The notes under the pieces are model-generated. The model searched no databases. It was not told where the DNA came from and worked only from the letters and a program-made list of their open reading frames with translations. DNA of 64,000 nucleotides from Corynebacterium sp. Marseille-P3884 (lineage in GTDB: Bacteria; Actinomycetota; Actinomycetes; Mycobacteriales; Mycobacteriaceae): contig NZ_JAGKSD010000006.1 of NCBI RefSeq assembly GCF_017942225.1, forward strand, positions 1 through 64,000, given 5' to 3'. The first letter of the stretch is position 1; each line of letters begins with the position of its first letter. The position numbers were made by a program, and so were the translations under genes. Positions 1 to 64,000 of the stretch are shown piece after piece.

Positions 1-1609
1 GGCCCGGCATGGTCATGACGTCGCCGGTGAGCACGACGACGAACCCCGCGCCGGTGCGCGGCAGCAGCCGCTGGACGTGCAGGGTGTGGCCCTCCGGAGC
101 GCCGAGCGCGGTGGGGTCGTCGGAGAAGGAGTACTGCGTCTTCGAGATGCACACCGGCAGGGTGTCCCAGCCGTTGTCCTTGAGCATCTGCAGGTCGCGC
201 AGGGCTGCGGCGGAGTACTGGACGTCGTCGGCGCGGTAGATTTCGCGGGCGATCGTCTCGATGGAGGATTCCATGCCCGCAGCCGGGTCGTACAGCGGCT
301 TCGAGGTCCCGGAGCCGAGGGTGCCCACGAGAGTCTCGGCGAGAGCGGTGGCGCCGTCGCCGCCCTTCGCCCAGACCTCAGCCTCTTCGAGAGCGACGCC
401 GAAATCGGCGGCCCAGTCGCGCATGAATTGGCGTTCGGCCTCAGTGTCGGAGACGAACAGGTTCAAGGCCACGACCGGCTCGACGCCGAATTTGCGGATA
501 TTCTCCACGTGGCGCTCGAGGTTGACGATGCCGGACTTCAGGGCAGCGAGGTTTTCGTCGGTAAGCTCCTGCTTCGGCACGCCGCCGTTGTACTTGAGCG
601 AGCGGATCGTCGCGACGACGACAGCGCCCGCCACGTCGAGGTCGCCGTAGCGCGCCTTGATGTCGAAGAATTTCTCCGCACCCAGGTCCGAGCCGAAGCC
701 AGCCTCAGTCAACACGATGTCGGCGCACTTGCGGGCAGTTTGCGTGGCGACGAGTGTGTTGCAGCCGTGCGCGATATTCGCGAACGGACCGCCGTGGATG
801 AAGGCGGGAGTGCCGCCGAGCGTCTGCACGAGGTTCGGGTTGACCGCATCCTTGAGCAGCGCGGCCATCGCGCCTTCGGCCTTCAGGTCGCCCGCGGTGA
901 CGGGCTTCTTGTCGAAGGTGAGGCCCACGGTGATGCGCGCGAGGCGCGTCTTCAGGTCGTCCAGGTCGGTGGCGAGACCGAGAATCGCCATGATCTCGCT
1001 GGCGGCGGTGATGGTGAAGCCGGTCTCGGCCGGCGATCCGCTGCCGGGGCCGCCCAGGCCGGTCACTACGTTACGGAGCGAGCGGTCGTTGACGTCGAGG
1101 CAGCGCTGCCAGGTGACGCGGCGGGCGTCGATACGCAATTCGTTGCCGTGCTGAATGTGGTTGTCGACGATCGCCGCGAGCGTATTGTTCGCGCTCGTGA
1201 TCGCGTGGAAGTCGCCGGTGAAGTGGAGGTTGATGCTCTCCATGGGCACGACCTGCGAGTATCCGCCGCCCGCGGCGCCGCCCTTGATGCCCATGACCGG
1301 GCCGAGCGACGGCTCGCGCAGCGCGACAGCCGCGTTGTGTCCCAGCTTCGCCAGCGCGTCCGTAAGGCCGATGAGGACCGTCGACTTGCCCTCCCCCGCC
1401 GGCGTCGGCGACACGCCGGTGACGAGGACGAGCTTGCCCTCCGGCGCGCCGTCGAGCTTGCTCACGTCGACCTTGGCCATGGAGCGGCCGTACGGGATCA
1501 GAGCGTCGTCGGGAACCCCCGCCTTCGCGGCGATGTCGGCGATCGGTTCGAGAGTGTGGGCCTGGGCGATTTCGACGTCGGATTTCACGTCAGTGTTCGG
1601 TTGCGTCAT
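1..1609 (-). CDS. fhs: formate--tetrahydrofolate ligase (partial, C-terminus outside window)
   Basis: The enzyme ligates formate to tetrahydrofolate using ATP, giving 10-formyl-THF for purine and one-carbon metabolism in the cytosol. The reading frame is open from the ATG at 1609 to the window edge (about 536 codons, against a family length near 556, so roughly 20 C-terminal residues are missing). The N-terminal third carries the ATP-binding loop TPAGEGKST, followed by REPSLGP and GGAAGGGYSQVVPM, all typical of the family. There is no Shine-Dalgarno sequence; a TAGGCT -10 box (minus strand, 1617-1622) lies 7 nt before the ATG, so the mRNA is probably leaderless. It lies downstream of the Dcu transporter in the same direction but probably has its own promoter. 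Identification is firm. Confidence 0.93.
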   Translation of the reverse strand, partial: MTQPNTDVKSDVEIAQAHTLEPIADIAAKAGVPDDALIPYGRSMAKVDVSKLDGAPEGKLVLVTGVSPTPAGEGKSTVLIGLTDALAKLGHNAAVALREPSLGPVMGIKGGAAGGGYSQVVPMESINLHFTGDFHAITSANNTLAAIVDNHIQHGNELRIDARRVTWQRCLDVNDRSLRNVVTGLGGPGSGSPAETGFTITAASEIMAILGLATDLDDLKTRLARITVGLTFDKKPVTAGDLKAEGAMAALLKDAVNPNLVQTLGGTPAFIHGGPFANIAHGCNTLVATQTARKCADIVLTEAGFGSDLGAEKFFDIKARYGDLDVAGAVVVATIRSLKYNGGVPKQELTDENLAALKSGIVNLERHVENIRKFGVEPVVALNLFVSDTEAERQFMRDWAADFGVALEEAEVWAKGGDGATALAETLVGTLGSGTSKPLYDPAAGMESSIETIAREIYRADDVQYSAAALRDLQMLKDNGWDTLPVCISKTQYSFSDDPTALGAPEGHTLHVQRLLPRTGAGFVVVLTGDVMTMPG

Positions 1610-1616
1610 ACCCTCA

Positions 1617-1622
1617 AGCCTA
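1617..1622 (-). promoter_or_regulatory. -10 box of fhs (leaderless start)
   Basis: TAGGCT on the minus strand ends 7 nt before the fhs ATG, the spacing expected when transcription begins at the start codon. The assignment rests on motif and spacing only. Confidence 0.5.
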
Positions 1623-1646
1623 GGCCAGACGGCGAGGGGAATTCCG

Positions 1647-2957
1647 CTAGATCAGCACCGCACCGAAGCCGTAGCTGAGGAGCACCGACAAGGCGATGCA
1701 GATCACGCCCGGGACGATGAACGGGTGGTCGAAAACGTACTTGCCGATGCGCGTCGAGCCCGTGTCGTCCATCTCGACCGCGGCGAGAAGCGTCGGGTAC
1801 GTCGGCAGGACGAACAGCGCGGACACCGCCGGGAACGCGGCGACAGCGGTGAGCGGGCTGACGCCGATCGCGAGAGCCGCCGGCATGAGAGCTTTCGCCG
1901 TCGCGGCCTGCGAGTACAGCAGCGATGCGGCGAAGAACAGCACGACGGCGAGCAGCCACGGCTGCGACTGCAGCACATTGCCCGAAATATTCTGGATGTC
2001 TTCGATGTAGTGGTTGATGAACGTCGTGCCCAGCCACGCGACACCCAGCACGCACACGCACGCGGACATACCTGAACGGAAGACCTGCGTGCCCAGGATC
2101 TCCGCGGACGGAATCTTGGTCACGATGACGATGATGGTGGCGGCCGCCAGCATGATCGCCATGATCGCCTCGTTGCGCGGAATCGTCGGGTCAGCGATCA
2201 GGCCGACCTGCTCGGAGATCAGGGTGGCGTAGACCATCACGATGACGATCGCGAGCAAAAAGACGCTTACCGACGTCTTCGCCGCCCTCGTCGGCTCATA
2301 CCCCTGCTCGGATGCCGGCGGCCGCACGAGGCCGTCCGCCATGCGCTTCTGGTACACGGGATCGTCGGCGAGGTCCTTGCCCATGCGGTTGGCGATCCAG
2401 GCGGTCGGGAAGATCGCGAGGAATGTCGCCGGGATCATGACCCCGAGCAGCTGGAGGTAGCCGACTCCGAGGGGCTCGAGAATGCCGGCCAAGAACACCA
2501 CCGCCGCGGAGATCGGCGACGCCACGATCGCCATCTGGGAGGAGATCACCGCCACCGACAACGGGCGCGACGGGCGCACCTTGCCTTCCTTAGCCACCTC
2601 GACGATGACCGGCAGCGTCGAGAACGCGGTGTGGCCGGTACCCGCCAGAACGGTCATCAGCCACGTGACGATCGGCGCGTACAGCGTGATCCGCTTCGGG
2701 TCCCTGCGCAAGAATTTTTCCGCCAAGTAGACGAGGTAATCCATGCCGCCGGCGAGCTGCATCGCCGAGATCGCGGCGATCACGCACATGATGATGCCGA
2801 TGACGTCGAACGGAATGTCCTCCGCCGTCACCGTCATGCCGGTCATGCCGAGCAACAGGACGCCCAGGCCGCCGGCGAAGCCGATCGCGATGGAGCCGTA
2901 CCGGGCGCCGAGAACGATCGCCCCGAAAAGAATGATGAGTTGGAGGACCAACAACAT
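1647..2957 (-). CDS. anaerobic C4-dicarboxylate transporter, DcuA/DcuB family
   Basis: A 436-residue polytopic membrane protein, hydrophobic from residue 1 to the end, with the conserved Dcu segments GTGHTAFSTLPVI (about residues 105-118), a SQMAIVASPISAAVV stretch and a C-terminal FPTYPTLLAA-like region (VLPTYPTLLAAVEMDD). Members exchange or take up aspartate, fumarate, malate and succinate. Length matches the family (about 430-445). An AAAGG ribosome-binding site precedes the ATG at 2957. It lies directly downstream of aspA but an intrinsic terminator separates them, so it probably has its own transcript. The pairing with aspartase suggests aspartate import feeding fumarate production; whether it acts anaerobically here is inference. 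Confidence 0.9.
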   Translation of the reverse strand: MLLVLQLIILFGAIVLGARYGSIAIGFAGGLGVLLLGMTGMTVTAEDIPFDVIGIIMCVIAAISAMQLAGGMDYLVYLAEKFLRRDPKRITLYAPIVTWLMTVLAGTGHTAFSTLPVIVEVAKEGKVRPSRPLSVAVISSQMAIVASPISAAVVFLAGILEPLGVGYLQLLGVMIPATFLAIFPTAWIANRMGKDLADDPVYQKRMADGLVRPPASEQGYEPTRAAKTSVSVFLLAIVIVMVYATLISEQVGLIADPTIPRNEAIMAIMLAAATIIVIVTKIPSAEILGTQVFRSGMSACVCVLGVAWLGTTFINHYIEDIQNISGNVLQSQPWLLAVVLFFAASLLYSQAATAKALMPAALAIGVSPLTAVAAFPAVSALFVLPTYPTLLAAVEMDDTGSTRIGKYVFDHPFIVPGVICIALSVLLSYGFGAVLI

Positions 2958-3053
2958 GATGTGAGCCTTTCAGTCACGCCCCCGGCTGCCGGATGAAGCG
3001 AGATGAGCGTGACGAACTCGTCGAGGCAGCCGCATCTGCGTTCCAGTATGAAA

Positions 3054-3089
3054 CGCAAAGAACCGCCCAGCCAACATGGCGGGGCGGTT
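3054..3089 (-). terminator. intrinsic terminator of aspA
   Basis: An 8-bp stem, AACCGCCC (3061-3068) with GGGCGGTT (3082-3089), is followed on the minus strand by TTCTTTG. It lies about 85 bp downstream of the aspA stop codon and separates aspA from the Dcu transporter gene. Confidence 0.75.
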
Positions 3090-3172
3090 TTGTGCCCGAT
3101 TGTGTCCGGTTTAACAGATTGAGAACCGAACCCTATGCGGGAAAGACCCTTATCCGATCAATCCACTCCCGA

Positions 3173-4591
3173 CTAATCGAGGTAAAGCTTTCCGCGGAAC
3201 TCCGGGTGCATGAGGTTTTCCTTGGAGAGGATCTGGTCGAGGGTTTCTTCGTCGAGAAGCTCTTTTTCGAGCACGAGCTCGCGGACGCCCTTGCCCGTCG
3301 CTGCTGCTTCCTTGCCGATCAAATCGCCGTTGTGGTGGCCGATGAACGGGTTGAGGTAGGTGATGATGCCGATGGAATTGTCCACGTAGCCCTGGCACAC
3401 GTCTTCGTTGGCGGTGATGCCCACGACGCACTTCTCGCGGAGCGTCTTCGCCGCGTTGTGCAGCAGCTCGATCGAACCGAACAGGCTGCGTGCGATGACC
3501 GGCTCCATGACGTTGAGCTGCAGCTGGCCGGACTCGGCAGCCATGGAGACCGTGACGTCGTTGCCGAAGACCTTGAAGCACACCTGGTTGACGACCTCTG
3601 GGATCACCGGGTTCACCTTTGCCGGCATGATCGACGAGCCAGCCTGGCGTTCCGGAAGGTTGATCTCGTTCAGGCCGGCGCGCGGGCCGGACGACAGCAG
3701 ACGCAGGTCGTTACACGTCTTGGACAGCTTCATGGCCGCGCGCTTGAGTGCCGAGTGTGCCATGACGTAACTGCCGGTGTCCGAGGTGGCCTCGATGAGG
3801 TCGGGCGAGGTGGAGATCGGCAGGCCCGTGACCTCGCGCAGTGCCGCGATCACCTGGTCGCGGTAGCCACCCGGGGTGTTCACGCCAGTGCCGATCGCGG
3901 TAGCGCCGAGGTTCACCTCGAGCAGATCCGCCGCAGCCTGCTGGAGCTTGTCCTGCTCCTCAGCGAGGTTGGCGCCGAACGCCGTGAACTCCTGGCCCAG
4001 CGTCATCGGGACAGCATCCTGCAGCTGGGTGCGCCCCATCTTGAGGATGTCGCCGAATTCGTCGCCCTTCGCGCGGAACGCCTTTTGCAGCTCGTCGAGT
4101 TCAGCGATGAGCGTCTGCATCGAGTGGTACAGCCCCAGGCGGAATCCGGTCGGGTACGCGTCGTTGGTGGACTGCGACATATTGACGTCGTCGTTCGGGT
4201 TGATGACGTCGTAGCTGCCCTTCTCCTTGCCGATGATCTCCAGCGCAAGGTTGGCAACGACCTCATTGGTGTTCATGTTCACCGACGTGCCCGCGCCGCC
4301 CTGGTAAGCGTCGGTCGGGAACTGGTCCATGCAGGCGCCCTCGTCGAGGATCTTGTCGCACGCGGCGATGATCGCGTCAGCCTTGTCCTTCGGCAGGGTG
4401 TGCAAACGGCGGTTCGCCATAGCAGCAGCCTTCTTCACCATGACCATGCCGCGCACGAAATCCGGGTAGTCCTGGATCTTTGCGGACGAGATCTGGAAGT
4501 TATCGATCGCGCGCATCGTGTGCACGCCGTAGTACTTATCCTCCGGAACCTCTACGGTACCGAGCAGGTCTTCTTCTGTTCTGTAACCCAT
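3173..4591 (-). CDS. aspA: aspartate ammonia-lyase (aspartase)
   Basis: Converts L-aspartate to fumarate and ammonia in the cytosol. The 472-residue length is standard. The fumarase/aspartase signature [11 protein letters not shown] is present at about residues 315-325, together with upstream [17 protein letters not shown] and [13 protein letters not shown], and the N-terminal [16 protein letters not shown] segment typical of aspartases. No ribosome-binding site is visible; a TACACT -10 box ends 7 nt before the ATG at 4591, suggesting leaderless translation. It is downstream of hisE-hisG, as in Corynebacterium glutamicum, and is followed by an intrinsic terminator. Identification is firm. Confidence 0.96.
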
Positions 4592-4598
4592 AGGCTCC

Positions 4599-4604
4599 AG
4601 TGTA
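4599..4604 (-). promoter_or_regulatory. -10 box of aspA (leaderless start)
   Basis: TACACT on the minus strand ends 7 nt upstream of the aspA ATG; there is no Shine-Dalgarno sequence in the short gap. Confidence 0.5.
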
Positions 4605-4612
4605 GAGAAGAA

Positions 4613-5458
4613 TTAGATTCGCGCGATTTGCAACTCCGTAGCAAGGATCGCCTCAGCGCCAGCGGCGGCGAGACTGTCCATTAGTTGGTTCGCTTCCTTC
4701 CGCGGCACCATCGCACGGACGGCGACCCAGTTGTCGCGCTGCAGTGGAGAGACCGTCGCGCCGGTCAGCCCCGGGGTGATCGCCACAGTTTCGTCCAGGT
4801 TGTCGCGCGACACGTTGTAATCGAGCATCACGAAATTGTGCGCCGTGAGAATTCCGCGGATGCGCGAGAGCACCACCTCATCGTCGGCAGTCAACTCACG
4901 GGCTTTTTGCTTGACGACGACCGCCTCACTCTCCACAATCGCCTCCCCGAACGGCTTCAAACCTTGCTGGCGAAGTGTCGCGCCCGTTGAAACCACATCT
5001 GCAATCGCGTCTGCCACACCGAGCTTGATGGAAATCTCCACCGCGCCGTCCAGGCGGATCACCTCCGTATTGATGCCGCGCGCGGAAAGGTAATCGGCGG
5101 CGAGGTGGGGGTAGCTCGTCGCTAAGCGTTTGCCCTCGAGGTCCTCGATTGTCCACGTCTCCCCTGCTGGCGCCGCGAAACGAAACGTCGAGCCACCGAA
5201 ACCGAGCTCGAGCACCTCCTCGACATCCGCCCGCGAATCGAGCGCGAGATCCCGCCCCGTGATGCCGAGATCCAAGTGTCCCGCTGCAACATAAATCGCG
5301 ATGTCCTTCGGACGCAGGAAGAAGAACTCGACGTTATTCGCCTCGTCGACGATATTCAGCGCCTTGCTCTGCCCGCGCCCCTTATACCCGGCCTCCTTGA
5401 GAATCCCGGTGGCCGCTTCCGACAACGAACCCTTGTTTGGAACAGCGATCTTGATCAT
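4613..5458 (-). CDS. hisG: ATP phosphoribosyltransferase (long form)
   Basis: Catalyses the first step of histidine synthesis, joining ATP and PRPP to give phosphoribosyl-ATP. The 281-residue protein is the long HisG type: an N-terminal catalytic part (KIAVPNKGSLSE; GITGRDLALDS) and a C-terminal regulatory domain (about residues 205-281, from PGLTGATVSPL onwards) that binds histidine for feedback control. The signature region VADAIADVVSTGATLRQ holds the phosphate-binding loop. An AGGAG site lies about 10 nt before the ATG at 5458. It follows hisE by about 32 nt, consistent with a two-gene operon separate from the rest of the his genes, as known in corynebacteria. Confidence 0.96.
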   Translation of the reverse strand: MIKIAVPNKGSLSEAATGILKEAGYKGRGQSKALNIVDEANNVEFFFLRPKDIAIYVAAGHLDLGITGRDLALDSRADVEEVLELGFGGSTFRFAAPAGETWTIEDLEGKRLATSYPHLAADYLSARGINTEVIRLDGAVEISIKLGVADAIADVVSTGATLRQQGLKPFGEAIVESEAVVVKQKARELTADDEVVLSRIRGILTAHNFVMLDYNVSRDNLDETVAITPGLTGATVSPLQRDNWVAVRAMVPRKEANQLMDSLAAAGAEAILATELQIARI

Positions 5459-5490
5459 GGTGCGTGGATCTCCTAAAAATCGTGGGCGTT

Positions 5491-5754
5491 CTAGAGGTAT
5501 TTGTAAATGTCGTCGGGAGTCAGACCCCGCTGAACCATCATGACCTGCGTCCAGTACATGAGCTGGCTCATCTCTTCTGCCAGCTCCTCATCCGACTGGT
5601 ACTCTGCAGCGATCCACACCTCGCCAGCTTCCTCGATGATCTTCTTGCCGATGAAATGCGGCCCCTTATCCAGCGCCTCCACCGTGCCCGAACCTTCCGG
5701 CCGCTCATCTGCCTTGGTGGACAGTTCCGCAAAAAGATCATCGAAATTCTTCAC
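5491..5754 (-). CDS. hisE: phosphoribosyl-ATP pyrophosphatase
   Basis: Hydrolyses phosphoribosyl-ATP to phosphoribosyl-AMP, the second step of histidine synthesis. The 87-residue protein has the MazG-like helical motif with [14 protein letters not shown] and [14 protein letters not shown], supplying the acidic metal ligands. I chose the GTG at 5754 over the in-frame GTG at 5763, because the translated start then reads MKNFDDLF as in other corynebacterial HisE proteins, and because a TAGAGT -10 box (5762-5767, minus strand) ends exactly 7 nt before it; the upstream GTG overlaps that box. The gene precedes hisG in the same direction. Confidence 0.93.
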
Positions 5755-5761
5755 GCAGATC

Positions 5762-5767
5762 ACTCTA
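5762..5767 (-). promoter_or_regulatory. -10 box of hisE (decides the start codon)
   Basis: TAGAGT on the minus strand ends 7 nt before the GTG at 5754 and overlaps the alternative GTG at 5763, which therefore could not be on the transcript. Confidence 0.5.
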
Positions 5768-5862
5768 ACCCATCTGCCGGGTGCGCCGACCGTGTTTCAT
5801 GCGTCCTTTCGCAGGTCGCTTCGGTTGGGCGCTGCGGAACTCGTCGGTGGGTCAGCTCCGCG

Positions 5863-5890
5863 CGCGCCGGCTAGGTGGTTCGCCGGCGCG
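5863..5890. other. GC-rich hairpin between HAD gene and hisE
   Basis: Perfect 9-bp arms CGCGCCGGC (5863-5871) and GCCGGCGCG (5882-5890) with a 10-nt loop, just past the stop of the HAD gene. No T-tract follows on either strand, so it may be a weak or Rho-assisted terminator. Confidence 0.4.
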
Positions 5891-5903
5891 CCGTTTGCTT
5901 GGC

Positions 5904-6596
5904 CTACACCGATTCGCGGGCAAGGCGGGCGTGTTCGAACCATTCCGCGACGTCTCCGGCCTTGGCGCCGACGAAACGCGCAGGATCGAAGGGCTGCACC
6001 CCGTGCGGGACAGCGTCGGGCGCAGCGAGTCCCAGGACAACGCACCCAGCGGCGGCTGCGGCGGACATTCCGGCCCACGAGTCCTCGAAGACAAGGCAGT
6101 CGGCGGGGTCGGCACCGACGGTCTCTGCGGCTTTGAGGTACATGTCGGGCGCTGGCTTCGGATTGGGTACCTCGTCGCCGGTGATCGAACCGTTGAACAG
6201 GGCACGCCCGACAGCGTCGATGCACCGGTCGGCGAGTTCGCGTTCAGTGTTGGTGGTCACGAGCATCGGCATGCCGGAAGCATGAAGCGACGACAACAGC
6301 TCGCGGACACCGGGGTTAGGAACCAGCTGGCCGGTGAATAATTCAGACATGCGCCCGAACATCCAGGAGCGGTGGTGGTCGTAATCCAACTGGGCGACGG
6401 ACAAACCAGCCCATTCCGCGCACACGCGAAGTGTGTTCGGGAAGCTTCCGCCGACGGTTTCCTCGCGCTTTTCGGTGCTCAAGCGGCGACCGAGGCGTTC
6501 GGAAAGCTCGTACGTCGCAATGCCCCACAGTGGCTCGGTGTCCACCATCGTGCCGTCCATGTCCCAGAAGACGGCGCGTGGGCCGCGGCTAGTCAA
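5904..6596 (-). CDS. HAD-superfamily hydrolase, phosphoglucomutase/phosphatase-like
   Basis: A 230-residue haloacid dehalogenase-like protein with motif I DMDGTMVDTE near the N-terminus, motif II VTTNT (about residue 114), motif III KPAPDMY (about 148) and motif IV FEDSWAG (about 171). Such enzymes remove phosphate from small molecules; the substrate cannot be told from sequence. I start it at the TTG at 6596, which overlaps the end of the upstream small gene by 8 nt and begins close to motif I; the longer frame reaching 6701 lies entirely inside that gene. Translational coupling with the upstream gene is likely. Confidence 0.85.
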   Translation of the reverse strand: MTSRGPRAVFWDMDGTMVDTEPLWGIATYELSERLGRRLSTEKREETVGGSFPNTLRVCAEWAGLSVAQLDYDHHRSWMFGRMSELFTGQLVPNPGVRELLSSLHASGMPMLVTTNTERELADRCIDAVGRALFNGSITGDEVPNPKPAPDMYLKAAETVGADPADCLVFEDSWAGMSAAAAAGCVVLGLAAPDAVPHGVQPFDPARFVGAKAGDVAEWFEHARLARESV

Positions 6597-6981
6597 GCTC
6601 AGGAAGGGAGTTGAGTGCTTCGTCGTCCGCACCCGTCGCGGCAGCGGCGCGGTACGAAAGCTCCTGCAGCTCAGTCTTTTCCTCGGGCTCGAGCACAGCA
6701 TCAGCGTGCTTGGCGTTGAAGTCGTGCAGGCTGTTGAAGAACGGGTCGACCACGGACAGGAGCTTGTCGGAGTCCGGGTCGTCTCCGATCAGCTCAAGGG
6801 CGTCGAGGTAGCCCTCGATCAGCTTCTTCAGATCGGGCAGGACTGCCGGGTCGAACGGCTCCTCCCACAGCTCTTTGTCTTCTTCTTTCAAGTAGGAGCC
6901 GGTGGCGAAGGTGGTCAGGTCATCGATGAACTCATCGACGTCGGATTGGAACTGATCGCGAATGGTCATGTCCGCCATCAT
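6589..6981 (-). CDS. small acidic conserved hypothetical protein
   Basis: A 130-residue, strongly acidic, helical protein without a signal peptide or membrane segment. I do not recognise a family. It sits 9 nt downstream of mshC and overlaps the HAD hydrolase by 8 nt, so the three genes probably form one transcription unit. Three ATG codons (6981, 6978, 6969) could start it; GGGGA suits 6978 best, and the difference is only one to four residues. Function unknown. Confidence 0.75.
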   Translation of the reverse strand: MMADMTIRDQFQSDVDEFIDDLTTFATGSYLKEEDKELWEEPFDPAVLPDLKKLIEGYLDALELIGDDPDSDKLLSVVDPFFNSLHDFNAKHADAVLEPEEKTELQELSYRAAAATGADDEALNSLPELD

Positions 6982-6990
6982 TCCCCAAGT

Positions 6991-8214
6991 TCAGCGGAGC
7001 TGCACGCCAAGCAACCCATCGAGCGCGTCGGCGATGATTCCGTTGTGGTCGCCGGGGGCGTCGTCGACGGTTTTCAGGGCGGTGACGGTGTCGAGGTCGT
7101 CGGCAAGCGCTGCGCGCAGCTTATCGACGACTCCCCTCGCCTCTTCCTCCCCCACTTCCCTGCCGAGCATCTCACGCCACCTGGCCAAACGCGCCTCCGC
7201 CTCGTCGAGAATGCCGTAGGAGAAATCCCGGTCCTCACGGTAGTGGCCAGCGAATACCGCGAGGCGGATCGCCGCCGGGTCGTGTCCGGCTTCGGAGAGC
7301 TTGTGAACGAAGACGAGGTTGCCGAGTGATTTCGACATTTTCACGCCGTCGAGGGCGATCATGCCGGTGTGGACGTAGTGGCCGGCCATGCGGTCGACGC
7401 CGTACGTGGCTTCGGCGTGAGCCGCGGAGAATTCGTGGTGCGGAAACGCGAGGTCACTGCCGCCGCCCTGAATCGAGAACGTCGTGCCGAGACGGTTCGT
7501 CGCGATCGCCGAGCACTCGATGTGCCAGCCCGGCCGACCTGCACCGAACGGCGCGTCCCACGCTGGTTCCCCGTCTCGGTGGCCGCGCCACAGTAGCGCG
7601 TCGAGGGGGTCGCGCTTGCCTTCGCGATCCGGGTCGCCGCCGCGCTCGGCGAAGAATTTCTCCATCGTCGCCCGGTCAAGGTTCGATTCGTACCCAAACT
7701 GCGGGGTAGCTGTGATGGGGGCGTAGATGTCGGTGGCGCCGGAGGTGTCGTCGATAAGCGAATATGCGATGCCCTTGTCCAGCAGTACCTGGACCATCTC
7801 GACGACCTCGTCGACGGCTTCCATCGCGCCGATGTAGTCGCGCGGCGGGATGACCGAGAGGATCTCCATGTCGCTGCGGAACAGGTCGATCTGGCTCGTG
7901 CCGAGCTCACGCCAATCGACGCCATCCCGTTCCGCGCGCTCGAACAGCGGGTCGTCGACGTCCGTGATGTTCTGCACGTAGTGGACCTTGTGCCCGTTGG
8001 CCAGCAGCTGGCGATACACGAGGTCGAACGTCAGGTACGTCGCCGCGTGCCCGAGGTGCGTCGAATCGTAAGGCGTAATACCGCACACATACATGCCGAC
8101 TTCGCCATCGCCCGTCTCGACGCGCTTTACTTCCCCATCCGCTGTGTCGTACAGCGCGAGCGGCACAGGTGTGCCAGCCACCGATGGGACCGCAGGATTA
8201 GGCCAAGAATGCAT
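6991..8214 (-). CDS. mshC: L-cysteine:1D-myo-inositol 2-amino-2-deoxy-alpha-D-glucopyranoside ligase
   Basis: The ATP-dependent ligase of mycothiol synthesis, joining cysteine to glucosaminyl-inositol. The 407-residue protein resembles class I cysteinyl-tRNA synthetase: [17 protein letters not shown] contains a zinc-ligand Cys44 and the HIGH-like THLGH, followed by the KMSKS loop near residue 290 and the [11 protein letters not shown] zinc/substrate region. I start it at the ATG at 8214, giving [10 protein letters not shown] as in known MshC proteins; a longer frame adds 11 unrelated residues. A TAGGGT -10 box is 7 nt upstream, so the mRNA is probably leaderless. The shorter C-terminus, lacking the tRNA-binding domain, distinguishes it from CysS. 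Confidence 0.95.
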
Positions 8215-8221
8215 GCAGCCC

Positions 8222-8227
8222 ACCCTA
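8222..8227 (-). promoter_or_regulatory. -10 box of mshC (leaderless start)
   Basis: TAGGGT on the minus strand ends 7 nt before the mshC ATG; no ribosome-binding site is seen. Confidence 0.45.
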
Positions 8228-8289
8228 CAACCCCAAAGCCTGGCCATGACGCGCGTCCTGCCGACACCTGCTGAACTCTACTTATATTT

Positions 8290-8311
8290 GGGCGTGCGGA
8301 AGTGGCCGTGG
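8290..8311 (+). repeat. 22-bp repeat, downstream end of HNH unit 1
   Basis: This 22-bp block (gggcgtgcggaagtggcc then gtgg) matches 52719-52740 at 19 of 22 positions and lies just beyond the 3' end of the HNH gene in both places. The sequence beyond it and most of the sequence between it and the gene differ, so it looks like a unit boundary. Confidence 0.5.
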
Positions 8312-8329
8312 GGTGTGGTGGCCCCTCGG

Positions 8330-9400
8330 CTATGTTCCGAACAGTAGGTGCATCGCACCGTATTGGTGTGTCCTGTTCGGTACCGGTGTTCCGCGCGGTG
8401 AGATCCATGTCGGTGTCCCATCGCGCACCTGTATTCGACCCCTGTTGTGCCTGTCGGGGTCATCGTCGTTGGTGCGGTTGTGGTACCTGCACAACACCGA
8501 CAGGTTGTTCATGTTCGTCTGTCCACCCCGGGCCCAGGGTTCGATGTGGTGGACCTCGCAGTTATCGGCAGCGTGCCGACAGTCCGGTACAGGACACGTC
8601 GTCAGTGTTGCCCGGGCGAGGTCGCGTTGTTTCTTATTAGCGAACCGCTTCGTGCTGTACAGGTTCACCGGACCTGCCTGCGGGTGGAACAGTGCCACCT
8701 CAAGGTCCTTGGAATGATGGCGGGTCAGATACTCCGCACCAGTCATCGTCGTGCCATCCGACAACCCTAGGATGGTGTCATCGCCTTGGCCGCCGAGGAT
8801 CGAGATGTAATCCGCCAGCGGGATCTGCACCAGCGGGCGTGGAACAGCATCAGCAACAGCACCATCCTTGTGCAACAAGTCATGAAACGCCTCGTACATC
8901 TGCGGGCCCTCAGGACGGTTGGCATCGAGTTTTTGGCGCAGGGCGTACTCAAGAGCGGCGATATCCCGCGCATCACCAGTAGCACTAAAAGTGCGCTTGC
9001 CTTTCCGCTCCTTACCAAACCGCACCGCCGATTCAGGGGCAGGCGTATCCACCTCAGGGACGATGTCTTTAGCGCGGCGTTTCAACGTCTCGTAGTTACC
9101 CCGCACGGACAACAACGCCAGGCGGATCTTCCACTTCTCTTTCTCCGTACCCAACGAACGCACTTGCTGTTCGATGAACAAGATCTGGTCCAGCGACTTC
9201 CCCGTCTCACGGGCGATGCGCACCGCGTGGGCCTGCTTGCGGGAGAACTTCGTGGGCCCGAAATACACCTCGCGGGCTTTCTCGCCGTCGGCGGCGAGAG
9301 TCGATTTCATGCCGGCATCGACAACGGCCTGGCGGTTAAAACCAGCCAGGATATCCATTGGTCGCGCAGCAGCGGCGATAAACGCCTCGAAATCGTTCAT
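8330..9400 (-). CDS. HNH endonuclease of the DUF222/13E12-repeat type, copy 1
   Basis: A 356-residue protein with a long DUF222-like region (roughly residues 20-250) and a C-terminal HNH nuclease domain: CPVPDC at 269-274, CEVHHIEPWARGG at 281-293, NMNNLSVLCRYHN at 297-309. The four cysteines probably bind zinc and the HH/N/H residues form the catalytic beta-beta-alpha-metal fold. I start it at the ATG at 9400 (MNDFEAF). From about residue 84 onward it is almost identical to the second copy at 52794-53861, while the N-terminal part differs strongly. It interrupts the uppP-mshC neighbourhood. Related genes occur in many copies in actinobacteria and include the REP13E12 repeats of mycobacteria. 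Target unknown. Confidence 0.88.
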   Translation of the reverse strand: MNDFEAFIAAAARPMDILAGFNRQAVVDAGMKSTLAADGEKAREVYFGPTKFSRKQAHAVRIARETGKSLDQILFIEQQVRSLGTEKEKWKIRLALLSVRGNYETLKRRAKDIVPEVDTPAPESAVRFGKERKGKRTFSATGDARDIAALEYALRQKLDANRPEGPQMYEAFHDLLHKDGAVADAVPRPLVQIPLADYISILGGQGDDTILGLSDGTTMTGAEYLTRHHSKDLEVALFHPQAGPVNLYSTKRFANKKQRDLARATLTTCPVPDCRHAADNCEVHHIEPWARGGQTNMNNLSVLCRYHNRTNDDDPDRHNRGRIQVRDGTPTWISPRGTPVPNRTHQYGAMHLLFGT

Positions 9401-9452
9401 GCCCCACACGCTAAACCGACCAACGCAAACGCGAAACAGGCAACCCAAAAAC

Positions 9453-9479
9453 CTGTGGATAACTCAAAACTATCCACAA
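9453..9479. promoter_or_regulatory. inverted pair of DnaA-box-like sequences upstream of HNH copy 1
   Basis: TGTGGATAA at 9454-9462 is the exact complement of the DnaA box TTATCCACA, and CTATCCACA at 9470-9478 differs by one base in the opposite orientation. They are separated by 7 nt and lie about 55-80 nt upstream of the HNH start codon. Function as DnaA sites is inferred. Confidence 0.5.
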
Positions 9480-9548
9480 GAACACACGAACGAACACCCT
9501 CAAAAACACTCACCGCGCACCCTAAAACACCTGTCTACAAGGGAAAAC

Positions 9549-9587
9549 GGGGTGGTGTGGGAGGCAGTGTGGCGTCGTCAAGCGAAA
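9549..9587 (+). repeat. 39-bp repeat, upstream end of HNH unit 1
   Basis: A 39-bp block that matches 54002-54040 at 37 of 39 positions, in the same orientation relative to the HNH gene. It ends with gtggcgtcgtcaagcgaaa and abuts the uppP stop codon (9593-9595). The shared block is surrounded by unrelated sequence in the two places, so it is a candidate terminal repeat of the HNH unit. Confidence 0.65.
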
Positions 9588-9592
9588 TGCTT

Positions 9593-10441
9593 TTAAGCGT
9601 TCATGACACCTGTCGCGAGGAGAATGAGGACAATGATGCCCAACGGAATGCGGTAGGCGGCGAACCACGCGAACGAATGGTTGGAGACGAACTTCAGCAG
9701 CCACGCGATGGAGATATAGCCGAGCACGAAACCGATGACGGCACCGACGAGCAGTTGGATGCCGGTGGCGGATTGGCCGGCTTGGGGGGCGAAGGCGTCG
9801 GGAAGCGAGAAAAGCCCGGAGGCTAGCACCGCCGGAATGGCGAGCAGGAAGCTGAAACGCGTGGCCACCTCGCGGTCGAGGCCGCGGAAGAGACCGCCCG
9901 AGATCGTGCCGCCGGAACGGGACACGCCGGGAATGAGCGCGAGGCACTGCCACAACCCCATGACGATGGCGTCTTTCATCGTCAGCTCGTCGTAGCCGCG
10001 AGTCTTGGAGCCGACGCGTTCTGCGAAAATGAACACGAAGGAGAACAAAATCAGCACGGTCGCGGTGATCCAGAGGTTGCGGAAGTTCTCGCGGATCAAG
10101 TCCTTGAGCAGGACGCCGGCAAGCCCGACGGGAATGGTGCCGACGATGACCATCCATCCCATGCGGTAGTCGAAACCGCGTTTCGACGGGTTGAACAGCC
10201 CGGCGAACCAGCCGGAAAGGATCTGCCAGATCTCTTTGGCGAAGAAGACGAGCACCGCCAGCTCCGTGCCGAGCTGAATGACGGCGGTGAAGCTCGCGCC
10301 GGCGTCCTGGCCCCAGAACAGTTCGGAGACGATTCGCAGGTGGCCGGAGGAGGACACCGGCAGAAATTCGGTCAGGCCCTGCACGATGGACAGGACGATG
10401 ACCTGCATCCAGGACATGGTTTCGGTGGTTGCGTCAATCAC
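9593..10441 (-). CDS. uppP: undecaprenyl-diphosphate phosphatase
   Basis: A membrane enzyme that dephosphorylates undecaprenyl pyrophosphate so the lipid carrier can be reused for peptidoglycan and arabinogalactan synthesis. The 282-residue protein has the catalytic [15 protein letters not shown] motif near the N-terminus and PGVSRSGGT in the middle, with about eight membrane segments. I prefer the GTG at 10441 ([11 protein letters not shown]...) because C. glutamicum UppP also has residues before the conserved core; the ATG at 10417 is the alternative. The very long frame to 10657 runs through the divergent lipoprotein region and is not real. It lies upstream of the HNH unit and mshC. Confidence 0.95.
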
Positions 10442-10508
10442 GGACGACACCCTACCGCCGGAGGGGCTGGAGAAAGAAGCACGACGCGGTGGTGCGGGGT
10501 GCGGTTGA

Positions 10509-10514
10509 TAAGCT
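10509..10514 (+). promoter_or_regulatory. -10 box of lipoprotein gene (leaderless start)
   Basis: TAAGCT ends 7 nt before the GTG at 10522, with no Shine-Dalgarno sequence between them. Confidence 0.4.
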
Positions 10515-10521
10515 TGGGTTC

Positions 10522-11523
10522 GTGAAAAATCGCCGTTCGCTGACAGTATTCGTCGCTTCATCCGCTGCTTCTGTGCTTCTGCTCGCGGGGTGCTCGCAGC
10601 CGCCGGGAGTGCCGCAGGAGGCCCCAGAGATGGGTAACGCGGAGCCAGCGAAGTCACCGCCGGCAGGCGACGTGGAGGGCGAGAAGGTCGATTTTCCGGC
10701 GGTGGAGGACCTGGAGATCACGAACGGCACGATCGGTGTCCGCGCGGATGGGCAGTTGCGTCTCGGCACGCTCGACGAGATCAAGGCTGGCGGCGGCGCC
10801 ACGCACCAGGTCGACGACACGTGCGGGGATGTCACGGCGAACGAGGGTGCGTTCGTGACGGTGTGCGGCGGAACGGTCCGCGTTTTCGAGGGCGCGGAGG
10901 AGCGAACAGTCACGCCGGATGAGCCGGTCACCGTCGCCGCACCGCTTCCCGACGGCCGCGTCATCGCCGGTTCGGCCGAAGAAGCCAAGGTGTGGGTTTT
11001 CGACACCGACGGAAACCAGACCGGGCGCATCACAGTGGCGCGGCCGTCGGATTTCGTGCTCGCCGGCCAGGACAGGGTCGTGCGTCTGAACCGCTTCGAC
11101 ACGACGATCCAGGATATTCAGCTGGACAAGGCCCGCCAGGGCGGCACGTTGCGTGTGGGTCTCGGCGTCGGCCAAGCGAAATTCGGCGAGGACGGGCTCG
11201 TGCTCGCCTCAGATTCCACGGGTAGCCAGCTGCTGGTCTACACCACGGACGAGGTCGTCCGTCTGCACCAGACGGTCCCGACGGACCCCCACCCGTGGGC
11301 GGTGGCGTGGGATCCGGCCAACAAACTCGCGTGGATCACGTCGACGGAGAAGAACACGGCTACTGCCTTCGACATCTCGAAGGGCGTGCCGCGCGAGCAG
11401 CGGAAGGTGGACACAGTCGCGGATGCGCAACACATGATTTCGCTTGACGACGGCACCCTCCTCCTCGCCTCTGCCTCCGGCGACGGCCTGCAGATCGTCA
11501 CTCCAGAATCCGACAAGGACTGA
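10522..11523 (+). CDS. secreted lipoprotein, beta-propeller-like
   Basis: A 333-residue lipoprotein: basic start MKNRRS, hydrophobic stretch and lipobox LLLAGC with the lipidated cysteine at residue 24. The mature part is a series of short strand-rich segments containing [23 protein letters not shown] and [15 protein letters not shown], which resemble blades of a beta-propeller of the kind seen in surface lipoproteins next to pyrD in corynebacteria. No enzymatic motif was seen. The GTG at 10522 is chosen because it puts the signal peptide at the N-terminus; the frame extends upstream but without a signal. It is divergent from uppP and 20 nt before pyrD. Confidence 0.85.
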
Positions 11524-11543
11524 GACAAGTAGGAGTTCTTTTC

Positions 11544-12620
11544 ATGGGCGCGTACGACGCACTTCTCAAGGTCATGTTTCTTCTCCCGCCGGAGCGGATC
11601 CACGGGATCATCAGTGGTGCGCTGAGCACGCTGAATGCGGTGGCACCGGCGAACCGCACGATGGAGAAGGTAGTGCGGGTCCGCGATAAGCGCCTGGAGC
11701 AGGAGCTGTTCGGGGTGAGGTTCCCGGCGCCGCTGGGGTTGGCGGCAGGCTTCGATAAGAATGCCACGGCGGTCGATGCGTGGGGTGCTGTTGGTTTCGG
11801 CTACGCGGAGCTCGGCACTGTCACTCCCCGCCCCCAGCCGGGTAATCCGGCACCGCGCCTGTTCCGCCTGCCAGAGGACAAGGCGATTTTGAATCGCATG
11901 GGCTTCAACAACGACGGCGCGCTGAAGGTGGCAAAGAACCTGGAGCGGAAGAAGTCGGGCGATGTGGTGGGCATCAACATCGGCAAGAACAAAACCTCCG
12001 ACGATGCCGTCCGCGATTACCGCACCGGCGCGAGCCTGCTCGGCCCGCTGGCGGACTACGTGGTCGTCAATGTCTCCTCCCCTAACACTCCCGGCTTGCG
12101 AGATCTGCAGGCGATCGAAGAACTCCGCCCGATTCTCACTGCCGTCCAGGAGGCGACGGACACACCAGTTCTGGTGAAGATCGCGCCGGACTTGAGTGAC
12201 GAAGACATCGACGCTGTCGCGGATCTCGCCCTCGAGCTCGGCTTGGCTGGCATCGTCGCCACGAACACGACGATCAGCCGCGAACGGCTCATCACCGACG
12301 CCACACGTGTCGAGGAGATGGGTGCCGGCGGTATCTCGGGTGCACCGCTCAATGACCGCTCCTTAGAGGTGCTCAAGCGTCTCCGCTCGCGCGTCGGCGA
12401 CCGACTGGCACTCATCAGTGTGGGCGGCATTTCAACCCCGGAGCAGGCCTGGGAGCGCATCGCCGCCGGCGCGAGCCTGCTGCAGGGCTACACCCCGTTC
12501 ATCTATGGCGGGCTGGGGTGGATCCGCCGAATTCACCGCGGTCTAGCGAAACAGGTAAAAGCGCACGGATTGGAGAATATCGGCGCGGCCGTCGGGTCGG
12601 GCCTCACCTGGAAACATTAG
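11544..12620 (+). CDS. pyrD: dihydroorotate dehydrogenase (quinone), class 2
   Basis: Oxidises dihydroorotate to orotate in pyrimidine synthesis and passes electrons to membrane quinones. The 358-residue length and N-terminal helical extension ([21 protein letters not shown]) mark the membrane-associated class 2 type. Motifs: [54 protein letters not shown] and VKIAPDLSD, then ISVGGI and the [12 protein letters not shown] phosphate site. A GGAG sequence lies about 9 nt before the ATG. Its stop overlaps the stop of the convergent lipoprotein gene by 4 bp. Confidence 0.97.
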
Positions 12621-13165
12621 ATCTTGTAAGCGTACTCGTTCACTCCTTCGGGCAATGTCGCGCATGGACTCCACACGTCAATGGTGATGATCGGCAGGTC
12701 ATCCGATCTATCGAGCACGGAAATAATGGCCTGATAGCCCTCAGGACTCGTCTGCATCGTGCGTTCGGGCCGGTCGTTGGTGGGGATATCTTTCTCGTCC
12801 CACCCGAGGCCGCGCAGATGCGCAGTGAGTTTATCCACCAGCGCCTGGCCGTCGACACCTTCGTTGATGCGAACCGCCGAGCCTCCCGGATAGTTGAACA
12901 AACCTTCCTCGTCCCCGCACCGCATCGGCTTGCCGATAACCTCCCCGGGCAGTGGTAGCTTGTCTGGCGATTTATCCTCCTCGGGAATCAGTGCAGCCAG
13001 CTCGTTTTGGATGCGCACCGACTCTTCCTTGGCTTCCTCGATGGTGATGGGGTCCTGCACTTCGTCGTCACCGGATGGTCCGAAAAGCTGAGCACACCCG
13101 GTGAGCGTCATGGCAGACGCACACGCCAGCGAAAATAGCGTCCCGCGCATCCCCTTAGTTCTCAT
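12617..13165 (-). CDS. small secreted lipoprotein of unknown function
   Basis: A 182-residue protein with a type II signal peptide: MRTKGMRG, a hydrophobic stretch and lipobox LTGC with the lipidated cysteine at residue 24. The mature part is acidic near its start and contains two more cysteines (near MRCGDEE and WSPCATL) that could form a disulfide. I do not recognise a family. The ATG at 13165 overlaps the end of the upstream PEBP gene by 11 bp; the ATG at 13150 would also leave an intact signal peptide. Probably co-transcribed with the PEBP gene. Confidence 0.8.
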
Positions 13166-13685
13166 CCCAGCCCCAGACGATAGCGCGGCCAAGCGAGTGG
13201 AAATTCAGGTTGAAGCCGAGCTGAGTCGGGTTGGCGACACCTGCAGCCGGCAGCTCCGTGTCCACGGCGTGCACGGCGAACAAATAACGGTGCGGGCCGT
13301 GGCCCTGCGGCGGATTAGAACCGTAGTAGCCCTGCACCCCGGAATCACCGGTGAGGACAACGGCACCGACGCCGAGGCCCTCCTTGGAGCCAGCGTCAGT
13401 GGGCAGCTCGGTGACGTCGACGGGAATGTTGAACGCGGCCCAGTGCCAGAAGCCTGATGCGGTCGGCGCATCGGGGTCGAAGCACGTCACTGCGATGGAC
13501 TTGGTTCCCTCCGGCAGGTCGGACCAGGACAGCTGCGGGGAGACTCCGTCGTCGCCGGTCTGGGCGTCGGGAAGCTGTTCTCCGTCAACCAGGTCGGTGG
13601 AGGTGACGGGAAACGACGGGACGTCGACAAGCGGTGCGTACGGGTCTGGGCCTGGGAAACGATCGGAAACATACGAAACAGTCAT
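13155..13685 (-). CDS. YbhB/YbcL-type phosphatidylethanolamine-binding (PEBP) protein
   Basis: A 176-residue cytosolic protein of the PEBP/Raf-kinase-inhibitor-like family. Family motifs are visible: CFDPDAPTASGFWHW (about residues 68-82) and GYYGSNPPQGHGPHRYLF (about 119-136), which form the small anion-binding pocket. The biological role of bacterial members is not settled. The ATG at 13685 follows AAAGGAGA at the right distance; the longer frame to 13790 would run into the tRNA promoter region. It is upstream of and overlaps the small lipoprotein gene. Confidence 0.9.
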   Translation of the reverse strand: MTVSYVSDRFPGPDPYAPLVDVPSFPVTSTDLVDGEQLPDAQTGDDGVSPQLSWSDLPEGTKSIAVTCFDPDAPTASGFWHWAAFNIPVDVTELPTDAGSKEGLGVGAVVLTGDSGVQGYYGSNPPQGHGPHRYLFAVHAVDTELPAAGVANPTQLGFNLNFHSLGRAIVWGWDEN

Positions 13686-13791
13686 GTCTCCTTTGTACCG
13701 GGGTATTGCCGTTGACGTGGCGATTTGCTGGACGCGTGGGCCACGACCTATAGTTCTACGAGTGCCCAGCCGCAAGGCTGAAACACCCAAA

Positions 13792-13880
13792 GCCCGGGTG
13801 GCGGAATGGCAGACGCGCTAGCTTGAGGTGCTAGTGTCCTATTAACGGACGTGGGGGTTCAAGTCCCCCCTCGGGCACCA
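13792..13880 (+). tRNA. tRNA-Leu (anticodon GAG)
   Basis: A class II tRNA of 89 nt including the encoded CCA. The acceptor stem pairs GCCCGGG (13792-13798) with CTCGGGC (one G-T pair). The anticodon stem CTAGC/GCTAG closes the loop TTGAGGT, giving anticodon GAG, which reads CTC/CTT leucine codons. A long variable arm (GTCC-TATTAAC-GGAC) and a T arm GGGGG/CCCCC with TTCAAGT are present. It is followed by a terminator hairpin. Confidence 0.97.
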
Positions 13881-13884
13881 CCAG

Positions 13885-13917
13885 AACACCCCTTTCGGAA
13901 ACGGAAGCGGGTGTTTT
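13885..13917 (+). terminator. terminator of tRNA-Leu
   Basis: AACACCC (13885-13891) pairs with GGGTGTT (13909-13915), followed by TTCGC; an inner CTTTCG/CGGAAG stem extends the hairpin. It starts 5 nt after the tRNA CCA end. Confidence 0.75.
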
Positions 13918-13922
13918 CGCTG

Positions 13923-14549
13923 TTAGAAGGTGCCCCAGTCAGGAGAGATACTTCCGCCTGACACTCCACCTCCGCCACCGCCGGGAACGAGCTCGTAATT
14001 CTTCGCGACGTAGGCGAACAGGCTGAAGATCGCCGCAGTCACAGCGACACTCACGGCCGGCGCGAACCAGGCACTTGCGACGAGGGCCAACCATTCAGAG
14101 CCAGCGAGGAGACTGAGACCTCCGAAAAGCAGAATCGCGAAGCGCGGCAGAACCATAACAGTGATGGCGGCGCACAGCGCCAGGAAGACCTTTCGCATTT
14201 CCATACCGGCGGCAAGCACGCACGCGCAGCACGCGGTGAACATGGGCGCAGCCGTCGCGAACGCGGGAAACATCGTGGCAAAGAAGAACATGTCAGCGTC
14301 GACAGGCCGCCACGAACTGAACGCCGCAGCTGCGGCGATGCCGAGCAGGAGGATCAACGATGCAGCGATTCCGCGGGCAGCGCGGGTGCGGGCGGTCAGC
14401 AGGCATGCCAACACTCCCGCTACAGCGGCGAAGGCGCACAATGCGGCTACTGCGGTGACGGAATCACCGCCGGTGGTAGCTACCTCAGAGGCAGCGAGAC
14501 TCACGATGAACAGAAATATCGGTAAGGCGGTCGGGTCGTTGTGGATCAT
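13923..14549 (-). CDS. polytopic membrane protein of unknown function
   Basis: A 208-residue protein with about six hydrophobic segments between residues 8 and 175 and a short cytosolic or exposed tail carrying six consecutive glycines (PGGGGGGVSGGS). I do not recognise a family. An AGAGG sequence lies about 8 nt before the ATG at 14549. It is divergent from the VTT-domain gene and converges on tRNA-Leu. Confidence 0.75.
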   Translation of the reverse strand: MIHNDPTALPIFLFIVSLAASEVATTGGDSVTAVAALCAFAAVAGVLACLLTARTRAARGIAASLILLLGIAAAAAFSSWRPVDADMFFFATMFPAFATAAPMFTACCACVLAAGMEMRKVFLALCAAITVMVLPRFAILLFGGLSLLAGSEWLALVASAWFAPAVSVAVTAAIFSLFAYVAKNYELVPGGGGGGVSGGSISPDWGTF

Positions 14550-14602
14550 CTACGTACCTCTTCCGGTTTGGCCCCAGGGTACTCGCGGGTGAAGATTGTG
14601 AG

Positions 14603-15262
14603 GTGAAACTTCGCCAGGTTGTCGTGCTCGTTGCGGCCGTGCTTTTCATCGCGGCATGGATGCTTATCGACGTCCCCTCCCTCGCCCAACTCCGCTCCTG
14701 GTCCGAGCAGACCGGCGCGTGGTTCCCCGTGGTGTTCTGGCTGGCGTATGTGGTGATCACTCAGTTCCCGATTCCCCGCACGCTGCTCACCGTGTCGGCG
14801 GGAGTGCTGTTCGGCGCGGTGAAAGGCATCACGCTGGCGCTGACGGCCACGACGGTCTCTGCGGTGATCTCGCTGCTGCTGGTGCGCTTCTTGCTGCGTG
14901 ACTGGGTGGAGCCGCGGTTGACGCATCCGGCGGTGCAGCGGATCAATCAGAGGCTCGAAGAACGCGGCTGGCTGGCCGTCACGAGTCTGCGGATGATCGC
15001 GGGCATTCCCTTCTCGATCATGAACTACGCGGCGGCGCTCACACGTGTCCCGGTGCTGCCGTTCGCTGTGGCCACACTCGTGGGGTCGGCGCCGGGCACA
15101 ATCCTGGTCACCATGTTCGGGCAGACGCTCACCGACGATCCTGACCCGATTTTCGTGGCCATCATGGCAGTGCTCGCGGTGATCGGCATTGCAGGATTGC
15201 TTTTCGACGCCACCACGCCCACCCGTCAAGCCTCCACCGTAGACCGCGGGTCAGGGGTCTAG
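14603..15262 (+). CDS. VTT-domain (SNARE-associated/TVP38-type) membrane protein
   Basis: A 219-residue integral membrane protein. The VTT/SNARE-associated domain spans about residues 40-170, with FPIPRTLLTVSAGVLFG and the conserved RMIAGIPFSIMNYAAALT segment. DedA/TVP38 proteins are implicated in lipid flipping and membrane homeostasis; the exact substrate here is unknown. It begins at the GTG at 14603. Its TAG stop (15260-15262) forms the first half of the -10 box of the next gene. Confidence 0.87.
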   Translation: MKLRQVVVLVAAVLFIAAWMLIDVPSLAQLRSWSEQTGAWFPVVFWLAYVVITQFPIPRTLLTVSAGVLFGAVKGITLALTATTVSAVISLLLVRFLLRDWVEPRLTHPAVQRINQRLEERGWLAVTSLRMIAGIPFSIMNYAAALTRVPVLPFAVATLVGSAPGTILVTMFGQTLTDDPDPIFVAIMAVLAVIGIAGLLFDATTPTRQASTVDRGSGV

Positions 15263-15265
15263 ACT
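15260..15265 (+). promoter_or_regulatory. -10 box of HTH gene, overlapping the preceding stop codon
   Basis: TAGACT begins with the TAG stop of the VTT gene and ends 7 nt before the ATG at 15273, indicating a leaderless transcript independent of the upstream gene. Confidence 0.5.
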
Positions 15266-15272
15266 GTCCCCC

Positions 15273-15830
15273 ATGATTGCTGTCCATGCCCGATACCGTG
15301 GCCGCGGTGCGCGGCGCGCCGAACTCGTCAAACGCTCCGCCGAAGCTCTGTCGACCCTCGACGGAGTGAACCGTTTCGATGTCGTCGGTGTCGAGGACAT
15401 CCGCGCCCACGTCGACGATGCTGAAGCCGCCTGCATGCTCGTCATGGCGCTCTTGTCCGACGGGAATTGGGCCATCGGTATCGGCATCACAGAAAAAGGC
15501 CCCGCCGTCTACGCCGCAACAGATGGGGCGGGAAATAAGGCGGGGTCGGTGGGAGTGGTCGTCGATAAGCCTGAGCCCGGAACGGACGCTGCGGACATTG
15601 CGTCTGCGTTCGCGTTGCTCGGTCATGTTCTGGCAAAACGCACCGTCGAGGGCCGTGAGGCGACCTCGCTGGTGCGTTCCGGGTTGAATCAGAATGAGGC
15701 AGCGGCCGAGCTCGGCATCTCTAAACAGGCGATGAGCCAGCGCCTGCAGGCTGCCGGGTGGCAGGCCGAGCAGGCGGGCTGGCAGCTCGCCGTCAATTTG
15801 ATGTCTAGGGCTGCTGGGGATACTGGTTAG
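15273..15830 (+). CDS. protein with C-terminal helix-turn-helix, unknown function
   Basis: A 185-residue cytosolic protein. The C-terminal part (about residues 132-172, NQNEAAAELGISKQAMSQRL) is a clear helix-turn-helix of the type found in small DNA-binding regulators. The N-terminal 125 residues hold a VDDAEAACMLVMALLSDGNWAIGIGI core that I cannot assign with certainty. It may be a transcriptional regulator. Its last 26 bp overlap the end of the convergent SPFH gene. A -10 box 7 nt before the ATG indicates a leaderless mRNA. Confidence 0.8.
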   Translation: MIAVHARYRGRGARRAELVKRSAEALSTLDGVNRFDVVGVEDIRAHVDDAEAACMLVMALLSDGNWAIGIGITEKGPAVYAATDGAGNKAGSVGVVVDKPEPGTDAADIASAFALLGHVLAKRTVEGREATSLVRSGLNQNEAAAELGISKQAMSQRLQAAGWQAEQAGWQLAVNLMSRAAGDTG

Positions 15831-17139
15831 GCATTTGCGGGGGCTGCGCCTGCTGCATCGGGAACTGCTGCGGCTCATACTGCGGCGGCTCGTATTGCGC
15901 AGGCTGCTGCGTCGGCTGCGGCATGTCGAGTTCAGGGCGCGACGGGGACTCGTCGGGCTCGGCGCCGGCCTTCACGCTCGTTGAAATCGACGTAGATGTG
16001 GAGCCCTTGGATGCGCTGGCTCCCGTCGCATCGTCGAGGCTGGACCCGACCGGCTTGTTCGCCACGGCGCGCGCCTCGGCGACAGCCTTCGCGATCTCCG
16101 GGTCGGTGGCCGTCTCGAACCACGCGTCCGTGTCTTCCTGGGTGGCGATCTCCTTCGCCTCCGGGTCGATCTGACCGGGCTCGTAGCGGAAGACGCCGTC
16201 GTCGTCCTTCTTGGCGAAGGCCTTGGCGAATTCCTCCAGCGAATCGCCGAACTGCGACGGGATCATCCACATGGTGGAACCGTTACCCTCGGCGATCTTC
16301 GGCAGCTTCTCCATGTACTGGAATGCGAGAAGTTCCGGCGTGACGCCGGAGGACTTGATGGCGGCGTTGACCTTCTGGATCGCGCGTGCTTCACCCTGTG
16401 CTTCGAGGAATTTCGCGGCGCGCTCACCTTCAGCGCGAAGAATGGTCGCCTGACGCTCAGCTTCCGCGGCGAGGATGGCTGCGTGCTTCTCACCCTCAGC
16501 GGACAGGATGCGCGACTGCTTCTCACCCTCGGCGGTCTTGATGTCGGACTCTCGGCGGCCCTCAGCGGTGAGAATCATGGCGCGCTTCTCGCGGTCCGCC
16601 TTCATCTGCATCTCCATGGACTGCTGGATGGACGGCGGCGGATCAATCGCCTTGAGCTCCACTCGGCTAATGCGCAGGCCCCACTTGGCGGTGGCAGCGT
16701 CGAGCTCGCCGCGCAGGCGGCGGTTAATGGTCTCTCGGGAGGTCAGAGTTTCCTCGAGGGTCATGCCGCCGACCACATCGCGCAGCGTCGCGGTGGAGAT
16801 CTGCTCCACACCGACGATGTAGTTGTCCACACCGTAGATGGCGCGGGCGGGGTCGTTGATCTGGAAGGTCACCACCGTGTCAATAGCCACGGTCAGGTTG
16901 TCCTGGGTGATCACAGCCTGCGGCGGGAAGGACACGACGCGCTCACGGGTGTCCACGCGCTCGCGCACCCGGTCGATGAACGGCACCAGCAAAGTGATGC
17001 CGCCCGAAACGGTGCGGGTGTAGCGGCCAAGACGTTCGATGACCGCGGCCTCACCCTGCGGGATCAGCGCGATGGCGCGGAAAACGACGATGACAATGAA
17101 AATGAATAAGACAAGTAGCAGAACAAGCGTTGGTGTCAT
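15805..17139 (-). CDS. SPFH/Band 7 (stomatin/paraslipin-like) membrane protein
   Basis: A 444-residue protein with one N-terminal membrane helix (residues about 5-25), a Band 7/SPFH domain (about 26-185, with IPQGEAAVIERLGRY and ITQDNLTVAIDTVV) and a long coiled-coil made of repeats of the form AEGE-x(4)-IL (about 190-265). The C-terminal tail is rich in Pro and Gln. Such proteins form oligomeric rings in lipid domains and often partner NfeD proteins. I choose the ATG at 17139, which follows AAGGAG by 5 nt; the stop of the upstream NfeD gene lies 2 nt before it, so translation is probably coupled. Confidence 0.92.
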   Translation of the reverse strand: MTPTLVLLLVLFIFIVIVVFRAIALIPQGEAAVIERLGRYTRTVSGGITLLVPFIDRVRERVDTRERVVSFPPQAVITQDNLTVAIDTVVTFQINDPARAIYGVDNYIVGVEQISTATLRDVVGGMTLEETLTSRETINRRLRGELDAATAKWGLRISRVELKAIDPPPSIQQSMEMQMKADREKRAMILTAEGRRESDIKTAEGEKQSRILSAEGEKHAAILAAEAERQATILRAEGERAAKFLEAQGEARAIQKVNAAIKSSGVTPELLAFQYMEKLPKIAEGNGSTMWMIPSQFGDSLEEFAKAFAKKDDDGVFRYEPGQIDPEAKEIATQEDTDAWFETATDPEIAKAVAEARAVANKPVGSSLDDATGASASKGSTSTSISTSVKAGAEPDESPSRPELDMPQPTQQPAQYEPPQYEPQQFPMQQAQPPQMPNQYPQQP

Positions 17140-17141
17140 GA

Positions 17142-17567
17142 TCACTCCTTCCAGACGACGGCGGTCGGGCCGTCAATATCAGCGACGGTGACGTGCTCAC
17201 CGGCGGGGATGGTGAAAGCGGGGTCGATGGCGCGGGCCGACCAAATTGACCCGTCGAGGCGGACCTGGCCGCCATACCGGTTGACCTCCTCGAGCACCTC
17301 TGCCTTGGCGCCGACGAGAGCCTTCGGGGACGTGTCCAGGGCTGCCGGTTTTTTGAAGCGGCGGTGCAGCCATGGGCGAAGGAACAGGATGAGGGCACCG
17401 GACGCGAGTCCGAAGATGACGATCTCCGCCCACAGCGGAATGCCGAACAGGCTTGCGCCGGCTGTCGCCAGCGCACCCCCGGCGAGCATGAGAAATGTGA
17501 ACTCGCCAGCCGCTAATTCGAGGCCGGCGAGCACGAGCGTGCCAATGAGCCAAATAACTGTTCCCAC
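17142..17567 (-). CDS. NfeD-like membrane protein
   Basis: A 141-residue protein with two or three N-terminal membrane helices (residues about 5-70) and a C-terminal OB-fold NfeD domain (about 80-141; SPKALVGAKAEVLEEVNRYGGQVRLDGSIWSARA). This short form lacks the serine protease domain. NfeD proteins bind SPFH proteins, and the SPFH gene follows 2 nt downstream, which supports a functional pair in membrane quality control. Confidence 0.9.
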   Translation of the reverse strand: MGTVIWLIGTLVLAGLELAAGEFTFLMLAGGALATAGASLFGIPLWAEIVIFGLASGALILFLRPWLHRRFKKPAALDTSPKALVGAKAEVLEEVNRYGGQVRLDGSIWSARAIDPAFTIPAGEHVTVADIDGPTAVVWKE

Positions 17568-17606
17568 ACGGTCAGGTTAACGCATTTTCGGGCGTCGATA
17601 AGTCAC

Positions 17607-18458
17607 TCAAAAGCTTTCTTTTGGCAACTCCGGCGTTGTCACGAAATCGACGAGCCGCTCGACCGCGCCAATGAGCGTGTGGTCGAGGTCGCGGAACGTC
17701 TCGACCGCACCGTACACGCGATTCCACCCCTCGCGCGGATCCGACCAGCCGACGCGGCGACAGATGCCCGTCTTCCAGTCCTCGCCCTTCGGCACGTCCG
17801 GCCAGGCGCGCAACCCCAAGCGCTCGGGCTTGACCGCCGCCCAGATATCCACGTACGGGTGCCCGGTGACCAGCACGTGCGGGCCGACATCCGCCACGAG
17901 CCGCGACTCTTTCGACCCGGCAATGAGGTGGTCGGCGAGTACCCCGATGCGGCGTCCGGGCCCCGGCTGGAACTCCGCGAGCCGCTCCGGCAGATTGTCC
18001 AAGCCTTCCAGGAACTCGACGACGACGCCCTCGACGCGCAGATCGTGCCCCCACACCTTCTCCACAATCGCGGCGTCGTGCACGCCTTCGACCCAAATCC
18101 GCGACGGCATCGCCACTTTCGCCTGAACATTCTCCACGCGCCGGGACCCCGAATTCGAACGACGCGCTTCACGCTTGACGACGGGCCGCGTCAAGGTCAC
18201 CCTCTCCCCCTCCACCAGGAACGCGCCAGGCAGCATCTTGAACAGTCTTTGCGTGCCGTAGCGATCCTCGAGCCGGACGAACTCGCCGTCATAGGTGCGC
18301 TCCACGCCGACAACGAGCCCCACGAAGTCGTCGCCGAACACCTCCGCCACCACATCGCCGGTTGCTTCCACCTGCGGGTACACCTTCGGTCGCTTGCGGG
18401 CGTGACCGGCGAAAATATCGCCGCCGTACGGGTCTGCGTGGCTGTTGAATCCGCTCAT
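17607..18458 (-). CDS. DUF3097 family protein
   Basis: A 283-residue cytosolic protein conserved in actinobacteria. It contains SGFNSHADPYGGDIFAGH at the N-terminus, a WVEGVHDAAIVEKVWGHDLRVEGVVVE segment that resembles the acidic core of a TOPRIM fold, and VLVTGHPYVDIWAAVKP in the C-terminal half. Function unknown. I start it at the ATG at 18458 (MSGFN), since the longer frame reaching 18584 covers the divergent promoter and part of the next gene. A TACACT -10 box lies 10 nt upstream. Confidence 0.85.
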   Translation of the reverse strand: MSGFNSHADPYGGDIFAGHARKRPKVYPQVEATGDVVAEVFGDDFVGLVVGVERTYDGEFVRLEDRYGTQRLFKMLPGAFLVEGERVTLTRPVVKREARRSNSGSRRVENVQAKVAMPSRIWVEGVHDAAIVEKVWGHDLRVEGVVVEFLEGLDNLPERLAEFQPGPGRRIGVLADHLIAGSKESRLVADVGPHVLVTGHPYVDIWAAVKPERLGLRAWPDVPKGEDWKTGICRRVGWSDPREGWNRVYGAVETFRDLDHTLIGAVERLVDFVTTPELPKESF

Positions 18459-18468
18459 AGTGGGCCAG

Positions 18469-18485
18469 AGTGTATCCCGTATACT
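18469..18485. promoter_or_regulatory. overlapping divergent -10 boxes
   Basis: TACACT on the minus strand (18469-18474) faces the DUF3097 gene, and TATACT on the plus strand (18480-18485) faces the hypothetical gene at 18494, ending 8 nt before its GTG. The two promoters share about 17 bp, so they probably compete. Confidence 0.5.
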
Positions 18486-18493
18486 TCGCCACC

Positions 18494-19270
18494 GTGAGTA
18501 CGCGCGCCGAAGTCTATTCTCCCCTGCAGAACACCGCCGTCTGGCTCGCGGCATGGCTCTACGGGCACGAGCCCTCCGACGCACTCGTCGGCGCCATGAC
18601 GGAATTGCACGGCCGGAACAGCTACCAGGGCGAACCGCTCGCGCATTTGCTTCACGACGTCCGCGCCTCCACCGACCTCACCTCCCCCGGCCCCGCCGTC
18701 CGCCTCATTTTGTCTGGCCCCGGCCAACCTCCGGAACTGCCCGCGGGTTCAGCGGCCGCATTGGCCGCCACCGAACTCAGCGGCGGCAGCGCGATCGTGC
18801 TCCGCGGCAACGGAGGCGTGTCCCATGTTCTGGTGCCTGACAGCTCTTCCGAGCTGGGGGTTAGCGATGAAAGCGCCGGGGTCTTTTGGCGGTGGTTCGA
18901 AGAGGACGGCCCCCTTCCGGAGCCAGCGTGGCTCTCCCCCGGCGAGGCCGATGCTCTGCTATCGCGCGCAACGAACGAGGCCTCGCTACTGATTGAGGCC
19001 GCGGGCGGCACGCGCGAGGAGTTGCCCGACCCGCGCCTGGCGGTGGGGACGCTCTCAGATTTCTACGACACGCCCGGTTTGCCCATGCGTACGCCACCGC
19101 GTGCCGCGAAACTCTTCGCGCGGGCGGACGCGGTGGCGGCGGTCATTGAGACTGTGGTCGACAGGTTGAACGACCACAGCTTCGATCCCCAGCTCTTCAG
19201 CCTCTGGCGGCACATCCGTACCGCACGCATGGCTGGGGTGGCCGATGCGGTACTGGAGTACCAGCGCTGA
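18494..19270 (+). CDS. conserved hypothetical protein
   Basis: A 258-residue soluble protein without a signal peptide or membrane segment. It is acidic, with an N-terminal helical part (LQNTAVWLAAWLYGHEPSDALVGAM) and a C-terminal helical part ending ARMAGVADAVLEYQR. I do not recognise a domain. I start it at the GTG at 18494 because the TATACT -10 box is 8 nt upstream and the earlier ATG lies before that box. It is divergent from DUF3097 and convergent with ferrochelatase. Confidence 0.75.
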   Translation: MSTRAEVYSPLQNTAVWLAAWLYGHEPSDALVGAMTELHGRNSYQGEPLAHLLHDVRASTDLTSPGPAVRLILSGPGQPPELPAGSAAALAATELSGGSAIVLRGNGGVSHVLVPDSSSELGVSDESAGVFWRWFEEDGPLPEPAWLSPGEADALLSRATNEASLLIEAAGGTREELPDPRLAVGTLSDFYDTPGLPMRTPPRAAKLFARADAVAAVIETVVDRLNDHSFDPQLFSLWRHIRTARMAGVADAVLEYQR

Positions 19271-19273
19271 AGC

Positions 19274-20326
19274 TTAAGACGCGACCGGCTTCGGGCGCCG
19301 GGGCGCGCAGCAGCCTTCCTTGCACGGGGTGCCGTTGAGGGTGCAGCCCTGGACGGTGATCGTCGATAAGCTTTCTGGCTTTGTGCCTGCGGCCGTGTGG
19401 TCGACAAGATCGAGGACGAGCTTCGCGAAGGTCCGCTCCAAGCCCACCGTCGGCGTGCGAGTCAGGGTGATGCCGCGCTCTTCGCACGCTTCCTTGAGCT
19501 CAGTGTCGAGGTCCCAGATGACCTCCATGTGGTCCGTGATGAAACCGACCGGGACGCAGATGATGTGCTTGACGCCCTCATTCGCGTCGTCGATCTCCTC
19601 GGTACGGTCCACGACATCCGGCTCAAGCCACGGGGTGCGCGGATCGCCGGAGCGGGACTGCCAGACGACTTCATAATCGGGGACGCCGGCCTCGAGCGCG
19701 ATCAGGCGCGCGGCCTCCGCGACCTGACGGGAGTACAGATTCTGGTCGGTCGGGCCGCCAGATGCGTCGTCGGCCGCATTAGGTACCGAGTGGGCGGCGA
19801 ACAAAACGCGGGTGGTTTTCTGGTCCGCTGCCTCCCACGCCGTGCGGACATGATCCGCCATGAGCTTCACAAAAGTCGGGTGGCCGTAGAACTGCCAGAG
19901 CTTCGTGAACTCGAGCTCCGGGTGCGCCTCGCGCAGCTTCACAATGTCCTCGTCGTACTGGCGGCACGCCGAGTACCCGCCCCACGCGGAGGTGGCGAAA
20001 ACAGCGACATTTTTGTGGCCGTCGGCCGCAATCTGGTCAGCGGCGTCAGCCGCGTACGGGTGCCAGTTGCGGTTGCCGAAGTAGACCGGCAGGTTCTCGC
20101 CGCGCTCGGCGATCTCCGCCTCGACATTGGCGATGATCTCGCGGTTCTGGCCGTTGATCGGGCTCACACCACCGAAATTGAAGTAGTGCTCGCCGACCTC
20201 AGCGAGGCGTTCGCGCGGAATACCGCGACCGCGGGTGACATTCTCCAGAAAAGGAATGACCTCGTCTTCTCCCTCGGGGCCACCGAAGGACAAGACGAGG
20301 AGTGCATCGAAGTTGCTTTCAGACAT
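19274..20326 (-). CDS. hemH: coproporphyrin ferrochelatase
   Basis: Inserts ferrous iron into coproporphyrin III (or protoporphyrin IX) in heme synthesis. The 350-residue protein shows LLVLSFGGPEG at the N-terminus, the active-site FAAHSVPN (about residue 180) and a C-terminal cysteine cluster CTLNGTPCKEGCC that, with an internal cysteine, matches the [2Fe-2S] ligands of actinobacterial ferrochelatases (CpfC). A TAGAAT -10 box 6 nt before the ATG suggests a leaderless mRNA. It lies downstream of the NlpC/P60 gene, as in C. glutamicum. Confidence 0.95.
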   Translation of the reverse strand: MSESNFDALLVLSFGGPEGEDEVIPFLENVTRGRGIPRERLAEVGEHYFNFGGVSPINGQNREIIANVEAEIAERGENLPVYFGNRNWHPYAADAADQIAADGHKNVAVFATSAWGGYSACRQYDEDIVKLREAHPELEFTKLWQFYGHPTFVKLMADHVRTAWEAADQKTTRVLFAAHSVPNAADDASGGPTDQNLYSRQVAEAARLIALEAGVPDYEVVWQSRSGDPRTPWLEPDVVDRTEEIDDANEGVKHIICVPVGFITDHMEVIWDLDTELKEACEERGITLTRTPTVGLERTFAKLVLDLVDHTAAGTKPESLSTITVQGCTLNGTPCKEGCCAPRRPKPVAS

Positions 20327-20332
20327 AGGGCC

Positions 20333-20338
20333 ATTCTA
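20333..20338 (-). promoter_or_regulatory. -10 box of hemH (leaderless start)
   Basis: TAGAAT on the minus strand ends 6 nt before the hemH ATG at 20326. Confidence 0.5.
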
Positions 20339-20361
20339 GTTCAGCGGCCCCACGCCCGGTA

Positions 20362-22236
20362 TTAGATCAGGCGGACAGCCATCGGTGCCATTCCGCTGCG
20401 GCGGACTGCCGTTTTTTGCACGTTCATTCCGGTCTGCGGCGCTTCGAGCATCATGCCGTCTCCGAGGTAGATCGCGACGTGCTGGTTGCCGCCGTTGCCC
20501 CAGAACAGCAGGTCGCCGCGTTCAGCTTCATCGACCGGGATCTGGGTGCCGCGCTGGTACTGGTAGCCCGTGTAGTGCGGCAGCGAGATACCTGCACCGG
20601 AGAAGGCGTAGAGGACAAGACCCGAGCAGTCGTAGCCGGCCTGGCCGTTGTAGCCCTGGCCGTCAAGGCCCATCGTCGCGCCGTTCGCGTCGCCGCCGCC
20701 CCACACGTATGGGGTGCCGATCTGCGATTCAGCACGCGCGATGACCGCTTCGATCTGCTGCTCGCGGCTGCCATCGGAAGCCGCTTCGTCGCCGCGCAGC
20801 TTGTTGGAGACTTCCTCCGCGTCGTCGACATCCGGGAGGACGTCTGCGACATTCGTGCCTTCTTCCTCGTCGGTTTCGGCCACGGACGCATCCGCGCTTT
20901 CGCTTGACGACGGCGCCGCGATCCCCGACGCACCCGACTCCCCGTCCTCACTGTCGTACGGGTCTTCAAAGCTGGCGTGATCCGCCTGGGTCTCACCGAC
21001 CGCCTTCGCAAAAGCGTCGAGCGCAGCCTGGACCGTATCCGGGTTGGCGAACTCTTCCAGGGACGGCGCTGACGATCCCGAGGAGCTCAAGGCAGCGGAC
21101 GATCCAGCATCCTCAGTTCCGGCGTCTGCCGGCTCAGCTTCAGTGTTTGCCGACTCTGCCGACTCGACAGCTTCCTCCTCAGCCGGTGCCTCCGCGTCAG
21201 CGGATTCGGCATCAGACTCAGTCTCGGTCGCTACCTCTGCTTCTGCCTCAGCCTCGGTTTCGGCCTCGGTCTCAGACTCAGCTTCCGTGGCGGTTTCCGT
21301 TTCGGTGGCGGATTCCGACTCGGTCTGAGCATCGGCAGACTCTTCGGCTGCGGTCTCCGGAGCGTCGGTCTCCGACTCGGTGGTCGGCTGCTCGGTCGCG
21401 TCCGGGGTTTCAGTCTCCGGTGTGGGGGCAGTCTCCGGAGTAGCACCCTCAGCACCGGCGGCCGCACCTTCTGCGCCGTCGACGCCAATGCCCATGGCTG
21501 CTGCAGCCTCCGGGCGCTGCTCGGCGAGGTCGGACTTAGCTTCCTCAAGTTCGGTGGAGACGGTGTCGCGCTCTGCGAGGAATGTATCCAGAGAACTCAG
21601 GGAGTCGTCGAGGGTCGTTCGTGCCTTCTCCTCGGCATCCTCGGCATCGGCAGCGCGGTCGTCGGCAAGCCTGCTGGCTTGACGTAGCGTCGACTCGTCG
21701 TTGGCGGCCTCGGTGCGCGCACGCTGCAGATCCTCGAGTGCGCGTTGCTTATCCTCGGACTCCTTGCGGAGGTAGGTCTTGCGGTCGAGGGAATCCTTTC
21801 GGGCGTCGGCGTCTGCATGGACGCTCGCCCCACCCGCGCCGCTGGAGCGGTACGAGGAGCGGGAGATCTGGTCGAGCTCATCCTGGGCGCGCTCGACCTC
21901 GGCCTGGGTGTCGTCGAGACGCTTGCGCGCTTCGGTGGCGCCCTGACGGGCCTGCTCGGCGTGCGACTGGGCATCGTGCAGGTCGACGAGCGCCTGGTTG
22001 ACGGCTTCGCGGAGTTTACCGATCTCACGGTTAATGCGGTCGATATCTACCTCGTGGCGAGAAATCTCCGAGACAATCGCCGTCAGGGGCGATTCTTGCG
22101 CGACAGCTTCCACGTGCGTCGTCGCCATAGACAACGTAGCCACGCAGGCGGCAGCCGGCACGAGGGTGCGGACACGGAATTTACTGGACAGGCGGGGCCG
22201 CGCAGTGCCGCGCGCGGAACGGACGGTGAAATCCAC
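20362..22236 (-). CDS. secreted NlpC/P60 peptidoglycan hydrolase with coiled coil and acidic linker
   Basis: A 624-residue exported cell-wall hydrolase of the Rip type. Signal peptide about residues 1-47 (RTLVPAAACVATLSMATTHVEAVA); a coiled coil from about 50 to 235; a very acidic Thr/Glu/Ala-rich linker from about 240 to 390; and a C-terminal NlpC/P60 domain (about 505-624) with catalytic Cys in YDCSGLVLYAF and His in GGNQHVAIYLGDG. Such enzymes cut D-iGlu-mDAP bonds during cell separation. The GTG at 22236 follows AGAGGA by 8-9 nt. A long structured leader lies upstream. It corresponds in position to the C. glutamicum gene next to hemH and acn. Confidence 0.92.
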   Translation of the reverse strand: MDFTVRSARGTARPRLSSKFRVRTLVPAAACVATLSMATTHVEAVAQESPLTAIVSEISRHEVDIDRINREIGKLREAVNQALVDLHDAQSHAEQARQGATEARKRLDDTQAEVERAQDELDQISRSSYRSSGAGGASVHADADARKDSLDRKTYLRKESEDKQRALEDLQRARTEAANDESTLRQASRLADDRAADAEDAEEKARTTLDDSLSSLDTFLAERDTVSTELEEAKSDLAEQRPEAAAAMGIGVDGAEGAAAGAEGATPETAPTPETETPDATEQPTTESETDAPETAAEESADAQTESESATETETATEAESETEAETEAEAEAEVATETESDAESADAEAPAEEEAVESAESANTEAEPADAGTEDAGSSAALSSSGSSAPSLEEFANPDTVQAALDAFAKAVGETQADHASFEDPYDSEDGESGASGIAAPSSSESADASVAETDEEEGTNVADVLPDVDDAEEVSNKLRGDEAASDGSREQQIEAVIARAESQIGTPYVWGGGDANGATMGLDGQGYNGQAGYDCSGLVLYAFSGAGISLPHYTGYQYQRGTQIPVDEAERGDLLFWGNGGNQHVAIYLGDGMMLEAPQTGMNVQKTAVRRSGMAPMAVRLI

Positions 22237-22275
22237 GGAGGTATTCCTCTCACCGCACACTTCATCAGCAGACCG

Positions 22276-22422
22276 CGCCAAGGCATAGGTATGCCCGGGA
22301 AACGGACCGTGAATGGGCCAGGGTGTCAAGGCTGGCGTGCGGACGATTGAACGATCACGGATGAAAACCCGTGGGCTGATTCACCGCTACCTCCGCACTG
22401 ACGTGACCCGTGATCCTTGGCG
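22276..22422 (-). ncRNA. structured 5' leader, candidate c-di-AMP (ydaO-type) riboswitch
   Basis: On the minus strand, an outer stem CGCCAAGG/CCTTGGCG (22415-22422 with 22276-22283) encloses a second perfect stem GATCACGG/CCGTGATC (22408-22415 with 22353-22360). Between them are GCGGAGGTAGCGGTGAATC and, near the 3' end, GTCCGTTTCCCGGGCA, which resemble the conserved ydaO blocks. ydaO riboswitches are known upstream of actinobacterial NlpC/P60 and Rpf genes. Some consensus elements, such as GTAGGG, are not seen, so this is a candidate. Confidence 0.45.
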
Positions 22423-22491
22423 TGCTTCCCCACATGCCCGAATCTCTCGAGAGTTACGTCTGCGCTCTGATGTTGCAGCTATCAGCCCACG
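22370..22491. repeat. 11-bp inverted repeat with 100-bp spacing
   Basis: CGTGGGCTGAT (22370-22380) is the perfect complement of ATCAGCCCACG (22481-22491). In the leader RNA this pairing would cross the 22415-22422/22276-22283 stem, so the two are alternatives or form a pseudoknot. Confidence 0.6.
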
Positions 22492-22622
22492 AGCTGACAT
22501 GAAAACCATAGGCCACATAACAAGTCTGTTGCACACCCTTTACCAAATTTCACACACGTCAAGGCGAATAACATGACTGTGAGATTTGCCCACGCTGGGG
22601 TTTTAGAGATGAGGCGCATTAC

Positions 22623-22638
22623 TGTGACATGCGACACA
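22623..22638. promoter_or_regulatory. possible GlxR/CRP-type site
   Basis: TGTGACATGCGACACA has a perfect left half (TGTGA) and one mismatch in the right half compared with the CRP/GlxR consensus TGTGAN6TCACA. It lies far upstream of the NlpC/P60 gene, and binding is untested. Confidence 0.3.
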
Positions 22639-22737
22639 TTGGCCCCGGGAATTATCACATTGCGGCCACAATGCCCGGCAGACACGCCGAAGCGGCCATT
22701 TTCTAGACCTCTAGGTCAACCGTCGATCCTTGACGGA

Positions 22738-23238
22738 TTAGTCGTTGCTTTTGGAGAAAAAGAAGGAGACTCCGGCCGCGACGGCGACTAGCACGAGAAG
22801 GGTTGCAGTGACCAACGCCCACGGAATAGTGAAGGCATCCGCCTCCGCGGCAAAATCGCGGACACCGGCGGCATAATTCGGTTCAGAAATCAGCGCGTAT
22901 TGACCCTTCTCTACTTGCGCACGGGTGAGGCTGTCGCTCACCGCGGCGGTCGCCGCCGGAGAGCGGACAATCACTGTGTCGAATCCCGCTTCCGTCGCGG
23001 TCGCATCTTTGAGGTCCTGGGCGAGGTCCCGCAGAGCGCCTGCCGACTGGCCCGCTTGCCCGAGTACTACGATGCCTACTGACCCCGCCGGACCCGCCTC
23101 CCCCGCGTTCACATCTGCGACAGCTCCCAGCAGGTCTGCCTCGAGCGCGAGGTTGGCGGGATTGTCGGTGTCGAAGGCAACGGCGTCGTCGATAAGCTGT
23201 GCTCTCAAACTGTCGAAATTGGGCGCGCTGGGGTCCAT
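22738..23238 (-). CDS. Rv1476-like membrane protein
   Basis: A 166-residue protein with a single C-terminal membrane helix (about residues 137-160, IPWALVTATLLVLVAVAAGVSFFF) and a mostly extracytoplasmic N-terminal domain containing GSVGIVVLGQAGQSAGALRDLAQDLKD. Proteins of this kind lie between acn and the NlpC/P60 genes in mycobacteria (Rv1476) and corynebacteria; function is unknown. I start it at the ATG at 23238, 8 nt downstream of a TACGCT -10 box; the frame to 23397 overlaps the acn promoter and is not credible. Confidence 0.82.
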   Translation of the reverse strand: MDPSAPNFDSLRAQLIDDAVAFDTDNPANLALEADLLGAVADVNAGEAGPAGSVGIVVLGQAGQSAGALRDLAQDLKDATATEAGFDTVIVRSPAATAAVSDSLTRAQVEKGQYALISEPNYAAGVRDFAAEADAFTIPWALVTATLLVLVAVAAGVSFFFSKSND

Positions 23239-23246
23239 GTCACAAG

Positions 23247-23252
23247 AGCGTA
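23247..23252 (-). promoter_or_regulatory. -10 box of Rv1476-like gene (leaderless start)
   Basis: TACGCT on the minus strand ends 8 nt before the ATG at 23238. Confidence 0.4.
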
Positions 23253-23439
23253 TCCGGCCGCCGGATTCGTGCGAGGTGGGCGCGCCGAGACCGGCCGGGG
23301 TAGCTGAAAGTCTGACAATAATAATTGTGTGCGACCAAATACCCCCGAACCAACGTGTGTGTCCTAACATTGACCTGTAGGGACCCTGATGGGTCACACA
23401 CCTAGATTTTCAGTTGTTACAACGAGAAACGGAGCTCAC

Positions 23440-26220
23440 GTGTCTGAAAGCAAGAACTCCTTCAACGCGAAGAAGACGCTCGAGGTCGGCGGTAAGTCCT
23501 ACGACTATTACGCCCTCGATGCCGTCGAAGGCATGGAGAAACTGCCCTACTCCCTGAAGGTGCTCGGCGAGAACCTCTTGCGCACCGAAGACGGCAAGAA
23601 CGTCACCGAGGAGCACATTAAGGCTATCGCTAACTGGGATCCTTCGGCTGAGCCGTCTGTGGAAATCCAGTTCACCCCGGCCCGCGTCCTCATGCAGGAC
23701 TTCACCGGCGTGCCCTGTGTTGTCGACCTTGCCACCATGCGTGAGGCCGTTTCTTCTCTCGGCGGCAACCCGGACCAGGTGAACCCACTGAACCCGGCTG
23801 AGATGGTCATCGATCACTCCGTCATCATCGAGGCCTTCGGTTCCGAGAACGCCCTCGACAAGAACGTCGAGATCGAGTACGAGCGCAACGAGGAGCGCTA
23901 CCAGTTCCTGCGCTGGGGTGCGGAGAACTTCTCTAACTTCCGCGTCGTCCCGCCGGGAACCGGCATTGTCCACCAGGTCAACATCGAGTACCTGTCCCGC
24001 GTCGTCTTCGACAACGAGGGCGTGGCGTACCCCGATACCTGCATCGGCACCGACTCCCACACCACCATGGAAAACGGCCTGGGCATCCTGGGCTGGGGCG
24101 TCGGCGGCATCGAGGCTGAGGCTGCAATGCTCGGCCAGCCGGTGTCCATGCTGATCCCGCGCGTCGTCGGCTTCAAGCTCACCGGTGAGATCCCGGTTGG
24201 CGTGACCGCCACCGACGTCGTTCTGACCGTCACCGAGATGCTCCGCGAGCACGGCGTGGTCCAGAAGTTCGTCGAGTTCTACGGCGATGGCGTCAAGGAG
24301 ATCCCGCTGGCTAACCGCGCCACCATCGGCAACATGTCGCCGGAGTTCGGCTCCACCTGTGCGATCTTCCCGATCGACGAGGAGACCATCAACTACCTGC
24401 ACCTCACCGGCCGCGACCAGGAGACCATCGACCGCGTCGAGGCATACGCCAAGGCTCAGGGCATGTGGCTCGAGCAGGGTGCGGAGGAAGCCGAGTACTC
24501 CGAGTACCTCGAGCTCGACCTGTCCACCGTCAAGCCGTCCATCGCCGGCCCGAAGCGCCCGCAGGACCGCATCCTGCTGGAGGAGTCCAAGAACACCTTC
24601 CGCAAGCAGCTGCCGGACTACAACACCGCCGGCGAGGGCGCCGCAGAGCCGGTCCGCGCCGAGAAGGTCGAGGCTGTCGACTACAACGTCTCTTGGCCGG
24701 CAAACGGCGAGTCCGCTGCCGAGGGCGCTGAAGGCCGCGCTTCCAAGCCGGTCATCGTCGAGTCCCCGCAGGGCGGCGAGTACACCCTCGACCACGGCAT
24801 GGTCGCCATCGCCGCAATCACCTCCTGCACCAACACCTCCAACCCGTCCGTCATGGTCGGCGCTGCCCTGCTGGCACGCAAGGCTGCGGAGAAGGGCCTG
24901 AAGGCGAAGCCGTGGGTCAAGACGATTATGGCTCCGGGCTCCCAGGTCGTCGACGGTTACTACAACCGCGCGGACCTGTGGAAGGACCTCGAGGCTGTCG
25001 GCTTCTACCTCTCCGGCTTCGGCTGCGCATCCTGCATCGGTAACTCCGGCCCGCTGCCGAACGAGATCTCCGACGCCATCAACGAGTACGACCTGACTGC
25101 CACCGCTGTGCTGTCCGGTAACCGTAACTTCGAGGGCCGCATCTCCCCGGACGTGAAGATGAACTACCTCGCGTCCCCGCTGCTCGTCATCGCCTACGCG
25201 ATCGCCGGCACCATGGACTTCGACTTCGAGTCCCAGCCGCTCGGCCAGGACGCTGAGGGCAACGACGTCTTCCTGAAGGACGTCTGGCCGTCCCCGGAGG
25301 AGATCGAGGGCGTCATCGCCGACACGATCTCCCGCGAGATGTACGAGAAGGACTACGCGGACGTCTTCAAGGGCGACCAGCAGTGGCAGGCTCTCGACGT
25401 TCCGGAGGGCAAGACCTTCTCCTGGAACGAGGACTCCACCTACATCCGCAAGGCTCCGTACTTCGACGGCATGCCGGATGAGCCGGAGGCAGTCGAGGAC
25501 ATCTCCGGTGCTCGCGTTCTGGCGAAGCTGGGCGACTCGGTCACCACCGACCACATCTCCCCCGCTTCCTCCATCAAGCCGGGCACCCCGGCGGCGAACT
25601 ACTTGGACGACAACGGCGTCGCCCGCCACGACTACAACTCCTTCGGTTCCCGTCGCGGTAACCACGAGGTCATGGTCCGCGGTACCTTCGCCAACATCCG
25701 TCTCCGCAACCAGCTCGTCACCGATGCTGGCGGCTACACCCTGGACTTCACCCAGGAAGGCAACCCGCAGGCGTACATCTACGACGCTGCGCAGAACTAC
25801 GCCGAGAAGAACATCCCGCTGGTCGTCCTGGCCGGCAAGGAGTACGGCACCGGTTCCTCCCGCGACTGGGCTGCAAAGGGCACCAACCTGCTCGGCGTCC
25901 GCGCCGTCATCACCGAGTCCTTCGAGCGCATCCACCGCTCGAACCTGATCGGTATGGGTGTTCTGCCGCTGCAGTTCCCGGAGGGCGAGTCCCACGAGTC
26001 CCTGGGCTTGGACGGCACCGAGACCTTCGACATCTCCGGCATCACCGCCTTCAACGAGGGCGACACCATCCCGGAGACCGTTCACGTCACGGCTACCAAG
26101 GAAGGCGGCGAGACCGTCGAGTTCGACGCCAAGGTCCGCGTGGACACCCCTGGTGAGGCTGAGTACTACCGCCACGGCGGCATTCTCCAGTACGTGCTGC
26201 GCCAGATGGTCAAGAACTAA
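23440..26220 (+). CDS. acn: aconitate hydratase
   Basis: Interconverts citrate and isocitrate in the TCA cycle with a [4Fe-4S] cluster. The 926-residue protein is the AcnA/IRP type. Cluster ligands are in [12 protein letters not shown] (about 465-476) and [12 protein letters not shown] (about 530-541); the swivelling C-terminal domain contains [16 protein letters not shown] and [16 protein letters not shown] start it at the GTG at 23440, giving [17 protein letters not shown] as in C. glutamicum; CGGAG lies 6 nt upstream. A strong terminator follows. The tetR-type regulator acnR that usually follows acn in corynebacteria is absent here. Codon use is highly biased, consistent with high expression. 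Confidence 0.98.
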
Positions 26221-26233
26221 GTTCTAGCCACTC

Positions 26234-26270
26234 AAGGCCGGATCCCGCGCGGGGTCCGGCCTTTTGCTTT
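26234..26270 (+). terminator. intrinsic terminator of acn
   Basis: A 13-bp stem (26234-26246 with 26251-26263, one G-T pair) with a 4-nt GCGC loop is followed by TTTTGCTTTG. It starts 14 bp after the acn stop codon. Confidence 0.9.
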
Positions 26271-26280
26271 GCGCATTTTC

Positions 26281-26290
26281 GCTTATCGAC
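26281..26290 (-). repeat. intergenic copy of the dispersed 10-mer GTCGATAAGC
   Basis: GTCGATAAGC on the minus strand, between the acn terminator and the amidotransferase gene. One of three intergenic copies among 15 in the window. Confidence 0.6.
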
Positions 26291-26337
26291 GACACCGCCG
26301 CTCGCCCCCAATTTCACTCCTACTAGACCAAGCGGTA

Positions 26338-26343
26338 TAGAAT
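26338..26343 (+). promoter_or_regulatory. -10 box of amidotransferase gene (leaderless start)
   Basis: TAGAAT (within TATAGAAT) ends 7 nt before the ATG at 26351, with no Shine-Dalgarno sequence. Confidence 0.55.
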
Positions 26344-26350
26344 TGCCGTC

Positions 26351-27076
26351 ATGTCTCGTCTGCTCTTCCTTTCCCTGCGCGACGGCGCGATCGGCCCTGA
26401 TGTGTCGATGGCCGAATACAACGACGTACTCAACGCGACAGGTCTCATGCCTGAGCAGCTTGAGCGCCGCATGATCCCGGACGTGGACACCCCGCTCGGC
26501 AGCCTCGAAGGCTTCAGCGGCATCATCGTCGGCGGCAGCTCACTGAATATCACCAACGCGGAGTGGTCCCCGTGGCAGCGCCACATCGACGAGTTACTCG
26601 GAGAGGTCGTCGCCGGACCGCTCCCCGTTTTCTTCGTCTGTTTCGGTCTGAGCTGGCTCACCCACCACCTGGGTGGCTCCGTGGCGCACACGCATCCGGA
26701 GGCGGCGGGGCCGACCGTCGTCAAGCTTCTGCCCGCTGCTGCGCAGGATCCGCTGACTGCCGGGTTGCCTGCGGAATTCACCGCGCTGACTGGGCACACA
26801 GAAAACGCCGAATCGCTTCCGGCTGAGCTCGAATTGCTCGCCAGCGGCCCGACGTGTCCTGTGCAGATTGTCCGCTACGGTGACCATGTGTGGGCCACCC
26901 AATTCCACGCGGAAATGGACCATGCGGCGATGAAAGCCCGCATGGATTTCTTCTACGACTACGGGTACTTCCCCGCTGAGGAATACGACACAATTGTCGC
27001 CTCACTTCCCGGCGTGGACACCACGTACTCGAATGAGCTGCTGCGGCGGTTCACCGCGTACTGCGGCCTGAACTAG
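26351..27076 (+). CDS. class I glutamine amidotransferase-like protein
   Basis: A 241-residue stand-alone GMP-synthase-like amidotransferase. The nucleophile elbow is VFFVCFGLSWL with Cys97, and the catalytic His-x-Glu is in TQFHAEMDH near residue 188. Such proteins release ammonia from glutamine or hydrolyse gamma-glutamyl bonds; the partner or substrate is unknown. In C. glutamicum the orthologous gene follows acnR. Its stop overlaps the stop of the convergent NAD-binding gene by 4 bp. Confidence 0.88.
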   Translation: MSRLLFLSLRDGAIGPDVSMAEYNDVLNATGLMPEQLERRMIPDVDTPLGSLEGFSGIIVGGSSLNITNAEWSPWQRHIDELLGEVVAGPLPVFFVCFGLSWLTHHLGGSVAHTHPEAAGPTVVKLLPAAAQDPLTAGLPAEFTALTGHTENAESLPAELELLASGPTCPVQIVRYGDHVWATQFHAEMDHAAMKARMDFFYDYGYFPAEEYDTIVASLPGVDTTYSNELLRRFTAYCGLN

Positions 27077-27750
27077 ACCTCGCTGGCGGGTGTGTCGCCG
27101 TCCTCGAAATCGAACGGGTTCGGTTCGAGGCCACCGCGATCGACAGCCTCCACGATCACCTGGGCGACGAGCTCACGCGACGTCGTCGACTCCGCGTTGC
27201 GCAGCTCGGTGAGCACATTGAGCCCCTTCGCCGGTTCATCTGTCAGGCGCGTCGGGCCCAGGATCGTGTACGGCAGTTCCGAAGCGAGCAGACGCTTATC
27301 GACGGCCTTCTTCGACTCCACATACGCGTACCACGATCCACCGTCGTCCTCCGTGGTCGCCTCGGATGCACCCGCGTAGGAGACCATGATGAAGTGCGGC
27401 GCGAACTCGCCGAGTTCCTCAAGGGCGTCCACGGCCTTCAGAGCTGCGTCGCGGTCCACTGCGTAAGTGCGTTCCGCGCTGCCGCCGCCGGCACCGGCGG
27501 ACCACACAACAGTGTCGAACGGAGTGATCAGGCGCGCCCAGCCCTCTTCGTCGAGGGTCGTCAGGTCTTGGACGATGACGGTTGCACCGGCGTCGACAAG
27601 CGCCTGCGCGTGGTCCGGATTGCGCACGAGCGCGGCGACCTTGTGCCCCGACTCGGTAAGCAGCGGAACCGTGTGCTTGGACACGTTGCCGCCCGCGCCG
27701 AGGACGAGGACGAACTTGCTTGCTTCTTGCGTGTTTTCTTCAGTGCTCAT
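27073..27750 (-). CDS. NAD(P)-binding protein, atypical short-chain dehydrogenase fold
   Basis: A 225-residue cytosolic protein with the dinucleotide-binding loop VLVLGAGGNVSKHTVPLL near the N-terminus, followed by the SDR-like segments DTVVWSAGAGG and HFIMVSYAGA. It resembles YwnB/YtfG-type NAD(P)H-binding proteins; the substrate is unknown. The ATG at 27750 is preferred over the GTG at 27759 because a TACGGT -10 box (27758-27763) ends 7 nt before it and overlaps the GTG. Confidence 0.85.
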   Translation of the reverse strand: MSTEENTQEASKFVLVLGAGGNVSKHTVPLLTESGHKVAALVRNPDHAQALVDAGATVIVQDLTTLDEEGWARLITPFDTVVWSAGAGGGSAERTYAVDRDAALKAVDALEELGEFAPHFIMVSYAGASEATTEDDGGSWYAYVESKKAVDKRLLASELPYTILGPTRLTDEPAKGLNVLTELRNAESTTSRELVAQVIVEAVDRGGLEPNPFDFEDGDTPASEV

Positions 27751-27757
27751 ATCGCCC

Positions 27758-27763
27758 ACCGTA
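27758..27763 (-). promoter_or_regulatory. -10 box of the NAD(P)-binding gene (decides the start)
   Basis: TACGGT on the minus strand ends 7 nt before the ATG at 27750 and overlaps the alternative GTG at 27759. Confidence 0.4.
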
Positions 27764-27802
27764 GCCCTGAATCCCGAACGCTGTCGTCGCCCAAGCGCGC
27801 CG

Positions 27803-27808
27803 TAGGAT
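27803..27808 (+). promoter_or_regulatory. -10 box of the UPF0237/UPF0210 operon
   Basis: TAGGAT ends 7 nt before the ATG at 27816. An AGGA overlaps the same stretch, so a short leader with a ribosome-binding site cannot be excluded. Confidence 0.4.
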
Positions 27809-27815
27809 AGGACGC

Positions 27816-28085
27816 ATGTACGCCATCATCACCACCACCGGGCCGGACCGCGTCGGCATTATCGCCGGCGTCTCCCAGGCCGTTGCCGATCATCAGCTCA
27901 ACATCGTCGACGTCTCCCAGACCATCATGGACGACTTCTTCACCATGATTCTGCGTGCGGAGTTGCCGACCGACGACTTCGATCTCGCGGGCCTCCAGGA
28001 CACGATGGCCGAGCTCGGTAAGACGCTCGGCGTGGATATCCGCGTCCAGTCCGAAGCGTTGTTCACCGCCATGAACGAGGTCTAA
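27816..28085 (+). CDS. ACT-domain protein, UPF0237 family
   Basis: An 89-residue protein that is essentially one ACT domain (YAIITTTGPDRVGIIAGVSQAVADHQLNIVDVSQTIMDDFFTM...), a fold that binds amino acids and controls enzymes. It lies 6 nt upstream of a UPF0210 gene; the two families occur together in many bacteria and the ACT protein is thought to regulate or assist the larger partner. The ligand is unknown. Confidence 0.92.
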   Translation: MYAIITTTGPDRVGIIAGVSQAVADHQLNIVDVSQTIMDDFFTMILRAELPTDDFDLAGLQDTMAELGKTLGVDIRVQSEALFTAMNEV

Positions 28086-28091
28086 GCGGCG

Positions 28092-29462
28092 ATGGCGAAC
28101 CAACTCAATTTCAAAGCCGCCAGCATCGTCGACGTCATCTCGATGATCGAGGACTACCGCCTCGACATCCGCACCGTCACCATGGGTATCTCGCTCATCG
28201 GATGCACGCGCGCCACGATGGAAGCAACCGCCGAGGCCGTCTACGACCGCGTGACCACGCGAGCCGCCCGCCTCGTGGAAGTCTGCGAGGGAATCGAGCA
28301 CGAACTCGGCATCCCGATCGTGAATAAGCGCGTCTCCGTCTCCCCGATCTCACTCGTCGCTGCTGGTGTGGACGGAAATCCCGCAGACATCGCCCGCGCC
28401 CTCGACCGCGCGGCGACCGAGCTGGGTGTGAACTTCATCGGCGGCTACTCCGCACTCGTGGAAAAGGGCGCGACCGAGGCTGATTCGCGCCTCATCCACT
28501 CTATTCCCGAAGCACTGTCCGAGACGAGCTTCGTCTGCGGTTCCGTCAACGTCGCATCGTCGCGCGCCGGCATCAACATGGACGCGGTGAAGACGATGGG
28601 CGACGTGATCAAGGACGCTGCCGCCCGGACCGCCGACGAATCCTCCATCGCCTGCGCCAAGCTCGTCGTCTTCGCCAACGCCGTCGGCGATAACCCGTTC
28701 ATGGCAGGAGCATTCCACGGCATCGAGGAACCGGACACTGTCGTCTCGGTGGGTGTCTCGGGTCCGGGCGTGGTGGACCGCGCCATCACGCCCCTTGCCG
28801 GGAAGAGCCTCAACGAGGTCGCGGAAGAAATCAAGAAGGCCGCATTCAAGATCACGCGCGCCGGTCAGCTCGTTGGCAACCTCGCTGCGGAACGGCTCGG
28901 CGTGCCCTTCGGTATCGTCGACCTCTCCCTCGCCCCCACCGCGGAGGTCGGCGATTCCGTTGCTCACATCCTCGAGCACATGGGGCTGGGCCAAGTGGGC
29001 ACGCACGGCACGACAGCCGCGCTCGCATTGCTTAACGACGCCGTCAAGAAAGGCGGCATGATGGCATGTTCCCGCGTCGGCGGTCTCTCCGGTTCCTTCA
29101 TCCCTGTCTCCGAAGACCAGGGCATGATCGACGCGGTCCGTTCGGGCGCCATTTCACTGGACAAGCTCGAAGCGATGACATCGATCTGCTCCGTCGGCTT
29201 CGACATGATCGCCATTCCCGGCGACACCTCTGCCGCGTCCATCGCGGGCATGATCGCCGACGAAGCCGCCATCGGTGTCATGAACCACAAGACCACCGCC
29301 GCCCGCCTCATCCCTGTGCCGGGCACAAAGCCCGGCGATGAGGTGAACTTCGGTGGTCTGCTTGGATACGCCCCGGTCATTCCGGTTAGCGAAGTGTTCA
29401 ACGCGCCATTCATCGAGCGCGGCGGGTTCATTCCCGCGCCGGTCCACGGCTTCCGCAATTAG
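28092..29462 (+). CDS. UPF0210 (DUF711/PFL family) protein
   Basis: A 456-residue protein of the UPF0210 family, which has a fold related to glycyl-radical (pyruvate formate-lyase-like) proteins. Recognisable segments are [26 protein letters not shown] at the N-terminus, [25 protein letters not shown] and [10 protein letters not shown] near the C-terminus. No activating enzyme gene lies nearby and the function is unknown. It is co-transcribed with the upstream ACT-domain gene. Confidence 0.92.
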
Positions 29463-29483
29463 CGCGGCGCGGGGAGAACCTGA

Positions 29484-29741
29484 CTAGTTCTTCTTGCCGT
29501 CACGCTTCTTGCCGACGGTGAAGTAGCTCGCCCAGCCGAGCGTGTTCACCGCGCCGATGAAGGTGGTCCAGAACCACTTCGGGCCGCGCAGGTTCTTTGA
29601 GTCGGTGCGGGCGAGATCCCACAAAGCGATGCCCTTCGCGACAGTGTCGATCGCGCCGAACACACCGGCGATGGTCTTCTCTTCCTTGCTGAGGGACTTC
29701 CAGGCTTCAAGTACTGAATCAATCGGGTTCATGCCCCTCAT
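29484..29741 (-). CDS. small membrane protein, PLDc_N-like
   Basis: An 85-residue protein. Its C-terminal part (GPKWFWTTFIGAVNTLGWASYFTVGKK) resembles the phospholipase D/nuclease N-terminal (PLDc_N) membrane module, with one or two hydrophobic segments and a basic tail (KKRDGKKN). The ATG at 29741 follows AGGA by 6 nt; the ATG at 29732 is an alternative. It is convergent with UPF0210 and follows the ABC-F gene by 11 nt. Confidence 0.75.
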   Translation of the reverse strand: MRGMNPIDSVLEAWKSLSKEEKTIAGVFGAIDTVAKGIALWDLARTDSKNLRGPKWFWTTFIGAVNTLGWASYFTVGKKRDGKKN

Positions 29742-29752
29742 CTTATTCCTAT

Positions 29753-31381
<1,629 letters not shown>

Positions 31382-31389
31382 AAGCGGTC

Positions 31390-31395
31390 AGTGTA
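31390..31395 (-). promoter_or_regulatory. -10 box of ABC-F gene (leaderless start)
   Basis: TACACT on the minus strand ends 8 nt before the GTG at 31381. It is flanked by a 6-bp inverted repeat, AGCGGT/ACCGCT. Confidence 0.45.
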
Positions 31396-31418
31396 CCGCT
31401 GCCGTCAAAACGGGATAC

Positions 31419-31823
31419 TTAGACCGCGAAGCCGAGGGCGCGCAGCTGCTCGCGGCCTTCCTCGGTGATCATGTGCGGGCCCCACGGCGGCATCCAGACC
31501 CAGTTCAGGGTGATCGCGTCGACAGCGCCGGAGCCGACTGCGGCCTGCTCGGCCTGCTCCTCAATGACGTCGGTCAGAGGGCATGCCGGAGAGGTCAGCG
31601 TCATGTTGATCACGGCGCGTTTCTTGTCGGCTTCTTCTTCGATCCAGATGTCGTAGACGAGGCCGAGATCGACGACGTTGATGCCGAGCTCCGGGTCAAT
31701 CACGTCGTGGAGGTATTCAGCGACGTCAGCGGCGAGCTGGATCTGCTCTTCGGTCTGCTCGGGGCGCTCGCCCGGGCCGTCGAAACTCGAGCTGGAGGTG
31801 TCTGCTTCGTTCGGGGTGGTCAT
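31419..31823 (-). CDS. sufT: iron-sulfur cluster assembly factor, SufT/MIP18 (DUF59) type
   Basis: A 134-residue protein with the DUF59 domain (about residues 35-130): DVIDPELGINVVDLGLVYDI and TLTSPACPLTDVIEEQ, the latter with the conserved cysteine. SufT proteins help mature Fe-S proteins, probably in cluster transfer. It is the last gene of the suf operon, 7 nt after sufU. The start at 31823 (MTTPNEAD) avoids overlap with sufU. Confidence 0.9.
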   Translation of the reverse strand: MTTPNEADTSSSSFDGPGERPEQTEEQIQLAADVAEYLHDVIDPELGINVVDLGLVYDIWIEEEADKKRAVINMTLTSPACPLTDVIEEQAEQAAVGSGAVDAITLNWVWMPPWGPHMITEEGREQLRALGFAV

Positions 31824-31830
31824 TATCCGG

Positions 31831-32298
31831 TCACTCCTTGTTCTGTTTGTTTTCAAGCTCGGTAATCGCGTCGCTGGTGGCGGCCTGGAAGGCCTTCCAA
31901 CCGAGCAGCGCGCATTTGACGCGGGCGGGGAATTTGGCCACGCCGGAGAAGGCGATTCCGTCGCCGATCAGGCCAGCGTCGCCCTCCTTCTCCCCCTTCG
32001 AGGTGATCATCTCTTCAAAAGCGTCGAGCTTCTTCATCGCCTCAGCAACCGGCAGGCCGATCACTTCCTCAGTGAGCACGCTTGTCGACGCCTGCGAGAT
32101 CGAGCACCCCTCCGCCTCATACGAGATGTCCTCGACAGTGTTGCCGTCCTCGGACAAGTGCACCCGGAGGGTGAGCTCATCACCGCAGGACGGGTTGACG
32201 TGGTGCACCTCGGCCTCGTACGGGTCACGCAGGCCCGCGTTCTGCGGGTTCTTGTAGTGGTCGAGGATGACCTCTTGGTACATCGACTCTAGGTTCAT
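31831..32298 (-). CDS. sufU: SufU-type sulfur acceptor/scaffold protein
   Basis: A 155-residue NifU-like protein with three conserved cysteines, in NPSCGDEL, EGCSISQAST and RVKCALLGW, that hold zinc and accept persulfide sulfur from the desulfurase SufS. Length is standard for SufU. It follows sufS and precedes sufT in the suf operon, matching the actinobacterial arrangement in which SufU replaces SufE. Confidence 0.95.
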   Translation of the reverse strand: MNLESMYQEVILDHYKNPQNAGLRDPYEAEVHHVNPSCGDELTLRVHLSEDGNTVEDISYEAEGCSISQASTSVLTEEVIGLPVAEAMKKLDAFEEMITSKGEKEGDAGLIGDGIAFSGVAKFPARVKCALLGWKAFQAATSDAITELENKQNKE

Positions 32299-32362
32299 GC
32301 TCTTATTTCTACCTTGGCTTTCTGCGGTCTAACAGTTCTGGTGTCTTACACGTGCAACGGGA

Positions 32363-34460
<2,098 letters not shown>

Positions 34461-34509
34461 AGAACTCTTTTCTCTTTCGTTTTAAAAGGGTGTTGCCTTG
34501 GCCGTGGCC

Positions 34510-35691
34510 TTACAGGTTGACCTGCTCGAGCTCGCCGGAGACACGATTGATCAGCTCGTCGCGCACGGACTCGACCGGGATGCGGTTGAGCACCTCGTTG
34601 AAGAAGCCGCGGACGATGAGGCGGCGTGCCTCGCCGTCGGGAATGCCGCGGGACTTGAGGTAGAACAGCTGCTCCTCATCGAAGCGGCCGACGGTGGCGG
34701 CGTGGCCGGCACCCGGGATGTCGCCGGTCTCGATCTCGAGGTTCGGGATCGCGTCTGCGCGGGCACCGTCGGTGAGCACGATATTGCGGTTGGCTTCGTA
34801 GGTCTCCGTGCCGGAGGCGTTGGAGCGGATCAGCACGTCGCCGACCCAGCATGTGCGCGCATCGGGAAGCTTGGAGTCCTTGTCGCCCTGGAGCGCACCC
34901 TTGTAGAGCACGTTGGAGCGGCAGTACGGGTGGTTGTGGTCCACTAGCAGGCGGTTCTCGATGTACTGGCCGTCGTCGGCGTAGTACACACCGGTCAGCT
35001 CGACATCGCCGCCGGAACCGGCGTACTTGACGCGCGGGGTGTTGCGGACGACTTCGCCGCCGAAGGTGGCGACGGTGTGACGCAGCACAGCGTCGCGACC
35101 CACCACGATGCTCTGGGCACCGACGTGGACGGCGTCATTCTCCCACTCCTCGTCGACGATGACGTTGACGTGAGCGTTATCGCCGATCACGAAATTGACG
35201 TTGTCGGCGTGGGTGCCGGAGCCTTCGTACTGGACGATGACGGTGGCGCGGGCGTTCTCCCCTGCCTCGACGTGGACGCCGGCGAAGGTGGTGTTGTCCA
35301 GGCCTGCACCGGTGGTGGTGATGACCACGGGCTCAGCCAGATCGGCATTCGCCGGGATCGACACCACGGTCACGTGCGGCATGGAGGACCATGCCTGCGC
35401 GGCGATGCGGTCGGTGGGGGCGGTGACGGCCTTCAGGCGTTCGTCGTCACGCGAAACCTCTTCAACCGTGATCTCGGAAGACGACTTGACTTCCACTTTC
35501 GCCTCCGTTTGCGGAGCGAATTTGCCGTTGTGCAGGCCGCGCAGGCGGCGCAGGGACACGAAGCGCCAGACCTCGTCGCGGCCCTGCGGGACCTCGAAGT
35601 CGTTGACGTCGTAGGAAGCGAACAGGTCGCCCTTATTGTCGTGGAAGGTCGCGTTACCCACGCGCTCCTTCTTAGCTACGGTCTCGGTCAA
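34510..35691 (-). CDS. sufD: SufD, scaffold subunit of the SufBCD complex
   Basis: A 393-residue protein, mostly a right-handed beta-helix, that pairs with SufB. The C-terminal region HAATVGRFDEEQLFYLKSRGIPDGEARRLIVRGF is the SufB/SufD family signature. It appears to start with a rare TTG codon at 35691 directly after the sufB TAA, giving MTETVAKKER; this implies coupled translation with sufB. Confidence 0.95.
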   Translation of the reverse strand: MTETVAKKERVGNATFHDNKGDLFASYDVNDFEVPQGRDEVWRFVSLRRLRGLHNGKFAPQTEAKVEVKSSSEITVEEVSRDDERLKAVTAPTDRIAAQAWSSMPHVTVVSIPANADLAEPVVITTTGAGLDNTTFAGVHVEAGENARATVIVQYEGSGTHADNVNFVIGDNAHVNVIVDEEWENDAVHVGAQSIVVGRDAVLRHTVATFGGEVVRNTPRVKYAGSGGDVELTGVYYADDGQYIENRLLVDHNHPYCRSNVLYKGALQGDKDSKLPDARTCWVGDVLIRSNASGTETYEANRNIVLTDGARADAIPNLEIETGDIPGAGHAATVGRFDEEQLFYLKSRGIPDGEARRLIVRGFFNEVLNRIPVESVRDELINRVSGELEQVNL

Positions 35692-37137
35692 TTAACCCAC
35701 CGATCCTTCCATCTGCAGTTCAATGAGGCGGTTGAGCTCGAGTGCGTACTCCATCGGGAGCTCCTTCGCGATCGGCTCGATGAAGCCGCGGACGATCATC
35801 GCCATCGCGTCTTCTTCGGAGATGCCGCGGGACATGAGGTAGAACAGCTGCTCCTCGCTCACCTTCGACACCTTCGCCTCGTGGCCCAGGGTCACGTGGT
35901 CGTTGCGGATGTCGTTGTACGGGTAGGTGTCCGTGCGGGAAATATTGTCCACCAGGAGTGCGTCACACTCGATATTGGAGGTGGAGTTCTTCGCGTTGGC
36001 GTTGATCTGCACCAGGCCGCGGTAAGCGGCGCGGCCGCCGTTGCGGGAGACCGACTTGGACACGATGTTGGAGGAGGTGTTCGGCGCCATGTGGACGACC
36101 TTCGCACCGGTGTCCTGGGTCTGGCCTTCGCCACAGAACTGGGCGGAGAGAACCTCGCCGCGGGCGTTCGGGCCCGTCATCCAGACAGCCGGGTACTTCA
36201 TGTTCACCTTGGAGCCGATATTGCCGTCGACCCACTCCATCGTGGCGCCTTCCTCGGCGCGGGCACGCTGGGTGACCAGGTTGTACACGTTGTTGGACCA
36301 GTTCTGGATCGTGGTGTAGCGGCAGCGCGCGTTCTTCTTCACGATGATCTCCACGACTGCTGCGTGCAGCGAGTCGGACTGGTAGATCGGCGCGGTGCAA
36401 CCCTCGACGTAGTGGACGTAAGCGTCCTCGTCGACGACGATGAGGGTGCGCTCGAACTGGCCCATGTTCTCGGTGTTGATGCGGAAGTAGGCCTGCAGCG
36501 GGATCTCCACGTGGACGCCCTTGGGGACGTAGATGAAGGAACCGCCGGACCACACGGCCGCGTTCAGAGCGGAGAACTTGTTGTCGCCAGCCGGAACGAC
36601 GGAACCGAAGTACTCCTTGAACAGCTCCGGGTATTCGCGCAGACCGGTATCGGTGTCGACGAAGATGACGCCCTGCTCCTCAAGGTCCTCGCGGATCTTG
36701 TGGTAGACGACCTCGGACTCGTACTGTGCGGCGACACCAGCGACGAGGCGCTGCTTCTCAGCTTCCGGGATGCCCAGCTTGTCGTAGGTGTTCTTGATGT
36801 CTTCCGGCAGGTCTTCCCAGCTCGTCGCCTGCTTCTCAGTGGAGCGGACGAAGTACTTGATCTGGTCGAAGTCGATGCCGGAAAGGTCCGGACCCCAGTT
36901 CGGCAGGGGCTTCTTGTCGTAGATGTCCAGTGCCTTCAGGCGCTGCTCGAGCATCCACTCCGGCTCATTCTTGGCCGCAGAGATCTCGCGCACGACATCT
37001 TCGTCGAGACCACGGCGAGCAGCGGAACCCGCTTCGTCGGAGTCGTGCCAGCCGTAGTTGTACGGCCCCATGGACTCAATGATCTCGTCGTCATTCATCG
37101 GCTTTTCCAGGCCGGGTGCGGGAGTCGTACTAGTCAT
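35692..37137 (-). CDS. sufB: SufB, cluster-building subunit of the SufBCD complex
   Basis: The 481-residue scaffold on which the [4Fe-4S] cluster is assembled. It shows [53 protein letters not shown] and the C-terminal [31 protein letters not shown] signature. I start it at the ATG at 37137 (MTSTTPAPG); the 27 extra residues of the longer frame lie inside sufR. Its start overlaps the sufR stop by 8 bp. Confidence 0.97.
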
Positions 37138-37864
37138 CGTCTCCGCTCCTTTCGCATTGTTTGTCCTCCAGCTTGGTGCTCCTTGCGAGACTGATGTGCG
37201 CGGTGCACACCCCGTCACCGTTTGCGATCAGGGCCAACGGTGCGACGGTGGAACCTACCAGTTCCGCAATTAACTCGTGCTCAGCCTCACAGATTTCCGG
37301 GTATTCGGCCGCGACGGCGTGTACCGGACAGTGGTGCTGACACAGTTGCAGACCCGAGCCTACGTGGTTCGTTTCAGCGGCGTAGCCGTGGGCTGCGAAT
37401 GCGTCCGCGACCTCGGTTGCGGCGTGCGCCACACCTTCCGCATCGTGGGCTTTTCGCTTATCGACGCTCCCTGCCACCCCCAACATCTGTTCCGCCCGCT
37501 TACGCGCGAGCTTCTTCACGGCTTCGCGGCCGCCGAGTTCCTCCACTTCGGCGAAGGCGGCGAGTGCGAGCTCGTCATAGCCGTTGCCGAAGCGGTCTCG
37601 ACCGCTGTCCGTGAGACGGTAATGCTGGGCGGGGCGGCCGCGCGTTGGTTTGCCCGCCGGCGATTGCGCCGGGGCTTCACACGCTTCCACCAGCTCGGAA
37701 TCGAGCAACTTGTCTATGTGCCGGCGTACACCGGCAGGCGAGAGACCCACTTGCTCCGCGAGGTGCGCAGCCGTGGAAGGACCGGACCGCAGCATGCAGT
37801 TCATGATGCGCATGCGGGTCTGACCTTCAGTCGACCGTTGCGCGCGTGTTCCTGCACCCGTCAT
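37130..37864 (-). CDS. sufR: SufR, Fe-S-sensing repressor of the suf operon
   Basis: A 244-residue transcriptional regulator with an N-terminal winged helix-turn-helix (about residues 17-80: [28 protein letters not shown]) and a C-terminal sensor domain with three cysteines in [24 protein letters not shown] that would hold a [4Fe-4S] cluster. In cyanobacteria and actinobacteria SufR represses suf while clusters are plentiful. It is the first gene of the operon and overlaps sufB. A palindrome 35-60 bp upstream is the probable operator. Confidence 0.95.
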
Positions 37865-37898
37865 GGTTTCGCGGTCCGCTCCTTTCTTCCTCTCGACC

Positions 37899-37924
37899 TT
37901 TAGACAACACTAGTGTGCTCTAAA
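37899..37924. promoter_or_regulatory. palindrome upstream of sufR, likely SufR operator
   Basis: A 26-bp near-perfect palindrome: outer arms TTTAGA/TCTAAA and a central ACACTAGTGT, with 22 of 26 positions symmetric. It lies 34 bp upstream of the sufR start, in the divergent region with mptB. A SufR operator is inferred from position and symmetry. Confidence 0.6.
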
Positions 37925-37951
37925 TTCCGGCCTACTTCAAGGTGTGTTGTG

Positions 37952-37971
37952 TGACCGGTATTGCACGGTCA
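37952..37971. repeat. inverted repeat TGACCG-N8-CGGTCA
   Basis: Two perfect 6-bp arms (37952-37957 and 37966-37971) in the sufR-mptB divergent region, about 60 bp upstream of the mptB start. Spacing of about 14 bp between arm centres suits a dimeric regulator. Confidence 0.4.
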
Positions 37972-38020
37972 TACGCCCTGTGACGGGCGCTGCACTGTTA
38001 GTGTCGAATGGGCCGTTTAG

Positions 38021-38026
38021 TACACT
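38021..38026 (+). promoter_or_regulatory. -10 box of mptB (leaderless start)
   Basis: TACACT ends 6 nt before the GTG at 38033. Confidence 0.5.
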
Positions 38027-38032
38027 GCGTGT

Positions 38033-39739
38033 GTGAATTCGGTGCCCCGCTCCAACGAAGCGACGAAAGCAAGCCCAGGTGGTCCCACCCGCCGAGCTTT
38101 CGGGCGCCGCGAGCATTCCCCCGTCTGGTTCATCACACGTGAGCTACCGCGTTTCGGTCGCCCTGGTTCACGCTCCGCAGAGCTTCACGACGGGCACCCA
38201 GACACCCCCTCCCCCTCACCCACCCCCTCCATTTGGGAGCGCAACCGCTTCGAGTTGCTCCGTGTGATCGGGCTGGTGGGCACCATCCTCATCGGTCTCG
38301 GCGGACTCGGCGGCGGCGCTTTGCCGGTGGTGGACGGGTCAGCCACCTCTTTCACTTCGCTCCCATTGGGGGCGTTGATGGGGAGGATGATGTTGGCGTC
38401 GTCAAGCGTGGTGCTTGTGGGCGTTGCCTTTCTCGTTCTCGCGTGGCTGCTGATGGGCCCGTTTGTCGGCGCGGGCGGCGGCGCGCCGCGCGTGAGCGTC
38501 GCTGTCCTCCTCCGCACATTCGGCGCGTGGGTGCTGCCGCTGATCTTCACGGCGCCTTTGTTCACGCAGGACATTTACTCGTACCTGGCGCAGGGTGCGA
38601 TCGTCGCGGACGGCATGGACCCGTATTCCGCGGGACCCGTGGAACTACTGGGGCAGGAACACCCGCTCGCGCGCAGTGTGCCGTTCATCTGGGCTGAATC
38701 GCCGTCGCCGTACGGACCGGTGGCGCTCGGCATTTCGTCGGTGATCGCGCAGATCACTGGGGCGTCGATCTTCTGGGGCGTCATCTGCCACCGCCTGTTG
38801 TCACTGCTCGGCGTGGCTGCGGCCGCGTGGGCGATCGTCGCTCTCGCGCGGCGCTGCGACGTCAACCCTGCCGCCGCGGTGTGGCTCGGCGTGCTGAACC
38901 CGCTGGTGATCCTGCATCTGATCGGTGGCATCCATAACGAGGCGATCATGATGGGAATCCTCCTGGTCGGTCTTGAACTCGGACTCCGCGGTGTCGACAA
39001 GATCGGCGGCCCGGGCTGGTCTGGATGGGCGTTGTTGATCGGCTCCGGCGTGCTGATCAGCTGCGCCGGCATGGTGAAAGTGACCGGCTTTTTGGCGCTC
39101 GGTTTCGTCGGCATGGCGCTCGCCCGGCGCTGGGGCGGCGCGCGTGGCATTGCCGGGGCGGTGCTTGTCCAGTCTGCAATCATGGTTGCTTCTATTGCTC
39201 TCGCGACCGTGGTCACCCGCATCGGCCTCGGCTGGGTCACCGGGCAAGGTGGCGCCGCCACGATCCGCAGCTGGCTGTCCATGACCACTGATATCGGCGT
39301 GATCTCCGCGTTCATCGGCCAACTGCTCGGGCTTGGCGACCACTCTGAAGCCACACTCGTCATCACCCGCACCGCCGGCCTTCTCATCGCCGTCGGATTC
39401 ATCGTCCGCATGCTGTGGGCCACCTACAGGGGCACGGTTCACCCCGTTGGGGGGCTCGGCGTGGCCACTCTCGTTTTGGTGCTCCTCTTCCCCGTCGTGC
39501 ATCCGTGGTACCCGCTGTGGGGCATCATGCCGCTCGCCGGCTGGGCCAACCGCACCTTCTTCCGCGCAGGTACCGCCGCCTACTCCGCGCTTTTCAGCTT
39601 CGTCGTGCTTCCCCGTGGCCTCGCGTTGCCGCCCGATGCCGTGGCGACGATCTACGTCAACGCCCTGATCGCCGCCGCCGTCATTGGTGCCGGCGCGTGG
39701 GCGTGGTTAAGGGTCCGTGGACAAAAAGTTCTACACTAA
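38033..39739 (+). CDS. mptB: polyprenol-phosphomannose-dependent alpha-1,6-mannosyltransferase
   Basis: A 568-residue membrane glycosyltransferase of the GT-C type that uses polyprenyl-phosphate mannose to start the alpha-1,6-mannan backbone of lipomannan and lipoarabinomannan. It has a cytosolic N-terminal region of about 75 residues, then about 13-15 membrane helices. The first periplasmic loop carries the acidic QDIYSYLAQGAIVADGMDPYSAGP motif typical of the family, followed by WAESPSPYGP. The position next to sufR and upstream of an ABC transporter matches mptB in C. glutamicum. The GTG start and TACACT box indicate a leaderless mRNA. Confidence 0.9.
   Translation: MNSVPRSNEATKASPGGPTRRAFGRREHSPVWFITRELPRFGRPGSRSAELHDGHPDTPSPSPTPSIWERNRFELLRVIGLVGTILIGLGGLGGGALPVVDGSATSFTSLPLGALMGRMMLASSSVVLVGVAFLVLAWLLMGPFVGAGGGAPRVSVAVLLRTFGAWVLPLIFTAPLFTQDIYSYLAQGAIVADGMDPYSAGPVELLGQEHPLARSVPFIWAESPSPYGPVALGISSVIAQITGASIFWGVICHRLLSLLGVAAAAWAIVALARRCDVNPAAAVWLGVLNPLVILHLIGGIHNEAIMMGILLVGLELGLRGVDKIGGPGWSGWALLIGSGVLISCAGMVKVTGFLALGFVGMALARRWGGARGIAGAVLVQSAIMVASIALATVVTRIGLGWVTGQGGAATIRSWLSMTTDIGVISAFIGQLLGLGDHSEATLVITRTAGLLIAVGFIVRMLWATYRGTVHPVGGLGVATLVLVLLFPVVHPWYPLWGIMPLAGWANRTFFRAGTAAYSALFSFVVLPRGLALPPDAVATIYVNALIAAAVIGAGAWAWLRVRGQKVLH
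39732..39737 (+). promoter_or_regulatory. -10 box of ABC transporter ATPase gene (leaderless start)
   Basis: TACACT ends 7 nt before the ATG at 39745 and lies at the very end of mptB. Confidence 0.5.
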
Positions 39740-39744
39740 GCCCG

Positions 39745-40719
39745 ATGAAACCTGCACGAGCTTCAAGCGGAACCGGCTCCGCGCCGACCCGCCATACCGC
39801 GGGCGAGGCGCGCGATGCTGCGCTCGAGGTCCGCAACGTGGTCAAGACCTTCGGGTCCGTCACAGCCGTCGACAACATCAGCTTCACCGCCCGCCGCGGC
39901 GAAGTGCTGGCTTTGCTCGGCCCGAACGGCGCCGGCAAGACCACCACGATTGAAATGTGCGAGGGCTTCACGTCCCCCACCAGCGGCTCGATTTCGGTGC
40001 TAGGCCTCGATCCGCAGCGCAACGGCGAGAAAGTGCGCGAACGCATCGGCATCATGCTCCAGGGCGGCGGGTCGTATTCGGGCATCCGCGTGAAGGAAAT
40101 GCTCGAGCTCACCGCGTCGTACAACGCGGATCCGCTCGATCCGGGTTGGCTCATGGACACGCTCGGCTTGAACGAAGTCGCCACGACGACCTACCGGCGG
40201 CTTTCCGGCGGCCAACAGCAGCGCTTATCGCTCGCGTTGGCGCTCATCGGGCGCCCGGAGCTTGTCTTCCTCGACGAGCCCACCGCCGGCATGGATGCGC
40301 AATCGCGCCGCGCTGTGTGGGAACTGATCGGTTCGCTGCGCCGCGACGGAGTCACGGTCATCTTGACCACGCACCTGATGGACGAAGCGGAACGACTAGC
40401 GGACTATGTGGTCATCATCGACCGCGGCCGACTCGTCGCCACCGGCACTCCGCAGGAACTCATCGACGCCGGCGACCACCCCGCCCTGCGCATCCGCACC
40501 GACGGTCCGCTCGACCTTAAGGCGATCTCCACAGAAGCATCGCTTATCGACGACTCCCCCCACACCTACCGCCTCCACTCCGCCGGCGATCCGCAGATCA
40601 TCTCTGCAGTAGCCTCCGAAGCTGCCCGGCAAAATGTCCTGATCAAGGAACTCGGCGTGCACCACCGCACCCTCGAAGACGTCTTCCTTGATCTGACCGG
40701 ACGTGAACTACGAGCGTGA
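39745..40719 (+). CDS. ABC exporter, ATP-binding subunit
   Basis: A 324-residue ABC-2-type (drug/daunorubicin-like) ATPase. After about 25 variable residues come Walker A LLGPNGAGKTTTIEMC (about residue 62), signature LSGGQQQRLSLALAL (about 153), Walker B ELVFLDEPTAGMDAQ and the H-loop LTTHLMDEAERL. A C-terminal domain of about 80 residues follows. The permease gene begins 4 nt after its stop. The exported substrate is unknown. The start at 39745 follows a TACACT box; the longer frame overlapping mptB is not needed. Confidence 0.92.
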   Translation: MKPARASSGTGSAPTRHTAGEARDAALEVRNVVKTFGSVTAVDNISFTARRGEVLALLGPNGAGKTTTIEMCEGFTSPTSGSISVLGLDPQRNGEKVRERIGIMLQGGGSYSGIRVKEMLELTASYNADPLDPGWLMDTLGLNEVATTTYRRLSGGQQQRLSLALALIGRPELVFLDEPTAGMDAQSRRAVWELIGSLRRDGVTVILTTHLMDEAERLADYVVIIDRGRLVATGTPQELIDAGDHPALRIRTDGPLDLKAISTEASLIDDSPHTYRLHSAGDPQIISAVASEAARQNVLIKELGVHHRTLEDVFLDLTGRELRA

Positions 40720-40723
40720 TTCC

Positions 40724-41515
40724 ATGACTGACACTTCTGAAACTCTCGCCCCCGGACGGTTCGCCCCCGGGACCTTCACTCCCGCCCCGCAGCGCGCGAG
40801 TGCCGCCCGCATGATTGCTGCGCAGGGCCGCATCGAAGCAATCCTGCTGCTGCGCCACGGCGAACAGATCCTCGTGAACCTGCTCATCCCGGCGGCCATT
40901 CTCATCGGCGCGACCGTCGTTCCGGTGCTCGGTGACCAGACGAGCGTGGACCAGATCGTCACCATGGTCTTCTCCATCGCCGCCGCGTCGGCCGGGTTCA
41001 CGGGGCAGGCGATCTCGCTGGCATTCGATCGTCGATACGGCGCGTTGAAGCGCACCGGTGCCTCCGGCGTCCCGGCCTGGACGATCATCGCGGGCAAGGT
41101 GCTCGGCGTGCTCGCCACCGTCCTCGTGCAGATCGTCGTCCTCGGCGGCATCGCTCTTGCGCTTGGCTGGCGCATCTCCCCCGGCGGCGCTTTGCTCGGT
41201 TTCTTTACCTTGCTCGCCGGTGTCACCGCCTTCACTGCGCTGGGCTTGCTCCTCGGCGGCACCCAATCGTCCGAAGTCGTGCTCGCCAGCGCGAACTTCA
41301 TCTGGCTGGTCTTGCTGGCGGTGCTTGGCTGGGTCGTCTACGCCGAGAAACTCAGCACACCCGGAATATGGGACCTCGTCCCCTCCGTCGCGCTTGCCGA
41401 CGCCATGGACGGCGCCCTAGCCGCCACCATCCACCCCTGGGCTTGGCTAGCCCTGATCGGGTGGGCCGTCTTCGCCGTCGCGGGAACCATTCGCTGGTTC
41501 AGATTCGACGGATAA
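40724..41515 (+). CDS. ABC exporter, permease subunit (ABC-2 type)
   Basis: A 263-residue membrane protein with about six helices of the ABC-2 permease family. The middle region YGALKRTGASGVPAWTIIAGKVLGVL is the family's cytoplasmic loop between helices 2 and 3. The ATG at 40724 follows the ATPase stop; the in-frame GTG at 40703 lies inside the ATPase gene. It forms an exporter with the upstream ATPase. Confidence 0.9.
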   Translation: MTDTSETLAPGRFAPGTFTPAPQRASAARMIAAQGRIEAILLLRHGEQILVNLLIPAAILIGATVVPVLGDQTSVDQIVTMVFSIAAASAGFTGQAISLAFDRRYGALKRTGASGVPAWTIIAGKVLGVLATVLVQIVVLGGIALALGWRISPGGALLGFFTLLAGVTAFTALGLLLGGTQSSEVVLASANFIWLVLLAVLGWVVYAEKLSTPGIWDLVPSVALADAMDGALAATIHPWAWLALIGWAVFAVAGTIRWFRFDG

Positions 41516-41558
41516 TCAGACACCATTAACCCAACAACGTGAAAGGCACACTCCGACC

Positions 41559-42530
41559 GTGAGTACCACCGCCACGACCTCCAGCATCTGGGAGCGTCTC
41601 AAAAGCGTCCCCACGGTGAAGACGCAGCGCATCTTCGCCCTCATCGTGCTCCTCGCACAAGCCGGCATCACTTTCACCGGCTCACTCGTGCGTGTCACCG
41701 GTTCCGGCCTCGGCTGCGACACCTGGCCGTTGTGCCACGAGGGCTCCCTCTTCCCAGTCCCGGGAGCGAACCCATGGGTGCACCAGCTCATTGAGTTCGG
41801 CAACAGAACCCTGACCTTCGTCGTGGCAGCCGCAACGATCGTGCTGTTCGTGGCGGTGCTAAGGGCGAATCGTCGCAGAGAAATCATTGCTTTGTCCGTC
41901 GTCTCCGGCGTCGGCGTTCTGGTGCAGGCTGTCATCGGCGGCATTTCCGTGCACCTCGACCTGCTCTGGTGGTCCGTGGCTATCCACTTCCTGCCGTCGA
42001 TGATCCTCGTCTTCGTCGCTGCCGTGCTGTACATGCGCATCGCCGAACCCGACGACATCGCGCCCGAGCGCCGCTATTCCCCGGCCGCGCGTTGGTTGGT
42101 TGTCGCCGCGGCCGTCGCCCTGTGCCTCGTGCTGGTCACCGGCACGATGGTCACCGGCTCCGGCCCGCACTCGGGCGATGCCGCCGCAGGCATGGAAGGT
42201 CGCCTCGAGCTGCCTACCCGCACGCTCGCCTACGTTCACGCCGCCGCCATGTACGTCTACCTCGCGTTCACCCTCATCGCGGTGTACATCCTGCGGCGCG
42301 ACAACGCTCCGAAAGACGCCTTCAAGTCGTCCCTCGTTCTCATTGCGATGATCGCCGTGCAGTGGGCCATCGGCGTCGGCCAGTTCTACCTCGGCGTGCC
42401 GCGCTGGACCGTTCCGCTTCATATCCTCATGTCCGGCGTCGTCGTCGCCTTCACCGCGTTCCTCTTCGCCCACGGCAACCGACGCATGCCGCTGCTGGAG
42501 CCGCAGCAGTACAACACCAGCTCGTCATAG
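41559..42530 (+). CDS. ctaA: heme A synthase
   Basis: Oxidises heme O to heme A for the aa3-type cytochrome oxidase. The 323-residue protein has eight membrane helices in two similar halves. Heme-ligand histidines are found in HQLIEFGNRTLTF and HFLPSMI (first half) and YVHAAAMYVYL and PLHILMSG (second half). The N-terminal GSLVRVTGSGLGCDTWPLC holds the conserved cysteine pair. The GTG at 41559 is the start. ctaB lies convergently after qor. Confidence 0.95.
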   Translation: MSTTATTSSIWERLKSVPTVKTQRIFALIVLLAQAGITFTGSLVRVTGSGLGCDTWPLCHEGSLFPVPGANPWVHQLIEFGNRTLTFVVAAATIVLFVAVLRANRRREIIALSVVSGVGVLVQAVIGGISVHLDLLWWSVAIHFLPSMILVFVAAVLYMRIAEPDDIAPERRYSPAARWLVVAAAVALCLVLVTGTMVTGSGPHSGDAAAGMEGRLELPTRTLAYVHAAAMYVYLAFTLIAVYILRRDNAPKDAFKSSLVLIAMIAVQWAIGVGQFYLGVPRWTVPLHILMSGVVVAFTAFLFAHGNRRMPLLEPQQYNTSSS

Positions 42531-42561
42531 AAAAGGCCTACGCAGCTCACCTGACCACGCG

Positions 42562-42567
42562 TAACCT
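42562..42567 (+). promoter_or_regulatory. -10 box of qor (leaderless start)
   Basis: TAACCT ends 8 nt before the ATG at 42576. Confidence 0.35.
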
Positions 42568-42575
42568 GGATACGT

Positions 42576-43541
42576 ATGAAAGCTATCCAGATCACCGAAC
42601 ACGGCGGACCTGTCGTCCTCAAACTTGCCGATGTCCCCGCCCCCTCCCCCAACCCCGACCAAATTCTGGTCAAGGTCGCCTACGCGGGTGTCAACTACAT
42701 CGACACCTATTACCGCGAAGGCATCTATCACTCTGAGCTGCCGTTCACACCGGGGCTGGAGGGCTGCGGCGAGGTCGTCGAGGACCCCTCTGGCACCATC
42801 GCGCCCGGCACCGTCGTGGCGTGGGATTCCGCCCCCGGCTCCTACGCTGAGTATGTCTGCGTGGACCGCGGCCGCCTAGTTGCCGTGCCCGACACTATCG
42901 ACCCGCACGTCGCCGCGACGATGCTTCTCCAGGGCATCACCGCCCACTACTTGCTCTACGGTGTGCGCGACACCCAGCAGGGCGATTCGTTGCTCATCAC
43001 CGCGGGCGCGGGCGGCGTGGGCCTCCTGTTGACGCAGCTCGCCGCGGCACAGGGCGCCACGGTCTATTCCGTCGTCTCCTCCGACGAGAAAGAAAAGCTC
43101 GCCTACGATGCCGGCGCCACCGAAGTCTTCCGCTACAGCGACGATCTCGCTGAGATGGTGCGTCGCCGCAACGGCGGCCGCGGCGTGGACGTGGTGTACG
43201 ACGGCGTCGGCAAAGACACCTTCACCGAATCCCTCGAAGCCGTCCGCCCCCGCGGTCTCGTATGCCTTTTCGGCGCAGCCTCAGGCCCGGTGGACCCGAT
43301 TGACCCGCAGGTGCTCAACACGCACGGGTCGATCTTCCTGACGCGGCCGTCGATCGGCGCATACACCGCCACCGACGACGAATTCCGCATGCGTGCCCAA
43401 GCCGTCGTGCGCGCCGTCGACGACGGTGCACTTACCCTCCGCGTTCAGGAGCCTTATGCTCTCGCGGATGCTGCCCAGGCCCACAAGGATCTGCAGGGGC
43501 GCAGGACGACGGGTTCAATCGTCCTGAAGGTCGCCGACTGA
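42576..43541 (+). CDS. qor: NADPH:quinone oxidoreductase (zinc-independent MDR family)
   Basis: A 321-residue cytosolic medium-chain reductase. It has the N-terminal GroES-like fold with KVAYAGVNYIDTYYREGIY and a Rossmann fold with LLITAGAGGVGLLLTQLAA (AxGxxG NADPH loop, about residue 146). The zinc ligands of alcohol dehydrogenases are missing, as expected for quinone oxidoreductases. It lies between ctaA and ctaB, as in C. glutamicum, and its stop is 5 bp from the ctaB stop. Confidence 0.92.
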   Translation: MKAIQITEHGGPVVLKLADVPAPSPNPDQILVKVAYAGVNYIDTYYREGIYHSELPFTPGLEGCGEVVEDPSGTIAPGTVVAWDSAPGSYAEYVCVDRGRLVAVPDTIDPHVAATMLLQGITAHYLLYGVRDTQQGDSLLITAGAGGVGLLLTQLAAAQGATVYSVVSSDEKEKLAYDAGATEVFRYSDDLAEMVRRRNGGRGVDVVYDGVGKDTFTESLEAVRPRGLVCLFGAASGPVDPIDPQVLNTHGSIFLTRPSIGAYTATDDEFRMRAQAVVRAVDDGALTLRVQEPYALADAAQAHKDLQGRRTTGSIVLKVAD

Positions 43542-43546
43542 CCTGC

Positions 43547-44485
43547 TTAACCGATCGAGCCGAGTCCGCCGCCGACCAGCTCGCCCAGCGTCTGCAGCCC
43601 GAAGACCGCGTCAACGGACAAGCCGAGGAACAACGCCGCAAGGTAGTTATTCGACAGAATGAACAGCTTCAGCGGCTTGACGTCGCCGCCGGCCTTCACT
43701 CCGTTGTGCAAGCGCGTCGCCATGACCAAGAACACACCACCCGACAGCAGCGCAATAGCGAAGTACACCCAGGACGCAGCCGGCACGAGCAGCAGCGACG
43801 TGATCACGGTGAGCCACGAGTAGATGACGATCTGGCGGGTCGTCTCCACCGGGGTCGCCACGACGGGCAGCATGGGGACTTCGGCGCGCTCGTAGTCGTC
43901 CCTGTATTTCATGGCCAGCGCCCAGGTGTGCGGCGGAGTCCAGAAGAAGATGATCATGAACAGCACGATCGCCTGCCACCAATGGTCGGGGCTTCCGTCG
44001 GTGACGTGGTCACGGATGACAGCCCAGCCGACGAGCACCGGCATACACCCGGCGGCACCGCCCCAGATGACGTTCTGCCAGGTGCGGCGCTTGAGCCACT
44101 TGGTGTAGACGTAAATATAGAACCAGTTCGTCAACTGGATGAAGAACGCGGCGAGCCACGAGCCGCACACCAGCCCGAGCCACGCGACCGACGCCACGAG
44201 CAGCACGACCGCGAAGATGCGGGCGCGTTCTTTAGTCACCGTGTGGCGCACGAGCGGGCGGGCGCGGGTGCGGCCCATTTTCTGGTCGATGTCGTAGTCG
44301 ACGACCATGTTGAACGTATTCGCGGCAGCGGCACCCATCCAGCCGCCGAACAGCGTGGCCAGGATGAGCCAGACGTGCACTTTGCCGCGGTCGGCCTGCA
44401 GCATCGCGGGGATAGCGGCGACCAGCAAAAGCTCGATGACTCGCGGCTTAGTCAGCGCGAAGTACGCTTTGATGGTCTCCAACAC
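43547..44485 (-). CDS. ctaB: protoheme IX farnesyltransferase
   Basis: Adds a farnesyl group to heme B, giving heme O, the substrate of CtaA. The 312-residue protein has nine membrane helices of the UbiA fold. Prenyl-diphosphate-binding aspartates are in [23 protein letters not shown] (about residues 57-79) and in [14 protein letters not shown] (about 187-200). A GAGGAG sequence precedes the ATG at 44485. It is divergent from the CapA lipoprotein gene. Confidence 0.96.
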
Positions 44486-44551
44486 AACTCCTCATTCGAC
44501 GCGGTTTTTGGGCTGGGGACTAGTCGTAACAAGGCGCGCACAAGTTCCCGC

Positions 44552-44561
44552 GCTTATCGAC
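44552..44561 (-). repeat. intergenic copy of the dispersed 10-mer GTCGATAAGC
   Basis: GTCGATAAGC on the minus strand in the ctaB-capA divergent region, preceded by the G-rich AGCGGGGGAC seen near several other copies. Confidence 0.6.
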
Positions 44562-44659
44562 GTCCCCCGCTTTCCTACGCCCTTGGCATCCTAGTCCCCG
44601 CCCGCACCGGCATGAAATTACCGCGCTTTTCACCCACATATGTTGTTAGATAACTACTT

Positions 44660-45868
44660 ATGAAACCCCGTATCACAACGACCCTCGCCGCCGTGCTTTG
44701 CTCCGGTGCTCTGCTCACTGGCTGCACCATCGGCGATGGCGTTGATGCCCCCAATGCGAGCTCCGCGACCGAGGCTTCCCCGGCGCAGTCTTCCGGCGCT
44801 ACCGACGCACCCGACGCGTCGTCAGAAGACAAAGCCGAACCGGAGCTGGAAGAAGCATCGGTGACGTTCCGCTCCGTCGGTGACATCCTCATTCATAATG
44901 AGGTCTATTTCGACGCGGCGGCAAAAGCTGAAGGCAGCGGCCAGGACTACGATTTCGCGCCGATGTTTGAACCGGTGAAAAAGTACATGGAGAACGCGGA
45001 CATCACCACCGCGAATATGGAGGTCCCTGTCGCCGGCCCCGAATTCGAGCTGTCGGGCTACCCAGCCTTCAACTCCCCGCCGGAAGTCGTGGACGCGCTC
45101 AAAGGGGCGGGCGTTGACATCGTCAACAACGCGACCAATCACTCGATGGATCGGGGAACGGAGGGAGTCAAGGCGTCGACAAGCAATCTGCGCGAACGCG
45201 AAATGCTGTACATGGGCAGCTTCGACTCCCCGCAGGACCGTGCGACGCCGCGCGTGATCGAGCGCAACGGGCTGAAAGTCGGCTTCCTCGGCTACACGTA
45301 CGGCACGAACGGAATCCCCGTGCCCGCCGGGGAGGAACACGCGGTGAACCTCATCGATCCGGAGCTGATGAAGCGCGATATCGATGAGCTGCGTGACGAC
45401 GTCGACATCCTCATCGTCAACCTCCACGCCGGCGAAGAATACGAATCGCTGCCCGTCCAATCGCAGATCGACGCGGCTGATACTGCCCGCAACGCTGGCG
45501 CCGATTTCGTCCTCGCAGGCCACCCGCACGTGCTTGAGCCGTTCCAGCGCTACCCGGAGAACGAGCCGGGGCTGGGTGTCTGGTTCTCGCACGGCAATTT
45601 CCTCCACGGGCAATACGACGAGCAAACGAAATACGGCGGCATCGGCGAATACACCATCACCCGCCGCACCGACGGCACGCTCACGCTGGACAAGATCCGC
45701 TTCATGCCCACGTACACCGTCGGCAAGCCGCAAACCACCGAGTACAAGGTCATTCCGCTTGCCGACGCCGCCTCCCTCGGCTGGGTCGACCCCGTCAACG
45801 CCCACGCCGACATTACCGCGCTGATGAACACGTACACCGACGTCGAGGTCGTCGACTACCTCGACTGA
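44660..45868 (+). CDS. CapA family (poly-gamma-glutamate capsule-type) lipoprotein
   Basis: A 402-residue secreted lipoprotein with lipobox LLTGC (lipidated Cys22), then a Ser/Ala/Asp-rich stretch to about residue 65. The CapA-type metallophosphatase-like domain spans about 68-310: FRSVGDILIHNEVY, TTANMEVPVAG, NNATNHSMDRG and LAGHPHVLEPF contain the expected Asp, Asn and His metal ligands. CapA proteins help make or anchor poly-gamma-glutamate, but single genes like this one are common and their role is unclear. It interrupts the ctaB-tkt neighbourhood. Confidence 0.88.
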   Translation: MKPRITTTLAAVLCSGALLTGCTIGDGVDAPNASSATEASPAQSSGATDAPDASSEDKAEPELEEASVTFRSVGDILIHNEVYFDAAAKAEGSGQDYDFAPMFEPVKKYMENADITTANMEVPVAGPEFELSGYPAFNSPPEVVDALKGAGVDIVNNATNHSMDRGTEGVKASTSNLREREMLYMGSFDSPQDRATPRVIERNGLKVGFLGYTYGTNGIPVPAGEEHAVNLIDPELMKRDIDELRDDVDILIVNLHAGEEYESLPVQSQIDAADTARNAGADFVLAGHPHVLEPFQRYPENEPGLGVWFSHGNFLHGQYDEQTKYGGIGEYTITRRTDGTLTLDKIRFMPTYTVGKPQTTEYKVIPLADAASLGWVDPVNAHADITALMNTYTDVEVVDYLD

Positions 45869-45896
45869 CCCGCCTCGGTCCCCACCCGCTGAATAC

Positions 45897-45904
45897 CACT
45901 AGTG
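45897..45904. promoter_or_regulatory. CACTAGTG palindrome upstream of tkt
   Basis: The 8-bp palindrome CACTAGTG followed by TG also forms the centre of the sufR palindrome (37908-37917). It lies 50 bp before the tkt start. Any regulatory link is speculative. Confidence 0.25.
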
Positions 45905-45953
45905 TGTAAAGAGTTAGTTAGCTCCAACACACTGGTAAGCGAGGACACACACT

Positions 45954-48137
45954 GTGACTTTCGAGAACAACCCCGCCGCGTCGCTCCCCGTCGAACTGCA
46001 GGCCATGACTGTGGCCCGCTACCCGGAGGACTGGACTGCAGAAGACACCCGCGCAGTGGACACCGTGCGTGTGCTCGCCGCAGATGCTGTTGAGAACTGC
46101 GGTTCCGGCCACCCGGGCACCGCGATGTCGCTTGCCCCGCTGGCGTACACGCTCTACCAGCGTGTCATGCGCCACGACCCGGCTGATCCGCACTGGATCG
46201 GCCGCGACCGCTTCGTGCTGTCCAACGGCCACTCGTCGCTGACGCAGTACATTCAGCTCTACCTCGGTGGCTTCGGCCTCGAGATCGAGGACTTGAAGGC
46301 GCTGCGCACCTGGGGCGCCAAGACCCCGGGCCACCCGGAGTACAACCACACCGCCGGCGTGGAGATCACCACGGGCCCGCTCGGCCAGGGCCTCGCGTCG
46401 GCGGTCGGCATGGCCATGGCGTCACGACGCGAGCGCGGCCTCTTCGACCCGGACGCCGCCCCCGGTGAGTCGCCCTTCGACCACTTCATCTACGTCATCG
46501 CCGGCGACGGCGACCTGCAGGAAGGCGTGACCAGCGAGGCCAGCTCTCTGGCCGGCACTCAACAGCTGGGCAACCTCATCGCCTTCTGGGACGACAACCG
46601 CATCTCCATTGAGGACGACACCCAGATCGCCTTCAACGAAGACGTTCTCGCCCGCTACGAGGCGTACGGCTGGCAGACGCTCACCGTCGAATCCGGCGAA
46701 GACGTCACCGCGATCCTCGATGCCGTGGAGAAGGCGAAGGCCGAGACGGCGAAGCCGACGATGATCCGCGTCAAGACGGTCATCGGCTACCCCGCCCCGA
46801 ACATGATGAACACCGGCGCTGTCCACGGCGCAGCTCTCGGCGCCGACGAGGTCGCAGCGGTCAAGGAAGTCCTCGGTTTCGACGCAGATGCTTCCTTCCC
46901 CGTCGAGGACAACGTCATCGCGCACACCCGCCAGCTCACCGAGCGCGGAGCCGAGGCCCACAAGCAATGGCAAGAGCTTTTCGACGCCTGGGCTGCCGCC
47001 AACCCCGACAACAAGGCCCTCCTCGATCGCCTTACCGCCCGCGAACTGCCGGAAGGCTGGGCTGACGAGCTGCCGACGTGGGAGCCGGACGAGAAGGGCA
47101 TCGCCACGCGCAAGGCCTCCGAGGCATCCATCCAAGCGCTGGCAAAGACCCTGCCTGAGCTGTGGGGCGGTTCCGCCGACCTGGCCGGCTCGAATAACAC
47201 CCTGATCAAGGGCGAGCCGTCGTTCGGCCCGGAGTCGATCTCCACCGAGAAGTTCACCGCGCACCCCTACGGCCGCAACCTGCACTTCGGTATCCGCGAG
47301 CACGGCATGGGCGCGATCATGAACGGCATCGCGCTGCACGGCAACACCCGCGTCTACGGCGGTACCTTCCTGATCTTCTCCGAGTACCTCTACCCCTCCA
47401 TTCGCGTCGCGGCTCTCTCGGGTATCGACGGCTACTACGTCTTCACCCACGACTCCATCGGCCTCGGCGAAGACGGCCCGACCCACCAGCCGGTAGAGAC
47501 CCTGACTGCTCTGCGCGCCATCCCGGACCTCGCGGTGATCCGTCCGGCTGATGCCAACGAGACCGCCGCCGCCTGGAAGGCAGCCCTCGAGGCCGACCCG
47601 CAGCCGAAGGCACTCGCCCTGTCTCGCCAGAACCTCCCCGTTCTCGAGGGCACCAAGGAGAAGGCCATCGACGGTGTCGCACGTGGCGCCTACATCCTCG
47701 TCGAAGCATCCACCGGCACGCCCGATGTCATCCTCATGGGCTCCGGCTCCGAGGTCCAACTCGCTGTCGCAGCAGCGAAGGAGCTCGAGGCGGACGGCAT
47801 TGCCACCCGCGTCGTGTCCATGCCGTCGATGGACTGGTTCCTCCAGCAGGACCGCTCCTACATCGACGAGATCATCCCGCGCGACGTGCTTGCCCGCGTC
47901 TCCGTCGAAGCAGGCGTGGCCATGCCGTGGTTCCGCTTCACCGGCGACCAGGGCCGCAACGTCTCCCTCGAGCACTTCGGCGCATCCGCACCGGGTGCAG
48001 AACTCTTCGAGCGCTTCGGTTTCACCACCGACGCCGTCGTCGCCGCCGCCCGCGAGTCCCTCGACTCCGTGCGCACCCGCACCGCCGACTCGGCAGCTGA
48101 CCCGCAGCGCGGTCCCGTGCGAGGGGACGGGGTGTAA
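45954..48137 (+). CDS. tkt: transketolase
   Basis: A thiamine-diphosphate enzyme moving two-carbon units between sugar phosphates in the pentose phosphate pathway. The 727-residue protein has [22 protein letters not shown] near the N-terminus, the ThDP-binding [13 protein letters not shown] segment, and the pyrimidine domain with [18 protein letters not shown] and [16 protein letters not shown]. The GTG start follows GAGGA by 8 nt. The C-terminus ends in a short Arg/Pro/Gly tail. It is first in the tkt-tal-zwf-opcA-pgl operon. Confidence 0.97.
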
Positions 48138-48153
48138 GGGAAAACAGGGAAAC

Positions 48154-48163
48154 GTCGATAAGC
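48154..48163 (+). repeat. intergenic copy of the dispersed 10-mer GTCGATAAGC
   Basis: GTCGATAAGC followed by GAAAAGG between tkt and tal, immediately before the tal ribosome-binding site. Confidence 0.6.
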
Positions 48164-48178
48164 GAAAAGGAGCTACCC

Positions 48179-49255
48179 ATGACCGCAATTGACCGCCTCG
48201 CCGAAATTGGCACTTCCACCTGGCTCGACGACCTGTCGCGCGAACGCATCGTCTCCGGCAACCTCGCCGAGATCAAATCCGCCAAGTCGCTGGCCGGAGT
48301 GACCACGAACCCGGCGATCTTCGCCAAGGCCATGTCCTCGGGCACCGCCTACGACGCGCAGATTGCCGAGCTCAAGGACGGAAAGGTCGGCGTCGACGAA
48401 GCTGTCTACGCCATGAGCGTCAAAGACGTCCAGGACGCCTGCGACCTGTTCCGCGACGTCTTCGACGCCACCGGCGGGCAGGACGGGCGCGTGTCCATCG
48501 AGGTCGACCCGCGCCACGCCGACGACGAAGCAGCAACCGTCGCCCACGCGAAGGAACTGTGGGAGTTCGTCGACCGACCGAACGTGATGATCAAGATCCC
48601 CGCCACCGACGCCTCCCTGCCCGCGATCACGCAGGCGCTCGCCGAGGGCATCTCCGTCAACGTCACGCTCATCTTCTCCGTCGAGCGCTACAAGCAGGTC
48701 ATCGACGCCTACATTGCGGGCATTGAGCAGGCCGCTGCCAACGGGCACGACGTCTCCGGGATTCACTCCGTCGCTTCCTTCTTCGTCTCCCGCATGGACA
48801 CCGAGGTGGACAACCGCCTCGACGCGATCGGCACCGACGAAGCACGCGCGCTCAAAGGCAAGGCCGGCATCGCGAACGCGCGCCTGGCGTACCAGCTGTT
48901 CCTCGATACGCTCAGCGACCTGCCGGACGGCGCCAACAAGCAGCGTCCGCTGTGGGCATCCACCGGCGTGAAGAACCCCGACTACCCCGCCGACATGTAC
49001 GTCGTCGAGCTCGCGGGTCCCGACACCGTCAACACCATGCCCGAGCCGACCATCGACGCCACGCTCAACGGCGACAACGTCCGCGGCGACACGCTCAACG
49101 GCACCGCCGACGAGGCACGCGCCGTCTTCGAGCAGCTCGCCGCCGTAGGCATTGAGCTTGACGACGTCGTCTCCGTCCTCGAACGCGAAGGCGTTGATAA
49201 GTTCGTCGATGCGTGGCAGGAATTGCTCGACTCCATGCTCGAGAATTTGAAATAG
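48179..49255 (+). CDS. tal: transaldolase
   Basis: Moves a dihydroxyacetone unit from sedoheptulose 7-phosphate to glyceraldehyde 3-phosphate. The 358-residue length fits the longer actinobacterial type. The signature LAGVTTNPAIFAKA and the Schiff-base lysine segment RPNVMIKIPATD are present, with NVTLIFSVERYKQVIDAYIAGIEQA following. An AAAAGGAG site precedes the ATG. Second gene of the pentose phosphate operon. Confidence 0.97.
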   Translation: MTAIDRLAEIGTSTWLDDLSRERIVSGNLAEIKSAKSLAGVTTNPAIFAKAMSSGTAYDAQIAELKDGKVGVDEAVYAMSVKDVQDACDLFRDVFDATGGQDGRVSIEVDPRHADDEAATVAHAKELWEFVDRPNVMIKIPATDASLPAITQALAEGISVNVTLIFSVERYKQVIDAYIAGIEQAAANGHDVSGIHSVASFFVSRMDTEVDNRLDAIGTDEARALKGKAGIANARLAYQLFLDTLSDLPDGANKQRPLWASTGVKNPDYPADMYVVELAGPDTVNTMPEPTIDATLNGDNVRGDTLNGTADEARAVFEQLAAVGIELDDVVSVLEREGVDKFVDAWQELLDSMLENLK

Positions 49256-49373
49256 CCAATTCCTTCGTCGCGGCCGCCCATTTAAGGTTTAATCTTCTTA
49301 ATTGGAATCGCGGCCGCGACGCATCACGTGCGGCACACCTCACCCCAGCCCACCAGACGAAAGGCCAACGCCT

Positions 49374-50915
49374 GTGTCGAACCCGGCACCCGAAGAATGG
49401 AAGAACCCCCTCCGCTCGCATGCTGACCGGCGCCTCCCGCGGATTGCCGGCCCCTCCGGCATGGTCATCTTCGGTGTGACCGGCGACTTGGCCAAGCGGA
49501 AACTGCTGCCCGCCATCTACGACCTCGCCTACCGCGGACTCCTGCCCGCCGGCTTCACCCTCGTCGGCTTCGGCCGCCGCCCCTGGTCGAAGGAAGAATT
49601 CGAACACTACGTCCGCGAACAAGTCGAAGTAGGCGCCCGCACCGACTTCGACGAGCACGTCTGGGACCGCCTCGCCGAAGGCATGCACTTCGTCCAAGGC
49701 GCCTTTGACGACGACGCTGCCTTCGACTCCATGGCCGAGCTCCTCGACCACATGGACGCGACTCGCGGCACCGCCGGCAACTGGGCCTTCTACTTGTCCG
49801 TGCCGCCGGAGTACTTCTCCAATGTGATCGACCAGCTCGACCGCACCGGCATGGCGAAAGCACGCGATGGACAGTGGCGCCGCGTGATCATCGAGAAGCC
49901 CTTCGGCCACAACCTCGCCACCGCGCGCGAACTCAACGAGACCATCAACTCCGTGTTCCCCGAGCGCGCCGTCTTCCGCATCGACCACTACCTCGGCAAA
50001 GAGACCGTCCAGAACATCCTGGCCATGCGTTTTGCCAACCAGATGTTTGAGCCGCTCTGGAACGCCCAATTCGTCGACCACGTCCAGATCACCATGGCCG
50101 AGGACATCGGACTCGGCGGACGCGCCGGCTACTACGACGGCATCGGCGCCGCCCGCGACGTCATTCAGAACCATCTCCTCCAGCTCCTCGCACTGGTGGC
50201 CATGGATGAGCCAGTGTCTTTCTCCCCGCGGCAGCTGCGCTACGAAAAACTCAAGATTCTCCGCGCCACCAAGCCCATCGGCCCCTTCGAAGAGACCACC
50301 GCACGCGGCCAGTACACCGCCGGGTGGCAGGGCTCCGAGCAAGTCCTCGGCCTGCGCGAAGAGGACGGCTTCGACCCCGAGTCCACCACCGAGACCTACG
50401 CCGCGTGCACCCTCGGCGTGAACTCGCGCCGCTGGGCTGGCGTGCCGTTCTACCTGCGCACCGGCAAGCGTCTCGGACGTCGCGTCACCGAGATCGCGCT
50501 GGTATTCAAAAAGGCCCCGCACGAAGCATTCGGCCCAGGCCTGACCAGCCAGCTCGGCGCGAACACACTCGTCATCCGCGTCCAGCCCGATGAAGGCATC
50601 TTGCTCCGCTTCGGCTCCAAAGTCCCCGGCTCCACGATGGAAGTCCGCGACGTCAACATGGACTTCTCCTACACCGAAGCATTCACCGAGGAGTCGCCGG
50701 AAGCGTACGAGCGCCTCATTCTCGACGCGCTTCTCGACGAAACCGGTCTCTTCCCCACCGCCGCCGAAGTCGAACGCAGCTGGGAAATCCTCGACCCCAT
50801 CCTCGACTACTGGGCCGCAAACGGCCGCCCCGACGAATACGCCGCCGGCACTTGGGGCCCCACCTCCGCAGACGAAATGATGGCCGCCCACGGACGGACC
50901 TGGCGCCGCCCGTAG
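49374..50915 (+). CDS. zwf: glucose-6-phosphate 1-dehydrogenase
   Basis: Catalyses the first oxidative pentose phosphate step, producing NADPH. The 513-residue protein has the NADP loop [19 protein letters not shown] (about residue 37), the catalytic [13 protein letters not shown] (about 201-213) and YEGVPF-like [17 protein letters not shown] start it at the GTG at 49374, with AAAGG upstream; the N-terminal extension matches that of C. glutamicum Zwf. It works with OpcA, encoded downstream. Confidence 0.97.
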
Positions 50916-50940
50916 ACCTAAGGACGGAAAAGAGTCACAG

Positions 50941-51876
50941 ATGATCATCACCATGTCCGACACCTCCACCCGGGAGATCACGAAGCTTCTGCTGGACACC
51001 CAGGAGAACTACTCGCTGGCTACCGGCCGTGTGCTCACTCTCATCGTCGTCGCAGACATCCACGACGACGTCGAATCCATCCTCGACCACGTCCGCACCG
51101 CCTCCCATGAGCACCCCTCGCGTGTGCTCATGCTCATCACCGGCAACCCCGACGGCGACAACGTTCTCGACGCCCAAGCGATACTCGCGGATGACGCAGG
51201 AGCCTCCGAAATCATCGTCATGGATTTGCACGGGGAGTTGGCGAACAACCTCGCGTCCGTCGTCACGCCTCTTTTGCTCCCAGACACCCCGATCGTCGCA
51301 TGGTGGCCGTCGACCGCTCCCGCGCGTCCCGCCGAGCATCCGCTCGGGCAACTCGCGCACCGCCGCATCACCAACGCCCGCGAGAACGTCGACGGTAACT
51401 CGCTGCTGCGTCTCGCCAACGGCTACTGCCCTGGCGATTCTGACATGCTGTGGTCCCGCATCACGCACTGGCGCGGCGTCGTCGCCTCCGCGCTCGACCG
51501 CTACCCGCATGAACCTGTCACCGCCGTCGAGATCGACGGGCCTGCCGACGACCCGAGCGTCGACATCGCCGCCGCCTGGCTCTCCTCCGCCCTCGACGCG
51601 CCTGTTAACCGCATCTGCAGCGAACAAACCGAGAGCGAACCGACGCGGCTCTTTCCCATCCGCCGCCTCACCCTTGAACGCGCATCCGGGCCCGTGTCCG
51701 TCAGCGTCAAGGACGATAAGAGCATCCGCGTGCGCGTTCCGGGGATGCCCGATTCTTTCGTCGCGATGAGTACCCGCAGTGACGCCGACTGCCTCTCCGA
51801 GGAACTTCGCCACCTCGACCCCGACTGGGCGTACTCGCAGGCGCTGCGGTCACTGTCGAACGTGAATTTTGTCTAG
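50941..51876 (+). CDS. opcA: OpcA, glucose-6-phosphate dehydrogenase assembly protein
   Basis: A 311-residue protein needed for full activity of Zwf in actinobacteria and cyanobacteria. Recognisable parts are TGRVLTLIVVAD near the N-terminus, VTPLLLPDTPIVAWWPSTAP, RITNAREN and the C-terminal SDADCLSEELRHLDPDWAYSQAL. It follows zwf and precedes pgl, the standard corynebacterial order. Confidence 0.96.
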   Translation: MIITMSDTSTREITKLLLDTQENYSLATGRVLTLIVVADIHDDVESILDHVRTASHEHPSRVLMLITGNPDGDNVLDAQAILADDAGASEIIVMDLHGELANNLASVVTPLLLPDTPIVAWWPSTAPARPAEHPLGQLAHRRITNARENVDGNSLLRLANGYCPGDSDMLWSRITHWRGVVASALDRYPHEPVTAVEIDGPADDPSVDIAAAWLSSALDAPVNRICSEQTESEPTRLFPIRRLTLERASGPVSVSVKDDKSIRVRVPGMPDSFVAMSTRSDADCLSEELRHLDPDWAYSQALRSLSNVNFV

Positions 51877-51913
51877 AGTCATAAGGCAAGCAGTTTTTGA
51901 AGGAGCGATAGCA

Positions 51914-52642
51914 ATGATTACCGTCGAGAACGTCCCCAATCTCGATGTGCTTATCGACGAAGCCTCTGCCCGCTTCGTCGACACCGTCACCGAGATCATT
52001 ACCTCCGATACCGGCGGTGTGCACGGGGACGGAATCGCACGCGTAGTTTTCACCGGCGGCGGCGCCGGTATCAAGCTCCTGTCGCGCCTCGTGCGCGCCA
52101 AGAACCTCGACTGGTCCCGCATCCACGTCTTCTTCGGCGACGAACGCAATGTCCCCGTCTACGACCCGGACTCCAACGAAGGGCAGGCACGGTACGCCCT
52201 GCTCAACCACGTCAATATCCCGGAGTCCAATATTCACGGCTACCGCCCCGGCAACCTTCCGCTTGACGACGCAGCCGCGAACTACTCCAACGCCATCCAC
52301 CAGCACGCTCCCCGGGGCTTCGACCTCCACCTCCTTGGCATGGGCCCCGACGGACACATTAACTCGCTGTTCCCCTCCTCCCCGCAGCTGAGCGAAGCAG
52401 ACAAGCTCGTCGTCGGTGTCACCGACTCCCCGAAGCCGCCCGCTGAACGCATCACCCTGACGCTCCCCGCCGTCGCCCGCGCGAAGCAGGTCTGGCTCCT
52501 TGTGTCCGGCTCCGAAAAGGCCGAAGCCATCAGCCACCTCGTGGACGGCGAGCCCTCCGACGAATGGCCCGTCACGCGCGTTCCCGCCCTCGCGGATACC
52601 ACCCTTTTCGTCACGGAGGACGCTTTCACCCCGGCGCAGTAG
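51914..52642 (+). CDS. pgl: 6-phosphogluconolactonase
   Basis: Hydrolyses 6-phosphogluconolactone in the oxidative pentose phosphate pathway. The 242-residue protein (DevB type) has VFTGGGAGIKLLSRL, WSRIHVFFGDERNVP and DLHLLGMGPDGHINSLFPSSP, the last including catalytic His and Asp. I start it at the ATG at 51914, which follows AAGGAG by 8 nt; the longer frame is not supported. It is the last gene of the tkt operon. Confidence 0.96.
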   Translation: MITVENVPNLDVLIDEASARFVDTVTEIITSDTGGVHGDGIARVVFTGGGAGIKLLSRLVRAKNLDWSRIHVFFGDERNVPVYDPDSNEGQARYALLNHVNIPESNIHGYRPGNLPLDDAAANYSNAIHQHAPRGFDLHLLGMGPDGHINSLFPSSPQLSEADKLVVGVTDSPKPPAERITLTLPAVARAKQVWLLVSGSEKAEAISHLVDGEPSDEWPVTRVPALADTTLFVTEDAFTPAQ

Positions 52643-52718
52643 CTTTTCTCCCGGCACTGTGGCGCAGGCCCTGACTTTCGCGCTCACATACGGCAGCGAC
52701 CTCATGCGCTAGTTTTTC

Positions 52719-52740
52719 GGGCGCGCCGAACTGGCCGTGG
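52719..52740 (+). repeat. 22-bp repeat, downstream end of HNH unit 2
   Basis: Matches 8290-8311 at 19 of 22 positions and lies just beyond the 3' end of HNH copy 2, about 54 bp from its stop. Flanking sequence differs between the two places. Confidence 0.5.
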
Positions 52741-52793
52741 ACATGCCTGATTCACGCTTTGTGCGTGGTCAGACTGTGTCTGCGGCCTTTTCG

Positions 52794-53861
52794 CTATTTC
52801 CCGAACAACAAGTGCATGGCACCAAACTGGTGTGTGCTGTTCGCCACTGGTGTTCCGCGCGGTGAAACCCATGTCGGTGTCCCATCGCGCACCTGTATTC
52901 GACCCCTGTTGTGCCTGTCGGGGTCATCGTCGTTGGTGCGGTTGTGGTACCTGCACAACACCGACAGGTTATTCATGTTTGTCGGCCCACCGCGGGCCCA
53001 GGGTTCGATGTGGTGGACCTCGCAGTTATCAGCAGCATGCCGGCAATCCGGCACAGGACACGTGGTCAGTGTTGCCCGGGCGAGGTCTCGTTGTTTCTTA
53101 TTGGCGAACCGTTTCGTGTTGTACAGGTTCACCGGCCCTGCCTGCGGGTGGAACAGTGCGACTTCCAAGTCGGACCCGTGGAACCGAGTGAGGTACTCCG
53201 CACCAGTCATCGTCGTGCCATCAGACAGGCCCAAGATGGTGTCATCGCCTTGGCCGCCGAGGATCGAGATGTAATCCGGAAGCGGGATCTGGACCAGCGG
53301 CCGTGGAACAGCCTCAGGAACAGCACCGTCCTTGTGGAGCAGGTCGTGGAACGCCTCGTACATCTGCGGGCCCTCAGGACGATTAGCATCGAGTTTTTGG
53401 CGCAGCGCGTACTCAAGGGCAGCGATATCCCGCGCATCACCGGTGGCGCTAAAGGTGCGTTTACCTTTCCGCTCCTTGCCGAACCGCACCGTCGACTCAG
53501 GTGCAGGTGTATCCACCTCAGGGACGATGTCTTTGGCGCGGCGTTTCAACGTCTCGTAGTTCCCGCGCACAGACAGCAACGCGAGGCGGATCTTCCACTT
53601 TTCTTTTTCGGTGCCCAACTTGCGGACTCGTTGCTCGATGAGCACCAATTGATCCAGTGACTTCGCAGTCTGGCGGGCGACACGAACGGCATTAGCCTGC
53701 TGGCGGGAAAACCGGGTCTTTCCGTAATAGACCTCGTAGACGCCTTTCCAGTCGGCAACGCGGGTGGGGTTGGCGCCGGCGTCGACAAGCTGCTGGGCGT
53801 TGAAACTACCCAGCAAGTCGATGGCATTGCCCGCGCCGACATGCGCCGCGAATTGGTTCAT
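52794..53861 (-). CDS. HNH endonuclease of the DUF222/13E12-repeat type, copy 2
   Basis: A 355-residue paralogue of the protein at 8330-9400. The two are nearly identical from about residue 84 (LGTEKEKWKIRLALL) to the end, including the HNH domain CPVPDC...CEVHHIEPWARGG...CRYHN, but the first 80 residues are only distantly similar. Start ATG at 53861 (MNQFAAHV). It sits between pgl and the TPR gene, where C. glutamicum also carries variable DNA. A 22-bp palindromic structure lies 42 bp upstream. Target sequence unknown. Confidence 0.88.
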   Translation of the reverse strand: MNQFAAHVGAGNAIDLLGSFNAQQLVDAGANPTRVADWKGVYEVYYGKTRFSRQQANAVRVARQTAKSLDQLVLIEQRVRKLGTEKEKWKIRLALLSVRGNYETLKRRAKDIVPEVDTPAPESTVRFGKERKGKRTFSATGDARDIAALEYALRQKLDANRPEGPQMYEAFHDLLHKDGAVPEAVPRPLVQIPLPDYISILGGQGDDTILGLSDGTTMTGAEYLTRFHGSDLEVALFHPQAGPVNLYNTKRFANKKQRDLARATLTTCPVPDCRHAADNCEVHHIEPWARGGPTNMNNLSVLCRYHNRTNDDDPDRHNRGRIQVRDGTPTWVSPRGTPVANSTHQFGAMHLLFGK

Positions 53862-53902
53862 GACACAAACGTTAAACGCCCCGCAACCCATCGTCTACGA
53901 AA

Positions 53903-53926
53903 CGATGTCTACTTCAGTAGACATCG
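53903..53926. repeat. 11-bp perfect inverted repeat upstream of HNH copy 2
   Basis: CGATGTCTACT (53903-53913) and AGTAGACATCG (53916-53926) are perfect complements separated by 2 nt. The structure lies 42 bp upstream of the HNH start and is not followed by a T-tract, so it looks more like an operator or nuclease/recombinase site than a terminator. Confidence 0.7.
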
Positions 53927-54001
53927 CCTAAACGAGCAGGTCACAGGGCGCAGAAATAGCCGAAACCCCGCCGCACACCGCGGTGTGAAAAAGCGTGGGG
54001 C

Positions 54002-54040
54002 GGGGTGTTGTGGGAGACAGTGTGGCGTCGTCAAGCGAAA
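54002..54040 (+). repeat. 39-bp repeat, upstream end of HNH unit 2
   Basis: Matches 9549-9587 at 37 of 39 positions and includes gtggcgtcgtcaagcgaaa. It lies about 140 bp upstream of the HNH copy 2 start, in the same orientation as at copy 1. Confidence 0.65.
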
Positions 54041-54175
54041 GCGGGAGAAGGCCGTCGTCGACATCGAGATCAGTGAACGCCCAGCGAATTCAAAACTGGA
54101 CAACTACATATTCGTCTACATTCGGGCGCAAGGCCGGATAACCAAGTCCGCGCACAACGACCCGTAGGAGCACCA

Positions 54176-55030
54176 ATGGATGAAGCAGCCTGGAAGAACT
54201 TCAAACGCACATTCAAACAAGAGCTGGATCCTCGCATCGACGCAGCGGTAGAGCAGGGCGACGCTTCGACGCTGGTCGCTTTGTACAACCAGATGTGGGC
54301 CATGTTCCCCGGTGATGAGGAAGACACCGAGAAGCTCAAACTCATTCTGAACACCGCATTGGCGCAGATGATGCGACTGGGCGCCTACAACGACATGGCT
54401 CGGTGGTTCCACCGCTTCGCCCGGTGGTACCCGGAAGACGACCAGGAACGCCGGTTCTACGAGGGTGTGATCGAATGGCACGTTGGCTCCAAAGAGCGGG
54501 CACGGGCGATCTTTTCCGATCTGTACGAAGAGTTCGGTACGGCCGGGTTCGGCAAGGACAAGACTTATGTGGCTGTCGCTACGGGTGAGATCACCAGTCC
54601 CGAAGAAAATCCCGCACAGGAATCCGAAGTCGACTCACCGGAGGTGCAAGAACTCGCCGAGCGCATCAATGAACTGATGGATGCCGAGGATTACCGTTCT
54701 GCCATCGAATTGTGCCACCAAGGTTTGGCACTTCTGGGTAATCCCCGGTTGGCGGACGGGGCCATGTGGTTCTTAGGCACAATGGGCGATGCCCTAATAG
54801 AACTTGGAGACTGGCAGGCCGCCCGCGATGCGTTCTTCGAGGCAACGCAATCGCCCGGCGGAATCGAGAACCCGTATATCCAACTGCGGCTGGGTCAATG
54901 CGAGTACGAGCTCGGCTACGAGCGACCAGCCGCAAACGGGCTCATCGCGGCATACATGATGGTCCCGGAGATTTTTGAAGAAGAACCCCCGCGTTACCTC
55001 CAGTTCTTGAAGGATCAGGGGCTGATTTAG
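54176..55030 (+). CDS. TPR-like helical protein of unknown function
   Basis: A 284-residue acidic soluble protein built of helical pairs. Segments with the TPR pattern are visible at about residues 165-200 (ELMDAEDYRSAIELCHQGLALLGNPRLADGAMW) and 205-240 (MGDALIELGDWQAARDAFFEATQSPG). The N-terminal half is also helical (LVALYNQMWAMFPGDEEDTEKL). TPR proteins mediate protein contacts; the partner is unknown. AGGAG lies 8 nt before the ATG. It lies between the HNH unit and secG, and its G+C content looks lower than that of the neighbouring metabolic genes. Confidence 0.8.
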   Translation: MDEAAWKNFKRTFKQELDPRIDAAVEQGDASTLVALYNQMWAMFPGDEEDTEKLKLILNTALAQMMRLGAYNDMARWFHRFARWYPEDDQERRFYEGVIEWHVGSKERARAIFSDLYEEFGTAGFGKDKTYVAVATGEITSPEENPAQESEVDSPEVQELAERINELMDAEDYRSAIELCHQGLALLGNPRLADGAMWFLGTMGDALIELGDWQAARDAFFEATQSPGGIENPYIQLRLGQCEYELGYERPAANGLIAAYMMVPEIFEEEPPRYLQFLKDQGLI

Positions 55031-55042
55031 GCGGTCTGATTC

Positions 55043-55279
55043 TTACAGGCCGTATGCCTGGATCAGGTTGAGGCCGATGATGCAGACGATCCAGATGATC
55101 GCCACGGCCACGGTGTAGCGGTCGAGGTTCTTCTCCACGACGGTGGAACCGGACAGGTTCGCCTGGACGCCGCCGCCGAAGAGGGAGGACAGGCCGCCAC
55201 CTTTGCCCTTGTGCAGCAGAACGAAGACAGTCATCAGCAGGGATGCGATGACGAGGATGATCTGCAGTGCGAGGGTCAT
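55043..55279 (-). CDS. secG: SecG subunit of the Sec translocon
   Basis: A 78-residue membrane protein that assists SecYE in protein export. It has two membrane helices (about residues 5-22 and 56-75) joined by a loop containing LLHKGKGGGLSSLFGGGVQ, the family signature. It lies downstream of tpiA on the same strand; the ppc gene usually found between them in corynebacteria is absent. Confidence 0.95.
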   Translation of the reverse strand: MTLALQIILVIASLLMTVFVLLHKGKGGGLSSLFGGGVQANLSGSTVVEKNLDRYTVAVAIIWIVCIIGLNLIQAYGL

Positions 55280-55339
55280 GTGATGATGCCTCCATATCGG
55301 GTACGGGCGGTTAACCGTTCACATATTACATGAACGGGC

Positions 55340-55373
55340 AAGCTTCCCCAGCATCGGCGTGCCGGGGAAGCTT
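55340..55373. other. hairpin between tpiA and secG
   Basis: Perfect 10-bp arms AAGCTTCCCC (55340-55349) and GGGGAAGCTT (55364-55373) lie just downstream of the tpiA stop. No T-tract follows, so this may be an L-shaped actinobacterial terminator. Confidence 0.45.
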
Positions 55374-55387
55374 TGGGGTGAGGGCCT

Positions 55388-56173
55388 CTAGGCGCGGACT
55401 GCGTCGCCTGCGGCGGCGACGAGTTTGGCGAAGTCGTTGCCGTCGAGGGAAGCGCCGCCGACGAGGCCGCCGTCGACATCGGGTTGGCCGATGATGTCGG
55501 CAATGGTGTCGGCCTTCACGGACCCGCCGTAAAGGATGCGGATGGAGGAGGCGACGGTGTCGTCGGCAAGCTCGGCGATGAGGCCGCGGATGGCGGCGCA
55601 GATCTCCTGGGCGTCTTCAGCGGACGCGCTCTTGCCGGAGCCGATGGCCCACACGGGCTCGTAGGCGATCACGGTCTTGGCGAGTTCCTCGGTGGACAGG
55701 CCAGCGAGCGATTCGCGCGTTTGCTTGACGACGAAGCCCACGTGCTCCCCTGCCTCCCGCACATCCAAGGGCTCACCGACACAGACGATCGGGCTGATGC
55801 CGTTGTCGAGTGCGGCCTTGGCTTTAGAGGCGACGAGTTCGTTGGACTCGTTGTGGTAATCGCGGCGCTCGGAGTGGCCGACGACAACCCACGTGCAGTC
55901 CAGCTTGGCCAGCATCGCCGCGGAGATCTCGCCGGTGTAGGCACCGGACTCGTGGGCGGAGACGTCTTGGGCGCCGTAGGTGATCTTCAGCTTGTCGCCC
56001 TGGACGAGGGTCTGCAGGGACCGCAGGTCGGTGAAGGGGACGGTGAGGGCGACGTCGACGTCCTCGTAGTAGTCGCCCGGCAGCGCGAATGCGAGACGCT
56101 GCGCCTGGGAGATGGCCTCGAGGTGGTCGTGGTTCATCTTCCAGTTGCCGGCGATCAGTGGTGTGCGTGCCAT
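55388..56173 (-). CDS. tpiA: triosephosphate isomerase
   Basis: Interconverts dihydroxyacetone phosphate and glyceraldehyde 3-phosphate. The 261-residue protein has GNWKMN (substrate Asn and Lys), VVGHSERR (catalytic His), [11 protein letters not shown] (catalytic Glu and loop 6) and a C-terminal YGGSVK and [11 protein letters not shown] phosphate site. I start it at the ATG at 56173; the longer frame overlaps pgk. It is third in the gapA-pgk-tpiA series. Confidence 0.97.
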
Positions 56174-56193
56174 TAGTAGTGGCTCCTTTCGCT

Positions 56194-57414
56194 CTAGTTC
56201 TGTTCCAGGACGGCGACGCCCGGAAGTTCCTTGCCTTCGACGAGCTCGAGGGAAGCGCCGCCGCCGGTGGAAATGTGGGAGAAGCCGTTCTCGTCGAGGC
56301 CGAGCGTGCGCACAGATGCGGCAGAGTCGCCGCCGCCGACGACGGTGAAGGAGCCGTTGTTCGCGGTGGCGTCGATCATGGCCTGGGCGACGGCGCGGGT
56401 GCCGTCGGCGAAGTTCGGCTTCTCGAACACACCCATGGGGCCGTTCCAGAACACGGTCTTGGAGTCGGCGATGATCTCTGCGTACTTCTTGGCGGTCTCC
56501 GGGCCGATGTCGAGGGACATCCAACCTTCAGGGGTGCCGTCGAGGTCGACGACCTTGCGGTCGGCATCGTTGTCGAATTCGGAGGCGACCACGAGGTCGA
56601 CCGGCAGGACAATCTTGTCGCCGTACTTCTCGATGAGTTCCTTGCAGGTGTCCACCATCTCTTCCTGCAGCAGGGAGGCCTGGGTGTTGTGGCCCTGCGC
56701 GGTGAGGAAGGTGTAGCACATGCCGCCGCCGATGATGACCTTGTCAGCCTTCTCGGCCAGAGCCTCGATGACACCGAGCTTGTCGGAGACCTTGGAGCCG
56801 CCGAGCACGACGACGTACGGGGAGGTCGGGTTGTCCTTGACGGAGGCGAGCTTTTCCACCTCGTCCTGGACAAGGTAGCCGGCGTAGGCGGGAAGGCGCT
56901 TCGCTACGTCAAACACGGAGGCCTGTGCGCGGTGAACAACGCCGAAGCCGTCGGAGACGAAGGCGCCGTTGTCTGCGGCCAGGGCAGCGAGCTCGTCGGC
57001 GAAGGTGCCGCGCTCGGATTCGTCCTTGGAGGTCTCACGGCCGTCGAAACGCACGTTCTCGACGAGGAGCACATCGCCTTCGGACAGGCCGTTGGCACGC
57101 TCGTGAGCATCCTCGCCGGTGACGTCGGATGCCAGGGCGACGTACTGACCGAGCTTGTCGGACAGGGCCTCTGCCACAGGCTTGAGGGAGTACTTCGGGT
57201 TGACTTCACCTTTGGGACGGCCGAGGTGGGCGGTGAGGATGACCTTGGCGCCGCCGTCGATAAGCGCCTTGATGGTGCGCAGCGACGCGTCGATGCGTCC
57301 GGCGTCCGTGATGTTGCCGTCGTCGTCGAGCGGGACGTTGAAGTCAGAGCGGACGAGCACGTGGCGTCCGTCGACGCCCTCCTTGAGCAGTTCGTCGATG
57401 GAACGTACAGCCAT
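56194..57414 (-). CDS. pgk: phosphoglycerate kinase
   Basis: Makes ATP from 1,3-bisphosphoglycerate and ADP. The 406-residue protein shows [47 protein letters not shown] and the nucleotide-binding [19 protein letters not shown] sequence lies before the ATG at 57414. It follows gapA, from which a strong hairpin terminator separates it. Confidence 0.97.
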
Positions 57415-57448
57415 GATTTTTACTCCTTGGAATCAGGGTGAAACGAGC

Positions 57449-57486
57449 AAAACCCGGACAGGGTGCGAGATTGCACTCTACCCGGG
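57449..57486 (-). terminator. terminator between gapA and pgk
   Basis: A long stem on the minus strand (CCCGG, a 2-nt bulge on each side, then AGAGTGC pairing with GCACCCT) closes a 6-nt loop and is followed by TTTTGC. It lies 22 nt downstream of the gapA stop and could reduce pgk transcription relative to gapA. Confidence 0.7.
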
Positions 57487-57508
57487 CATCGCGATTGGAA
57501 GTTGTGGT

Positions 57509-58672
<1,164 letters not shown>

Positions 58673-58691
58673 TTACGGCACCAAGCGCGAA

Positions 58692-59663
58692 CTATGCTTC
58701 CTCGTCGACGGCAGCGTGGGTGTCGGGGATGCCGAGTTCTTCGGCGCGTTTGTCCGCGAGCGAGAGCAGTCGGCGGATGCGTCCGGCAACGGCGTCTTTG
58801 GTCATCTGGGGGTCGGCGAGGCGGCCGAGTTCCTCGAGGGAGGCATGGCGGTGCTTGACGCGGAGGTAACCGGCGTCGGCAAGGTGCTCGGGCACGTCGT
58901 CGCCGAGAATGTTCATGGCGCGGTCGACGCGGGCGGCCGCTGCGGCGGCTGCTTGGGCGGAGCGGCGCTGGTTCGCATCATCGAAATTGGCGTGGTGGCT
59001 GGCACTGGTGCGCTCATCGCGAATCTTGCGTTTTTCGTCCCATTCGAGGCGGGTGCGGGGTGCGCCCATGCGGGACAGGAGGATGCCGATGGCGTCGCCG
59101 TCGCGCACGAAGACGCGCTCGGTGCCGCGGGTCTCTTTGGTCTTGGCCGGCACGGACAGGCGCCGTGCGAGTCCGACGAGCGCCAGGGCGGTCTCCTGCC
59201 GTGGGCAGATCACTTCGAGATTGGAGGTGCGGCCGGGTTCGGTGAGGGCTCCGCGCGCGAGGAATGCCCCGCGCCATGCAGCTTCGACCTCGGCGGTGGT
59301 GCCGGAAATGATTGTGCGGGGCAGCCCCACCACTGGGTGGCCGGAGGCAGTGACGAGCTTGAAGCGGCGGATGACATCGCGGGCGCCGTCGGTCACGGTG
59401 ACTTCGTAGCGAGTCTCGCGGGAATTGCTGCCAGCTGCAACGGAGTCGACGGCCACGTCGACCTCGCATACGTCGCGGATGGTGGTGGCGAGGTGATCAG
59501 CCACGGCGAGCTCGGCGAAATCGGCATGCACCTCGATGCCGTGCAGCCCCTGGGTGAACTCCCCTGCCACGCGGAGCATCGCGGTCGCCTCGGCGATGCG
59601 GGCGTCTGTCCCTGACGGGGTGACCGCCAGCAATTCGTCTTTGACTTTCGCTGTCAACGCCAC
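58692..59663 (-). CDS. whiA: WhiA-type DNA-binding protein
   Basis: A 323-residue protein combining an N-terminal LAGLIDADG-like homing-nuclease fold (no longer catalytic) with a C-terminal helix-turn-helix (about residues 235-310, LADAGYLRVKHRHASLEELGRLADPQMTKDAVAGRIRRLLSLAD). WhiA is a regulator of sporulation in Streptomyces and of cell division in Bacillus; in corynebacteria its role is probably in division. It precedes gapA and follows yvcK, the usual actinobacterial order. Confidence 0.95.
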   Translation of the reverse strand: MALTAKVKDELLAVTPSGTDARIAEATAMLRVAGEFTQGLHGIEVHADFAELAVADHLATTIRDVCEVDVAVDSVAAGSNSRETRYEVTVTDGARDVIRRFKLVTASGHPVVGLPRTIISGTTAEVEAAWRGAFLARGALTEPGRTSNLEVICPRQETALALVGLARRLSVPAKTKETRGTERVFVRDGDAIGILLSRMGAPRTRLEWDEKRKIRDERTSASHHANFDDANQRRSAQAAAAAAARVDRAMNILGDDVPEHLADAGYLRVKHRHASLEELGRLADPQMTKDAVAGRIRRLLSLADKRAEELGIPDTHAAVDEEA

Positions 59664-59729
59664 GTGAGAATTCTCCCTTTCCCTGGTGCCAGCAACGTTT
59701 CGTGAATGAACCGGTAGCTGTGCGACAGT

Positions 59730-60728
59730 CTAGTTTCCGTCGAGTTCCGCCGTGATGGCAGCTGCCAATTTGTCCGGATCGTGCCTGTTCATGGGCTCAC
59801 CCGATGCATCGATTTCGCGGAGATCCGCGAACACCATCCGCGCGCCAGCTTGGTCGGCGGTGCGTGTGAGATAGCTGCGTTCCCCTGCGGTCAGGTCGGT
59901 GCCGTTGTCGACTAAGAACATGTCCACGCGTAGCTCGGGTGCATGTTGGCTCAAAACATGAATGTGGCGTTCGGTGGAAAATCCGGGGGTCTCCCCCGCT
60001 TCAGGCGAGAGATTGAGGATCACCACGACGGTGGCCTTGGTCTCGTTCAAGGCCGCCACGATCTCCGGGATGAGCAGGTGCGGCAGCACTGAGGAAAACC
60101 AGGACCCGGGACCGATGGTGACGATGTCGGCGTTCAAGATAGCGTCCACCGCTTCCGGGTTCGCGGCTGGCTGGGCCGGGTGCAGGCGAACGCGGCGGAC
60201 GGATCCAGGGGTCGTGGCGACGGCGACTTGGCCGCGGACGGAACGGATCAGACGCGGGTCGTCGTCAAGCCCGGCGACTTCTGCTTCGATGTCGAGCGGT
60301 TCGAGCGCGACCGGCAGGACACGTCCTTTGGCGGACGTCCAGCGCGCGACGGTATCGAGTGCTTGCTGGATATTTCCCGTCATTTCGGTGAGGCCCGCGA
60401 TGATGAGGTTGCCGACGGCGTGCCCCGCCATGGCCCCGTTGCCGCCGAAGCGGTGCTGTAATGCGTCGCGGCGGAGATCACCGTCGTCAGTTTCGGGGGT
60501 CAGCGCCGCCATGGCCATGCGCAGGTCGCCGGGAGGGATGACAGCGAGTTCGCGGCGCAGACGGCCGGAGGACCCGCCGTCGTCGGCGACGGTCACAACG
60601 GCGTGGACGCGGCAGGCCTCTGGGTCGCAACCGTCGCCGTCTTGTGCGCTGGTCATGCGTTTAGCGGCGATCAAGGTCTGATGCAGGCCGTGGCCGCCAC
60701 CGAGACTGGTGATGCGGAGTTGGGTCAT
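59730..60728 (-). CDS. yvcK: YvcK/CofD-like gluconeogenesis factor
   Basis: A 332-residue protein of the CofD-like family. The N-terminal SLGGGHGLHQTLIAAK, AVVTVADDGGSSGRLRRELAVIPPGDLRMAMAAL and GHAVGNLIIAGL are diagnostic for YvcK, which binds UDP-sugars and affects cell shape and central metabolism. It lies between whiA and rapZ in the conserved rapZ-yvcK-whiA cluster. Confidence 0.93.
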   Translation of the reverse strand: MTQLRITSLGGGHGLHQTLIAAKRMTSAQDGDGCDPEACRVHAVVTVADDGGSSGRLRRELAVIPPGDLRMAMAALTPETDDGDLRRDALQHRFGGNGAMAGHAVGNLIIAGLTEMTGNIQQALDTVARWTSAKGRVLPVALEPLDIEAEVAGLDDDPRLIRSVRGQVAVATTPGSVRRVRLHPAQPAANPEAVDAILNADIVTIGPGSWFSSVLPHLLIPEIVAALNETKATVVVILNLSPEAGETPGFSTERHIHVLSQHAPELRVDMFLVDNGTDLTAGERSYLTRTADQAGARMVFADLREIDASGEPMNRHDPDKLAAAITAELDGN

Positions 60729-60747
60729 GGTCGGGTTGCTGTTCTTT

Positions 60748-61623
60748 CTAGTGGCGCTGCAGGTCGCGGTGCATGACTGAGACGTCGAGGCCTGCTTGCT
60801 GGGCGAGCCTGCGGCCGACTTCCTCAGAAATCGCGACGGATCGGTGGTGGCCGCCGGTGCAGCCGATTCCGACGGTGACGAAGTCTTTTCCTTCGTGTTT
60901 GTATCCGTCCATCATAGAGGTCAGTAGTTTCACGACACCATCGACGAAGTCCCCGGCGCCAGGACGCGAGAGCACGTAGTCGCTGACCGGTTTGTCGACG
61001 CCGCGGAAGTGGCGGAGCTCCTCGATCCAGTAGGGATTCGGCAGGAAGCGGACGTCGAAAACGAGGTCGGCGTCGCGCGGCGAGCCGTGCTTGAAGCCGA
61101 AGGATTGAACGGTGACGTGCTGTTTGGCGGAGTCGAGGTCGCCGATGGACGCTTCGATGGCGCGGCGCAGGTCGTGGATGGACAGGTTCGAGGAATCGAT
61201 GATCACATCGGCGGTGTCGCGCACGCGGGCAAGTTCGGCGCGTTCGCGGGCGATGCCGACGCTCAAGGGGTTGTCGCCCTGGAGAGGGTGAGTGCGCCGG
61301 ACGCTGTCGAAGCGGCGGATGAGGACATCATCACGCGCTTCAAGGTAGAGCACGAAGGGGTTGAAGCCACGGTCGCGCGCGACGCTGATCATCTCCATCA
61401 GGGAGCCTTTGAAGATGCGGGCGCGAACATCGGTGACGACGGCGAGCTTGTCCACGGGCGAGTCTTTGCGCGCCGCGAGGTCCATGAGCTCGAGGATGAG
61501 TTGCGGCGGGAGGTTCTGGGAGACGAAGTAGCCCTTGTCCTCGAAGACTTTCGCGGCGGAGGACAGCCCGCCACCGGAAAGACCCGTGATAATGACGGGT
61601 CGCAGCTCAGTTGGGGTGGTCAT
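60748..61623 (-). CDS. rapZ: RapZ-type nucleotide-binding protein
   Basis: A 291-residue RNase adapter/P-loop protein. The N-terminal region reads [18 protein letters not shown], in which the lysine of the normal Walker A motif (GxxGxGKS) is replaced by Leu. The C-terminal [23 protein letters not shown] is the family signature that binds amino sugars in RapZ of E. coli. The ATG at 61623 follows GGGG by 5-6 nt; earlier ATG codons at 61632 and 61647 are less likely. It lies between uvrC and yvcK. Confidence 0.93.
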
Positions 61624-61658
61624 GTGCCCCATCGTATCCAATTGCACGCTTGACGACG

Positions 61659-63740
61659 TCAGCTTTTCCGCAGATGCTCGTACACCGTTTCCGCGAGCTT
61701 GGGACCAATCCCCTTGACTTCTGCGATGTCGTCGACGCTGGCTTGTTTGAGCTTTTTCACGCTGCCGAAGTGCTTGACTAGGTCGCTGCGGCGGGCGGGA
61801 CCGAGGCCGGGGATCCCGTCGAGGGCGGAAGCGCGCATGCGTTTGGAGCGTTGCTGCCGGTGGTAGGTGATGGCGAAGCGGTGCGCTTCGTCGCGGATCT
61901 GCTGCAGCAGGTACATGCCTTCGGAATTGCGGGGCAAGATGAGGGGTTCATCGTCATCAGGCACCCAGATCTCTTCAAGGCGTTTGGCGAGACCGATGAG
62001 GGTGACGTCGATAATGCCGAGCTCGTCGAAGACTTTCTGCGCGGCGGTGACTTGCGGCTTGCCGCCGTCGACGATGAACAGCTGCGGCGGGTACGCGAAC
62101 CGCTTGTTGTCGGTGGTCTCCGTGGAAGAGTCGGCGAGTTCCTCGTCGGTGAAGCTGGTCTCGTCGAGGTCCGGGTCTTCGGGGTTGGCCAGCTTGTCCT
62201 GGTTGTGGCGCTTGAAGCGCCGGCGAGTCACCTCGGCGATGGAGCCCACGTCGTCGCTGCGGCCGTCGCCCGCGGCTTCCTTGATGCGGTAGCGGCGGTA
62301 GTCGGATTTCTTGGGCAGCCCGTCTTCGAAGACGACGAGCGAGGCGACGACGTCGGTGCCCTGAATGTGGGAGATATCGGTGCACTCGATGCGCAAGGGT
62401 GCGTCATCCATGCCGAGGGCGTCTTGAATGTCCTGGAGTGCCTGCGATCGCGCGGTGAGGTCGCCGACGCGCTTCAGCTTGTGCTGGCGCAGCGATTCCT
62501 TGGCGTTGCGCTGGACCGTCTCCATGAGCGCTTTCTTGTCGCCGCGCTGCGGGACGCGGAATTCGACAGGGCCGCCGCGGAGCTGTTCCAACAGTGCCCG
62601 GGTCTCTTCCGGCTCGTCCGGCATCACTTGAACGAGAATTTCGCGTGGGACAGGCATCGGCGGGCGGATTTTCTCGTGCGATTCCTGGTCGACACCGCGG
62701 CGCCGGACCTTCTTGGCCGCCAGCCGTTCATCCTCGGCTTTTTCCTGCTCCATGCGTTCGACAGCATCGGAATAGTGCTGCACCAGGAAATTCTGCATGA
62801 GGGCGGGCAAGGCGGGATCGGCTTCGCCGTCGTCAAGCCGTGTGAGCGATCCCGGCTCGTCTCCCGTTTTCTCGACGACCCACCCGCGCTGCGAGCGGAT
62901 CCGACCCTCGCGCACGGCGAAGATCTGCACGGCGGCCTCGAGCTCGTCGGTGTCGAAGGCGATGATGTCGGCGTCCGTGTCGATGCTGAGCACGACTGTC
63001 TGGCGCTCCATGACCTTGTTGACGGCACCGAGATCGTCGCGCAGCCGCGCCGCTTTTTCGAATTCGAGGTTCTCGCTCGCCTCCATCATCTGGCTGGTGA
63101 GTCCTTTGACCACAGCGTCGGTCCGGCCAGACATGAAGCCCATGAAGCCGGAGACGATCTCGTCGTACTCTGCCTCGTCGACACGTTGCACGCAGGGCGC
63201 GGAGCACTTGTCGATATACCCGAGCAGGCACGGCCGCCCGAGCTGCTCGTGGCGGTTGAAGACGCCGTTGGAGCACGTCCGGACGGGGAAGACCCGCGTG
63301 AGCAGGTCCAGCGTTTCGCGTACAGCCCAGGCGTGGGAGAACGGCCCGAAATAGCGCACGCCTTTGCGGCGCGGACCGCGGTAGAAGAACGCGCGCGGGT
63401 AGCGCTCCCCCACGCTGACGGCGAGCATCGGGTACGTCTTGTCGTCGCGGTACATGACGTTGAACCACGGGTCGTACCGCTTGATCCAGGTGTATTCGAG
63501 CTGGAGCGCTTCGACTTCACTGGCGACGACGGTCCACTCCACCTTGGAAGCGGTAAACACCATCTGGCGGGTACGCGGGTGGAGCTGCTCCGGCGGCTGG
63601 AAGTAGTTGTTCAGGCGGACGCGGAGATTTTTCGCTTTGCCGACGTAGACGACGCGTCCGGCGCCGTCGCGGAATTTATACACACCCGGCTCGGTGGGAA
63701 TCGTCCCGGGCGCGGGGCGGTAGGTAGCTGGGTTGACCAC
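61659..63740 (-). CDS. uvrC: excinuclease ABC subunit C
   Basis: The nuclease subunit of nucleotide-excision repair that cuts on both sides of a lesion. The 693-residue protein has an N-terminal GIY-YIG domain ([29 protein letters not shown]), a UVR motif (about residues 205-245), the RNase H-like domain with [24 protein letters not shown], and a C-terminal helix-hairpin-helix pair. It starts with GTG at 63740. Confidence 0.97.
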
Positions 63741-63751
63741 AGCGACTGCCC

Positions 63752-64000
63752 CTAGTCTTCCGGCATGTAGCGGGCCTCGAGACGGCGGAATTCCTTCACC
63801 GACTCGACAGCGCGCTCTTTATCGCCTGACTGAATGGCCCACAGCGGGACGTACTCAAATTCAGGGAGTTCGAGGCGGGCCATGCGTGAGCCGCGCGGGA
63901 ACGACAGGCCGTAGACGACGACCCACGGGTAGAAGCGGGTCCCGATGATATTGCGGACCTCCACCCCGTCCTCGTTCGCGCGGACGCGTGGGCGGGTGAG
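63752..64000 (-). CDS. PH-domain membrane-associated protein, partial (N-terminus outside window)
   Basis: The C-terminal 82 residues of a protein; the frame stays open to the window edge. [43 protein letters not shown] resembles the bacterial PH (bPH6/CFP-6-like) domain found in small membrane proteins next to uvrC in actinobacteria. The start and any membrane segments lie outside. Function unknown. Confidence 0.75.

Follow-up and report, generated by a model that had tools for sequence, protein, structure and literature searches.

Motif copies in the window

The window, the whole 64-kb stretch of Corynebacterium DNA analysed here, contains 58 copies of the 11-mer CGTCGNNAAGC, 30 on the plus and 28 on the minus strand (Table 1). 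The motif consists of nine fixed positions and a free central NN. An earlier note on this DNA had reported 15 exact copies of a 10-mer and one copy with a single mismatch at 17594-17603; on recount, all 15 coordinates and strands agree, and the near-copy is present where it was placed. The repeat is thereby confirmed as real, and its extent is greater than had been claimed. The 10-mer itself, however, is a truncated and over-specific form of CGTCGNNAAGC: its boundaries overlook a preceding C, and its central letters were taken as fixed but are in fact free. The C precedes the 10-mer in 15/15 copies of the window, in 97/99 copies of the sampled own genome and in 84/84 copies of genome G156. Sites with at most one mismatch to the 10-mer number 36 in the window (15 exact and 21 near), compared with a mean of 3.27 and a maximum of 10 in 100 dinucleotide shuffles. 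The flanks described earlier, G-rich upstream with G and then A after the core, are both seen in the own genome, and the upstream G-rich segment is weaker in G156.

The coding classes of the 15 copies are only partly as described. Seven Leu-Ile-Asp, four Val-Asp-Lys, one other-frame and three intergenic copies had been listed, and the recount gives five, three and one, with six outside called genes, by a rough gene caller that may have missed genes.

Table 1 Copies of the motif in the 64-kb window.
Feature	Position	Strand	Basis
CGTCGATAAGC full core, copy of the earlier note	7119..7129	(-)	exact motif count
CGTCGATAAGC full core	7749..7759	(+)	exact motif count
CGTCGATAAGC full core	14662..14672	(-)	exact motif count
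CGTCGATAAGC full core	15560..15570	(+)	exact motif count
CGTCGATAAGC full core	19361..19371	(+)	exact motif count
CGTCGATAAGC full core	23187..23197	(+)	exact motif count
CGTCGATAAGC full core	26281..26291	(-)	exact motif count
CGTCGATAAGC full core	27294..27304	(-)	exact motif count
CGTCGATAAGC full core	32398..32408	(+)	exact motif count
CGTCGATAAGC full core	37456..37466	(-)	exact motif count
CGTCGATAAGC full core	40542..40552	(-)	exact motif count
CGTCGATAAGC full core	44552..44562	(-)	exact motif count
CGTCGATAAGC full core	48153..48163	(+)	exact motif count
CGTCGATAAGC full core	51949..51959	(-)	exact motif count
CGTCGATAAGC full core	57255..57265	(+)	exact motif count
CGTCGNNAAGC, NN=GT	556..566	(+)	motif count
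CGTCGNNAAGC, NN=GT	2265..2275	(-)	motif count
CGTCGNNAAGC, NN=AG	3250..3260	(+)	motif count
CGTCGNNAAGC, NN=TC	4909..4919	(-)	motif count
CGTCGNNAAGC, NN=CT	5117..5127	(+)	motif count
CGTCGNNAAGC, NN=GC	7098..7108	(+)	motif count
CGTCGNNAAGC, NN=TC	9573..9583	(+)	motif count
CGTCGNNAAGC, NN=GG	9796..9806	(+)	motif count
CGTCGNNAAGC, NN=GG	10944..10954	(-)	motif count
CGTCGNNAAGC, NN=TC	11442..11452	(-)	motif count
CGTCGNNAAGC, NN=GG	13565..13575	(+)	motif count
CGTCGNNAAGC, NN=AC	13622..13632	(+)	motif count
CGTCGNNAAGC, NN=AA	15199..15209	(-)	motif count
CGTCGNNAAGC, NN=TC	18173..18183	(-)	motif count
CGTCGNNAAGC, NN=TG	18649..18659	(-)	motif count
CGTCGNNAAGC, NN=TC	20902..20912	(-)	motif count
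CGTCGNNAAGC, NN=GC	21660..21670	(+)	motif count
CGTCGNNAAGC, NN=TC	26716..26726	(+)	motif count
CGTCGNNAAGC, NN=AC	27591..27601	(+)	motif count
CGTCGNNAAGC, NN=TT	29030..29040	(-)	motif count
CGTCGNNAAGC, NN=AG	29950..29960	(+)	motif count
CGTCGNNAAGC, NN=AG	30805..30815	(+)	motif count
CGTCGNNAAGC, NN=AC	32080..32090	(-)	motif count
CGTCGNNAAGC, NN=AG	32860..32870	(+)	motif count
CGTCGNNAAGC, NN=CC	33280..33290	(+)	motif count
CGTCGNNAAGC, NN=TG	38182..38192	(-)	motif count
CGTCGNNAAGC, NN=TC	38397..38407	(+)	motif count
CGTCGNNAAGC, NN=GC	41392..41402	(-)	motif count
CGTCGNNAAGC, NN=AC	45174..45184	(+)	motif count
CGTCGNNAAGC, NN=GC	45718..45728	(+)	motif count
CGTCGNNAAGC, NN=GC	45757..45767	(-)	motif count
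CGTCGNNAAGC, NN=AA	46976..46986	(-)	motif count
CGTCGNNAAGC, NN=TC	49156..49166	(-)	motif count
CGTCGNNAAGC, NN=AG	50729..50739	(-)	motif count
CGTCGNNAAGC, NN=TC	52261..52271	(-)	motif count
CGTCGNNAAGC, NN=AC	53780..53790	(+)	motif count
CGTCGNNAAGC, NN=TC	54026..54036	(+)	motif count
CGTCGNNAAGC, NN=GC	55561..55571	(+)	motif count
CGTCGNNAAGC, NN=TC	55723..55733	(-)	motif count
CGTCGNNAAGC, NN=AA	58635..58645	(-)	motif count
CGTCGNNAAGC, NN=TC	60260..60270	(+)	motif count
CGTCGNNAAGC, NN=TC	61648..61658	(-)	motif count
CGTCGNNAAGC, NN=TC	62828..62838	(+)	motif count

Enrichment, DNA-level constraint and strand symmetry

Across the whole own genome the exact 10-mer occurs 682 times, against four occurrences of the reversed word, and CGTCGNNAAGC occurs 779 and 756 times on the two strands, against 43 and 41 for its reversed control. 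In a sample of 388,532 bases (including 4,923 masked N), 99 copies of the 10-mer are found where a fourth-order Markov model expects 2.6. Within called genes its 80 copies lie far above the 4.7 ± 1.9 that remain after synonymous-codon shuffling, a check that the earlier note had proposed. Because the null models differ, the enrichment ranges from about 17-fold to 170-fold, and the "about 100-fold" first given is a fair figure. For CGTCGNNAAGC, called genes of the own genome contain 223 copies versus 18.5 ± 4.0 after codon shuffling, and for CATCGNNAAGC 11 versus 8.9. Genome G006 exhibits the opposite pattern, with 54 versus 4.8 for CATCGNNAAGC and 7 versus 3.0 for CGTCGNNAAGC.

The proposal that selection acts on DNA rather than protein is supported by the codon shuffling, by the occupation of all six frame and orientation classes, and by the location of 46/269 sites outside called genes, a share equal to the non-genic share of the sequence (17.3%). 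The core is strict, with single-mismatch variants mostly near expectation and not in excess. A foreign-looking island (L030) contains no copies in 20 kb.

The motif is symmetric between strands, with totals of 75,490 and 75,439 when all G-form genomes except G150 (139 of 140) are summed. In G156, 113 of 225 sites in 20 sampled stretches lie on the leading and 112 on the lagging strand; with no strand or arm bias, the earlier judgement that this is not a polarity signal holds. The mean interval is 1.3 kb in the sampled own sequence, and spacing is near random (CV 0.95 in the own genome, 1.19 in G156). Pairs closer than 100 bp are not enriched, numbering 12 (7 inverted) versus 18.4 expected in the own genome and 9 (5 inverted) versus 12.3 expected in G156. 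In genomes with the known uptake words USS and DUS, inverted close pairs act as terminators, and the rarity of close pairs is a point against reading the motif as an uptake sequence, though the feature is secondary.

Dialects across Corynebacterium

The motif is widespread in the genus, and in many corynebacteria its copy number lies between roughly one hundred and nearly two thousand per genome; Corynebacterium urinipleomorphum and Corynebacterium sp. MSK041 are among the motif-rich members. The CGTCGNNAAGC form is carried by 140/201 Corynebacterium genomes, while CATCGNNAAGC (CATCG) is the main form in 11/201, each with 625 to 1337 sites; G150 is counted under both. A third form, GGCGTCAATA, occurs in 6 of the 55 genomes searched for it, and 156 genomes have a clear dialect overall. 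A weak signal is present in 3/201 genomes, and no form of the motif is found in 42/201. The count in related species suggested by the earlier note yields nothing comparable in 199 other genomes of the same order.

The dialects differ by a G to A change at position 2 and, in the third form, at position 5, both of the CpG-to-CpA type. At least three G/A changes are placed on a tree of 39 genomes. A comparison of two sister clades gives 18 orthologous sites at which G004 has CGTCG and G006 has CATCG. Among 30 G004 sites aligned to G006, 18 are switched to CATCG, none is kept and 12 are lost; among 24 G006 sites aligned to G004, 18 read CGTCG, none is kept and six are lost. The background G to A rate in this comparison is 7.2%. 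The switch is concerted at the sampled sites, as all 18 intact aligned orthologous pairs changed spelling. Evolution driven by uptake predicts such a switch, and the observation fits that reading.

Competence and pilus genes

ComEC is present in 200/201 Corynebacterium genomes, and the Tad ATPase family TIGR03819 in 198/201, above the family cut-off in 192. A ComEA-like gene, assigned by eye from the gene sequence, accompanies ComEC in 20/20 loci inspected. TadE-family matches, found in motif-free species as well, occur in 53/64 genomes, nine of them above cut-off. ComEC and Tad genes are also found in motif-free genomes and therefore do not explain the presence of the motif. Weak TIGR03819 scores seemed tied to motif-free species, but TadE is present there too, and the score split probably follows phylogeny. 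The own Tad ATPase gene meets a contig edge, and the single TadE-family match of this genome is weak with an internal stop, so the own pilus may not be intact.

Between G004 and G006, the TadC-like (70% amino-acid identity), TadF-like (73%), ComEA-like (73%) and TadB-like (76%) proteins are among the more divergent, and others are equally low or lower. The TadF-like minor pilin, which has a confident structure model, is a candidate for the receptor. Its sequence has no match in the PDB; a fold search of the PDB with its model gives nothing at E≤0.001, and none of the 50 matches listed is a pilin. By eye, no gene occurs exclusively with the motif in 20 Tad and 20 ComEA/ComEC loci, and no residue in the minor-pilin alignments cleanly splits the dialects; neither these comparisons nor those of TadF identified a DNA receptor. 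Among the matches listed in literature searches, uptake or competence in any Corynebacterium is absent, and of 587 papers that match at least one of four short strings, the 40 listed deal with no corynebacterial repeat, judging by titles and abstracts.

Interpretation of the motif

The earlier note left the choice between a DNA uptake sequence and a chromosome-organising site. Uptake is favoured, chiefly because the motif has three dialects and orthologous sites changed spelling in concert. A protein that binds some 1500 sites and thereby folds, holds together or marks the chromosome, with dialects as changes in its specificity, ranks lower and is unlikely. The dispersed copies, the strict core and the motif-free island would suit such a protein, whereas the near-random spacing, the lack of strand or arm bias and the motif-free species do not. 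A reader serving all sites could presumably hardly shift by one base with every site following, as the switched pairs would demand. A word created and maintained by a methyltransferase together with a short-patch repair enzyme is very unlikely, even though both dialect changes are of the CpG-to-CpA type and a methylation- or repair-linked origin has been suggested for cyanobacterial HIP1. Single-base repair would deplete one variant only, while nine fixed positions are needed here and most one-off variants are near expectation; moreover, the word is not palindromic, and the CATCG genomes each carry several hundred sites or more, not a vanishing set.

A Chi-like recombination hot-spot or a KOPS-like FtsK-orienting signal is more improbable still. 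Chi and KOPS have copy densities resembling that of the corynebacterial motif, and the word is non-palindromic, but the even leading and lagging counts in the sampled stretches of G156 speak against KOPS, and the RecC family PF04257 is found in 0/64 genomes with a positive E. coli control, which speaks against the Chi of RecBCD. Hardly any weight falls on a signal at the RNA or coding level, namely an mRNA word GCUUNNCGACG or a Leu-X-Asp peptide. Antisense copies in genes do exceed sense copies (162 versus 61), but this excess is in line with the positions where the peptide permits the motif (381 antisense versus 171 sense); copies also lie outside called genes, and codon shuffling with proteins unchanged removes most of the enrichment.

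CGTCGNNAAGC is thus a strand-symmetric, dialect-forming repeat over Corynebacterium chromosomes, and on sequence grounds is likely a DNA uptake sequence. With uptake sequences it shares genome-wide over-representation, lack of polarity, constraint at the DNA level, clade dialects and, at the level of the genus, competence genes. Competence, a receptor, uptake and drive are what we infer for corynebacteria. A putative surface receptor, for which a Tad minor pilin is one possibility, would recognise the motif in free DNA; retraction of the Tad-type pilus would then pass the DNA to ComEA and ComEC, and one strand would enter the cell and recombine. Since uptake would be efficient only for motif-bearing fragments, recombination would tend to introduce the motif into recipient chromosomes, where copies would accumulate and decayed ones would be restored. 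Few single-mismatch variants exceed expectation, a point against this reading, as decayed sites would have to be restored quickly. A one-base shift in receptor preference would, through this biased conversion, change sites genome-wide and give rise to dialects, with the motif serving as a "self" tag for uptake of DNA from relatives.

To our knowledge, there is no earlier case of a DNA uptake sequence in a Gram-positive lineage. It appears reasonably probable that corynebacteria evolved, independently of the two known cases, a third system for recognising self DNA during uptake, and that it is the first among Gram-positive lineages and among cells bounded by a mycolic-acid outer membrane. Such a system would have at least three dialects, and changes of receptor preference would have rewritten hundreds of sites in sister lineages and left a natural series of switches that includes lineages with relic sites of an older spelling. 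If so, Actinomycetota would hold a third, unrelated case of an uptake tag, which would suggest that many corynebacteria are naturally transformable with a preference for kin. The tag, added to donor DNA, would be a genetic tool, and it would help account for gene flow within the genus. The sister clades of opposite spelling make it testable how a genome follows a changed receptor preference, and whether molecular drive or a benefit maintains uptake sequences, an old question.

Comparison with known systems

HIP1 of cyanobacteria is a very abundant, dispersed short palindrome of unsettled origin; the corynebacterial word is likewise abundant, dispersed, short and of unsettled origin, but it is non-palindromic and has dialects. 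Tags for the uptake of self DNA are described in the Gram-negative families Pasteurellaceae and Neisseriaceae (PMC5031613). The DUS of Neisseriaceae is described as a short over-represented word with thousands of copies and dialects that follow clades (PMC3630211). The corynebacterial motif resembles it in being over-represented and having several clade-following dialects, but it is unrelated in sequence and phylum, its two central bases are free to vary, a ComP-like reader was not found here, and its role in uptake is a proposed one. In the actinobacterium Micrococcus luteus, the competence genes include tadA1, tadA2 and comEA/comEC, and the term "uptake sequence" is absent from the main text of that paper (PMC6667448). 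Corynebacterium has relatives of these tad and comEA/comEC genes; competence is a property of M. luteus, whereas in Corynebacterium it is putative. The USS of Pasteurellaceae is described as a joint motif ANNNGCGGT with internal variable positions, two clade-specific types and flanking segments (PMC1626085); the corynebacterial motif likewise has internal variable positions, clade-specific types and, less clearly, a flanking segment. The USS flanks are AT-rich while the corynebacterial upstream flank is G-rich, a point against the uptake reading. The USS types divide two old subclades, whereas the corynebacterial spelling has changed at least three times inside one genus.

The repeated word and its form

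The earlier note placed 15 exact copies of the 10-mer GTCGATAAGC and one near-copy in the window, and all these positions are correct. In the own genome (Corynebacterium sp. Marseille-P3884; 2.4 Mb, 32 contigs, of which the short C22, C24 and C25 are entirely N), the word occurs 352 times forward and 330 in reverse, and its backward-read control twice in each orientation. Sampling of 388,532 bases, 4,923 masked N among them, yields 99 copies versus 2.6 expected under a fourth-order Markov model. The enrichment also withstands a control close to one proposed in the note: called genes hold 80 copies, versus 4.7 +/- 1.9 (maximum 9) in 100 shuffles of synonymous codons within genes.

A C stands at position -1 of 97 of 99 own copies and of all 84 in G156, another species, and counts of all 32 words C[AG]TCGNNAAGC leave the two central bases free; the motif is therefore CGTCGNNAAGC. 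The preferred central pair is AT in the own genome and G156, and GC in genome G006. The window carries 58 copies (30 plus, 28 minus), and the own genome 779+756 versus 43+41 for the reversed word. The nine fixed positions are strict, with single-base variants mostly near expectation; CGTCGNNACGC departs from it most clearly (46 versus 19.6 expected in the own genome, 45 versus 13.0 in G156), and some others show a two- to threefold excess on small numbers. Own-genome copies, non-genic ones likewise, are flanked by a G-rich stretch 5' of the core and by G then A 3'.

Constraint at the DNA level

The motif behaves as a DNA word and not as an RNA or protein signal. The 402,610 bases sampled from the own genome hold 269 copies; 46 of these are non-genic, as are 17.3% of the bases, and the genic copies represent all six frame and orientation classes; genes were called by a simple codon-usage script, so that genic and strand splits are approximate. 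Antisense copies outnumber sense copies (162 versus 61), in step with the larger number of antisense positions at which the peptide permits the word (381 versus 171). Occupancy of permitted positions is 42.5% antisense and 35.7% sense, and lies further apart in G006, on small numbers (50.5%, 46/91, versus 18.6%, 8/43).

Distribution and dialects

The 201 Corynebacterium genomes were taken as drawn and classified at thresholds of our own: the G form CGTCGNNAAGC reaches at least three times its reversed control in 140 (115 to 1964 copies, median 1092) and the A form CATCGNNAAGC stands at 600 or more in 11; G150 is counted under both. CATCG is weak in three genomes, a third form occurs in six, and no form is found in 42. 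G150, with 1337 CATCG and 352 CGTCG words, may be in the course of changing from one spelling to the other. Word counting in G062 revealed the third form, GGCGTCAATA, which is present in 6 of 55 genomes searched and seems to depend less on the final AAGC than the G and A forms do. In 100 kb from each of five formless genomes (G022, G047, G155, G159, G170) no comparable alternative word is seen.

No excess of this kind appears in 199 non-Corynebacterium genomes of the order, where the count exceeds its reversed control by a factor of at most about 2.1 as judged by eye (G321, 185 versus 89); in the own genome the factor is 13.7. Six genomes outside Corynebacterium (G321, G296, G244, G020, G267, G360) show a mild excess of CRTCGNNAAGC, roughly 1.8- to 2.1-fold over its reversal, perhaps through codon usage. 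Named carriers of CRTCGNNAAGC include Corynebacterium sp. MSK041 (1040 copies) and C. urinipleomorphum (1189); C. variabile (143 versus 92) and a C. urealyticum MAG (108 versus 78) stay near control.

The repeat containing GCGCATGCGGGGATGAGCC in G156 resembles a published CRISPR repeat of C. aurimucosum and is probably a CRISPR array.

Locations of features in the window, the own genome (G000) and compared genomes
Feature	Location	Description
Near-copy of GTCGATAAGC	window, 17594	
Tad ATPase gene	L027:3-1232 (G000:C10)	reaches contig edge
TadE-family match	G000:C32:34136-34363	sole own-genome match; weak (E 6.9e-4); one internal stop
Motif-free island	L030 (G000:C16:1-20000)	0 copies in 20 kb (average ~13); 57.8% G+C; siderophore uptake genes, ribonucleotide reductase pair; two IS3-type transposases with identical Pfam scores
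Third-form genomes	G062, G083, G086, G133, G134, G141	140 to 174 copies versus 0 to 4 reversed
Repeat containing GCGCATGCGGGGATGAGCC	G156, L001-L020	~75 copies
Spaced words, 9-base period	G022, within L074-L083	TCGT-N5-TCGTC, 16 versus 0.6
CTCG-N-CGAG excess	G047 (75% G+C), within L074-L083	92 versus 10.1

A concerted switch between sister groups

On a tree of 39 genomes, built by a quick method from the Tad ATPase and neighbouring helicase, the G and A spellings require at least three changes; the group around G004, spelled with G, is sister to the A-spelled group around G006. Of five locus pairs compared between G004 and G006, four could be aligned, with nucleotide identities of 79 to 81%; 10 G004 and 20 G006 sites were dropped for want of an aligned partner. 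The 30 aligned G004 sites correspond in G006 to CATCG at 18 and to a lost motif at 12, and none keeps CGTCG; reciprocally, the 24 aligned G006 sites correspond in G004 to CGTCG at 18 and to a lost motif at six, and none keeps CATCG. Position 2 is conserved at 6/30 and 1/24 sites, the remaining fixed positions at 21 to 29 of 30 and 20 to 24 of 24, and the background G-to-A rate is 7.2%. CATCG words also number 118 to 159 in each of 11 G-form genomes, namely G004 and ten more, eight of which neighbour it on the tree; this is two- to threefold the median for genomes lacking a dialect (51.5) and is consistent with remnants of a former spelling.

Reading of the motif

A polar role as KOPS or RecBCD-Chi is opposed by strand balance and by a RecC search that was negative in all 64 genomes covered. 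The closed genome G156, counted in 20 evenly spaced 20-kb stretches divided at the GC-skew turn, has 113 leading- and 112 lagging-strand copies, bearing out the earlier claim of no polarity; strand totals are 75,490 versus 75,439 when all G-form genomes but G150 are pooled (139 of 140). On mechanism, we give the dialect switch the most weight. A housekeeping protein that needs its sites would be unlikely to alter its preference with the sites following. An uptake receptor could do so more easily: bias at uptake, with recombination, would spread the preferred word through the population, and an altered preference would rewrite the sites.

ComEC is present in 200 of the 201 genomes, accompanied in 20/20 loci by a ComEA-like gene (named by eye), and the Tad pilus locus (TIGR03819) in 198. 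Among 20 clustered Tad loci, ATPase and DECH helicase occur in all, with CpaE-like (17), TadB-like (16), TadC-like (19), Flp-like (16), TadE-like (16) and TadF-like (9) clusters; in G156, family models name CpaE, ATPase, helicase and, below cut-off, TadE, the other names being our reading. The TadF-like minor pilin, which source names place in the Rv3654c family, keeps two cysteines invariant across an alignment of 29 sequences and has a helix-plus-sheet model (mean pLDDT 88); by analogy it is a candidate reader, a role that a fold search with this model does not support.

Several results count against uptake. The machinery genes are common to motif-bearing and motif-free species and do not separate them, no motif-reading protein is identified, close motif pairs show no excess, and one-base variants hold little trace of decaying sites. 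The Tad genes as assembled in the own genome, with an edge-cut ATPase and a stop in the TadE match, would also weigh against it. The literature searched yields no demonstration of competence or uptake bias in any Corynebacterium, and none of the listings from the open-access papers covered describes an uptake sequence or the CGTCGNNAAGC word there; a spaced-motif survey including three Corynebacterium genomes ascribes their patterns, in the part consulted, to CRISPR repeats (PMC5217627).

Uptake sequences with dialects are known in two families (PMC3630211; PMC1626085; PMC5031613), and the competence genes of Micrococcus luteus include tadA1, tadA2 and comEA/comEC (PMC6667448).
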